DNA of 64,000 nt from Buxus sempervirens (taxonomy: Eukaryota > Streptophyta > Magnoliopsida > Buxales > Buxaceae), in contig OX387184.1 in assembly GCA_947561395.2 (NCBI GenBank), positions 59,393,197-59,457,196 on the forward strand, in the 5' to 3' direction. The notes under the pieces are model-generated. The model saw nothing but the letters and a program-made list of their open reading frames with translations, had not been told where the DNA came from and did no database searches. The first letter of the stretch is position 1. The number at the start of each line of letters is the position of its first letter. Of the stretch, positions 1-64,000 are shown one piece after another. The position numbers and the translations under genes were made by a program.

Positions 1-659
1 TGGGATCTTGGGAGAAGGCAACTCAGATTCATGATCTTGGATGGGAGGGTCACAATACGGGGGTTGGGTCTCATCAAAATCTTTAGAAAAATGTGGGTCA
101 GAATGGGGTCTAAAATACTCCATTTCCTCAGTGTTAAAGTACATAGACTGCCTAGGGTCGATTATCAAATTTGGAAAAAGCATTGCTTAATAAATAATAT
201 AATAATAAAATTTTTTGGTGATACACTGCCTATAGTAAAGTGAGGAATAATGTATGCAAAAATGCACCTGGAAAATTCCCAGATAATTGGAGGGGTTATA
301 AACAGTCCCATTTAAAACCCAGTTTCCTTGGGCAATTATCTTGTCTTTTGTGACAGAACTTTCCTAGAGATGCATTTAGCTGCACAGTGTGTCACCCACT
401 ATACTAGGTTTTCAAATAATAAGAAAGGTAGGAGAGACTTACTTATATATATAATATCTATAATGATTTTTAAATCAAAAAATTAAATAGAAGAATACAT
501 CTTGAGAATGAAGTTTGAATTTTGTAGTTGAAGTCTTCAACTTTTAGAATCCACTTCCTACCTTGGATGTTTGAGCAATTTAAAAAAAAAAACTATTTCT
601 TGATAGCTACAGAAATGAAGAGAATAAGAGAGATTGTAGAAGAGAGTAAGAGAGATTAA
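1..659. other. Non-coding flank, nothing recognised
   Basis: No gene, RNA or repeat could be supported here. The 70-codon frame at 31-243 has no recognisable motif and looks like a chance ORF. The stretch is AT-rich and does not resemble array 1, so array 1 and its promoter-like module begin only after it. Confidence 0.5.
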
Positions 660-1150
660 AGAAGAGGTGTGGTTTGGAGTGGGAAGGGTTATGCTTATTT
701 ATAAAAAACCAAAGGTGACTTTTTACCACATCTACCCTCAAATATGGCTGTTATTTGACTGTTAGAAGGTTGGAAATGGTCATTTAAAGTCAATTACAAA
801 TATACCCCCTTAATATGGCTGTTGGGAGGGGTAAAATTGTAAAAATAAGGACAAAAAAACACTTTTAGGGGGTAAAAAATGGCTAGCAGTTTTTGTGCTT
901 GACGAACCGGCCCAATCGGGCCGCGTGCCTGTCGTTGGGTCAGCATACTGGCTAGTATGCAGGCATGGCCCTAATGGCCTGCTTGAGCCTTAATGGGCTG
1001 TGTGCGCACCTTCGAGCACGACACGACCCGCTAGGTGCCACGGGCCGTGCTGGCCCACTGGCGAGCCGGGCCAAACACGAACACACTTTAAACGTGCACG
1101 GCATGCCCGAAAAGCGAGGCCCGGACAGCGACCCTAGATATGACAATCAC
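660..1150. mobile_element. GC-rich hAT-like DNA transposon relic (non-autonomous)
   Basis: Bases about 905-1135 are sharply richer in GC and CpG than everything around them. They consist of nested short inverted repeats built on GGGCC/GGCCC, CACGGGCC and GGCATG words, for example GCATAC...GTATGC at about 942-960 and GCAGGC...GCCTGC at about 959-982. Plant hAT-type elements are known to carry such GC-rich palindromic subterminal regions, often next to an AT-rich stretch with repeated words; here AATATGGCTGTT occurs twice at about 740-800. I could not place both terminal inverted repeats or the target duplication, so limits and superfamily are tentative. No transposase is visible. Confidence 0.45.
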
Positions 1151-1198
1151 AAAACGTTACCAATAAGTAAATAACCATGGTGATACCCTTTTGAGTTA

Positions 1199-1470
1199 AT
1201 CTAAAGCGTGCTCTACTGACGGTACAAAATCTGCGAAAGTCGCTGATAACTGTCCTAATATATTTTCTCCACTTAATCTCAGTCGTTCATCTAAAGCGTG
1301 CTCAGCTAACGGTACAAAATAAGCGGAAGTTGTTGACAACTGTCTGATCATATTCTCATCGCTTAATCTCAGCCGTTAATCTAAAGCGCGCTCACCTAAC
1401 GGCACAAAATCGGTGAAAGTTGCTGACAACTGTCCGATTTTATTCTCGCCGCTTAATCTAAAGCGTGCTA
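1199..1470 (+). repeat. 90-bp tandem repeat, 3 copies plus a partial fourth
   Basis: Units start at 1199, 1289, 1379 and 1456, each with ATCTAAAGCG. The first two are exactly 90 bp. The third is 77 bp because it lacks 13 bp of the CTCAGCCGTTA segment. The partial fourth (1456-1470) runs into a TATA-like run. Conserved words are AACGGTACAAAAT, GACAACTGTC and CGCTTAATCTCAGC. The position directly before a TATA run and before the first module of array 1 suggests an upstream promoter repeat; that role is inferred. Confidence 0.85.
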
Positions 1471-1482
1471 AACTATATATAT
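1471..1482 (+). promoter_or_regulatory. TATA-like core promoter candidate
   Basis: An alternating TATATATAT run at 1474-1482 follows the last 90-bp repeat start at once. The same arrangement, repeat unit then the ATGGATT-type leader of array 1, is found again in decayed form at 6558-6670 and 16690-16780. The recurrence in fixed order supports a shared promoter-plus-leader module rather than a chance AT run. Transcription itself cannot be seen from sequence. Confidence 0.4.
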
Positions 1483-2920
1483 GGATTGCCGTTTCTCCTT
1501 TGAGAATTGGTTGGGTTGGAGCTTTGGTTTCCGTGGTTTCTGTAGTATGGACTTCGGCTTTGGGTTCCGGTGGTTTCTTAACTTCTCATTAGTTTTTGCG
1601 ATTGATAATTTTCAGGTTTCTCATGGTGTCGATGTTTGTAGAAGACGGTATTTAAGGAAAATTTCTTTTGTAAAGATGTTGCGAGTTGGTAATTGGATGG
1701 GATACTTGTTAAGATCTTGAGTGGTTTACGTTGAGCAATTCTTTCAATTCATCAAAGATTTTCGGTATTTTTTGTAGGGGCTTGTTTTAAATCTCTGAAG
1801 AACTTGTTCGTTTGAATTCAATTGTTCGTTTTGATCTTCAGATGTGCGATTGATTGTGCTTGTAAATGTAGATATGATCTGCTAACCTTGTGCACTACTC
1901 GTTTGAAGGGGGCCGATTGGAAACTTGTTTCGGATTCTTCTTTTGTACTTTTCCTTGAATCGGTGCTTGGATTATATGATTTTGCAATTGATTTAATGAT
2001 TTGTAGACTGGGGTTGAAGGCTGTCATTGGTTGTGCCTTTCGTCAGGCAAATGTGAGATGAGAATTTTGGCTGGATATGAAGTTTGATAATTTTGGCTTT
2101 GAAGTTGGTTGCACTGTGAAATTTAAGGGTTTTTATATTGATATTTTCAGGTTTTTGGTGGTCATATTTCGATATGAGATTCGCTGTTGAAATTATGGAC
2201 GATTAATATTTGAGGGGGCTTCTACGCATTCTTCTTGTGTTGATACCGCAGTATGATTTTTCTTCATATGTCCGAATTGGTAATCGGACTGGCAACTGAT
2301 ATTGTGATGCGTTAACTTGAGCAGCCTTCCATCAATTGATGAATATACGAAGGATGTCTGATCTACAAACTCGTGGTGTGCGTCTGGGTGCTTCATGATT
2401 TGGAAGGGCGGAATTCTCGTCTTTTATTGTATTCTTAATTTTGTCCGTGTATCTCTCAAACTGTTTTGAAACCTGAAAGATTATGTGCTCGTCTTCGCTT
2501 AAGTACTGTTTGTCATTCTAAGGGATTGGATGCTTTTAAGGTCTGGTCATGGGTCAACTTGAGCTATGGTTCTAATTATTGAGAAATTTTGGACTGTTTA
2601 CGGGGGTTTTATATGAAGTATTTATTATTCCTTTGGTCTTACATGATTATTTTGATCCTTGGAGGAGCGAGGAACATCTGATCTTCTGACCTTGTGCGGT
2701 TGGGTGTCTGAAATTTTTTTTGGAGAGGTCTTTCTAAACTTGGTTTGGTCTCTTGTATACGAATCCTTAAATCAGTGCCTGGATTTCTGGTTAATCTCTT
2801 CATGATTTGAAAATTTCCATGAAGCCTGAAATTTGTTGCGATCTTCTTCAGTCAACGGTGAGAACTTCGGCCACATCTGAAGCTCACAATTCAATTGTCT
2901 TATTTTTGCTTTCTTTTTGT

Positions 2921-3006
2921 AATTGTTTTAACCATTGTAAGGTGTAATTGTTTTCTTTATTTTTATTTTTATTTTTATAATTGTTTTAACCGTTGTAAGG
3001 TGTAAT
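2921..3006 (+). repeat. Short direct repeat, 28 bp twice
   Basis: The word AATTGTTTTAACC followed by TTGTAAGGTGTAAT occurs at 2921-2948 and 2979-3006, differing by one base, with a T-rich spacer between. It is a local tandem duplication of a 58-bp piece within an array 1 module. Confidence 0.75.
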
Positions 3007-5738
3007 CTGATTCTTCTTAATGGAAAATTTCAGGTTTTTGAGGCCATATCTAAATATGGCATTAAGTTGGGATAGAGTTATTTATGGTTTCTTGAAGTTG
3101 TAATTCATTTTCATTTAAGACCTATTTCTGGTCGTAACAATATTTTGTTGATATGCTAATGCTATTTTTTTTTATGTGGATCCTTTTCTCATTGTCCTTC
3201 AGAACATTTTTATGTTGTGTAGAAGTGTTGCCATTGCAAGTGATTCCTCTTTGGTGAGTTGGTTTGAATTGGTAGTGGTTTTGCTAATTTAACACCTAGT
3301 GGTGGGTTAACTTGAGATATGCTTCCATCGTTTGGGTGTCAGATGAAAATTGGAGAAAAATCCTCTGAAACTTCGGTTTGGTTTCTTATCTGGTATACCT
3401 ATCCTTTTATCTTGGGTTTTTGATTTTCCTCGGGTTTCATAATTTGTGAATCGGTTTGTGTTCTTCTGTTGTATATTAATCCTTAAATCAATGTTTGGAT
3501 TTCCGATTTTCCTCTGATTTCAGAATTTCTAAACTGGGTAGAAGCATGTATTTGTCACAGTCTGCCTTGAGGAAGCTTTGACAAATTTGACAACGTCTGA
3601 AGCTCTGGTTTCTTTTACCTTCTTTTTTCTTTTAAACCCTTGCATGGTGAGGCCATGTTGTGACCATTATTATTAAATTTGTATTTGTTTTTCATTTAAG
3701 AGCTGTTTTCAATCTTAGGACATTTTATTGATTTTTAGTTAGTTTATTTATTGTATGTATAGTTGTTCCAAATTGATAATTGGATTGGATAATTTAAGAT
3801 TTTTTGATGGTTCAATCTGGTTCAGTCCTTCCATAAATTGAGGAATGAAGGAGGGAATTCTTGTCTATTGCTATTGACTTGTACCTGTGCGTTTGAGTGC
3901 TCGATACATTTTGGAGGCTTCCTGGTTTGGGTCCTTTACTTCTCTATTCTTTTTCTTTGGTTCAATTATTTGTCAATTGGGTTGAAACTTGCAAGATTAT
4001 GTTATTCTTTCATTTGCATGCTTGGTAAATTTTGGAGGGCCAAAAGTTGTGTTGGATTCTTCTCTTTCTTCATTTTTGTATTTGGATTTATCATTGGTTT
4101 TAAAGCTGAATTTTGGAGGCCATAATTTTATATGAGATTTGCAGCTAGCTGAAATTGTGGTCGTTTAATATTTGACGGGGGTTTCTACGCATATTTTTTG
4201 TGCTGGCATCATAGTATTATTTTCTTTGTCCTCATTTGTGATTGGATTGGCAACTGATCTTGTGATGGCTTAACCTGTGCAGCCTACCATGAATCAAGGA
4301 ATACAAGGGATGTCTGATCTATAAACTTGTGCTTGTGCATGTGGGTGCTTGATAAATTCTGAAGGGCCAAAACTCGGTTTGGATTGTTGTCTTTTGTAGG
4401 GATTTAGGCAACATCTTATGCGAGGATTTTATTTTTCTCTTCCCTTTAATGATAGGTTGCATTTTATTTAAAGTAAGCTTAGTTGGTCAACTTGAGGATT
4501 TTTGCTTTACTATTTTCCTTTTTTAGCATCCATATTTCAATGTTGGGAGTTGAGCTTGGTAGTGTGCAATTTTCATTTTATTATTGTTTTTTATTCTAAT
4601 GTTTTTTGGTTGATGATAATTTAATAAACAATCTGTTGATACTGTTACAAGAGTTTTTGGTGGGAGTGTTTCTTTGAGCTGGTAATGGATTGGCTACTTT
4701 TGGTCTGTTCATGGGTTAACTTGAGCTAGGCTTCCAGTTGTTGAGGAATTTTGGACCATTTTCCAGTTTATATAAGAAGGATTTATTACTTCTTTGGTGT
4801 TACATGCTTCTTTGGATCTCTTAATGCGTGATTGATTATTGATGCAACTGCAGCAGATCTGATCTGCTAATCTTGTGGGTTTGGGTGTCTGGTAAAACTT
4901 GGATAGGGCATTTGGAGAGGCTACATGCACTATGAAATCTTATCTTATTTTTTATTGGTATTTTCAGGTTTCTTAGACCGTATTTGAATATGGGATTAGA
5001 ATTTTGACAATTATTATTCAAGTTGTATGTACTGTTGTTGAGTTTTAATTTGTTTTCTTTTTTCTTTTTTTGGTATGTGTAGTTGTTTCAAATTGGTAAC
5101 TGGATTGGCTGTTAGCAGCTCTTAAGATTCTGTGATGTGCTTACACGATGCAGTGAGCAGTATCGGAAGGATTTCTGATCTAGTAGCTCTTTCTTGGGCA
5201 TTTGAGTCCTTGAGGAATTTTGAAGGTGAGCTGGTTTGGATTTTTTTCGCTTTCTGTTCATTTTCCTTGAGTTCAATGATCTGTGAATTGGGTTGAAACT
5301 CAGAAAATTATGCTTTTCTCAAATAAAAAATGGAATATAGGTAACGAGTGCAGCATGACTTTACTGTTCACTTTTTTTTCCCATCTTTGAATAGTTGTGT
5401 AGGCTCTAAAGTTGGTTAAATTGAGGAAATTTATTGCTTTTATTTGGTTTTGGAGGCCATTTTATGATGAAGAACTGGAGTAAGGTTTTGATTACTTACA
5501 ACAATTATGTAAAGAGGTTTCTATGTGATTTTTGTTTAATTTTTGGTTATTATTTGATTTTTTTTTTGGAATGGTTTTTTTTTCATTGCAAGACATTTGT
5601 TTTGGTATAATTTGTTTGAATTGATTGGTTGGTTGGTCTTAAGGACTGATGGTGGGTTAACGTGAGTAATGCTAACGCTGGCAATTTATTTGGTTCGTTT
5701 GCGGTTTTTCCTGAAATTTGGAGAGGCCTCCCACAAAA

Positions 5739-6092
5739 CTTGGTTTGGATTCTTCTGTTGTGCGCCTTGGAACTTTGTTTATATTCTTCAGTTGGAGACA
5801 ATCCTTGAATTGGTGATTGTATTAATGATCTTCCTCTAATTTAATGATTTGTAAATAGGGGTCAAATCATGTAATTTGATGTTCTCTTTCCTAAAGGTAT
5901 GGATGATTTAGGTAGCTTGGTTTGGATTCTTCTGTTGTGCGCCTTGGAACTTTGTTTATATTCTTCAGTTGGAGACAATCCTTGAATTGGTGATTGTATT
6001 AATGATCTTCCTCTAATTTAATGATTTGTAAATAGGGGTCAAATCATGTAATTTGATGTTCTCTTTCCTAAAGGTATGGATGATTTAGGTAG
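5739..6092 (+). repeat. Perfect 177-bp tandem duplication
   Basis: Copy 1 (5739-5915) and copy 2 (5916-6092) look identical over 177 bp by eye, while neighbouring modules of array 1 differ at many positions. The collinear place in block 2 (about 19075-19210) has only one copy. The duplication is therefore recent, or recently homogenised. Confidence 0.9.
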
Positions 6093-6557
6093 CTTTTATT
6101 TTTTTTAAAACCTTAGAAGGTGTTTTTGGCTTTAGGGTTTGTTGCGTTTCTGAAATTTGAGTATATATTTTTTTTAGTTGATTTGTTCAGGTGTTGGAGG
6201 TCATATTTTAATATGGGAGTTGGAGCAAGGATGAATTTATTGGCTAGTACTATTTAGGGTAAATTCTATGCATATTTTATTTCAGTGCTGTTTTTTCATA
6301 TGATTTTTTTATGTTTTAATAAGTTTTTTTCTTTTAATAGTTGGTCTGAATTGGCAAATTGAGTGGCTACTTCAAGATCTTTGGTGGGTGATCCTGATTG
6401 GTGCTTCCGTATATTGATGAATATTCAAAGGTTTTCTATTTTCTTTCATTTTAAACAAAAATTTAGAGTTATGTTTTTGTCTCAAAATAGTTAATTATTT
6501 TAAAAAATACATGAAAATAGCATATAAACATTCCCATGTATTAGCTGAAAGTCTATT

Positions 6558-6670
6558 ATCTGAAGCCTACTGTCCAACAACGGATGTATGCGGGAGTTCC
6601 TAACAACCGTTATATCATATCACCATCGTTAATCTTAGCAATTAATCTTTGGGGTGCTCCACTTTGGATT
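6558..6670 (+). promoter_or_regulatory. Decayed second copy of the 90-bp promoter-like module
   Basis: This segment aligns with one full 90-bp unit plus a partial unit of 1199-1470: ATCTGAAGC, a CAACGG word, CCTAACAACCGTT, CACCATCGTTAATCTTAGC and TTAATCTTTGGGGTGCTC match the repeat in order. It is followed by the same leader, GATAATTTT through the GTATTGATACTGCAG region, as at about 1600-1650. The TATA run is not preserved. A promoter role is inferred from position only. Confidence 0.5.
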
Positions 6671-9381
6671 TGTTTTTTGATAATTTTTTGGTTTCTGATG
6701 GTATTGATACTGCAGGAGACAATATTGCAGGGAATTTTCCTTTGCAAAGAATGTGCGTGTTGGTTATTGGATTGTCTACTTGTAAGATCTCGAGTGGTTT
6801 AACTTGAGCAATTTTTCCAAGTCAAAGGAATTTTTGTCTTGGTTGTTGGGGTTTTTATCATCTGAAGGACTTCCTTTTTCGTTTGCATTTAATCAAAGGT
6901 TTTGATCTTTGGATGTGTGATAGATTGTGTAACTGCATATAGGATCTGCTAACACCTCTTGAATCTAAGCGGTTATAAATTTTGGAGAGGGCTTATTGGA
7001 AACTGTTTTTGGATTCTTCTCTTCTATACTGATAATCAGTGCTTGGACTAACTGATTTTAGACTGATTTAATGATCGTAAACTGTGGTTTGGTTGCGCTC
7101 TTCTTGGAAAAGTGACAATTTAGCAGCATCTGAAGCTTGGGTTCATTCATCTGCTTTCTTCTGTTTTTTTTATTTATGTTGGTTATACTGTGAAATTTGA
7201 GGGTTTGTTATTGATATTTTTCTTTATTTGAGGCATATTATGATATGAGTTTTGGAGCTTGGTCAAATTATGGGATTTCTGATCCATGAAACTGTGCTTG
7301 TGTGACTTGGTGCTGGATAAATTTTGGAGGGCAGAAACTTCTATTTTATATGGATCCATTTATTATTTGATTATGGATGTAACTGCAGATCTGATCTGCT
7401 GAGCTTGGGCATTTGGACGTTGGAAAAAATTTGGAGAGGCCTCTTCCAAATCTTAGTTGGGATTCTTCTCTTTGGATCCTTGATTTTCCTATCTAATTTG
7501 TTGTGAACTTCTCTGGTGAAAAACATATGCAGCTTCTCAAGATTGGGTTTCTTCTTTCACGGTCTCTCTTAAAAACCCTTGTAACGTGACATTAGTCTTT
7601 GGAGCTTTTTACGCTGCGATATTTGATTTCTGTTAATTAATTGATGTTTCCAGGTTTTTGACGGCGTATTTTAAAATTGGAGTAGGTTAGGATAAGTTAT
7701 TGACAATTATTATCGGGTTGTAAGCACCTTTCAGTTACTCTTTTGGTTAAAACGATTTTTTGTTGATTTTTTTGTTGGATTTCTGTTTTATAGCTGGTCC
7801 AAATTGGCAATACGATTGGCTACTATATGTTTTTGTGGTGGGTTAAGCTGGTGCAGTGCTTCCATCAATTGAACACTATCTCAAGGATTTTTGATCTATT
7901 AACTCATACTTTTAGTGTGTTGGATTGGTCGATAAATTTTTGAAGCGGTCTGGTTTGGATTCTTGCCTTGTACATTGATTTAAATATTGTTTGGATTCCT
8001 CATTTTCCTTTAGTTAGTGATTCATCAATTGGGTTGAAACTTGCTAAATTATGATTTTTTCTTTGGGAAAAAATTGGATACAGGTTGCAGTTGGAGCTTT
8101 TACATTTCCCTTCTTTTTTTTAACCTTCGCGGAGTTGGTTTGAATTGGTATTGGATTTGCTACTTCTAAGGTCTGGTGGTGGGTTAACTTTATCTATGCT
8201 TTCATTTATTGAGGAACTATGGACTGTTTTCGAGGGGTGTATAAAAAGGATCATTACTCCTTTGATTTACATAATTCTTTTGATCTTTGGATGTGCGGTT
8301 GATTATTGATGTAACTTCAGATCTGATCTGCTATCTTTGTTCATTTGGGTGTCTGATGAAGTTTGGAGATATAAAATTTGCAGAGGCCTCTTCTGAAACT
8401 TGGTTTGGTTTTCTTTTTCGTGTACTGATCCTTAAATCATATTTTCTTTTGATTTCATAATTCATAAACTGGTTTGGATTCTTCTCTTGTAGATCCTTAA
8501 ATTTGTACTTGGAATCGAGATTTTCCTCTGCTTTCATAGTTTGAAAACTGGCTTGAACAATGTATTTGTTGCGGTCTTCTTCTGGAAGGAAAACTTTTCA
8601 GGTTTATGGATTCATTTGCTACTGCTAATTTTCAGGTTCCTTACGGTATTGATGTTGCAAGAAGCGGTATTGCATAGGGAGTCTTCCTTTGTAAGGATGG
8701 CGCGAGTTGGTAATTGGGTTGGCTGCAAATAAAATCAAGTGGTTTAACGTTTTGTGTAATTCTTCCAAGTCATTGAGGAATGTTAGTCTTGGTTGTGGTG
8801 GAATTTTTATTTCTGAAGAATTTCCTATTCGTATGAATTGAATTGCTTGTTTTGATCTTTGGATATACGAGTTGACTGTGCGTGTTAATGCAGATGTGAT
8901 CTGCTAACATCATTCATCTATGTGTTTTATGAATTTTGGGGAGGATTGTTTGTTAGGATTCATCTCTTGTATACTGATACTTTAATTGGGGCTTGTGATT
9001 ATTTTATTTCCTCTGAGTTGAAGATCAGTAAACTGGGGTTGAAGCCTGTAATTTGTTGTGCTCTCTTCTTTGGGGAAAAGTCGTAATTTCAGCAGCATCT
9101 GAGGCTTGGGTTTCATCTGGTTTCTTTGTCTGTTCTTGAGCCTTTGGTCAGTTTTGTTGGCTTTGAGGTTGGTTATGCTGTGAAACTTGAGGGCTTTGAT
9201 ATTGATATTTTCAGTTTGTGGAGGCCATATTTCGACACAAGATTTTTAGCTAGTTTGAATTGTGAATGATTAATACTGATCTTGTTATGGGTTAATTTGT
9301 GCAGGCTTCCATCAGTCGAGGAATATACGAAGGATGTCTAATCTATAGTCTCTTGGTTTAGCGTCTGGGTGCTTGATAAAA

Positions 9382-9591
9382 TTTTTTTTTTTTGATCGGT
9401 AAGTAAGTTAATATCTATAATAGGAAAAAGGAAAGAGAAATATAGGTACACAATAGTGTACCAAGAATCCCCCAACCCACATTAAGGATACCTCTGATTA
9501 CAACCCAGCAAAACTTTGACAGCCCAGAAAATCTTCAAGTAGTATGTCTTTTATAGAAGGTTGATCCACTAACCAACTATGAATCACTCTC
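9382..9591 (-). mobile_element. 5'-truncated LINE (L1-like) tail, minus strand
   Basis: About 205 bp of sequence foreign to array 1 begins with a T-run followed by GATCGGTAAGTAAG. Read on the minus strand this is a 3' end TTACTTACCGATC followed by poly(A), a common tail of plant L1-type LINEs. The element splits the array 1 word GATAAATTTTGGAGGG, and an AAAATTTT-like stretch is present on both sides as a short target duplication. The collinear place in block 2 (about 21480-21497) is an empty site. No reverse transcriptase frame remains. A SINE with the same tail is the alternative. Confidence 0.7.
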
Positions 9592-12570
9592 AAAAATTTT
9601 GGAGGGTTGAAACTTGATTTGGATTCTTCTCTTTTGTGGAGATCCATAATTCTGTGTCTGGATTTATTGAATGATTTGGATTTATGCTCTTGTTCAGGTA
9701 GAAGTAGAATTTCGACATCATATTAAGTGCGTGTTTTTCTTTCTTTTAATGGAAGGTTGCGTTGGATTTGAGATTTCCGGGTACATTTGAAACATTTCGT
9801 TTCTGAGCAGAAGAGTTGGTTTCAAGTAGTGTTCAATCGATTACGTATTATTCAATATTCGATTTATAAAATTTTGTTTCTGTTTTACTGTTTTCTGTTT
9901 TTAGAATATATATATTTCGATGTAAGAATTGGAGCTAGGTTTTCATTATCGTAAATCGTCATTTAAGGGGGGGTTTTGTACAATTTTTCCTGAAGTATTG
10001 TTTTCTATTTTGATTTGTTTGGTTAATATTTTAATGAAATATTTTATAGTCTTGCAGGAGAGGCACTGTTGTAAGAGAGTTGGTTTGAATTGGTAAGGAT
10101 TGGCTACTTCAAGAGCTGGTCGTGGGTTAAATTGATCTATGCTTCCAATTATTAAAGAATTATGGACTGTTTATGGGGTTTTATATAACGGGTCTTCTAT
10201 AAAAGATTTCTTATTCTTTTGGTTACATGCGTATTTTGATAATTGGTGATTATGGTTGTAACCGCAGATATGATTTGCTGACCTTGTGCATTCGGGTGTT
10301 TGATAAAGTTTGGAGAGGTCTCTTCGAAACTTGTTTGGGAGTCTTCTCTTGTATACTGATCCTCAAATCAGTGCTTCAATCCCCGCTTTCCCCTACGTAC
10401 TTTTTGTGATCTTGTTATAAACTTGTGCCTGTTCGTGTGGGTGGTGGTTGTAATTTGGAAGGGCTGGACATGTGGTTTGGATTCTCGTCTTTTATAAGGA
10501 TTCTAATTTCTCTATTTGTATTTCGCAAACTGGTTTTGAAGTGGAAGGATTATGTTCGTCTTTGCTATAGTATTGTTTTTTATTGTGATATTATCCGGTT
10601 GATATTTTAATAGAGGATTCCTAACTGCTGCAGGAGAGAAGATTATGACAAGAGATTTTTGGATGGAGAATTGGTTTGAATTGGTAATGGATTGGATACT
10701 TTAAGGTCTGGTCATGGGTTTGCTTGAGCTATGCTTCCAATTATTCTGGAACTTTGGATTGTTACGGGGTTTTATACGAAGGATTTAATATTCCTTTGGT
10801 CTCACATACTTCTTTTGATCTTTGGAGGAGGAATTGATTATGGATGTAAACGCACATCTGATTTGCTGATCTTGTGCGTTTGGGTGTGAACGAATTGGGA
10901 GACGCCTCTCCTAAAACTTGGTTGGATTCTTCTCTTGTATAGGGAACCTTAACTTTTTGCTTCGTTTTCCTCTTCATGATCTGTAAACTGGGTTGAAACC
11001 TTAAGTTGTTGCATTCTTCTTGAGGGAAGAGTGAGAACTGGTGCAGCATCTGAAGGTAAGGATTCAACTGGCTTCGCTTTTTCCTTTCCTTGTTTTTTTG
11101 TTCTTTGGTTTTTGTGATTTTTTCTTAATTATTATAAGGTTTTATCTTTTATTAAGATACTTACAAGCTCAGTTTCCACTGCCCTTGATTTTTTTTTTGT
11201 TTGTGTTTATTGGTTTTTGTAAATTTTTTTTAACCATTGTAAGGTGTTATCATCTTCGTAAATACCAATGCTGTGTAATTTGATTTTTCTTAATGGAATT
11301 TTGCAGGTATTTGAGGCTATATGTCAATGTGGGGTTAGGTTAGGATGAGGTTATTGACGATTTTTTTTTTTAAGTCATAATATTTTTTTAACTTGCAAAT
11401 CATTTTAATTTAAGTGTTGTTTTCTGGTCAAGGATATTTTGTTATGTTAATACTTATTTGTCTTTTTATATGGGTTCTTAATTCTGTGTTTGGAATTTTC
11501 ATTGTCCTTCGGTTTAATGATGCGTAAACTGGTTTGAGACATGAAAGATTATGCTCTTCTTCCGGTAGAAATAGAATTGTGGCAACATATTAAGTGGTGA
11601 TTATATTTTTCTCTTACTTCTATATTGATAGTTGCATTGGCTTTGAAGTAAGTTGCATTGGTAAAATTGGGGATCTATTTATTTATTTATTAATATTCTC
11701 TGGTTTTAAATGCCATATATGAATTTAGGATTGGGAGATAGGTTGTTATCGTTGACGACCATTGTTTTGGGATGTTTTATGTGATTTCCATTTAAGTGAT
11801 CTTTTTCATTGTAACATTTGCGGATATTTTCTAATAAAATATTTTTATTTGGTGTAGTAGAGTTGCCATTGCAAGAGATTCTTCTTTGGAGTGTTGGTTT
11901 GAATTGGTAATTTCTTTGCTAATTTTGTCTGGTGATGGGTTAACTTGAGATAAGATTACATTTATTGTGGAATTTTGGACTTTCTTGTGCGGTTTTGTGA
12001 AAATTATTTATTACTCCTTTGGTTTTACGTGCTTCTTTTGATCTTTGCTAATTTAACGTCTGTTGACTGCATATGTGATCTGCTTATCATGTGCATTTCG
12101 GTTCAGATAAAATTTGGAGAGGCCTCCTCTGAAACTTTGGTTTTGTTTCTTCTCTTGTATACCTACGCTTAATGTGATATTGGATTTCTCATTTTCCTCT
12201 TATTTCATAATTTTTGAACTGGTTTGGATTCTTCTCTTGTATTCTTATTCTTAAATCGTGCCTGTGCGTATAGGTGCTTGATAAATTGTGGAGGGCTGAA
12301 ACTTGGTTGGATTCTTCTGTTTTATAGAGGTACTTAATTCTGTGTTTGGATTCAACTGGTTTTAATTGTAAAATATTATGTTCTTCTTCAGTATGGTGTA
12401 GCTTAGGAGGAGGAAATTGACAATTATTGTTTAATTTCTATGCGACTTTCATTTAACTGCTCTTTTTGGTCATAAAGAAAAATTTTTGATTTTTTTAATT
12501 AGGTTTTCCTTTAATTTAACAACGGTGGTTGGTTAACCTGATGCCATGCTTCCATCCATCAAGCAACTTC

Positions 12571-13318
12571 CAAGGGGTTTCTGATCTATTTGATCTATTA
12601 ACTCGTACTTGTATTTTTGAGTGCTTGATAAATTTTGGAGGCGTGATGGTTAGGATTCTTGCCTGGCCTATTTTCCTGTAGCTCAATGATTCATTGATGG
12701 GGTTGAAACTTGTAAGATTATGCTTCTCTTCAGGGGTAGCATCTGGAGTTGGATTGAATTGGTTATGTGATTGGCTACTTAAAGGTCTGGTGTTGTGTTA
12801 ACTTGATCTATGCGTCTATTTACTAATGAATTTTTGACTGTTTGTAGAGGATTTACTGTTCCTTTCATCTTGATTTTTTTTTTCCTTTGGATGAGGGATC
12901 GACTATGGATGTAATTGCATGTTTGATGTTTTGACATTTTCCTGTAGCTCAAGGGGTTTCTGATCTATTTGATCTATTAACTCGTACTTGTATTTTTGAG
13001 TGCTTGATAAATTTTGGAGGCGTGATGGTTAGGATTCTTGCCTGGCCTATTTTCCTGTAGCTCAATGATTCATTGATGGGGTTGAAACTTGTAAGATTAT
13101 GCTTCTCTTCAGGGGTAGCATCTGGAGTTGGATTGAATTGGTTATGTGATTGGCTACTTAAAGGTCTGGTGTTGTGTTAACTTGATCTATGCGTCTATTT
13201 ACTAATGAATTTTTGACTGTTTGTAGAGGATTTACTGTTCCTTTCATCTTGCTTTTTTTTTTTCCTTTGGATGAGGGATCGACTATGGATGTAATTGCAT
13301 GTTTGATGTTTTGACATT
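12571..13318 (+). repeat. 379-bp tandem duplication, nearly perfect
   Basis: Copy 1 starts at 12571 and copy 2 at 12950, both at CAAGGGGTTTCTGATC. They match to 13318 with about a one-base length difference and a substitution in the T-run after CATCTTG. At the junction (about 12939-12950) the word TTTTCCTGTAGCTCAA also occurs inside the unit near 12670, so the joint carries a templated filler or microhomology. Confidence 0.9.
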
Positions 13319-13375
13319 GTGCATTGGGGTGTCTGGTAATATTTGAAGAGGCCTTATCCAAAACTTTGGTTGGAT

Positions 13376-13706
13376 TCTTCTTTTGTATACATATCCGTGA
13401 ATCAGTTTTGGATTTGTGGTTTTCCTCTGTTTATGAATTTGTAAACTGGGGTTGAACCTGTAATTTGTTGCGATCTTCTGCAGGAAACAATGAGAACCTC
13501 GGGCATATGAAGCTCGGGATTCAACTGCCTTGGCCTTTGGTTTCTTCTCTTGTATACATATCTGTAAATCAGTTTTGGATTTGTGGTTTTCCTTTGTTTA
13601 ATGAATTTGTAAACTGGGGTTGAAGCCTGTAATTTGTTGCAATCTTCTTCAGGAAACAATGAGAACCTCAGGCATAGGAAGCTCGGGATTCAACTGCCTT
13701 GGCCTT
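13376..13706 (+). repeat. ~167-bp tandem duplication
   Basis: Two adjacent copies begin near 13376 and 13543. They share TGTATACATATC, AATCAGTTTTGGATTTGTGG, GGAAACAATGAGAACCTC and GCTCGGGATTCAACTGCC, with a handful of differences. It is a third local tandem copy event in array 1, a little older than the 177-bp one. Confidence 0.85.
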
Positions 13707-16689
13707 TGTGTTTTATTTTTTGTTCTTGTTTGTTTAGAACCTTTGTAAGTTGTTATCGTCTTTGAAGATACTTATGCTGTGAAATTTGTTTCTTTTATTG
13801 ATAATTTGAGGTTTTGGAGGCCATATTTCAGTACGAGGTTAGGTTACGATGTAGTTATTAACAATTATTATTTAGGTTTTAAAACTTACATTTAATTGCT
13901 GTTTACGGTCATAGTTAATAATATTTTTTTCTGTGTAGTTCATAATATTTGGTATGTTGGTTGGCTACTTAAGATTTTTTTATGGGTTAATCTGAGCAGT
14001 GCTTCCATCCATTGAGCAATATCAGAATGAGGAGCATATGAATGATTTTTGGTCTACTAACTTGTGTTTGTGCGTCTGGGTGCTTCATAAGTTTTGGTGG
14101 ATTGAAACTTGTTTTGGATCCTTCTCTTTTGTATGTATCCTCAGTTCTTTCGTTGGATTTCTTATTGTCTTTTATTTTAGTAATGATTTGAGACCTGAAA
14201 CGTTATGCTCTTCTATAGGTAGAAGTAGAGTTTTGGCAAATATCAAGACCTGAAAGGTTATGCTCTTCTTCAGGTGGAAAGAGAATGCTGGCAACATAAC
14301 AAGCAATTGTTATTTTCTCTTTCTTTTAGATTGACAGTTGTGTTGGCTCTGTAGTAAACTGCATTGATAAACTTAGAGGAATTTTTTTTTTCTATTTTCT
14401 TGTTTTAGAAGCCGTATTTTTTATTGATGTAGGAGTTGGAGATAGGTTGTACATATTGACAACCATTGTTTAAGGGCTTCTATGCAATTTTTTTTGTAAG
14501 TGTTGACATTAGTAGGTTAATAATCTAATAAAATATTTATCTGTGTTGTTGAAGGGACACTGTTAGAAGAGATTTTTCTTATGAGAGTTGGTTTGAATTG
14601 GTATTGGTTGATAATCTTATAAAATATTTATTTATCTGGTGACTGGTTAACCTAAAGCTATGTTCGCTTGGACTGTTTGCTGAGCTTTGTAAAAGAGGCT
14701 TATGACTGCTTTGGTCTTACATGCCTCTTTTGATTTTGTGGATGAGCGATTGATTATGTTTGTAACTGCTAATCTGATCTGCTAATTTTGTGCATTTGGG
14801 TGTTTGAGCAGGAGATTTTTCTTTGGAGAGTTGATCTGTTGGTGGTGGATTAACTTGACTATGCTTCTATTTACTGAGAATTGTGAACTGGTTGCGGGTT
14901 AACTTGGCTATGTGGGGTTTTATAAAACGGATTTATTACTTGTTTAGTCTTATATGCTTCTCTTGATTTTTTGATGAGTGATTTTTTAGTGATGTAACTG
15001 TGGATATGATACGCTAATCTTGTGGGTTTGGGTTTCTGAAAAAATTTGGAGAGGCCTTCATCGAAATCTGGTTTGGTTTCTTCTGTTGTGTGCTGATACG
15101 TAAATCAGCTATTTGATTTTTGACTTTCCTCTGATTAAATAATCTGTAGACTGGTTTTGCTTATTCTTTTGTATAGTGGTCCTTAATTCAGTGCTTGGAT
15201 TTCTTATTTTTCTCTGATTTCATAATTTGTAAAGTGGGTTGAACCATGTATTGGTTGTGGCCTTCTTCAGATAAAAGTTTGAAGGTTGACAGCATCTGAA
15301 GCTCAGGTTTTGTCTGCCCTTTTTATTTATATTATTTTATTTTTTATTTAGAACAATGTAAGGTGTTGTCGTTTTTTAAGCTACTTATGCTGTGAAATTT
15401 TATTTTATTTTTTATTGATATTTTCAGGTTTTTTAGGCCGTATTTCAATATAGGATTTGGTTTGGGTGAATTGTGACAATGCTATTTAATTTGTATGCGC
15501 TTTTCTCAGTGTTGTGGTCATACGGATATTTTGTTGACTTTTAATTTTTATTTTTATCTTTTTTTTTTAATGTATAGTTGTTCTAAATTGTTAATTGGAT
15601 TGGCTACTTTAAAAATTTGTTGACGGGTTAACCTGATGTAGTGCCTCCAAGTAGTGTTGAAGGATTTCTAACTTACTAACTTGTGCGTTTGAGGCCTTGA
15701 TGATTTGTTTGGGTTCTTGCCTTTTCTGTTTATCATGTTCCTTTGGTTTGATGATTTGTTAATTGGGTTGAAACTTGCAGCTTGCAAGATTATGTTATTC
15801 ATCAGCGAAAAGAATAGAATATCTATAGCACATGTAGCTTGTGTTTTATATTTTCCTTTTTGACCTTGGTAAGTTGTGTGAACTCTGAAGGCGGTTACAT
15901 TAATCAATTGAGGAATTTTATTGCTTTTCTCAGGATTAGAGGAATGTAGCAACTGGAGAAAGGTTGTGATTATCAACCCATACGTAAAGGGGCTTCATGT
16001 AATTTTGTTTTAAGTTTTTTTATATTATTTTTTGATATTCTATTAGATGGTTTTTGGAGGTTAGAGATATTATTTTGTATAGATTGTCGGAACTTATAAT
16101 TTGATTGGCTACTGAAAGTCTGCTGGTGGGTTTAACTTGAGTAATGCTACCATTTATGAGGTATGTTGGTAAATTAAGTTGAGCAATGCGAGCATGTATT
16201 TGGAGTATGGGAGTTTGAGAAGGTTGAAATTATTCGCTATTATTAGTTAAGGTCATTTCTTTGCATTTGTTATTTGAGTGCTGTTTTTCGATCATTGGAA
16301 ATTTACTAATGTTTAAATAATACTTCAATAGTATGAATTGGGAGAGCATTGGTGGATTTGTGGTTATGTACGTCAATCCTATGGGCTGCTTTTATCTGTT
16401 CTATGTTTCCTTTTTTTTTATGTAGTTTTACTACTTCCTTGCTATATTAATATTATATACGTGACTTCCATCAAAGAGGGAAAAAATAATTGGAATATAG
16501 GTTGTTTAATAACTTGTGGTGGGTTAAGCTGAGTATCCGAAGGAGTTCAAATTTTTTTTTTAAATTGGAGTTATGATCTTTAACAATATTCAATTATTTT
16601 AATTTTATTGCATTTGAAAAGTATAAAAATAGTATTTACATAATTAGGCATGTGATTCCCTTGGATTATTGATCCCCGGGCTACTCTCC

Positions 16690-16780
16690 ACGAACTATGT
16701 GTTGAATATGTGACTGACAACTGTCTGATCGTATCATGATTGTGCTCAACTGTATATGTCTTGCGGCCGCATGGATTGTG
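16690..16780 (+). promoter_or_regulatory. Decayed third copy of the promoter-like module, start of block 2
   Basis: TGACTGACAACTGTCTGATCG matches the 90-bp unit of 1199-1470 almost exactly, and the following GTGCTCAAC...TATAT...ATGGATTG matches the end of the repeat, the TATA run and the leader at 1456-1490. Downstream, 16840-16900 matches 1610-1690 (TTTCTCATGG, GAAGACGGTATT). The copy marks the left edge of higher-order block 2. Confidence 0.5.
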
Positions 16781-17612
16781 GTTTATGGTCTCTTTATTTT
16801 TCATTAGTTTATGGATTAATTTTCTATTGGTAATTTTCATATTTCTCATGGTATTGATATTGTCGAAGACGGTATTGCAGGAAACTTTCGTTTGTAAAGT
16901 TGGTGCGAGTTGGTAATGTCATTGTATACTTAGGAGTGGTTTATTCCAATGGTTGAATTCTTTGAAGTCATTGAGGAATTTTGGTGTTGTTTTTGGTTTT
17001 TTTTTGTTTTTTTTAATATCTCTGAGCAACTTCTTTTTCGTATGGATTTAATTGCTTGTTTTTCTCTTTTGGATGTGCAATGGATTGTGCGTGTAACTAT
17101 AGATCTGAATTGCTAACCTTGTGCATATATGCGTTCTATAAAATTTTGAAGATGGCTTTTTGGAAACATTTTTTTGAATCTTCTCATGTTTTCTGATCCT
17201 TATTTAAGTGCTTGGATTATATGATTTTAATTTTGATGTAATGATTCGTAAACTGTGGTTAAAGCTTGTAATTGGTTGTGCTCTTCTGTAAGTAAAAGTG
17301 AGAATTTTGGCGACATCTGAAGCTTTGGTTTCGTTTGCTTTCTTTTTTTGTTCTCTAACACTTGGAAAGATTTGTTGGCTTTGATGTGGATTTCACACTT
17401 AGATTTGAGGGTTTTTATATTTATATTTTCAGGTTGTGGTGGTCATATTTCAGTATGAGATCTGCAGCTAATTGAAACTATGGATGTTTGATATTTGACA
17501 GGGGTGGGGTTTCACTGCATATTTCATTTGTTAATGCCATAGTGTTATTTTTCTTTGTTTGAATTTGTAATTGGATTGGAAATGCTAATTAGCGATTTTC
17601 CGGATGTGAAAC

Positions 17613-17652
17613 GCATCACTAAGTCCAAAAAAAAGCATCACTAAGTCCAAGA
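17613..17652 (+). repeat. 22-bp direct repeat in a small unmatched insertion
   Basis: GCATCACTAAGTCCAA occurs at 17613 and 17635. The surrounding ~80 bp (about 17580-17665) replaces the GGTTAACCTG...CCATTGAGG landmarks expected here from 4230-4320, so it is a small insertion or replacement in the module. Confidence 0.6.
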
Positions 17653-18374
17653 AAACTGTAAACACTGATCTGGTCTATAAACTTGTTCCTGTGTAAAGGC
17701 CAGAACGCAGTTTGGATTTTTGTCTTTTGTAGGGATTTGTAATTCTGTGTTTGGATTTTTCAACTAGTATGAATTCTGAAATATTATTGTTGTCTTTAGG
17801 TACTCTACCTTCGGAGAGGATTTTATTTTTCTCAATGATAGGTTGTGGTGGAATTGAAGTAAGCTGTGTTGATAAACTAGTTGATTTGTTTTACTATTTT
17901 CTGTTTTTGGAATCCTTATTTTGATGTTGGAATCCTTATTTTTGGTTGGAGAGTTGGTTTGAATTTGTTATGGATTGGCTTCTTGCAAGTCTGGTCATTG
18001 GTTAACTTGAGCTATGCATCCACTTATTGAGGAATTTTTGACTGTGTTCTGTATTTTTTAAGAAGGATTTATTAGTCCTTTGGTCTTGTATGCTTCTTTT
18101 TGTCTCTAGATGAGTGATTGATTATTGATGCAACTGCAGATCTGCTTTGCTAATCTTGTGGGTTTGGGTGTGTGGTAAAATTTGAAGAGAGCATTTGGAG
18201 AAGCTTTTTATGCTGTGAGATTTTATTTTATTTGTTGTTGATATTTTCTGGCTTTGGAGGCTCAATCTCGGTATGGGATTAGTTTTGGATGAAGTGCCAC
18301 AATTATTGTTGAAGTTGTATGCACTTTTCATCTTTGTGCTGTTTTTCATCATGAGGATATTGATTAGCAATTTG

Positions 18375-18565
18375 TATTTCCCCATCATATAAAACTGTCC
18401 TGGTTTCCTATATGGCTTCTTCTGGTCTTCCAAGTCCACTTCCAAGGAAACCATAATTTAGATCCAGTAAATGGACACTTGTCGTGTTGACAGTCTTTTG
18501 GGTCATCTAAATGCACCATGGACTGAAATCTGGAGTCATTACTCGTACCGGATGATCTGTGTTCT
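18375..18565 (-). other. Unclassified ~190-bp insertion in an array 1 module
   Basis: Sequence between the GATATTGATTAGCAATTTGT and TTTTTTGTAAAGTAG landmarks has no counterpart in sister modules (compare 15525-15590). Its base composition is less T-rich than the array. The minus strand is open for about 60 codons (…HLDDPKDCQHDKCPFTGSK…), unusual here, but I do not recognise a family. It could be a gene fragment or a piece of a transposon. No clear terminal repeats were seen. Confidence 0.45.
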
Positions 18566-21500
18566 AGTTTCTTTTTTGTAAAGTAGTTCAAAATTGGTAA
18601 CTGGATTGACTATTTGCTACTCTTTGTGTGATGGGTTTACCTGATGCAGTGCTTCCATACATTGAGCAATATCAAAAGGATTTTTTATCCATCGACTCTT
18701 TCTCGTGCATTTGAGTCCTTGATGAATTTTGGTGGCAACTTGTTTTGGATTCTGTCTTTTTTATTCATTTTCCTTGTGTTCAATGATTTGTTAATTGGGT
18801 TGAAACTTGTAAATTTATTCTATTCATTGTTAAAAAATAGAATATCAGTAACACTTGGAAAGTGGGTTTTATATTCTCCTTTTTTTCTTAATGTTTTGAT
18901 TTTCGTTTCAATGGTTTTTTTTTCCTCCTAATTTTGTGTTTTTTTTTAATATATATTTTTTGAAGGTTTCGTGTGGTTAGAGATATTTCTTTAGTGTAGT
19001 TATTTGAATTGATTATTTGGTTGGCTACTGAAGGTGGTGTATTTTGTGAAATTTGGAGAGGCCTCACACAAAACTTGGTTTGGATTCTTCTCTTGTTCAC
19101 CTTGGAACTTTGTTTATATTTTTCTCTTGGAGACCAATCCTTGAATTGGTGCTTGTATTAATGATTTTCCTCTGATTTAGTGATTTGTAAATAGGGGTCA
19201 AAGCATGTAATTTTTAGGCAGATTTTTTTTAACCTTGGAGCGGTTTTTTAAGGTTTTGAGTTGGTTATGTTGTGAAATTTGAGGATATATATTCTTTAGT
19301 TGATTTGTTTAGGTTGTGGAGGCCATATTTCAATATGAGAGTTGGAGCAAGGATGGAGTTATTGGATTTTTTTTTTATTTGGGGTAAATTCTATGCATTT
19401 TTCATTAGAGTGCTGTTTTTATCATAAGATTTTTGTTGATGTTTAATAAGATTTTTATTTCAATAGTTGGTCTGAAGTGGTAAATTGAGTTGCTAATTCA
19501 AGATCATGTGGTGGGTTAACGTGATTGGTTCTTATGTATATTGATGAATATCTCAAGGATTTTTAATTTTCTTTCTTTTAAAAAAATTTTTAGAGTTAAA
19601 GTTCTCAAAAAAATAGTTATTTTGATTTGATCTCAAGCTCTGGTTCCTTCTGCCTTCCTTTTTCTCTCTGTCTTTTATTATATTTTTTTTCAAAGCCGTT
19701 GTACGGCGGTGTCATTGAAGTTTCTTACGCAGTCGTATTAGAAACCTTTGATTGATGTTTTCAGGTTTTGGAGGGAAATTTGAATATGGGAGTATGTTTG
19801 GGTGATGTTATTGACAATTTTAAGTGAAAGCACACCCTTTATTTTAAGTGATGCTTTGGTTGCAAGGATATTTTGTTGATTTTTCTATATAATATGTAGT
19901 TAGTCCAAATTGGTAATTGGATCGGATACTCAAATGTTTTTGTGGTGGGTTTACGTGATGCAGTGTTGCCATCCATTGATCAATATCAGAAGGATTTCTA
20001 ATCTATTAACTTGTACTTAAGGTGTTGGAGTGCTCGACTAACTTTGGAAGTGAAATGTTTTCGATTCTTGCCTTGTCTTTTGATTCAAATCTGTGTTCCG
20101 ATTCCTCATTTTCCTTACGTTAATGATTCGTTAATTGGGTTGAAACTTGCCAGTTTATGCTTTTCTTTAGGGAAAAGTAGGATACCGGTAGCATCTGGAG
20201 CATGGGTTTTACATTTTCCTTTCTTTTAACTTTGTGGAGTTGGTTTGAATTTGTAATGGGACTTGCTACTTTTAAGAACTGGTGGTGGGTTAACTTTTTA
20301 TCTGTGCTTTCATTTATTGAGAAATTTTGGACTGTTTGCGGGTGATTTATAGAAATAACTATTACCCCTTTGATTTTACATCCTTTTTTGATTCTTTCGA
20401 TAAGCGATTCATGTGGATGTATCTGCAGATCTGATCTTCTAATCATGTGCGTTTGGGTGTCTGATAAAGTTTGGAGGTATAAAATTTGGAGAGGTCTCTT
20501 TCGGAACCTTGTCTGATTTCTTCTCGTGTACTGATCCTTGAAGCCGCTCGGATTTCATATTTTCCTATGATTTCATAATTGGTTTGGATTCTTATCTTGT
20601 ATACTGATCCTTATATTCATACTTTGAAATTCTGGTTTTCATCTGCTTTCATAATACTTGATTGAACCATGTATTTGTTGTGCTCTTCTTCAGGGAAGAG
20701 ATAGAAGGTTTCAGGTCTATCAATTCATTTTCTATTCGTAATTTTTAGGTTTCTCATATTATTGATGTTGAGGAAGGCAGTATTGCAGGGAATCTTTCCT
20801 TGTAAAGATGATGCGAGTTGGTAATTGGGCTGGCTACTTATAAGATCACGAGTGTTTGGAATTGAGTAATTCTTCCAAGTTATTGAGGAATGTTGGTCTT
20901 GGTTGTGGTGAAATTTTTATTGCTGAAGAATTTCTCATTTTTTTGAATTGAATTGCTTGTTTTGATCTTTGGCTGTGTGATTTGATTGTGCCTGTTACTG
21001 TAGACAGTTCTGCTAACCTCATGTATCTACGTGTTTTATGAATTTTGGAGAGTGCCTATTGGAAACTTGGTTAGGATCCATCCCTCATGCACTGACACTT
21101 GAATCAATTCATGTGACCATCTTATTCTCTCCAAGTTAAAAATCTGTAAACTGGAAGCCTGTAATTGGTTGTGCTCTTCTACAGGGAAAAGTGAGAATTT
21201 TGGCATTATCTGAAGGTTGGGTTTCAATCTTTTCGTTTCTTGTTCCCAAACCCTTGGACGGTTTTGTTGGCTTGAAGTTGGTTATGCTGTGAAACTTCGA
21301 GGGTTTTTGTATTGATATTTTTAGTTTTTTGAGGCCATGTTTTGATATGTGATTTGCAGGTGGTTGAAATTATGGATGATTAATACTGATTTTGTGATGA
21401 GTTAATATGAGCAGTCTTCCATCAATTGAGGAATATAGGAAGGATGGAAGGTTGGCTTTCTTGTGCATCTGGGGTGCTTGATAAATTTTGGAGGGTCGAA

Positions 21501-22312
21501 ACTTGGTTTTGATTCTTATCTTTTGTGGAGATCCTTAATTCTGTGTTTGTATTTATCAACTGGCTTTAATCCTCTGAGATTATGCTCTTATTTGGGTAGA
21601 AGTAGAATTTCAGCAGCATCTAGAATTCGGGCTTATTCCTTTCTCTCTCTTAATGATAGGTTGCATTGGATTTGAAGTAGTTTCGTCGACAAACTTGTGC
21701 ATTTTTGCTTTAGTATTTTTCTGTTTTTATAATCCATATTTTATTGCAGGAATTGGAGCTAGATTGTGATTATTAACAATCTTCATTTAAGGGGGTTTTT
21801 GTCCAATTCTTGTTCGGTATTTTTTTTTTCGGTTACTCAAATCTTATTTGGTTGATATTTTAATGAAATGTTTATTAATTTTGCAGAGATTCTTCTCTGC
21901 TGCAAGGGAGTTGGCTTGAATTGGTAACGGATTGGCTACTTTTAACAGCTTGTTATAGGTTAGGTTGTGCTATGCTTCCAATTATTGAGGAAATCTGGAC
22001 TGTTTACCGGGGTTTTATTTAGAAGATTTCTTATTCCTTTGGTCTTACATGCTTATTTTGATATTTGGATGAGTTTTTGATTGTGAATGTAACAGGAGAT
22101 CTGATTTGCTGACCTTGTGCATTTTGGTGTCTAATAAAATTTTCAGAGGCCTCTTCCGAAACTTGGTTTGGATTCTTCTTTTGTATACCGTTTCTTAAAA
22201 TCAGCCCTCGGATCTCTGGTTTTTCCTATGTAATATTTTGCAATCTTATTCTGGAAACTTTGAGAACTTAGGCAGAATCTGAAGCTCTGTTTCCTCTGCT
22301 TCCTTTAAAAGA

Positions 22313-22313
<1 letters not shown>

Positions 22314-22337
<24 letters not shown>
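22314..22337. repeat. (TA)n microsatellite
   Basis: Twelve TA dinucleotides in a row inside an array 1 module. No other function is suggested. Confidence 0.95.
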
Positions 22338-22346
<9 letters not shown>

Positions 22347-25300
22347 GACCTAGAAGTTTCTTACGCTGTGGAAATCTGAACTTTTTTATTTATTGGCGTT
22401 TTCAGGTTATGGAGGCAATATTTCCATATGGGGGTACATTAGGATGAGGTTATTGACAAATATTATTTAAATTTAATGCCTTTTTGTTTAAGTTCTGTTT
22501 TTTGGTCATAAGGGGATTCTGTTGATTTTTTAATTAGATTTTTCTTTGCGTAGTTAGCCCAAATTGGTAATTTTTTTGGACACTTGAGATTCTGTGGTGG
22601 GTTAACCTAATGCAGTGCTTCCATCCATTGAGCAATATTGGAAGGATTTTGGATTCCTGATTTTCCTATTGTTTGATGATTCGTTAATTGGGTTGAAACT
22701 TGCAAGATTATACTTCTCTTGGGGGAGCAATAAAATACTGGTAGCATTTGGATTACGGGTTGTATGTTTTCCTTTCTTTTAACTTTGCAGAGTTTGTTTG
22801 AATTGGTAGTGGACTGGACGTTTTTGTTTTAAATGCTGCTTTTTATTCTAACGTTATTTGGCTGATGTTTTAATAAAAGATTTCTTGGCTTGCCTATTGA
22901 CTTCTCATTCATGATTTGTAAACTGGGTTGAACCCTGTAACTTGTTGCGATGTTCTTCAAGGAACAGTGAGAACTTTGGCAGCTTCTGGAACACTGGATT
23001 GAATTGGCTTGGATTTTTTTTTATCCATTGTGAAGTGTTATCGTCTTTTAAGATATTGATGCTGTGTAATTTGATTTTTTTAATGGATATCTTCAGGTTT
23101 TGGAGGCCCTATCTCAATACAAGGTTAGGTTAGGGTGAAGTTATTGACTATTATAATTTAATTTGCAATACTTATTCTGTTATTCATTTAATTGCTTTTA
23201 CTGGTCATAAGGATATTTTGTTGATATGTTGAGCAGTGCTTCAAACCAATGAGGAATATACGAGGGATTTCTGGTACATTAGCTCATTTTTCTGGGTGCT
23301 TGATAAATTTTGAGTGGCTGAAACTTTGTTTGGATTCTTCTCTTTTATGTGGATCTTTAATTCTGTGTTTAGATTTCTCATTGTCCTTCAGTTTAATGAT
23401 TCATAGATTTGTTTGAGACCTGAAAGATTATGCCCTAGGTCAGGTAGAAATAGAATTTTGGCGACATGAAGTGATGGTTCTATTTTGTTCTTTATTTTAT
23501 GTTGACAATTGCATTGGCTTTGAACTAAGCTGCTTTATTAAAATTGAGGAATTTTGTTTTACTTTTTTCTGATTTTAGAAGCCATATTTCAATGGAGGAA
23601 TTGGAAATAGATTGTGATTATTGACAACCATTGTTGTTTTTTCATTCTAATGAAATGTTTTTTATCTGGTGCAGGAGAGTTGCCATTGCAAGAGATTCTT
23701 CTTTGGAGAGTTGGTTTAAATTGGTAATGGATTTACAAGTTTTAAGGTGTTGGGTTAACTTGAGCTATGCTTCCTTTTATTGAGGAATTTTGGAATTTCT
23801 ACGGGGTTTTATAAAAAAGGATTTATTACTCCTTTTGTCTTACTTGCTTCTTTTGATATGTGGATGAGCGATTTACAATGGATTTGACTGTGTATCTGAT
23901 CGACTGCATAGTTTCTGCTAATCTTGTTTGCTTGGGTGGTGGATAAAATTTCATTTGGCCTCCTCCAAAACTTGGTTGGTTTCTTCTCTTGGATACTGAT
24001 TCTTAAATCCAATCTTGGATTTCTGATTTTCCTCTGATTTCATAATTGGTGAAGTGGTTTGGATTGCTCTCTTGTATTCCAGTCCTTAAATCAGTGGTTG
24101 GATTTCTGATTTTCCTCTGATTTCATATTTTGTGAACTGGGTTGAACCATGTATTTGTTGTGGTCTTCTTCAGGGATCTTCATCAGGAGAAGTTTTATGC
24201 CAGCTACTACTCTAGGATGGTCTGCCCTTTTGTTTTTGGGAACCCTTCTATGGTCCGGTCTTTGAAGCTACTTAGTACTTGCATTGTGGAATTTTATTTT
24301 ATCGATTTTTTCAGGTTTTGAAGTCCATATTGTGACTTATTATATGCACTTCTCAGTTAAGTGCTGTTTTTTTTTATCATAGGGGTTTTTTTTTTTTACT
24401 TATTTTGTTCCAAATTGGTACTTGGATGTTTACTTTAAGATTTGTGATGGGTTTGTCTGATGCAGTGCGTCCATAAATTGAGCAAATACCCGATGGAATT
24501 CTGATCTATTACCCTGTGCTTCTGCTTTTGAGTCCTTGATGAATTTTGGAGGCAACCTGGTTTGGGTTCTTGCCTTTCCTATTCATTTTCATGTAGTTTG
24601 ATTTGTTAATTGTGTAGTAACTTGAAAGATTATGCTATTCTTCAGGTGGAAAATGGAATATTTAACAGCTGGAGCTTGGGTTTTATATTTTTCCTTTTGT
24701 TTAATTACTTTGATGGTTTGTTTAGGCTCTTAAGTGGGTTGTCTAAATGTGAGTAGTTGTGCTCTTCTTGAGGGAATGGAAAATTTAGGCAGCTGTTTTT
24801 TAGTGGGCTTCTTCGGGTTTTGGAGGCCATATTTCATTACCGGAGTTGGAGCAAGGATGAAGGTGTTTGATGTTATGGTTTAAGGTCATTTCTATGCATT
24901 TTTCATTTGAGTGCTGTTTTTTTATCATAAGTTGATGTTTTAACAAGATTTTTCTTTTAATAGTTGGTCTAAATTGGTAAATAGATTGTCTATTTTAAGA
25001 TCTTTTTGTGGATTTATCTGAGTCTCTCTCTCTCTCTTGTTTTCAATTAGTTTTTGAATTTATTAGGTATTGATAATTTTCAGGTTTCTCATATTCTTGA
25101 TATGTTAATCTACACATCTTTACAACTATAAAAAGTACGAAGGCCCTTACTGTTTGTCCACTTTTATCTTCCTAAAACACCCTCGTACTAAAAACAAATC
25201 TTAACGAACCTGTTGGGAACAGTCATGATAAAATATTGAGACCGTTCGATCAAAAGAATGTGAAATCTTTGTTACGTTTTATTCACCACTGTTGGGAACA

Positions 25301-25441
25301 GTCACGATATAACATTTAGACCATTCCAAACTCTGTTTGAACCCTTTTTCTGGTACTTGGGATCTGAAGAGATTGCTTCAACATTTCAGGTGATCGAATG
25401 ATTTCTTTCTTTCTTGACTGAAACTGTTACGGTCTATACGG

Positions 25442-25800
25442 TTAAGGATCTGTTGGGATGTCAGTAATTTTTCTCGGTTCAATTCTTGCAATGTTCATCG
25501 CTGGATCTGTTTTGAGACAATCACCCTGCGAGATTGGGGATTGTGGATATGCGTTTGGCGACAATTTGATTTTGGACAATCCCGCGCCACTGATGGAGGG
25601 ATTTCGTGTAACTAAGGATAAATATTCCGATGCTATTCTTATAGATCGGCTCTGAGGAATTTAATTGGTGATTGTGGGAGGCAGAGGGATGAAGAGAATT
25701 TGAAAGTGGATTCCCCAACGAGTTTGAAACATTTTGGTGAGAAATTGGAGGGTAGAATTCCTTTAATGCAAGAAGAGTTAGCTGCTGAAGTGAGTCTGTT
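25442..25800 (+). pseudogene. Possible captured gene fragment inside the Helitron
   Basis: The interval is richer in GC than its surroundings and holds codon-like stretches in more than one frame, including CEIGDCGYAFGDN near 25530 and LKHFGEKLEGRIPLMQEELA near 25720-25785, with a stop and a frame change between them. It ends at a donor-like GAAGTGAGT. Helitrons are known to capture exons. I do not recognise the parent gene, and chance coding-like sequence remains possible. Confidence 0.35.
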
Positions 25801-26333
25801 TTTGCTATTCTCGATGGATCTATTTTGTATATATTCGACAATGCTATCTACAGAGTACGGTTCATTTCTGTTATTTTCATGATTTCCTATTGAAAGTTAT
25901 ACCAGAAAAAAAAAAGAAGGAAAAATGAAATCTTCATTACCTTCTACTTGTTTATTGATGCCTAGTAAGGCGACAACGACATTAATGGCGATGAACCAAA
26001 GTGTGAGTTCAGAAAATTTAAAGCCACGGCAAGATTGGAATCTGGAATAATCAGTTGAAACAAATGCCTTGGAGTAGTGGAACGTTAGATAGAGATGAAT
26101 AGAAGTTGTAGAGGAATTCTTACTGCTAGTGGCGATGAACCAGAGTCTGTACTTCACATGTTCTTTCTTTTGTTTCTTCCTCTGCTTTGTAACTGTTCTT
26201 TTTGTTTCCCTGCAAATATAATTTTGTCGGCTTTCAATACTGGGTTTTTCTAGGACTGTGGGTGTTACCGAAAATCAAGTAATTTTGGCTTGTTTTGTTT
26301 GTTGTTTGAAAAAAGAAAGAATTAAGGAGAAAC

Positions 26334-26459
26334 ATGGATCGCAAGAAAGAAGTTGCTTCATCTTCTTCTCATCTCCTCTGATCATCTTGGTTCCAAGAAC
26401 TCCTAATCGTCTTCATTATTAATGGAGTTTTGGAGTCTGTTTTTCAACCAGCATCAATG
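26334..26459 (+). pseudogene. Captured exon of a small plant-specific Ser-rich protein family
   Basis: An ATG at 26334 begins MDRKKEVASSSSH, and across two frame changes the sequence continues with SDHLGSKNS, a serine run and NGV.ESVFQPASM up to a donor-like ATG|GTATTT at 26459. This resembles, from memory, an uncharacterised land-plant family whose N-termini read M-x-x-K-K-x-x-S-rich, then F-G-x-K-E/D, then G-I/V-F-x-S-V/I-F-x-P-x-S-x-V followed by an intron. The fragment contains an in-frame stop and frame shifts and is not a working gene. It lies within the Helitron on the same strand as its 5'-3' axis, as expected for exon capture. Confidence 0.45.
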
Positions 26460-27849
26460 GTATTTTCTTCTCTTGTTCTACAATTGCTGTTATTTGTTAA
26501 TTGGTATCATATTTCTGTTTTAATGTATCTTTCATGCATTTGTATTGACCGTCTATCTTCTATCATTTATGTTAATAGGCTTATGGGCTCTCTTTTCTGC
26601 CGTAATGTGAACTGTTTTTTTTTTTTTCCTTTTTCTTTGCGCAATTGGATGATTATGTTTAATGGGTTATGGTTAGTTGAATCATTCAAGAAAGAATGAG
26701 ATAAACTGGGCTGAATAGTTGATTCATATTGCCTATACAGCATAATTTTATTCTTGATTTTATTGGGTTTCACGAATTTTCATATTTGCTAAAATTGTAG
26801 AGAAGTTCATGTTTTTGCATAATTGAGTGATGTTATTCAGTGAAGAAAAAAATAAATGACAAAATATGAATGCCAAGTAATGTTATGATAGCCAATCCAG
26901 GTTTGATTAAGCAGTAGTTTAAGAATGGAGAGATTGATTGGTAGCCTTTTTGGACGGAAGATCTTCTGGCATTTTTCTGTCAATCATGACAAGGATTCAT
27001 GTGTGAGGATTTCTGATTATTGATGTAGATTACTCCTCATGGAGATGTACAGGAATCACCTATCGGAGAGGTTATAGTGTGTTGCAATATAACATATTTT
27101 GTATAAAAAAAAATTTATATTTAACATTACATATGTTATACTTTCGATTTTTTGTATTCCTGTTTAGTAGAAACTTCTCACGTGCAAAGCACGTGCGTAT
27201 TTACTAGTTTCATAGATATTGGAGAGGGCTCATTGGAAATTTTGTTTGGATTCTTTTCTTGGAAACTAATACTGAAATCTGTGTTTGAAGGATCTTATTT
27301 TCCTCTAATTGAATGATCTGTAAACTGCCGAAGTTAGAATTCTGGCACCATATGAACTATACTGTTTAGTGTGCTTTCTTCATCTCTTTTTTTCTTTTTA
27401 AAACTCTTGGGTGTTTTTTTTGGAAGATGGTTACGCTGTGAAGTTTGAGGGTTTCTGTATTGATTAGTCAGGTTTTGATGGCCATATTTCTGGATGAGTT
27501 TTGTTGCTCGGTGAAGTTATGGGTGATTATTATTTCATGGGGTTTTCTATTCATTTTTTTATGTGGATACCTTAGTAATATGTTTCTTTATATAGTTTGG
27601 TCTTAATTGGTGTTGGGATTGCCTACTTTAACATTTGTGACGTGTTAACCAGAACAGCCTTCCATTAATTGAGTAATATACTCGGGGTTTCCGATATGTG
27701 AACTCGTGCATGTGCAACTGGGTGCTTGATAAATTTTGGAAGATGGGAACTTGGTTTGGATTTTTCTCTTCTATAATGATCCTTAATTCTGTGCTTGGAT
27801 TTCTCAATGGCTTAAAACCTGAAAGACAATGTAGGAATTGCAGTTGACG

Positions 27850-28880
27850 ACTAATGGATTTTAAATATTGGAGTTGGAGCAAGGATGAATTTATTTGATA
27901 TTATGGGTTAAGGGCATTTCTCACTTGAGTGTTGTTTTTGATCATAAGTTGATGTTTGTACAAGATTTTTCTTTTAATAGTTGGTGTAAAGTGGTAAATA
28001 GATTGTCTATTTTAAGATCTTGTGGTGGATAAATCTGAATCTCTCTTTCTCTCTTTTCCATTTTGTTTTTGAATTTATTGGCTATTGATAATTTTCCGGT
28101 TTCTCATATTCTTGATATCTTAATCTATGCATTTCATAAATTTTGGACTATAGTGTTTGGTGTGCTTTCTTTATCTCTTTTTTTCTTTTTAAAACTCTTG
28201 GGGGGTTTTTTTTTGAGAAGATGTTTGAGCTGTGAAATTGAGAGTTTCTGTATTTTGATTTATTCAGGTTTGGATGGCCATATTTCTGGATGAGATTTGT
28301 AGCTTGGTGAAATGGAAGGCTGTTCAGGTATCCCTGAGTATATTACTCAATTAACGAGTTCTATGCATTTCTTGTTTGTGGATACCTGAGAAGCCTTCCA
28401 TTAATTAATTGAGTAATATACTCAGGGTTTCTGATACGTGAACTTGTGCATGTGCAACTGGGTGATTGATAAATTTTGGACGATGGGAACTTGGTTTGGA
28501 TTTTTGTCTTCTATAATGATCCTTAATTCTGTGCTTGGATTTCTCAATGGCTTAAAACCTGAAAGATGATTTCTTTGGGTGTAAATAGAATTTCAGCAAC
28601 TTCTTGATCAAGGGTCATATTTTTTTCTCTTTGTTTTACGTTTGAGAGGGTTTCGGGATTCACTGGACGAATTTTTCTTTGCCACTTTCCAGATTTAGAA
28701 GCCATATTTCAATGTAGGAATTGGAGCTAGGTTGTGATTTTTTACGACTATTATTTAAGGGGCTTCTGATGAAATTTTTGTTTAACCCTTTTTTTTTGGG
28801 GGTGTAGATTCTAACATTATTTGCTGAGATTTTAATAAAAGATAGATACCTGGTGCAGGAGAGGTGCTTTTGCAAGAGAT
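27850..28880 (+). repeat. Array 1 sub-block S2
   Basis: Second copy of the order seen in S1 and S3. It has the CTCTCTTTCTCTC stretch at about 28040, TTGATAATTTTCCGG, CTCATATTCTTGATATC at about 28105 and an uninterrupted Helitron empty site, then GAGTAATATACTCAGGGTTTC at about 28410. That segment also occurs at about 27672 and 34802. Confidence 0.75.
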
Positions 28881-30370
28881 TTTTCTTACCTGATGCAGTG
28901 CTCCCATTTCTTGTGGAATTTTGGACTGTTTAGGGGTATTTATATAAAGAATATATTATTCCTTTGGTCTTAGCATGCTTCTTTTGATCTTTGGATAAGT
29001 GTTTCCATTGTGGTTTAAGATCTTGTGATGGGTTAACCTTCTTCCATGCATTGAGCAATATATGATTGGGGAATATTAGAAGGATTTCTGGGTTGGTCTG
29101 GCAACTCGTTTTTATGCATTTGGGTTCTTAATAAATTTTGGAGGGTTGAAACTTGGTTTTGATTCTTCTTTTTTATATAATTCCTTAATGCTGTTTTTGA
29201 ATTTGTCATTGTCGTTTAGTTTAATGATGCATAAATTGGTTTGGCACCAGAAAGATTATGCGCTTCTCGAGGCAGAAATGGAATTTTGGCAAAATAGCAA
29301 GTGATGGTTATATTTTCTATTTCTTTTGTATTGGTGGTTGTTGGCTTTGAATTAAGTTGTGTTGATATTTTAAATGCTTCTTTTGATATTTCTGGTTTTG
29401 GAGGCCATATTTCTGGTTAGGATGAAATTACTGGTAATTATTATTTAAGGGCCTTCTCATGCGCTCTTCATTTAGGTGATGTTTTTTGGTCATACGAATA
29501 TTTTGTTGATATATTATCAGTAAGAGTTTTCCTTTTATGGTTGGTCCAAATTGGGGATTGGATTTGTTACTATTAAGATTTTATGATGGGTTAACCTGAC
29601 CAGTTCTTACTATCCGTTGAGGAATATTAGAAAGATTTCTGATCTATCAGCTCGTACTTGTTCATTTGAGTGATAAAATTTGGTCTTGCCGGTGGTCAGT
29701 CTCAAAGGCACACAGTGGTTATGTCGAATCTTGCATGATTCTGCTGTTCTTTAAATTTAGGTACTAATTATATTTTGCCATCTGTGAAGAATGGATTTTA
29801 TATTTCCTTTGTTATACCTTTGATAGATCTCGTTGTCTGTGGTTAGTTATTTTAAGAAATTGAGGAATATTTTTTTTTGTTATTTTCATGTTTTTCGTGT
29901 TTTGGGTGCATGCATGACTTCCTTGTACCCAAGAAAGTCATTTTAATTTTAATCTCCTTTTGGATATGTCATATTTAATTTTTAATCTATTTTTTAAAAT
30001 TTTTTAATTGAAGGTTTCAAAAATGCGCACGAGTTTTCTTTTGGAGTCTTTGTAGTTAATTGATGTTTCTTAAGGTCTGGTTGTGTGTGTATGGACTTGT
30101 TATTTGTTTGAATTTATTGAAGGTCTGGTTATGGGATGCTTCCTTCAAAACTTTGTTTGGATTCTTCTCACGTGTGCCAGCGCTTGGATTAAAGATTTTC
30201 CTTTGATTTAATGATTTGTAAATAGTGCTTGGATTCTTTAGGGAACACAGAGAATTTCTCCATCATGTGAAGCTTAGGTTTCTTCTTGCCCTCATACAGT
30301 GGTCATTTCTATGCATTCTACTTGGTATATTTTTTTGTTGATATTTCCTATAAGATTTTACTTGGTCTGT
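28881..30370 (+). repeat. Array 1, most diverged right-hand modules
   Basis: Modules here still show GGAGGCCATATTTC (29399-29412), GGTTAACCTGA (about 29589) and GATTCTTCTC (about 30160) but spacing is irregular and the last recognisable landmark is at about 30250-30370. They are probably the oldest or least homogenised members. Confidence 0.6.
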
Positions 30371-33300
30371 TAAAATGGGGCTCGTTTGTAAAATTAAAGT
30401 CCTATGGGCCCATAATTTTTTATTATGTAACAAAATGGTGGGAAATTATATGGAATTATAACAATTTGCTATTTGCTGGTGTCATTGTCCTAAAATGATT
30501 ACACACACCACTTGCCAACCCAACGAGTCTAATATTTTAAGGAAGGGTCTGATGTAAAAGATGAGTCATAGTTGATGTTTCCATACAAGGTGGTGAGGAT
30601 TGTAACTCATTCTTAGTGCAGCTTGCATCTGTCATCTCATGTTAAATGCAGTTTTCGATGACACGAACAATATTTGTAATTGCGATTTTAATGGGAAATG
30701 ACAAAATATTTTAACTTTCTCCTTGTTTAATTTTCTTCTTTTGCTTGGAAGTACTAAACACCTTTTTTCGCCTTGAAATATGAAGCACATCACATGCATG
30801 TCTAAGTTTCTTTTTAATGGAGCATACAATCATTTGGCTGTCACTTCAACTTTTTCTCAATTATTTGCTAATAATAAACTTCAATGTATTCCCCTATTTT
30901 ATCAAACAAATAAGTAAGAATTAAGAAGAAAAGAAAGAAATCTAACGTATGTGTGTATGTGTATAAATGTATATAGGACTCTCTATAAAAGTAGCATTTA
31001 AATTTGTTAATGAAGTTGACTTCAAATCTTATTTATGAGAAAGGAAGTTTATATTCTTCGAAAATCTTGTGAAAGACGGTGGTTAAAGAAAAGACAATTT
31101 TTTCAGAAGATTTAGGAGCTGAATATGATGTAATTATAGAATATTAACAAGTTGTGCTACATTGTATCTTGTATTGTTAATGACAAAAACTTTAACATAA
31201 ACAAGCTTTATTTAGTTGTATCATCATTAATAAAAACATAAGGATTGTGTTACCTATAATTCTCAAGAAAATTTTCAAACTGCTACCTTAAGTGTTTTTA
31301 ATTTTCACGTGCCTAAAATATCCTCCTCTAGTTTTAATTTCAGTTTTATCAATGATATCTAATTTAATAATAAAAAAAGATTATCATAATTAGTTATATC
31401 CTAATAATAGTTTTGTTAATTAGCAGATAATATCTCTTATTAGATTTTTCAGTTTTATTAATTAGCAGTAATATCAAATAACCTAATTTAATAATAAAAA
31501 TATGATTATCATAATTAAATAAATATCAAAATAAAATCTTAATTAAAATATATGGTAATTCCTTTGATAATTAAGAGCAGTTAGACTTGCGAAGAACAGG
31601 AATATGGTTATTATGGTATTAGAATCCTAATTAAAGTAATTTCTAATTCATAAAAATCCTAATATTATAATTTATAATTTTAGAATCTATATCTATATAC
31701 TACTATTGAAAGCTAAGCGTTTTATTATTTTCATATACCTAAAGATCCTTCAACCCATTATTATTTTACAATTTTTTTTTTACTATTGATGTGTATCTAT
31801 TAAAATCCTATTTTTTCTCCAATTGAATATACAATTTTATTTTTTTTATTTTTACTAGTGAATCTATTAAAATCATATTTCTTGTCCAATTAATATACCA
31901 AAAAAATTAATATAAGTATTGTTTATATAAAATAACTAAATCTTATTTCTTATCCAATTACACCATGAGTGCTATTAAATCAATTTCTTCCTTGACCTAC
32001 CTAGTAGATTTCGTACATTTACTAATAGCTATAAGATATTTTTTTACTATTGACGTGAATCTATTAAAATCATATTTCTTCTCCAATTAGATCTATATAT
32101 ATACTAATATTACTATACTATTAAAAGCACAAACTACCTTAAGTGTTTTTCATTTTCATATACCTAAAATACCATCCTCTAAAATAAATATTTAATTTTA
32201 AAAGTAACAAATTTTTTTATTATGTGAATCTAGCAAAGTTCTACTAAATTAGATAAGCCTTGATTATAGAAATATCTAGGATTAAATTTTATTTAATAAA
32301 ATCCTAATAAACCTTAATTATACTTTTCTAAAGGGCTTTAATTAAATAATAAAACCTAAATTATTAGTAACAATGATTTGGTATATTTATCCATTATCTA
32401 GAATATTTTATTCAAAAACTAATTGCACTTTATCTATAAAAATATTTATAAAGAATATTTAATTTCAAAATTAAATTTTTTTTATTATTTGTGTGAATCT
32501 AGTAAAATCCTACTAATTAGATAAACCTTAATTATATTTATTTAAAAGATATAAAATTAAATAATATAAATCTAAATTATTAATAATAATAATTTTGTAT
32601 ATTTGCACATTATTCTAGAAATTTTTATTCAAAAGTACTTGTCTAAAAGAATTCTAATTGAATAAAATAAAAATATTTTAACAAAAATGATTAATTAAGA
32701 GAATTTTAACGTTAAACAAATGGATTAATAAATCAATATATACATATATGTGTGCATGCGTTCATGTGCCTTCATGTGTGTGCCTTCCAATAGAATTGAA
32801 TGTCAATTAAATTCCTAATACTTAAATATTATTGGTCGCCATTTATTCAATTCCAATAATTTTTAAACTTGAGAGCAATTTATTATCAATTTACATAAGA
32901 AACATAAACGTTATAATTAAGGTGACCTTGAATAAGTTAATTCGGGGTTATATCTAAACCCATAAATCATTCATTCGATAGATAGCTATTAATTAAGATG
33001 CATAGTAATGTTATTGCTAATTTGGCTATTACCCAATTATTTACCTGTGATTACTAAACATTTAGTTTACTCCAATATCTGAATTAAGTACTGTGCAAAA
33101 GGCAAACAAAAATCAAATAAAATTAAATAAGAGTTAGAATAATAATTAAAAAAAGCAAAATGAAACCAGAATTATATTGGGGATAGTGAATATAACTTTT
33201 ATAGAATTTTATTTCCTTATTGATGATAATAGATGTACCTAATTCATTAATGAGATGCATATTATAAAGGAATAGGAATTGGTAGGAATTGTGGTGGTGA

Positions 33301-33965
33301 AGGTTGTTGAAATAACAATTATTTTAAGCAATATATTTATAAGTTTGAATCGTGTAAATAATTTGTTAAAATCATTCATAATTTTATTTTCTTATTTTTT
33401 ATTTTTTGGGTCCCACAACATGATTAGGAAAGGAAAAAAAATAAGAAAATTGGCCAATAACAGTGGGATAATACTTAAGCTGGCCAGGCTGACAGTATAT
33501 CGATCTAGAACTTATCAACGCAAGTCACAATTGGGTTCAGGCCTGAATGGTCTAAGCCCCACATTGCTACTTCTAGATGTAGCCAGGCTTCCAGAGTAGT
33601 AGTAGTGGTAGAAGAAGTTAGCGTCAGTTTTTTTTGTTTTTCTTTTTCTAGTTTCTATTAAATTCTCTTTCTCAACACATCTTGGTTTTTGTTCACTAAA
33701 TTTGTATACATACATATAAAATTGTGCAAGTTGCATGTTTAGGAACTGCAAATTGGGATTCATGAAAGGCTTAAAGTAATGTGTAAAGGTTAGAGTTTGA
33801 ATTAATTATTGGTGTGAAAATTATGCCTGTAAAAGTGAAACTAAAACGATGAAGAATAAAAAATTAAATCAATCATGATGCAATACCTTTTTCTTATAAT
33901 TCATAACAATTTAGAAGTTACATAAAATAACACCTACAAAAATATATGAGGAATTAACAGAATAG
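30371..33965. other. 3.6-kb AT-rich island interrupting array 1
   Basis: None of the array 1 landmarks occur here and they resume at 33966. The island has no coding potential that I can support. Its middle (about 31240-32720) is very AT-rich and made of repeated Helitron-like 5' ends and related words. The edges, 30371-31240 and 32720-33965, show nothing recognisable apart from short low-complexity runs. It may be an old composite insertion or unrelated DNA between two array segments. Confidence 0.55.
31260..32720 (+). mobile_element. Nested remnants of Helitron-like / AT-rich repeat family
   Basis: Starts resembling plant Helitron 5' ends are seen at 31686 (TCTATATCTATATACTACTA) and 32092 (TCTATATATATACTAATATT). 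Each is followed by ATTGAAAGC or ATTAAAAGC and then a shared GTGTTTTTCATTTTCATATA and CCTAAAATACC region. A third, less complete copy lies at 31285-31335. The word GAATCTATTAAAATC with a following TCCAATTA recurs at about 31795, 31855 and 32055. No matching 3' hairpin-CTAG ends were found, so these are fragments. Confidence 0.4.
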
Positions 33966-35296
33966 TGTTTTTTGATTTGGAGTTGGTTACTTTGTGAAAT
34001 TTGAGAATGTTATGTTTCTTAATTGGTATCTTCAGGTTTTGGAGGCCATATTTCAGTACTGGAGTTGGAGGAAAGATGAAGTTGTTTGATATTATGGTTC
34101 AAGGTCATTTCTATGCATTTAACAAGATTTTTCTTTTAATAGTTGGTCTAAATTGGTAAATAGATTATCTAATATCTTGTGGTGGATTAATCTCTCTCTC
34201 TCTCTCTCTATTTTTTTTTTCTTTTTCAATTGGTTTTTGAATTTATCAGCTATTGATAATTTTCAGGTTTCTCATATCCTGATTTGTCAATCTTTGCATT
34301 TTATAAATTTTTGAGAGGGCTTATTTGAAACTTGGTTTGGATTATTTTCTTGTATGCTGATATACTTAAATCAGTGTTTGAAGTATCTGATTTTCCTCTG
34401 ATTGAATGATCTATAAATTGCCGAAGTTAGAATTCTGGCACCATCTGAACTATGGTTTGGATTATTTCAGTAAATAGATTATCTAATATCATGTGCTTTC
34501 TTTATCTCCTGTTTTCTTTTTAGAACTTTTGGGAGGTTTTTTTTCTCCTGGAAGATGGTTACGCTGTGAAATTTGAGGGTTTCTGTATTGATATATCCAG
34601 GTTTTGATGGCCATATTTCTGGATGAGATTTGTAGCTTGGTGAAATTATGGATGCTTATTATTTGGTGGGGTTTTCTATGCATTTTTTTGTTTGTGGATA
34701 CCTTTGTAAGTTGTTTCTTTATATAGTTAGGTTTTAATTGGTATTTGGATTGCCTACTTTAACATTTGTGATGTGTTAACCTGAACAGCCTTCCATCAAT
34801 TGAGTAAAGTATACTGGGGGTTTCTGATATGTAAACTCGTGCATGTATGATGGGTGCTTGATAAATTTTGGCGGATGGAAACTTGGTTTGGATTTCTCTT
34901 TTAATAATGCTCCTTAATACTAAGCTTTGATTTCTAGATGGCTTAAAACCTGAAAGATTATCCTCTTCTTCGGGTAGAAATAGAATTTCAGCAACTTCTT
35001 GATCAAGTGTTGTATTTTTTCTCTTTGTTTTACGTTTGATCGGGGTTTGCTGGATTTGAAGCAAGTTGAGTTGCATTGATAAACTTGACGAATTTTGCTT
35101 TACTACTTTCCGGATTTAGAAGCCATATTTCAATGTAGGAATTGGAGCTACGTTGAGATTTTTGACTTATTTAAGGGCTTTCGATGAAATTTGTTTCACC
35201 TTTTTTTTTTTGGGGTGTCAATTCTAACATTATTTGATGATATTTTAATAAAAGATTTCTAACTGGTGTAGGAGAAGTGCTGTTGCAAGAGATTTG
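33966..35296 (+). repeat. Array 1 sub-block S3, last segment of array 1
   Basis: Third copy of the S1/S2 order: GGTTTTGGAGGCCATATTTC at 34035, a CT microsatellite at about 34192-34209, TTGATAATTTTCAGG, the Helitron empty site at about 34298, CCTGAACAGCCTTCCATCAA at about 34780 and GAAGCCATATTTCAATGTAG at about 35118-35140. It stops at about 35296, where ARF intron sequence begins. Confidence 0.75.
34192..34209. repeat. (TC)n microsatellite
   Basis: CT run shared in position with shorter runs near 25022 and 28035 in the sister sub-blocks S1 and S2, so its expansion differs between copies. Confidence 0.9.
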
Positions 35297-35733
35297 TTTC
35301 CATTTAAGTTGGGTATAACAGTTTAGGACCTAATATATCAATGACTAGATTGGTAATTTTGTTAGAGTATAGCTGAATTTCATGTCATATGGTTTCAGGA
35401 TGAATTGCGAGATGTTGTATTACTTGTTTGTGTTATCAAACAAGATATTCCTAATGCAATGATTGTTGTAGAGATAACTGAGAAGCTTGGTATTCAATCT
35501 ATCCGCCAACAACACTGGTAGAATTTCCTTTGTGTCCTGTTTCTTGAGACTGCATTGTTTTTGTCTTGTATCTTTCCTGTTCTTAGTTTTATTTTTCAAT
35601 TATAATTTCGAGTACTTACTACAGTATGCTTTGGTGGCTTTTTTCGGTACAGAAGAGCACATGCAACTTACGGAGAGGGCCTGTATGAGGGGTTGGAGTG
35701 ACTTTCTTCCAACATATCTAGTAAGGCAAGTGC
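35297..35733 (+). pseudogene. ARF unit A: ARF1-type pseudogene, exons 4-5 only
   Basis: This is the truncated first unit of array 2. Exon 4 (35399-35517) follows a GGTTTCAG acceptor and reads [10 protein letters not shown], then KQDIPNAM and [16 protein letters not shown], matching the ARF C-terminal half that carries the guanine-binding NKQD motif; here the N is replaced (VIKQD). It ends at TG|GTAGAA with the phase of plant ARF genes. Exon 5 (about 35647-35733) matches [20 protein letters not shown] with an in-frame stop at the DW position and small length changes. Exons 1-3 are missing because array 1 ends at 35296. Confidence 0.88.
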
Positions 35734-36564
35734 TATTATATGTTTTCTGTATGTGAACTTAACTATTCTTTCATTATAGATGACGATAGTCATAAAAATT
35801 ATTTTTATTGTTTTATGTCCTTGTTCTTTGAATGTGTTCCTTCTTTCATTTTTTTTCAATTATTTATTCAACTTTTAGTTTTTCTAATTAGTATATTTTC
35901 AGCATGCACTCGTCTGTCTTTTTAAATATTTATTAAAATTGAATGGTTAAAGATGCAAACTAATATAAATTGTTAAGCTTCCCATCATATCTTAAAGAAA
36001 AAAAAAACCAAAGGACGATGGTAAAAAGAGTTAAATCAAATAAAGATTAAAAGCATATAAAATTATACTTTGCAAAAAATTAAATGTACACGTATACTAA
36101 CACGAACTTATAAAAAATCTAAATAGAAAATCAAAATCACTAGAATTAAAAGGGCAAATGAGTGTATGGTTAAAAAAAAGAAAATAATCATTTATTAGAA
36201 TTAATTAAAACTAGAATCCTAGTAGAATAGGATATTGAAAATGAAAACGTTAGAACATAACAAAAAAGGAGAAAGGTTAAATCGCAATAAATAATAAAAA
36301 ACAAAATTAAAGATCAACACACTAAAAAAGTATATTTACCATTTTCCTTTGAGTTGTATTCTGAAGGGAATGATGGGAGGTTTCAAAAGTATTTTAATTA
36401 TTTTATTTTTTCAGATACCGTTTACCATTCGCTTTTAAGTTTTTCTCTTACAACTTTCTCTTTTTAACCTTTTTCTACTTGTCTATTGTTTGTGTTTTTC
36501 GATTTTTTTAATTTTGTTTCTATATGCTTTTCTGTTTTTTTATTCTTTTTTGGTTTAATTTTTT

Positions 36565-38700
36565 CTTGTGCTTTCCAAGAGGAGATGTGGATTTTGCTTA
36601 TCAATCTTGATGTTTCTGGTAAGACCACCATTTATATGATTTGAAACCGGAAGGAATTGTCAGAGCGATTCCTGTTATTGGTGAGTTCTATTTATTGGAA
36701 TTGTTTAACCATGCAGTTTATTTTTAAAAATCATTTCAGCTTGTAACTCACTTTTAATTTGTCATCTTATGATACTAGTCCTTCCATTTGATGTTTAGTA
36801 TTAGTAAAATTTGACAATCAACTATTACAGGATTTAGTGTGGAGTAAAAGAATATTGGGTTCACGGATTGGGATGTTGGTTTTCAGGACAAGATAGGATT
36901 CTTAGTGATTTGAAATATTGGCAACCATCTAGAATGTCTCTTGCCTTTTTTTAGGTCCTTACTCTCCATAGTATAATAGTTGGATAATAATTGAATCTAT
37001 GAATTGGCTATTGTTGAAGTTTTACATACGTGGTTGTTGAATATTGCAATGTATTTCTTACACAAATCCATCCATTGAGGAGACATTATGTCAAAAACAT
37101 GCAACGTAATATTTTTTTTTGTGGATAGAAATGACAGGGATCGAACTGTTGAGGTAATGATTGAGCTGCATAGAGTGGTGAATGAGGTATCACACCATTA
37201 GCTCATGTTCCCTATATCTCTTTGTTTTATCTCTTCTAGTGGGCGTCTACCATTTGTCCATCAACATGTGTCTGATTTGGGGTTATCATGGTGTGGGTTC
37301 TTGGTGTTTTACATTGTGTGTTTGTGATTTGTTTTCCACTCTTTTGATAGTTGTTATGTGTGAGGTCTTTACCAATCGCCATTTTTGTGAGCGATAAATA
37401 ATACGAAAACTCTTAAAATGTCTAAATTTAATGGTTGTAGTTTTAGTGTTTCTTCCTCTAGCCAACCCTACAACTCCTAAGTTTGTTCTATTTCTGATGT
37501 ATGAAACATAAAGTTATGTCGGATTTTTATTTAATAATTGTGTTTTGCTTTTTTTTTGGGGGGTAATTACGGAGTCACCTACTTTAATTCTATGTTGCAC
37601 TGGTTCGGGTATGAAAATGATAATATGGTATATAGATAGTCTAGTTATAGTTCTTGATATTTGAAATATGGTATTTGTTATATTGGAAGCATATTTAAAT
37701 AATGTATTTGTTATAAATATTTTTCTGCATTGATAAACATAATAAAAATCAATATTTTGATTTGATTACCAATCTTAATGATAAGCTATAAGCCCTTTTA
37801 ACTAAGAGAAGCTAAGAATGATTCTCCATAGGAATTATGCTTGATAATATTTAAAATAAAGAAAGATAGTTTTTTAATTATGAGTGTCAAGGTCCTACAT
37901 GTGTCTAAAGTTAAGCGTTTAATTCACTTGCAATGGTTTCTGTAGCATTGCATAGAACAAATGTATTCACGAAATTGATTTCTCCAATGATGACCTTACT
38001 ATATTCCTGAATTTTGATCAATTCAAATCGAAGTATTGGTTGTTGGGAAGTAGGTGACTAATTTGATCGTGTGTAATTTTTTTCTTATATATTTGGTAAT
38101 TCGTCAAAAAAAAAATTGATGGTTTTTGCTTGTATGCCTAGTCAAAGACAAATTTTCCTTGCCTAAGTAATATGCTACCTAAGACTTATGCTGTAAAAAC
38201 CTTATTTTATCGTATTGCTTGTATATACTATAATTTTCTCAAAGTAATATCTTATTTTTGATAGTTTTTCATTTTTAAAGAACAAAAAAGTTTGGGACCG
38301 AAGATATCATCAATAATTAAATTGTTATGTTGGTTAGAGTGTAGCTGAATTTCATGTCTTATGGTTTCTTGATGAATTGCTTGATGCTATATAGCTTGTT
38401 TTTGCTATAAAAAAAAAAGATATTTCTAATGCTAGAATGCTACAGAGATAACTGAGAAGTTTGGTCCTCATTCTGTTTACCACCGACAGTGGTAAAATTT
38501 GCCTTGTCACGTGCTGCGCGAGACTCTATTTTTTTGCCTTGTATCTTTCATTTTTTTTTTCCATTATAACTCCGAATGCTTGCTCTAATCTGCTCTGGTG
38601 GCATCTTGGGAGCATGTAGAGAAATTCTGCAACGTCTAGGGTTTTCCCATATACGGCGCTGTATTGGTTTTCCTACAACATTGTTAGTCAGGCAAGAGCT
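36565..38700 (+). pseudogene. ARF unit B: five-exon ARF1-type pseudogene
   Basis: Exon 1 is about 36570-36680 (EMWILLINLDVSGKTTIY, keeping the P-loop GKTT, ending ATTG|GTGAGT). Exon 2 is 36831-36892 with an in-frame stop (SVE*KNI) and a GT-to-AT change at its donor. Exon 3 is about 37066-37186, ending NEWITH phase like LNE|GT. Exon 4 is about 38371-38491, with a run of A in place of the NKQ codons. Exon 5 is about 38608-38696. ARF1 GTPases recruit COPI and other coats at the Golgi; this copy has lost the frame in several exons and cannot make that protein. Introns are retained, so it is an unprocessed duplicate. It is most like units F and L. Confidence 0.85.
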
Positions 38701-38745
38701 ATCATATGTTAAATTGCTAATAAACAATTAATAATAATCTAATAA

Positions 38746-39680
<935 letters not shown>

Positions 39681-39742
39681 ATTACATGTTTTATGGCTAA
39701 TAAACAATTAATAAAATTCAATTAATTACTCTTTGATTCCAG

Positions 39743-41230
39743 ATTTTACTTTTCCCTATATTTTTTAGTGTGTTTTCCAAGAAGGAGATGCATATTTAGA
39801 TGGTGGATCTTGATGCTTGTGGTAATACCGACCTTTTGTACAAGCTGAAACTTGGAGAAGTTGTCAAATGTATTCCTACTATTTGTGAGTTCTAGTTAAT
39901 GTAATTGCTTAAGTATCTAGTTTGATTTAAAATTCATTTCAGCTTATGTATCTCACTTTTTATTCTCACTTAGAATACTGGTCCTTTCATTTGATGTCTA
40001 GTATTAGTATAATTTGACAGCCAACTATTAAAGGATTTGACGTGGAGTACAAGAATATCAGCTTCACTCTCTAAAATGTTGGTTCTTAGGATAAGGTAAT
40101 ATTCTTTTTTATTTCTTTCAATTCCACGTGCACCTATTAACAATGATCTAGAAATATTGCCAACCATCAATTTTCAGAATGTTGTGTGTCTTTTTTATGG
40201 TCCTTTATTTCTGTAGTATAATAGTTTGGTAATAACTGAATCTATGAAGAGGCTATTCCTGATGTTTTGCATGTGTTTTGGCTAAATAATGCAACATGTT
40301 TCTTACATAGATTCTTCAATTATGGAAATATCAAACAAAGATGTCTTTGTTGTATGCCTTTTGGTAGGTGTTGATCAGCATGTGTCTGATTTCAGCTCAT
40401 CATGTCGTGGGCTTTTGGTGTTTTACAATTTGTATGTTTGTTTTCTTTTAGCTGTATTTTGATATGTGTTCCTTGTTTGGTTTTATCGATAGTCCTTGTT
40501 GGGCAATCGGTAATGTGGGAAATCCTAAAATTATTAAATTAGATACTTTTGTTCCTTGAGTTGATTCCTATTTTGATGCGTGAAACACAAAGTTATATAC
40601 TTATATGTCTTATTTTTTCTTAGCAATTACGTTTCGGGGGTGGTTTTTTTTTTGTTTTGGTAATGCTACGGTCATAATATTTGATTTCTATTTTGCATTG
40701 GTTTGGATATGAAAGTGACAACATGGTATAGGTATAGAGTCCTGTTGGAATTATTGGTATTTGAAATATGGTATTTGTGGTCTTGAAGCATATTTTTATA
40801 GTTTATTTGGAATGAATATTTTTCTACATTGATAAACATAATGAAAATGAAGATTTTGATGAGATTACAAATCTTACTGGTGCAGAGTTTATTTGAATGA
40901 ATTGCAAGATGCTATATTGCTTATTTTTGCTAACAAACAAGATATTCCTAATGCAATGAATGCTGCAGCGTTAACTGAGAAGCTTGGTATTCACTCTATC
41001 AGCCAGCAGTGCTGGTAAAATTTTCCTCGTGCCCTGCTTCATAAGACTATTGTTTTTGTCGTTTATCCATCCTTTCTAATTTTTCTTTTTCCGTTACAAT
41101 TAGAGTGCTTGCTCTAATCTGCTCTAGTTGCATTTATTGGTATTATCTAGTGAACTTGTGCAACTTCTAGAGAGGAACTTTATAAGGGGCTGCATTGGCT
41201 TTTGTGCAACATTGTCGGCACTGCAAGTGA
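39743..41230 (+). pseudogene. ARF unit D: ARF1-type pseudogene, open exon 4
   Basis: Exon 1 (39743-39885) has KKEMHI, a stop, then [20 protein letters not shown]. Exon 2 (40034-40095) reads GFDVEYKNISFTL with stops further on. Exon 3 is cut after ILQLW (about 40312) and runs into intron 3 sequence. Exon 4 (about 40895-41014) is open throughout and well kept: [20 protein letters not shown], then [18 protein letters not shown], with the guanine-specificity motif NKQD intact. Exon 5 is about 41140-41230, frame lost. Nearest relatives are J, then H and N. As a whole the unit is broken. Confidence 0.87.
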
Positions 41231-41293
41231 TTTTATATGTTTTATGGCCAATTAACAATCAATAATATTTTACTAGTTACTTTATCATTCCAG

Positions 41294-43157
41294 ATCTTCC
41301 TTATTGATATATTTCTTCTTTTGTTTGCCAAGGAGATGCGTATTTTGCTGGTTGGCCTTCATGCTACGTGTAGTATCAACCTTTTATACAAACTGAAACT
41401 GGGAGAAATTGTCACAAGTATTCCTATTTTTGGTGAGTTCTGGTTATTGTCATTGATTAAGTTCCGAATTTGCTCTAATAATCATATTAGCTTTTGTATC
41501 TGATTTTTAATTTTACTTTAGGGTGCCGGTCCTTCCATGTGATATCTAGCATTAGTATAATTTCACAGCCAAGTATTACAGGCTGAACAAATGTTGAATG
41601 AGGTATGATACCATTTGATTTGTATTGGCCTAAATCTCTTATTGCTTAAGAATGTGTGGTCAGAATTATCCTCCATTAGGTATGAATTTCAAGTATGTAA
41701 TTGCCTCATATGTGGCAATATCAAATGGAGATATCTTTGTCGTATGCCTTCTTGTAGGTGTCCATTTGTCTATCAACATATGTCTGATTTCGACTTTTTA
41801 TGTTTTGGGTTTTTTGTGTTTTTCATTTTAAGTATGTGTGTTTTTTACTCGTTACTTATTTGTTCCTTGTTTGGTTTTTACCAAAAGTCCTTGTTAGGTA
41901 ATCAGTAATATGGAAAATACTAAAAGAATATTTAAATATCTCTGTCCCTTTAGTTGGTTACCTTTCTGAGGCATGAAACACAAACTCAAATGTCTAATTT
42001 TTATTTAGTAATTACATTTAGGGGGGTTTTTTTTTAAAGTGATACTAAAGTCACACCACTTTATTTCTATGTTGCATTGGTTTGGATATGAAAGTAAAAA
42101 CGGAAGGAAATATGGTATTTGTGGTCTTCGCAGCATATTTGAATAGTATTTTTGTAGTGAATATTTTTCTACCATGATAAACATAATGAAAGTCAAGATT
42201 TTGATGGGATTACAAATCTTACTCATAACGTATAATTTTTTTTGCTAAGAATTGTACAATTGATTCTCTATGCTGTGTTTTGCTTAATAATATTGAAATT
42301 GAAGAAAAGAAAATTTCTGAAATCCAAGTGTCTAACTCCTGCATGTATCTAACTTGAGTCCCTAATTAACTTATGATGCTCTATGTAGCATCACACAGGT
42401 TACTTGTATTCAAGAAATTGTAGAGGATAGTTATATTCAGAAAATTGTTTTGCCAATGATGTCCATACTATATTATTGAACCTTAATCAATTCTAGCAGA
42501 GGAATAAGATATAGCAAATGAGGTGATTCATTTCTCCATGTGTAATTATTTTTGTATTTTCTAATACTTGTTTTAATCTGTCAAAAAAAAAAAAAACAAA
42601 TTTATGGTATTCACAAGTCTGCCTAATAAACAAACATTCTCCCTGCCTCCGTCACGTGTTACCTAATACTTATTTTGGCAAAATGTTCCTTTATTGATGC
42701 AATCTTTTATTTCTGTTAGTTTCCTTTTAAGCTGGGAATAACAGTTTAGGACCTAATATATTAATGATTGGATTGGTAATTTGGTTAGAGTATAGCTGAA
42801 TTTCATGTCATATGGTTTCAGGATGAATTGCGAGATGTTGTATTACTTGTTTGTGCTATCAGAGAAGATATTCCTAATGCAATGAATGTTGTAGAGATAA
42901 CTGAGAAGCTTGGCCTTCAATCTATCCGCCAACAGCACTAGTAGAATTTCCTTTGTGTCCTGCTTCTTGAGACTGCGTTGTTTTTGTCATGTATCTTTCC
43001 AGTTCTTTGTTTTATTTTTCAATTATAATTCCGAGTACTTACTATAGTATGCTTTGGCGGCTTTTTTCAGTATAGCGAGGGCTCATGCAACTTACGGAGA
43101 GGGCCTGTATGAGGGGCTGGAGTGACTTTCTTCCAACATATCTAGGAATGCAAGTGC
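41294..43157 (+). pseudogene. ARF unit E: ARF1-type pseudogene, exons 2-3 fused remnant
   Basis: Exon 1 (41294-41432) is open: [20 protein letters not shown] then [17 protein letters not shown]; the P-loop has lost GKT. The exon 2 acceptor (TATTACAG at about 41574-41581) is joined directly to the end of exon 3 (ATGTTGAATGAG|GTATG, about 41591-41602), so most of exons 2-3 and the intron between are gone. Exon 4 is 42832-42940 ([12 protein letters not shown]..., final Trp codon changed to a stop). Exon 5 is about 43067-43157 (TYGEGLYEGLE). Unit K has the same fusion. Confidence 0.87.
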
Positions 43158-43999
43158 TATTATATGTTTTCTGTATGTGAACTTAACTATTCTTTCATTA
43201 TAGATGACGATAGTCATAAAAATTATTTTTATTGTTTTATGTCCTTGTTCTTTGAATGTGTTCCTTCTTTCAATTTTTTTCAATTATTTATTCAACTTTT
43301 AGTTTTTCTAATTAGTATATTTTCAGCATGCACTCGTCTGTCTTTTTAAATATTTATTAAAATTGAATGGTTAAAGATGCAAACTAATATAAATTGTTAA
43401 GCTTCCCATCATATCTTAAAGAAAAAAAAAACCAAAGGACGATGGTAAAAAGAGTTAAATCAAATAAAGATTAAAAGCATATAAAATTATACTTTGCAAA
43501 AAATTAAATGTACAAGTATACTAAAACGAACTTATAAAAAATCTAAATAGAAAATCAAAATCACTAGAATTAAAAGGGCAAATGAGTGTATGGTTAAAAA
43601 AAAGAAAATAATCATTTATTAGAATTAATTAAAACTAGAATCCTAGTAGAATAGGATATTGAAAATGAAAACGTTAGAATATAACAAAAAAGGAGAAAGG
43701 TTAAATCGCAATAAATAATAAAAAACAAAATTAAAGATCAACACTCTAAAAAAGTATATTTACCATTTTCCTTTGAGTTGTATTTCTTAAGGGAATGATG
43801 GGAGGCTTCAAAAGTATTTTAATTCGTTTATTTTTTCAGATACCGTTTACCATTCGCTTTTAACTTTTTCTCTTAGAACTTTCTCTTTTTATCCTTTTTC
43901 TACATGCCTATTGTCTGTGTTTTTCGTTGACTTTTTTGATTTAGTTTCTATATGCTTTTCTATTTTTTTCTTCTTTTTTTGTTTAATTTTTTCTTGTTT

Positions 44000-46108
44000 T
44001 TTCCAAGGGAAGATGTGGATTTTGCTTATCAATCTTGATGTTTCTGGTAAGACCACCATTTATACGATTTGAAACCGGAAGAAATTGTCGGAGCTATTCT
44101 TGTTATTGGTGAGTTCTATTTATTGGAGTTGCTTAACCATCCAGTTTATTTTTAAAAATCATTCCAGCTTGTATTTCATTTTTAATTTATCATTTTATGA
44201 TACTAGTCCTTCCATTTGATGTCTAGCGTTAGTAAAATTTGACAATCAACTATTACAGGATTTAGTGTGGAGTAAAAGAATATCGGGTTCACGGTTTGGG
44301 ATGTTGGTTGTCAGGACAAGGTAGGATTCTTAGTGATTTGAAATATTGGCAACCATCAATTTTTCGAATGTCTTGTGCCTTTTTTTACGTCCTTACTCTG
44401 CATAGTACGATAGTTGGATAATAATTGAATCTATGAATATGCTATTGTTGAATATTGCAATGTATTTCTTACACAAAATTTTCCATTGTGGAGATATTAT
44501 GTCTAAAACATGCAGGGTAATATTTTTTGTTGCGGATAGAAATGACAGGGATTGAACTGTTGAGGTAATGATTGAGCTGCACAGAGTGGTGAATGAGGTA
44601 TCACACCATTAGCTCCTGTTCCCTATATCTCTTCTAGTGGGCGTCTACCATTTGTCCATCAACATGTGTCTGATTTGGGGTTATCATGGTGTGGGTTCTT
44701 GGTGTATTACATTGTGTGTTTGTGATTTGTTTTCCACTCTTTTGATAGTTGTTATGTGTGAGGTCTTTACCAATCGCCATTTTTGTGTGCGATAAATAAT
44801 ATGAAAACTCTTAAAATGTCTAAATTTAATGGTTGTATTTTTAGTGTTTCTTCTTCTAGCCAACCCTACAACTCCTAAGTTTGTTCTATTTCTGATGCAT
44901 GAAACATAAAGTTATGTCGGATTTTTATTTAATAATTGTGTTTTGATTTTTTTTTTTGGGGGTGGGGGGGGTAATTACAGAGTCACTTGCTTTATTTCTA
45001 TGTTGCACTGGTTTGGGTATGAAAGTGATAATATGGTATCTAGATAGTCATGTTTGAGTTCTTGATATTTGAAATATGGTATTTGTTGTCTTGGAAGCAT
45101 ATTTAAATAATGTATTTGTTATGAATATTTTTCTGCATTGATAAACATAATAAAAATCAACATTTTGATTTGATTACCAATCTTATTGGTAACCTATAAG
45201 CCCTTTTAACTAAGAGAAACTAAGAATGATTCTCCATGGGGAATTATGTTTGATAATATTTAAAATAAAGAAAGATAGTTTGTTAATTCTTAGTGTCTTG
45301 GTCCTACATGTGTCTAAAGTTAAGCGTTTAATTCACTTACAATGGTTTCTGTAGCATTACATAGATCAGTTGTATTCATGAAATTGATTTTTCCAATGAT
45401 GACCTTACTATATTCTTGAATTTTGATCAATTCAAATCAAAGTATTGGTTGTAGGAAAGTAGGTGACTAATTTGATCGCGTGTAATTATTTTCTTATATA
45501 TTTTGTAATTCGTCAAAAAAATTTTGTGGTTTTTGCTTGTATGCCTAGTCAAAGACACCTTTTCCTTGCCTAAGTAATATGCTACCTAAGACTTATGCTG
45601 TCAAAACCTTATTTTATCGTATTGCTTGTATATACTATAATTTTCTCCAAGTAATCTCTTATTTTTGATAGTTTTTCATTTGTTGAGGGCAAAAAAGTTT
45701 GGGAGCTAAGATATAATCAATAATAAAATTGTTAAGTTGGTTAGAGTGTAGCTGAATTTCATGTCTTATGGTTTCTTAATGAATTGTCAGATGTTATATA
45801 GCTACTTTTTGCTAAAAAAAAAAGATATTTCTAGTGCTAGAATGCTACAGAGATAACTGAGAAGTTTGGTCCTCACTCTGTCTACCACAGGCAGTGGTAA
45901 AATTTACCTTGTCACATGCTGCGCGAGACTCTTTTTTTTGCCTTTTACCTTTCATTTTCTTTTCTTTTTTCCATTATAACTCCGAATGCTTGCTCTAATT
46001 TGCTCTAGTGGCATCTTAGGAACATGTAAAGAAATTCTGCAACGTCTAGAGATTGCTTATATACGGCGCTGTATTGGTTTTCTTACAACATTGTTAGTCA
46101 GGCAAGTG
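44000..46108 (+). pseudogene. ARF unit F: five-exon ARF1-type pseudogene
   Basis: Exon 1 is about 44004-44108 (MWILLINLDVSGKTTIYTI with a stop after), exon 2 44259-44320 (SVE, stop, KNIGFTVWDVGCQDK, intact GT donor), exon 3 about 44477-44598, exon 4 about 45779-45895 with an A-run inside, exon 5 about 46017-46108. It is nearly the same as units B and L, including inter-unit DNA on its left. It is broken in several exons. Confidence 0.85.
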
Positions 46109-46172
46109 CTATCATATGTTAAATTTCTAATAAACAATTAATAATTATCTAATAATTTTTCTGTGATTCCAG

Positions 46173-47064
46173 ATTTTTATTTTCTATGTATTTTTTTCTT
46201 TCTTTTGCCAAGAAGGAGATGCGTATTTTGCTAGTCAATCTTGATGATGCTAGTAATACTATCCTTTTGTACAAACCGAAACTGGGAGAAATTGTCGAAA
46301 ACATTCCTGCTATTGGTGTGTTCTTGTTATTGTAATTGCTTAAGTATTGAGTTTGCTTTAGAATTAATTTTAATTTTCGCTTAGGCTACTGGTCCTTCCA
46401 TTTGATGTTTAGCATTAGTAAAATTTCACAGCCAACTATTACAGGATTTGATTTGGAGACTGTGGTGTAAAAGAATATCATATTCTCCGTTTGGGATGTT
46501 GGTTCTGAAGACAAGGTAGGATTCTTTGTTATCTCTTTCAATACCGCGTGCAATTATTTACAGTGATCTAGAAATATTGCCAACCATCAACTTTCCAAGT
46601 GTCATGTATCCTTTTTTAGGTCCTTTCTTTCCACAGTGATTTTGGTACTAACTGAATCTATAAAGAGGCTATACCTGAAGTTTTGAATGTGTATTGGCTA
46701 AATAATGAACATGTTTCTTTGATAGATTATCCCTTATGGAGACATTACTTCTAAAACGCACAGGGTAATATTTTTGTTATGGAGAGTAAAGATAGTGGTT
46801 AAATTGGTTCGGCAAGGATCGGGTTGCACAGAATGTTGAATGAGGTATGATACCATTTGATCGTGTTGGCCTATGTCTCTTATTACCTAAGAATGAGGTA
46901 TAATTCCTTTTGTTTTTATTTTTCTTTTTCCATTAGATTTCCGTGTGCTTGCTCTAATATGCTCTAGTGGCATCTTAGGTACATCTAGAGAACTTGTGCA
47001 ACTTCATAGAGCCTATATAAGGGGTTGAATTGGCTTTCCTACGACATATTGAGCAAGGCATGTG
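46173..47064 (+). pseudogene. ARF unit G: ARF1-type pseudogene lacking exon 4
   Basis: Exon 1 is 46173-46315 ([35 protein letters not shown]), exon 2 46445-46515 (GFDLETVV, stop, KNIIFSVWDVGSEDK), exon 3 46726-46844 with a frame loss, then exon 5 at about 46977-47064. Exon 4 is absent as in C, I and M. The TGTGGTGTAA variant in exon 2 is shared with M but not with C or I, which links G to M. Confidence 0.86.
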
Positions 47065-47128
47065 CTATTACAAGTTTTATAGCGAATAAACAATTAATAA
47101 AAATCAATTAATTATTCTGTGATTCCAG

Positions 47129-48761
47129 ATTTTCCTTTCCCCTATATTTTTTAGTGTGTTTGCCAAGAAGGAGATGCTATTTAGCTGGTGGATCTTGATG
47201 CTTGTGGTAATACCGACCTTTTGTACAAACTGAAATTGGGAGAAATTGTCAAATGCATTCCTACTATTTGTGAGTTCTAATTATTGTAAAATCTTAAGTA
47301 TCTAGTTTGATTTAAAATTCATTTCAACTTATGTACCTCAATTTTTATTGTCACTTAGAATTCTTGTCCTTCCATTTGATGTCTAGTATTAGTATAATTT
47401 GACAGCCAACTATTAAAGGATTTGATGTGGAGCACAAGAATATCAGCTTCACTCTTTAAAATGTTGGTTCTCAGGATAAGGTAATATTCTTCCTTATTTC
47501 TTTCAATACCACGTGAAACTATTAACAATGAGCTAGAAATATTGCCAACCAACAATTTTCAGAATGTTGTATACCTTTTTTTTTGACATTTATTTCTGTA
47601 GTATAATAGTTTGGTAATAACTGAATCTATGAAGTGGTAATTCCTGAAGGTTTGCATGTGTATTGGCTAAATAATGCAATATGTTTCTTACACAGATTCG
47701 TCAATTGTGGAAGCTTCTTCAAAAACAGACTTGGTAATGTTTTTGTGCAGATATTAATGAATTAATGTTTAATGAGGTATGATATCATTTGATCGTGTTG
47801 GTCTAAATCTATTATTAATTAAGAATGCATGGTCATAATTATCATCCATTACGCAAGAATTTCAAGTCTCTAATTGCCTTACGTTTGGCAATATCAAACA
47901 GAGATGTCTTTGTTGTATGCCTTTTGGTAGGTGTTCATCACATGTGTCTGATTTCAGCTCATGATTTCATGGGTTTTTGGTGTTTTACATTTTTTATGTT
48001 TTTCTTTTTAGTTGTATTTTGATATTTGTTCCTTGTTTTGTTTTTACCAAAAGTCCTTGTTGGGCAATTCGTGATATGGGAAATCCTAAAATTACTAAAT
48101 TAAATACTTTTGTTTGATGCGTGAAACACAAAGTTATATCTCTTATTTTTTCTTAGCAATTACGTTTCGGGGGGGTTTTTTTGTTGTTTTTGTAATGCTA
48201 CAGTCATAATATTTTATTTCTGTGTTGCATTGGTTTGGATATGAAAGTGGCAACATGGTATAGGTATGGAGTCCTATTGGAATTATTGGTATTTGAAATA
48301 TGGTATTTGTGGTCTTTAAGCGTATTTAAATAGTTTATTTGGAATGAATATTTTCTACATTGATAAACATAATGAAAATGTAGATTTTGATGAGATTACA
48401 AATCCTACTGGTGCGGAGTTTATTTGGATGAATTGCAAGATGCTGTATTGCTTATTTTTGCTAACAAACAAGATATTCCTAATGCAATGAATGCTGCAGC
48501 GTGAACTGAGAAGCTTGGTATTCACTCTATCAGCCAACAATGCTGGTAAAATTTTCCTCTTGCCCTGCTTCATAAGACTATTGTTTTTGTCGCTTATCCG
48601 TCCTTTCTAATTTTTCTTTTTCCGTTACAATTAGAGTGCTTGCTCTAATCTGCTTTAGTTGCATTTTTTGGTATTATCTAGTGAACTTGTGCAACTTCTA
48701 GAGAGGAACTTTATAAGGGGCTGCATTGGCTTTTGTGCAACATTGTTGGCACTGCAAGTGA
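47129..48761 (+). pseudogene. ARF unit H: ARF1-type pseudogene with reshaped exon 3
   Basis: Exon 1 is 47129-47270, exon 2 47419-47480 (GFDVEHKNISFTL, stop, NVGSQDK), exon 3 47696-47776 (IRQLWKLLQKQ then an internal deletion, ending in an MFNE-like GTTTAATGAG before GTATG), exon 4 48427-48545 ([20 protein letters not shown] kept, a stop further on), exon 5 about 48670-48761. Unlike D and J its exon 3 keeps both ends, so H may show an earlier stage of that loss. Confidence 0.85.
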
Positions 48762-49361
48762 TTTTATATGTTTTATGGCCAATTAACAATCAATAATATT
48801 TTACTAGTTACTTTATTAATTAAGAATGCGTGGTCATAATTATCATCCATTACGCAAGAATTTCAAGTCTCTAATTGCCTTATGTGTGGCAATATCAAAC
48901 AGAGATGTCTTTGTTGTATGCCTTTTGGTAGGTGTTCATCACATGTGTTTGATTTCAGCTCATGATATCATGGGTTTTTGGTGTTTTACATTTTGTACGT
49001 TTTTCTTTTTAGTTGTATTTTGATATTTGTTCCTTGTTTTGTTTTACCAAAAGTACTTTTGTTGTATTGGAAGCATGTTTGAATAATATTTTTGTAATGA
49101 ATATTTTCTACATTGATAAACATAAAGAAAATCAAGATTTTGATGGGATTAATAATCTTACTCATAACGTATGATATTTTTAGCTAAGAAATGGTACAAT
49201 TGATTCTCTATGGTGAATTTTGCTTGATAGTATTGAAATTGAAGAAAAGATAATTTTTGAATTGCAAGTGTCTGACTCATGCATGTATCTAACTTGAGTG
49301 CCTAATTAACTTATGATGGTCTATGTAGCATCACACAGATTATTTGTATTCAGGAAATTGT
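48762..49361 (+). pseudogene. Rearrangement joint: ARF intron fragments without exons
   Basis: After exon 5 of unit H the pre-exon-1 intron (to about 48817, ACTAGTTACTTTAT) jumps into intron 3 sequence (from TTAATTAAGAATGC), nearly identical to 47816-48050. A second jump at about 49055 leads into the later part of intron 3 as in unit E (42120-42430). A third, at about 49361, lands inside exon 2 of a C-type unit. These three joints mark where unequal exchange placed the duplicated block. Confidence 0.75.
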
Positions 49362-51637
49362 AGAGTAAAAGAATACCATATTCACTGTTTGGGATGTTGG
49401 TTCTCAAGACAAGGTAGGATTCTTTGTTATATTTTTCAATACCACGTGCAATTATTTACAGTGATCTAGAAATATTGTCAACCATCAACTTTCAGAGTGT
49501 CATGTATCCCTTTTTAGGTCCTTTCTGTCCATAGTGATTTGGGTAATAACTGAATCTATGAAGAGGCTATGCCGAATGTTTTGCATGTGTATTGGCTAAA
49601 TAATGAACATGTTTCTTACACAGATTTGTCCATTGTGCAGACATTACTTTTAAAACACACAGCGTAATATTTTTGTTATGGATAGTAACGACAGTGGTTA
49701 AATTGTTGTGGTAAGGGACGGGTTGCTCAGAATGTCTAATAAAGTATGATACCATTTGATCGTGTTGTCCTAAGTCTCTTATTACCTAAGAATGAGATAT
49801 AATTCCTTTTGTTTTTATTTTTCTTTTTCCATTATATTTCCGACTGTTTGCTTTAATGTGCTGTTGTGGCATCTTAGGTACATTTAGAGAACTTTTGCTA
49901 CCGTATATTATAACGACCCGGAACTAAGTCTGCCCCTCCAAGGCCCGACCTGTCCCAGACCGTGGCAAGTGGGCCAATTACTTGATAAAATGCGGAGAAT
50001 TTTAAAACTTTTTCCTAACGAGTACAAGTGTTAAGACAATTTATGCTGTGCATATCAAAAGTGTGTTCTATATATATATGAGATGTAATAAGACACATGA
50101 GCTTAGTTACCAAATGACGGGTGACTATATCACTTTTCTCAAATATGTAGGACAGGAATAAAACCCAAGACCTACAGAATTCCTCTCAATACCCAAAGGT
50201 TTTATCTTTGCCTCTATCCCCAGTCTGGTGCTCCACACCGGACGTCGATGGATCTGAAAAATAAGACGAGAAGCAACTGTGAGACGAATGTCTCAGTAAG
50301 CAACACATGCATGATTCGGTAAAACGCAGTTTATGCAAATATCTCTCGATAAAACCATTGCATGCGGGTAGTTCTTAATAATACAAAATCCACGGCATCT
50401 TAGTGTCATACAATTTGTGCCTACATGTGCCTTGATGTACAGATAATCCATTAATAGCAATCATGTAATCAATATTATCCCCTATTATCTAGGATGTTTA
50501 CATATATACTCATGGCCACATCTAACTCTATAGGTTTCCCATATAGGTTAGGCATACAATCTGATTCCCCTTGGTATTGGACATCCTAACGCCGATTCCC
50601 CTTAGCGTAGGGCATCCAGATGAAGCTTGGGCATCAGCCACCGATTCCCCTTGGTGCTGGAATTCAATACAATCATCGGCCTCAAGCCGGATTCAATAAA
50701 ACCTCGGCCTTTAGCCGCAATCAATAGAATCAACATATAGTGAGACAATAGTATCAAGAACAACTGGCCATGGCATAAATATATATATATATAAACATTC
50801 CCATTTAAGTTTATGGATCCATACTTTAAGGGTTCATTATGCTGATGTGTTCATTATCCAATTCACAACAAATGTAACAATAAAGAACATAAATATAACA
50901 TTCAAGTATCCAAGCTTGAGTGGAGGATGCTAGTTCTCTATCTCCAAGTTGGGAGGAATAAGGGTCCACTGCCCCAACTGAGATGAACTGCTCACAACAC
51001 AACAAGACTTACTGGTCAGTTACTCGTATCAATACCTCTCAATGTCATTGGGGCCACTGCCCTTTTTGGTTTCATGGTGGTACAAGCCACGGGCCAAAGC
51101 CTTTACTGTGGTGTAAATGTAATACGGGCCACTGCCCTTCACTCTATGTGTAGGATACCAGGCCGAAGCCCATTTGGTCATGGGTGGTGTACTCACAGTG
51201 ATGATCATATATAAAGGTTTGGTTTTCTAGCAATTCTACGTTTCATGACCCACTTGGCAATCTATGCCTCACTCCTAGCATGTGTAGAAATCTGCTACCC
51301 ACAAAACCCCTCAACGAAATCCCTCCCATTTGCCTTAGGACTCATTTTCACATCTCAACCCTAACATTCATCTAAACATGCAATTTTGGCCGAAATTTGA
51401 AACAATGGAGGGGTGGTGTTGCTTACCTCTTGCAAATAATTAAGCAAGCCTTTTTTGCTTCCAAATCAACCCACGAACAGCACCCTTGATTGCTCTTTAG
51501 TTGGTGCTCCACAAATCTTCTCCTACACATCAAGCTCACTGGTTAGGGTGTGCTAGGAATATTGGAACGGGGTTTCACAGTATAGGGCCTATATAAGGGG
51601 CTGCATTTGCTTTCTTACAACATTGTAAGCAAGGCAC
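49362..51637 (+). pseudogene. ARF unit I: C-type ARF pseudogene without exon 1, split by solo LTR
   Basis: It begins inside exon 2 (49362-49413: KNTIFTVWDVGSQDK). Exon 3 is 49624-49743 (ICPLCRHYF). Exon 4 is absent. Exon 5 starts at about 49878 and is interrupted at 49907 by a solo LTR, resuming at 51585 (GGGCCTATATAAGGGGCTGC) to about 51637. The sequence is nearly identical to unit C over 39087-39630, including intron DNA, so it is a recent copy. Confidence 0.85.
49908..51579. mobile_element. Solo LTR 1, LTR retrotransposon relic (family as solo LTR 2)
   Basis: A 1672-bp insertion flanked by a perfect 5-bp repeat GTATA (49903-49907 and 51580-51584). It splits exon 5 of ARF unit I, which is continuous in unit C. 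It ends in CA. It holds no gag or pol domain, as expected for a lone LTR left after recombination. It shares long near-identical stretches with solo LTR 2, for example the CCGATTCCCCTTAGCGTAGG region and GGATCTGAAAA / GTCTCAGTAAGCAAC words. Gypsy is likely from the long LTR and TGTAAC-type start, but this is inferred. It looks younger than the ARF duplication. Confidence 0.72.
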
Positions 51638-51704
51638 GTGTTATTACATTTTTTATGGAAAATAAACAATTAATAAAATTCGATTAATTACTCTTTGATT
51701 CCAG

Positions 51705-53128
51705 ATTTTACTTTTCCCTATATTTTTTAGTGTGTTTGCAGAGAAGGAGATGCATATTTAGATGGTGGATCTTGATGCTTGTGGTAATACCGACCTTTTG
51801 TACAAGCTGAAATTGGGAGAAATTGTCAAATGCATTGCTACTATTTGTGAGTTCTTGTTAATGTAATTGCTTAAGTATCTAGTTTGATTTAAAATTCATT
51901 TCAGCTTATGTATCTCACTTTTTATTGTCACTTAGAATACTGGTCCTTTCATTTGATGTCTAGTATTAGTATAATTTGACAGCCAACTATTAAAGGATTT
52001 GACGTGGAGTACAAGAATATCAGCTTCACTCTCTAAAATGTTGGTTCTCAGGATAAGGTAATATGCTTTTTTATTTCATTCAATTCCACGTGCAACTATT
52101 AACAATGATCTAGAAATATTGCCAACCATCAATTTTCAGAATGTTGTGTTTCTTTTTTATGGTCCTTTATTTCTGTAGTATAATAGTTTGGTAATAACTG
52201 AATCTATGAGGAGGCTATTCTTGAAGGTTTGCATGTGTATTGGCTAAATAATGCAACATGTTTCTTGCACAGATTCGGCAATTAGGCAAATATCAAATAG
52301 AGATGTCTTTGTTGTATGCCTTTTGGTAGGTGTTGATTAACATGTGTCTGATTGCAGCTCATCATGTCATGGGCTTTTGGTGTTTTACATTTTGTATGTG
52401 GTTTTTTTAGTTGTATTTTGATATTTGTTCCGTGTTTGGTTTTACCGAAAGTCCTTGTTGTGTAATCGGTAATATGGGAAATCCTAAAATTATTAAATTA
52501 GATACTTCAGTTCCTTGAGTTGATTACTTTTCTGATGCGTGAAACCCAAAGTTATATGTCTTATTTTTTCTTAGCAATTATGTGTAGGGGTTTTTTTTTT
52601 GTTTTGGTAATGCTACGGTCATAATATTTGATTTCTATTTTGCATTGGTTTGGATATGAAAGTGACAACATGGCATAGGTATGGAGTCCTGTTGGAATTA
52701 TTGGTATTTGAAATATTGTATTTGTGGTCTTGAAGGGTATTTTAATAGTTTATTTGGAATGAATATTTTTCTACATTGATAAACATAATGAAAATGAAGA
52801 TTTTGATGAGATTACAAATCTTACTGGTGCGGAGTTTATTTGGACGAATTGCAAGATGCTATATTGCTTATTTTTGCTAACAAACAAGATATTCCTAATG
52901 CAATGAATGCTGCAGCGTTAACTTAGAAGCTTGGTATTCACTCTATCAGGCAACATCGCTGGTAAAATTTTCCTCGTGCCTTGCTTCATAAGACTATTGT
53001 TTTTGTCGTTTATCCATCCTTTCTAATTTTTCTTTTTCCGTTTTAATTAGAGTGCTTGCTCTAATCTGCTCTAATGGATAAACGGGGCTGCATTGGCTTT
53101 TGTGCAACATTGTTGACACAACGAGTGA
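51705..53128 (+). pseudogene. ARF unit J: D-type ARF pseudogene
   Basis: Exon 1 is 51705-51847, exon 2 51996-52057 (GFDVEYKNISFTL, stop, NVGSQDK), exon 3 is reduced to a short start (IRQLG, about 52273-52287) joined to intron 3, exon 4 is 52843-52961 ([20 protein letters not shown] with a stop later), and exon 5 is cut at its 5' part (about 53074-53128). It pairs with unit D by sequence and by the exon 3 truncation. Confidence 0.85.
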
Positions 53129-53515
53129 TTTTATATGTTTTATGGCCAATTAACAATCAATAATATTTTACTAGTTACTTTATCATTCCTGATCTTCCTT
53201 ATTGCTATATTTTTTCTTCTGTTTGCCAAGGATATGCGTATTTTGCTGGTTGGCCTTCATGCTGTGTGTAGAATCACCCTTTTATACAAACTGAAACTGG
53301 GAGAAATTGTTACAAGTATTCCTATTTTTGGTGAGTTCTGGTTATTGTCATTTATTAAGTTCCAAATTTGCTCTAATAATCATTTTAGCTTTTGTATCTG
53401 TTTTTTAATTTTCACTTTAGGGTACCGGTCCTTCCATGTGATATCTAGCATTAGTATAATTTCACAGCTAGGTATTACAGGCTGAACAAAATGTTGAATG
53501 AGGTATGATACCATT

Positions 53516-55206
53516 TGCAACACCCCAATAAGCCGCATCTCGTCCCTTTGGACTAAGATCAGCTAAAGGATGTTAACTAGATCCTAATAAACATGATGGT
53601 AAAATTTTTCCTTTATTTTTTTGACAAAAGGCGTATATAATGCCTAGAAAATGGACGATATCCAAGTGTGAAAAATGCCTAATAAACGTGGGTGCAACAT
53701 ATACTATATGTGTACAGTCAAACTAACTATAAAAGAGGCATTTAAAGTATAAACCATAAAGTAAAGGTATCAAAAGAACCCATTAAAAGTTATATACATA
53801 GTTTTACAAAAGTGGGTCATCTAAGCATCTCACATCTCTCTCTTTCTCTCTCTCTATCTACATAAATCCAAAATAAGATATACATTATCTAGGGAGACCT
53901 AGTAGGCCTGAAGAAATCCTCCTCTCGGTATCTCAAAGCTTTCTCCTTCCCCTTATCAGCTTTAGCTCCAGACGTCGATGGATCTAAAACAAAACCCATA
54001 AACCACGGTTGATGAGATGAAAGGTCCCAGTAAGCAACACTATGCATGCTTTTGCATACCACAGTTCATGCCATATCTTTTCAAATCCATGATGCATAGC
54101 AATAGATCGAAAACCGATGCAATAATGCCAATATACATCTTTACATATCATTCATAACATTTAGCACAAGCATACAAGGGCATTCATTAATCAATGGACA
54201 CAAGCATTAAAATCTACTAACTCTTTGCAACAACAACCATGTTGATCTCATTCCATTTATAGAGTTAATTAGGTGGTTTAATTGTAAACGTCATGATCAC
54301 ATTTAACTCTATACGTTTCCCATATAGGTTAGGCATCCAACCCGATTCCCCTTGGTTTTGGGCATCCTAACGCCGATTCCCCTTAGCGTAGGGCATCCAG
54401 ATAAAGCTTGGGCATCAGCCACCGATTCCCCTTGGTGCTGGAATTCAGTACAACCATCGGCTTCCAGCCGGCATCAATAGAAACCACACATGATGAAACA
54501 ACAGTATCCAAGGTCACGAAATTTATAATTAAACACACCTACTTAAGTTATACGGATCCGCATCTTAAGTTAAAATTTTATGACTTTCATTTTATTTGGT
54601 ATCTCACACAATCGTTTCCATGTCAACAGAACTATGTTTCTCAAACACAGCCCGTAGGGCTACTAATTCACAGTTATCCAGGCCATTGCCCCATAGTTTA
54701 CATTTCATTTTCAGATCATGGGCCTATGCCCTCATGCTTCCATACATTTCATGTATAAATTCATGCAATGCTTTCTTATGCAAACAGAGCATCACATTTA
54801 TCTCAATTTGCAAACATACTATAGTCATATGCATCTAAAATAAATTGCAACTCATTTAACAGCAACATATAATAATACTAATCTCATATTAGCAACAGAA
54901 ATCCGAAAATTCATTTTGAATTCAAGAAAACTAAATCAAGGTTTTCTTAGAAGGGTGTTGCTTACCTTGAAACTATAATCACCTTCTTCTTAGCTTTAGC
55001 AACCCAAATACGAAATCAAAATACTGTTTTCTTCAAATTTCCAACTTTGTCTTCTCTCCAAGCTTAAGGTCCCTTCTTAATTTGAGGACTCTACTTCATA
55101 GTTCCAATCTAGGCCTCTGAAGGATCACCTTCACAACACAAACCCTGTGTCAGTTATAATATTACAACTACAACTTGAATATTGATTAGAGAATTGGGAT
55201 CTTACA
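53516..55206. mobile_element. Solo LTR 2, LTR retrotransposon relic
   Basis: A 1691-bp insertion with TG...CA ends, flanked by CCATT (53511-53515) and CCATC (55207-55211). The empty site is seen in unit E at about 41610 (ATACCATTTGATTTG). It lacks internal retroelement domains and belongs to the same family as solo LTR 1. It probably derives from a Gypsy element. The single difference in the flanking repeat suggests it is somewhat older than solo LTR 1. Confidence 0.75.
53832..53864. repeat. CT-rich low-complexity run
   Basis: CTCTCTCTTTCTCTCTCTCT-type run within solo LTR 2. No function suggested. Confidence 0.8.
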
Positions 55207-57564
55207 CCATCTGATTTGTATTGGCTTAAATCTCTTATTGCTTAAGAATGTGTGGTCAGAATTATCCTCCATTAGGTATGAATTTCAAGTATGTAATTGC
55301 CTCATATGTGGCAATATCAAATGGAGATATCTTTGTCGTATGCCTTCTTGTAGGTGTCCATTTGTCTATCAGCATATGTCTGATTTCGACTTTTTATGTC
55401 TTGGGTTTTTCGTGTTTTTCAATTTATGGGTGTGTTTTTTGTTTGGTTTTTACCAAAAGTCTTTGTTATGTAATCAGTAATATGGAAAATACTAAAAGAA
55501 TATTTAAATACCTCTGTCCCTTGAGTTGGTTACCTTTCTGAGGCATGAAACACAAACTTATATGTCTAATTTTTATTTAGGTATTACATTTAGTGGGGTT
55601 TTTTTTCATATGATATTAAAGTCACACCACTTTATTTCTATCTTGCATTGGTTTTGATATGAAAGTAAAAAATGGAGGGAAATATGGTATTTGTGGTTTT
55701 GGAAGCATGTTTGAATAGTATTTCTGTAATGAATATTTTCAACATTGATAAACGTAATGAAAATCAAGATTTTGATGGGATTACAAATCTTACTCATAAC
55801 GTATGATTTTTTTAGCTAAGAAATGGTACAATTGATTCTCTATGGTGAATTTTTCTTGATAATATTGAAATTGAAGAAAAGAAAATTTCTGAATTCCAAG
55901 TGTCTGACTCCTGCATGTATCTAACTTGACTCCCTAATTAACTTATGATGGTCTATGTGGCATCACACAGGTTACTTGTATTCAGGAAATTGTAGAGGAT
56001 AGTCATATTCAGGAAATTGTTTTGCCAATGATGTCCATACTATAATATTGAACCTCGATCAATTCTAACAGAGGAATAAGATATAGCAAATGAGGTGATT
56101 CATTTGTCCATGTGTAATTATTTTGTATTTTCTAATACTTGTTTTAATCTGTCAAAAAAAAAAAAACAAATTTATGGTATTCACAAGTCTTCCTAATAAA
56201 AGAAGCATTCTCCCACAAACATTCTCCCTGCCTCCGTCATGTGCTACCTAATACTTATTTTGGCAAAATGTTCCTTTATTGATACAATCTTTTATTTCTG
56301 TTAGTTTCCTTTTAAGCTGGGCATAACAGTTTAGGACCTAATATATCTATGACTGGATTTGTAATTGCGTTAGAGTATAGCTGAATTCCATGTCATATGG
56401 TTTCAGGATGAATTGCGTGATGTTGTATTGCTTGTTTGTGCTATCAAACAAGATATTCCTAATGCAATGAATGTTGTAGAGATTACTAAGAAGCTTGGTC
56501 TTCAATCTATTCGCCAACAGCATTGGTAGAATTTCCTTTGCTTCTTGAGACTGCATTGTTTTTGTCATGTATCTTTCCAGTTCTTTGTTTTATTTTTCAA
56601 TTATCATTCTGAGTACTTACTACAGTATGCTTTGATGGCTTTTTTCGGTGCAACAAGGGCCCATGCAACTTACGGAGAGAGCCTGTATGAGGGGTTGGAT
56701 TGACTTTCTTCCAACATATCTAGCAAGGCAAGTGCTATTATATGCTTTCTGTATGTAAACTTAACTATTCTTCCATTATACATGACGACAGTCATAAAAA
56801 TTATTTTTATTGTTTTATGTCCTTGTTCTTTGAATGTGTTCCTTCTTTCATTTTTTTTTCAATTATTTATTCAAATTTCGCTTTTTCTAATTAGTATATT
56901 TTCAGCATGCACTTGTCTGTCTTTTTAAATATTTATTAAAATTGAATGGTTAAATATGCTAACTAATATAAATTGTTAAGCTTCCCATCATATCTTAAAG
57001 AAAAAAAATCCAAAGGACGATGGTAAAAAGAGTTAAATCAAATAAAGATTATAAGTATATAAAATTATACTTTGCAAAAAAATAAATGTACAAGTATACT
57101 AAAACGAACTTATAAAAAATCTAAATAGAAAATCAAAATCACTAAAATTAAGTGGGCAAATAAGTGTATGGTTAAAAAAAAGAAAATAATCATTTATTAG
57201 AATTAATTAAAGCTAGAATCCTAGTAGAATAGGATATTGAAAATGAAAATTTTAGAACATAACAAAAAAGGGGAAAGGTTAAATCGCAATAAATAATGAA
57301 AAACAAAATTAAAGATAAACACACTAAAAAAGGATATTTACCATTTTCCCTTAAGGAATGATGGGAGGCTTCGAAATTATTTTAATTATTTTATTTTTTC
57401 GGTTACCGTTTATCATTAGCTTTTAACTTTTTCTCTTACAACTTTCTCTTTTTAACCTTTTTTCTACATGTCTATTGTTTGTGTTTTTCGCTGTTTTTTT
57501 TTTAATTTAGTTTCTATATGCTTTTCTTTTTTTTCTTCTTTTTTGGTTTAAGTTTTTCTTGTGT

Positions 57565-59728
57565 TTTCCAAGAGGAGATATTGATTTTGCTTATCAATCT
57601 TGATGCTTATGGTAAGACCACCATTTATATGATTTGAAGCCGGAAGAAATTGTCAGACCTATTCCTATTATTGGTGAGTTCTTTTTATTGGAATTGCTTA
57701 ACCATCCAGTTTATTTTTAAAAATCATTTCAGCTTGTACCTCACTTTTAATTTGTCATCTTATGATACTAGTCCTTCCATTTGATGTCTAGCGCTATTAA
57801 AATTTGACGATCAACTATTACAGGATTTAGTGTGGAGTAAAAGAATATCGAATTCATGGTTTGGGATGTTGGTTGTCAGGACAAGGTATGATTCTTAGTG
57901 ATTTTAAATATTGGCAACCATCAATTTTTCAATTGTCTTGTGCCTTTTTTAGGTCCTTACTCTCCATAGTATAATAGTTGGATAATAATTGAATCTATGA
58001 ATATGCTGTTGTTGAAGTTTTACATGCGTGGTTGTTGAATATTGCAATGTATTTCTTAGACAAAACTTTCCATTGTGGAGACATTATGTCAAAAACATGC
58101 AGGGTAATATTTTTTGTTGCGGATAGAAATGACAGGGATCAAATTGTTGAGGTAATGATTGAGCTGCACAGAGTGGTGAATGAGGTATCACACCATTAGC
58201 TCCTGTTCCCTATATCTCTTTGTTTTATCTCTTCTAGTGGGCGTCTACCATTTGTCCATCAACATGTGTCTGATTTGGGGTTATCATGGTGTGGGTTCTT
58301 GGTGTTTTACATTGTGTGTTTGTGATTTGTTTTCCACTCTTTTGATAGTTTTTATGTGTGAGGTCTTTACCAATCGCCATTTTTGTGAGCGATAAATAAT
58401 ACGAAAACTCTTAAAATGTCTAAATTTAATGGTTGTATTTTTAGTGTTTCTTCCTCTAGCCAACCCTACAACTCCTAAGTTTGTTCTCTTTCTGATGCAT
58501 GAAACATAAAGTTATGTCGGATTTTTATTTAATAATTGTGTTTTGATCTTTTTTTGGGGGGGGGGGGGGGGGGGGGGGGGGGTAATTACGGAGTCACTTA
58601 CTTTAATTCTATGTTGTACTGGTTTGGGTTTGAAAGGGATAATATGGTATATAGATAGTCAAGTTTGAGTTCTTGATATTTGAAATATGGTATTTGTACT
58701 CTTGGAAGCGTATTTAAATAATGTATTTGTTATGAATATTTTTCTGCATTGATAAACATAATAAAAATCAACATTTTGATTTAATTACCAATCTTATTGG
58801 TAACCTATAAGCCCTTTTAACTAAGAGAAGCTAAAAATGATTCTCCATGGGGAATTATGTTTGATAATATTTAAAATAAAGAAAGATATTTTGTTAATTC
58901 TTAGTGTCAAGGTCCTACATGTGTCTAAAGTTAAGCTTTTTATTCACTTGCAATGGTTTGTGTAGCATTGTATAGAACAGTTATATTCAAGAAATTGATT
59001 TTGCCAATGATGACCTTACTATATTCTTGAATTTTGATCAATTCAAATCGAAGTATTAGTTGTAGGAAAGTAGGTGACTAATTTGATCGTGTGTAATTAT
59101 TTTCTTATATATTTTGTAATTCGTCAAAAAAAAATTTTCGGTTTTTGCTTGTATGCCTAGTCGAAGACACATTTTCCTTGCCTAAGTAATATGCTACCTA
59201 AGACTTATGCTGTCAAAACCTTATTTTATCGTATTGCTTGTATATACTATAATTTTCTCCAAGTAATCTCTTATTTCTGATAGTTTTTCATTTGTAGAGG
59301 GCAAAAATGTTTGGGAGTTAAGATATCATCAATAATAAAATTGTTAAGTTGGTTAGAGTGTAGCTGAATTTCATGTCTTATGGTTTCTTAATGTATTGTT
59401 AGATGATATATAGTTTGTTTTTGCTAAAAAAAAAAAGATATTTCTAATGCTAGAATGGTACAGAGATAACTGAGAAGTTTTGTCCGCACTCTGTCTACCA
59501 CAGGCAGTGTTAAAATTTCCCTTGTCACGTGTTTCGCGAGACTATTTTTTTTGCCTTTTATCTTTTTTTTTTTTTTTTTTTTTCTTTTTTCCATTATAAC
59601 TCCGAATGCTTGCTTTAATCTGCTCTGGTGGCATCTTAGGAACATGTTGAGAAATTCTGCAACGTCTAGAGATTGCCTATAAACGGCGCTGTATTGGCTT
59701 TCCTACAACATTGTTAGTCAGGCAAGTG
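57565..59728 (+). pseudogene. ARF unit L: five-exon ARF1-type pseudogene
   Basis: Exon 1 is about 57570-57673 (ILLINLDAYGKTTIY, then a stop), exon 2 57824-57885 (SVE, stop, KNIEFMVWDVGCQDK), exon 3 about 58063-58184 (ending LHRVVNE), exon 4 about 59389-59509 with an A-run inside, exon 5 about 59636-59728. It is nearly identical to B and F. Intron 3 holds the G27 tract at 58556-58582. Confidence 0.85.
58556..58582. repeat. Uninterrupted G homopolymer, 27 bases
   Basis: The sister introns carry only about 6-7 G (near 37558) or a GGGGG-T-G8 run (near 44957) between the same T-run and GTAATTAC flank. A slippage expansion of G in one copy is the simplest reading. Errors of sequencing or assembly at a homopolymer cannot be excluded. 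Confidence 0.9.
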
Positions 59729-59792
59729 CTATCATATGTTAAATTTCTAATAAACAATTAATAATAATCTAATAATTACTCTGTGATTCCAG

Positions 59793-60682
59793 ATTTTTAT
59801 TTTCTATGTATTTTTTTCTTGCTTTTGCCAAAAAGGAGATGCGTATTTTGCTAGTCAATCTGATGATGCTAGAAAATACTATCCTTTGTACAAACCGAAA
59901 CTGGGAGAAATTGTCGAAAACATTCCTACTATTGGTGAGTTCTTGTTATTGTAATTGCTTTAGTATTCAGTTTGCTTTAAAATTAATTTTAATTGTCACT
60001 TAGGATATTGGTCCTTCCATTTGATGTTTAGCATTAGTAAAATTTCACAGCCAACTATTACAGGATTTGATTTGGAGACTGTGGTGTAAAAGATTATCAT
60101 ATTCTCTATTTGGGATGTTGGTTCTGATGACAAGGTAGGATTCTTTGTTATCTCTTTCAATACCACGTGAAATTATTTACAGTGATCTAGAAATATTGCC
60201 AACCATCAACTTTCAGAGTGTCATGTATCCTATTTTAGGTCCTTTCTTTCAACAATGATTTTGGTAATAACTGAATCTATGAGGAGGCTACCTGAAGTTT
60301 TGAATGTGTATTGGCTAAATAATGAACATGTTTCTTTCATAGATTATACATTGTGGAGACGTTACTTCTAAAACACACAGGGTAATATTTTTGTTATGGA
60401 GAGTAACGACAGTGGTTAAATTGTTGTGGCAAGGGACGGGTTGCACAGAATGTTGAATGAGGTATGATACCATTTGATCGTGTTGGCCTAAGTCTCTTAT
60501 TACCTAAGAATGAGGTATAATTTATTTTGTTTTTATTTTTCTTTTTCCATTAGATTTCTGTGTGCTTGCTCTTATATGCTCTAGTGGCATCTTAGGTACA
60601 TCTAAAGAACTTGTGCAATTTCATAGGGCCTATATAAGGGGCTGAATTGGCTTTCCTACGACATTGTAAGCAAGGCACGTGC
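59793..60682 (+). pseudogene. ARF unit M: ARF1-type pseudogene lacking exon 4
   Basis: Exon 1 is 59793-59934 ([12 protein letters not shown] then a frame loss, later [12 protein letters not shown]-like sequence), exon 2 60064-60134 (GFDLETVV, stop, KIIIFSIWDVGSDDK), exon 3 60344-60461, exon 5 about 60595-60682. It shares the exon 2 TGTGGTGTAA variant with G. Confidence 0.86.
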
Positions 60683-60777
60683 TATTACATGTTTTATGGC
60701 TATTAAACAATTAATAAAAATCGATTAATTACTCTGTGATTGCAGATTATCCTTTTCCCTATATTTTTTAGTGTGTT

Positions 60778-63684
60778 TGTGACGCCCCGGACCCGGACAT
60801 GTTCGTTAAAGGTATATGCCGGTTCCTTGACATCAGGTGAGGTCCCAGAACGCATTTCTAAGTTTTAAAAACTAACCAAACAGTTATATTTTAATCCAAA
60901 ATTTTCGGAAAAACGGCTATATAACGTCTGTATTTATAAGAATGGGCTAAGCCCTCAAACCAATACCTGATAAACACAAAATATATAGATAATATACACC
61001 ATTCCCAAAAAAAAACTAAGCCATCAAACATCTACAGATTTAAAGTAAAGTTTACTAAGGTTTTCCCTTCTTTTCTCTCTTTCTCATTTACAATTTATAC
61101 ACAATCCAAAAAATATACGACTACATAAAAACACTGCCCAACCCTATCCCGGATAATAATAATCCTCCGGGTTGTAGTCGTCATCCAGCCCGTTAGTTCT
61201 GCCTACCTCAGTTTGTGGTTGCTCTGTAGATTTATCTGAAAACTAAACCGGTAAAAACAAAACACGCTTGAGACTAACGTCTCAGTAAGCAGCATAATGC
61301 ATGATAAGAACATTTTATGCAGTTTCAACAGTAAAATAGCATGATAATGTAATATACCATCAAACTTTGGCAACTCATCTAAATCTATATCAATATCATG
61401 CAATGACATTACTTCGAATTCTGTGGAATCATAAAACAGATAAAATCAGATTAATCCAAACCACGATTTCAGTAAATTCTCATGTAATAACAAAGATTTA
61501 ATTCACTTGTCCCAATTCACCAGCTTACGACTTACAATGGAAAGATCTAGCTAGGATCGCTATTCCAAAGCGGAGCACTCAAGCATGAGACATGCATGAG
61601 CTGGCAAGTACAACCCAGTCCAACCATAGCAAGTTAGTGATCTCTTCAGACCATCGAGTTAGTGATCTCTATTAGACCATCGCGTTAGTGATCTTTATTA
61701 GACCATCGAGTTAGTGATCTTTATTAGACCATCGAGTTAGTGATCTTTATTAGACCATCGAGTTAGTGATCTCAATGAGACCATCTAGTTGACTTTACGG
61801 GTTGCTGTGGCACATTCTGAGGAGGATGCAAGTTCACAACCCCCGGCCCTTCATGAGCTAGGGTGAACTGCCTTCCCCAACCCCCAGAACCGTGTATCAC
61901 ATGCTGGACAAGATTATAAATTACGCACGCAATCCCCGATGAGGGAGCCACACTGGGCCTGTGTTACCTCATCCTAACACAATACCCATAAGAAATCAAC
62001 AACCAATGTACAACTAAAACCAAGTGAATTTTCGCTGTTTACTTCCCATTTAATCTCTAGGCCATTCTGCCTTTCAGGATGCCTTATGTTACACACTTTA
62101 ACATTAAAACCAACTTGGACTTAACCAACACATGAGAAACCCCTTCCTAACATCTTAATGTAAGTATTATTACCTCTAATTATTCACTAAGGATCTCTTT
62201 TATATAGAAAATGCATTAGTCGTGGTATAATTTAGGGTTTTTCCCTTATTATTAATTTCTAACTTGATTTGTGACTAAACCTTAATTATTTATTCAATAT
62301 TAACCTGCTTACCAAAAATGAACTTACTTTTGATTAGAATATATATTAAACACTAAAAACTAAATTTCATTGAGTTATTGACTGAACATAAAGACTTTAT
62401 TGTAATATAACCTTATTTATAATTTCTATATCATTTTTGTACTGAACTTTAATTATTTTTCTTAGAACCTCTTCTCTTCAACGAACCCTGTAAATTCTCT
62501 CTCTCTTCCGTAACCTCTTCCTCTCCTCTCTTTCATTTCTCTTTTTCGTTTCTCTCCTCTCTTTCATTTCTCTCCCACTATTTCTCTCCTCTCTTTCTTC
62601 TCTCTTATACTTAGTTCATCAATTCACCTTCATGGGTCTCTCTTCTCCATGAGAAAGAGCCCAACAACAGCACCTTTCTTAACCTCCTACTTCACATTTT
62701 TTTTTCCTTCCTTCATGCCATTCTTATTTCATACTCCCCTCAACAACCAAAACCAAAGCATCACAATTCATTAAATTGCCACAACCAACCCAAACAACCA
62801 CAAACAGAGGTACGATTAAACTGAAATCAAACGATAGAAACCAATTTCGTCTAAACTGCTACTTACCCATTTAGTGTGATTAGCCCTCCTCCCTTCTTCT
62901 TCCTCTTCCTTTCTCCTCCATTCCTTCTCTTCTCCTTCCTTCATCTTCCTCTTCTCCTTGCTTCCCTTTTTCCTCTTCTTCCGGCTTCCTTCTAACCCTC
63001 ACGAAGGAGATTAAAATGAGAATAAGAACCCTCGGTTCTACTACTTGTAATACCCAATAACCCATTGAACCGGTTCATTTTCAATGAACCGACTTAAACC
63101 AAGCAAACCTAATTTAATTAACCATAAGACATAACCCATTAAACCCCCAATCAAACCCAACTAAACCTAATTAAACCAAGCCCAAGTAAGAAAATTCTTT
63201 CTTCAATTTAATTGATTACACCTAAATCCACTAAATCAGCTAAACCGATCCACTTAATCCAATAAACCAAACCCACTTATACCCAACTACACCCACTTGA
63301 ACCAAACCAAATTAAACCCAACTTAAACCCTCTTCAATTTATATAATATTTTTAAATGAACCGAACTCAAGCAAATTAATTGATTAATCCATCAAACCTT
63401 TAAATCAAACCCAACAAAATTAAATAATTCTTTTCCTTCAATAAAGTAATTTAATCTAAACCCATTACACCTAAGCCAACTAAATCGAATTCTAACACTT
63501 ATACCGATTCACTTGAATGAACCAATCCAACAAAACCTAGTCCACTCAATTTAACCTATTCATTTAAAGCGAAAACCCACCCAATTAAGCCATTTCATGA
63601 AAATTGGATTTAAGTAACCTCATTAAATCCTTTAATCATCTATTTATCCTTAGTTAAAATTTCTTGAAAATTCAGGGTTTTACA
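60778..63684. mobile_element. Solo LTR 3, long LTR retrotransposon relic
   Basis: A 2907-bp insertion with TG...CA ends and a perfect 5-bp flanking repeat GTGTT (60773-60777 and 63685-63689). The uninterrupted target is seen in unit H at about 47157. It has no gag-pol domains. It shares the GTCTCAGTAAGCA word and the ...CGGACCCGG / GGTTTTACA style of ends with solo LTRs 1 and 2 but little else, so it is a related but distinct family, probably Gypsy. It contains a 26-bp minisatellite (61632-61793) and a CT-rich stretch (62500-62990). The intact target repeat suggests a recent insertion. Confidence 0.75.
61632..61793. repeat. 26-bp minisatellite inside solo LTR 3, ~6 copies
   Basis: The unit is GTTAGTGATCTTTATTAGAC plus CATCGA. 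Inner copies are identical or differ by a base; the outer ones vary (TCTCTTCAG, TCTCAATGAG). Such short tandem arrays are common in long plant LTRs. Confidence 0.9.
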
Positions 63685-64000
63685 GTGTTTGCCAAGAAGT
63701 AGATGCATATTTAGCTGGTGGATCTTGATGCTTGTGGTAATACCGACCTTTTGTACAAACTGAAACTAGGAGAAATGCTCAAATGCATTCCTACATTTTG
63801 TGAGTTCTAATTATTGCAATTGCTTAAGTATCTAGTTTGATTTAAAATTCATTTCAGCTTATATACCTTACTTTTTATTGTCATTTTGAATACTGGTCCT
63901 TTCATTTCATGTCTAGCATTATTATTATTTGACAACCAACTATTATAGGATTTGATGTGGAGTACAAGAATATCAGCTTCACTCTCTAAAACGTTGGTTC

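Follow-up and report, generated by a model that had tools for sequence, protein, structure and literature searches.

The right-hand part of the window (the whole stretch of DNA that was analysed, 64,000 nucleotides at C4:59,393,197-59,457,196, where C4 is contig OX387184.1 of a 676-Mb genome whose ARF proteins and style of genes point to a flowering plant) contains 14 units derived from the GTPase gene ARF1, all on the + strand, which run from about position 35291 past the right edge. In all probability, as judged from its sequence, this is a gene-derived, neutrally decaying, satellite-like tandem array of unprocessed ARF1 pseudogenes with a higher-order repeat and with no protein function now. 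It is clearly a fossil of gene amplification and not a new working system. The first-pass annotation had read the region as tandem, intron-bearing, dead ARF1 copies, and our results support that reading; to it are added a higher-order repeat of four unit types, a single shared junction, and amplification of the block after the death of its copies.

We used Arabidopsis ARF1 as a tblastn query against the window, which gave 42 matches at E<0.01. These are ordered exon matches, all on the + strand, from 35375 to the end of the window; at this threshold no matches are found left of 35290 or on the minus strand, and neither the reversed ARF1 nor any of 20 shuffled versions of it has a match in the window. 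Nucleotide alignment of the intact ARF1 gene of C10 to the region gives the same tiling of the array, introns included. Exon coordinates, frames and splice sites were taken from exon-by-exon alignment; the assignment of exons to units is our own, as are the type names A to D. Concerning the first-pass count of 14 head-to-tail units, our own count is also 14. Its statement that each unit carries five ARF1 exons in order holds for the order but not for the number, as types B, C and D and units 1 and 9 lack exons or parts of them. Failure of ARF exons to align in order had been proposed as the refuting test: they do align in order, and in units 2, 6 and 12 the C10 alignment is continuous across exons E1-E5 and the introns. 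The ARF domain (PF00025) search matches the array repeatedly although no intact unit was found, a warning for annotation pipelines. In the genome-wide PF00025 search 150 of 180 candidates were scored, so that counts elsewhere in the genome are lower bounds.

The succession of units in the window by type is D, A, B, C, D, A, B, C, B, C, D, A, B, C. The left border of the array lies at 35291-35295, at the end of a different, non-coding repeat (X). The type A units are unit 2 (36542-38691), unit 6 (43967-46101) and unit 12 (57532-59721); all have E1-E5, which in unit 2 are recognisable with stops in E1, E2 and E5 and with frameshifts. Intron 3 of unit 12 contains a run of 27 G at 58556-58582. Each A unit is preceded by about 0.8 kb of non-ARF sequence, located between D and A at 35749-36537 and, in similar form, at about 43160-43970 and 56750-57540. 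The type B units 3 (38756-39671), 7 (46166-47057) and 13 (59786-60674) have E1, E2, E3 and E5, and B units in general keep no more than a tail of E4; unit 9 (49341-51633) has E2, E3 and E5, lacks E1 and is split by an insert (49907-51582), whose ends and flanking GTATA repeat on both sides look solo-LTR-like by eye. Among the type C units, 4 (39743-41227) and 8 (47129-48758) contain E1, E2, a degenerate E3, E4 and E5, and unit 10 (51705-53125) contains E1, E2, E4 and a ruined E5. Unit 14 (63650-64000) shows E1 (63650-63800) and the start of E2 and runs on to 65261 past the window; an insert in its head (60779-63660) has solo-LTR-like ends by eye, and a 26-bp tandem repeat of 6.2 copies is found within that insert at 61632-61790. 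Type D is represented by unit 1 (35291-35748), which is truncated, starts within intron 3 at the border with repeat X and has only E4 (35399-35517) and E5 (35647-35725); by unit 5 (41294-43149), with E1, E4 and E5 and without E2 and most of E3; and by unit 11 (53192-56727), with E1 (53192-53330), E4 (56407-56525), E5 (56648-56727) and an insert at 53517-55206 whose ends also look solo-LTR-like by eye. The array is thus interrupted by three long inserts besides those of 0.8 kb. Pieces of intron 3 at 48793-49360 (+) are read by us as what is left of a D unit after its deletion and are not counted; the A unit expected after them is absent.

A search for the end of the array beyond 64 kb had been suggested, and the right end is found near C4:59,472,300 (the last match falls at 79191 in window numbering), after six further units. 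By our exon assignment the first cluster therefore has 20 units, in the order D-ABCD-ABC-(remnant)-BCD-ABCD-ABCD-A, which we read as a four-unit repeat with one deletion. The types are defined by shared lesions and by trees; they follow each other in the fixed order A-B-C-D, and the higher-order repeat is about 7.4 kb long. Block copies at about 35293-40327, 42716-47712 and 56301-60778 are 90.7-91.8% identical. Pairwise divergence per site, by exon or intron, is 0.066-0.131 within types and 0.145-0.361 between types; blocks are thus repeated in the same order and copies of the same type are closer to each other than to their neighbours, the two marks of a higher-order repeat. Every type is set off by a branch with support 100 in the trees in which it was placed (A, B and C in the E1-E2 tree; A, C and D in the E4-E5 tree). 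Concerning the lesions, type B has lost E4, type D has lost E2 and most of E3, and in the first cluster the units of types A and B have an E2 stop at the same place.

Related units are found elsewhere. A second cluster, about 0.3 Mb from the first (C4:59,781,793-59,807,280), has about 14 units, some partial, of which five are on the minus and nine on the plus strand; the minus units (C4:59,781,793-59,787,280) meet the plus units head to head at about C4:59,787,200. Two of its three B copies with E2 do not have the E2 stop (C4:59,782,582, minus strand, and 59,791,719), so the stop is not older than all B copies: either it arose after the B type or it was lost by conversion. Several more units are present at C15:30,584,295-30,592,805. 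One of these groups with A in the E1-E2 tree (support 98), and in the E4-E5 tree type D is joined by one C15 unit (97) and type C by one (80), which indicates that more than one type existed before the block multiplied on C4. C21 and C22 contain pseudogene copies of the 5' half (E1-E3). A decayed ARF1 copy lies at C22:30.564 Mb, and near it, at C22:30.58-30.60 Mb (L002, L003, L004), are repeated GTPase copies with open frames of 120-130 aa, which look SAR1-like.

We read five intact ARF1-type genes, on C10, C4 (two), C15 and C6, each with five exons and 540 coding bases (the short last exon aside) and no stop. Among the matches listed, only that of C10 gives long intron-bearing alignments to the units, up to 1576 bp at 67-79% identity in the best 14 of 34 matches; the C6 gene matches over 345 bp, spanning E4, intron 4 and E5. 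In the exon tree, the array and C10 are separated from the other four intact genes with support 100 and the array is monophyletic with 99, while the branching order among types is weak (49-62). The first-pass annotation had also raised the question of an intact parent: on this evidence C10 is the nearest of the five and would be either the parent itself or its sister. The alignment of C10 introns to the units shows that they did not arise as retrocopies, and ordered exons with introns together with lesions in every unit of the window are what is found in unprocessed ARF1 pseudogenes.

The junctions between units were compared at all 21 places in the two C4 clusters where the gap between E5 and the next E1 is below 250 bp; the D-to-A junctions, with their 0.8-kb insert, lie outside this set. 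All 21 share one fusion; measured from where E5 ends to an acceptor-like ATTCCAG, it is 71 nt long in 19 of them and 66 nt in the other two, in which the end of E5 is aligned differently. The simplest reading of one common fusion at 21 of 21 junctions is one founder duplication. No unit alignment in the C4 clusters extends upstream of the C10 start codon, whereas the C21 and C22 copies do align there, as does one 259-bp match from C15.

Concerning decay, the P-loop (GxxxxGK[ST]) is gone from all 12 copies of E1 in the window, and over its first 48 bases E1 shows differences at about 40-57% of the aligned positions. At least one frameshift or stop is present in each of the 14 units, also when the non-homologous E1 head is set aside, in agreement with the earlier view that none is intact. 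The array copies have no start, no P-loop and no intact frame, and thus neither the P-loop nor the Met-Gly start of a functional ARF GTPase.

Within types, variable sites were counted at codon position 1 (90/365), position 2 (85/363), position 3 (103/366) and in introns (179/798), pooled over six type-regions (A, B and C in E1-E2; A, C and D in E4-E5) and covering units in which E1 and E2, or E4 and E5, are neighbours; within these the count takes in E1 from its base 49 onward and alignment columns in which a type has at most one gap, while E3 and the E5 copies of type B lie outside it. The four classes do not differ (chi-square p=0.20), nor do positions 1 and 2 against position 3 (p=0.14) or exon against intron (p=0.14). 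Intact genes, used as the control, differ mostly at position 3: C10 and C6 differ at 6, 1 and 45 of 180 sites at positions 1, 2 and 3, and the nine other pairs are alike in this (8, 1 and 66 of 180 for C10 and the gene at C4:8.124 Mb). Purifying selection thus leaves no trace within types, and the equality of the site classes, set against the position 3 excess of intact ARF genes, indicates that the block was amplified after its copies were dead. These lesions, with the lack of constraint within types, also lead us to reject a functional ARF cluster. The codon positions are even between type consensuses too (A vs B: 10/54, 11/53 and 10/54), and E1 and E2 differ more than intron 1 (18/147 for A vs B). 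From about the type split onward, the copies have evolved without constraint.

A different pattern is seen against C10. Type consensuses differ from it at 70/365, 50/363 and 68/366 sites at positions 1, 2 and 3 and at 156/701 intron sites, so that exon positions are nearer to C10 than introns are, and constraint on the stem before the type split is possible. Constraint on C10 itself accounts for part of this contrast, and an early constrained array stem would do so too. The E4 copies of types C and D are the closest to C10 (15.5% and 16.7%, vs 30-34% for intron 4), and stops and frameshifts are absent from most of them; as evidence for constraint this is weak, because intron 4 aligns poorly.

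The simplest account of these data is a founder duplication followed by decay and then by amplification of the block through unequal crossing over, a last step that we infer. The source would be a cassette from a relative of the C10 gene, reaching from within the first coding exon to slightly beyond exon 5 and lacking both the start codon and the 5' region of C10. One founder event probably duplicated it head to tail, as the shared junction suggests, and the copies would then have decayed into the four types that are now seen. Unequal crossing over among repeats out of register is the likeliest way in which the four-copy block of about 7.4 kb was then copied several times; its equivalent copies keep the A-B-C-D order and differ by about 7-13%. 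Deletions, LTR-like inserts and the inverted second cluster 0.3 Mb away would be later. The mechanism is ordinary; ARF1 as its raw material is unusual.

The founder could have been a working gene in which a symmetric, in-frame cassette of five exons, closed by the 71-nt intron, was repeated in one transcription unit under one promoter and, until its frame broke down, spliced into a chain of several ARF domains. We consider this unlikely, and it is compatible with the preferred explanation, since it concerns the founder and the latter concerns the present state. It is structurally possible: with a first-exon head of 42 nt the cassette measures 534 nt, a multiple of three, although one random cassette in three would be in frame. 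Of the 21 junctions, 17 keep a GC donor and 16 an acceptor AG, and at 14 (10 of these with AG) the reading frame continues into the next exon with no stop. The remaining seven are out of frame, namely six B junctions with a one-base shift and one C junction. The intact C10 gene also has GCAAGT after exon 5, which we take for a GC donor, and the exons that are nearer to C10 than the introns leave room for early constraint. A precedent is a gene with a triplicated ARL13-like domain, reported for Euglena gracilis (PMC8358228). A branch-point-like word is found at all 21 junctions, but the pattern is loose and the DNA rich in A+T. Selection between types gives no support: the even codon positions, with E1 and E2 even exceeding intron 1, argue against any long period of protein selection after the type split.

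It is very unlikely that the array, dead as protein, works as RNA, its sense and inverted copies giving rise to double-stranded and small RNAs that would tune the intact ARF1 genes. The second cluster does have both orientations, and exact 21-mers of the coding sequences of C10 (16/520) and C6 (9/530) occur on either strand of the two C4 clusters, with a longest match of 25. However, the other three intact genes share no 21-mer (0/531, 0/530 and 0/529; totals for all genes but C10 include windows over exon borders that are unable to match), and among the matches listed there are three 21-mers each for C10 and C6, within one short stretch of E1. The units of the window all have one orientation, their site classes do not differ within types, and no Rfam match is found in the window, repeat X included. 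Tandem retrotransposed (processed) copies, to which the exon heads without a start codon and without the C10 5' region might point, as often in retrocopies, are rejected, since the introns are kept, align to those of C10 and are unbroken over E1-E5 in units 2, 6 and 12.

Repeat X (window 1-35293) is a degenerate, non-coding tandem repeat separate from the array. Its + strand is rich in T and G (between 2 and 30 kb the AT skew ranges from about -0.2 to -0.33 and the GC skew from about 0.16 to 0.31). With a 471-bp seed 33 matching pieces are found, a number that includes the seed and some overlaps; pieces other than the seed are 58-76% identical to it. No codon-phase signal is seen in the aligned module (0.231, 0.229, 0.226), nine ORFs from X and one from an insert have no Pfam match above the cut-off (best E 0.01), and X has no match to the intact ARF loci among the matches listed (at most the 14 best per locus). 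Two young direct duplications are present within it, at 5739-6095 (177 bp x 2, 100%) and 12571-13318 (369 bp x 2, 99.5%). X occurs elsewhere mainly on C4 (54.59-54.62, 31.13-31.15 and 47.88 Mb), and also on C3, C6, C8 and C10. It resumes right of the array, where about 7 kb (window 19323-26603) recurs in pieces at 96-98% in C4:59.472-59.487 Mb (L012/L013), interrupted by long ORFs that we take to be hAT transposase.

Two elements of 6.4 kb, on C4 (L027 1105-7458) and C6 (L028 1101-7541), are 97.7% alike and have terminal inverted repeats of 1.29 kb with arms about 97% alike, in which there are SAR1-like exons. By eye, 9-bp direct repeats are present at their ends (TTAAAATTA; TATTTAAAA). On the basis of the inverted and direct repeats these are probably Mutator-like elements, with what we assume to be captured SAR1 pieces inside the inverted repeats. 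Similar pairs are found at eight more places among the PF00025 candidates, at varying distance.

The array shows cleanly how a conserved housekeeping gene that is normally dispersed (ARF1, membrane traffic) has turned into satellite-like DNA, and in it the founder junction, four dead monomers, the later amplification of the block and a related cluster on another chromosome can be read together. For rice and foxtail millet, it is reported that ARF/ARL genes underwent no tandem duplication (PMC4838888). Among the titles listed by a literature search, which covered mostly papers outside subscription, none describes such an ARF array. Compared with plant ARF1 GTPase genes, the units share the exon-intron plan and, in their decayed exons, many residues, but have no start, P-loop or intact frame. 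With duplicated (unprocessed) pseudogenes they share retained introns, broken frames and even substitution over site classes; the difference is that here the array is regular and an already broken block was itself multiplied. The Stellate repeats of Drosophila and the inverted copies of the ARR17 and OGI type make small RNAs. Like these, the array consists of partial copies, in tandem or inverted, of a conserved gene whose parent lies elsewhere; unlike them, it has little exact match to the intact genes, and its units in the window run in one direction. Further known relatives in kind are the higher-order repeats of satellite DNA, such as alpha satellite, and gene-derived macrosatellites such as D4Z4/DUX4 and RS447. 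The array differs from these in that its monomers are ARF1 pieces of about 0.9-2.2 kb (inserts aside), with no more than about five blocks in its first cluster and no coding monomer seen, but resembles them in the fixed order of diverged monomers and in that equivalent monomers across blocks are closer than neighbours.
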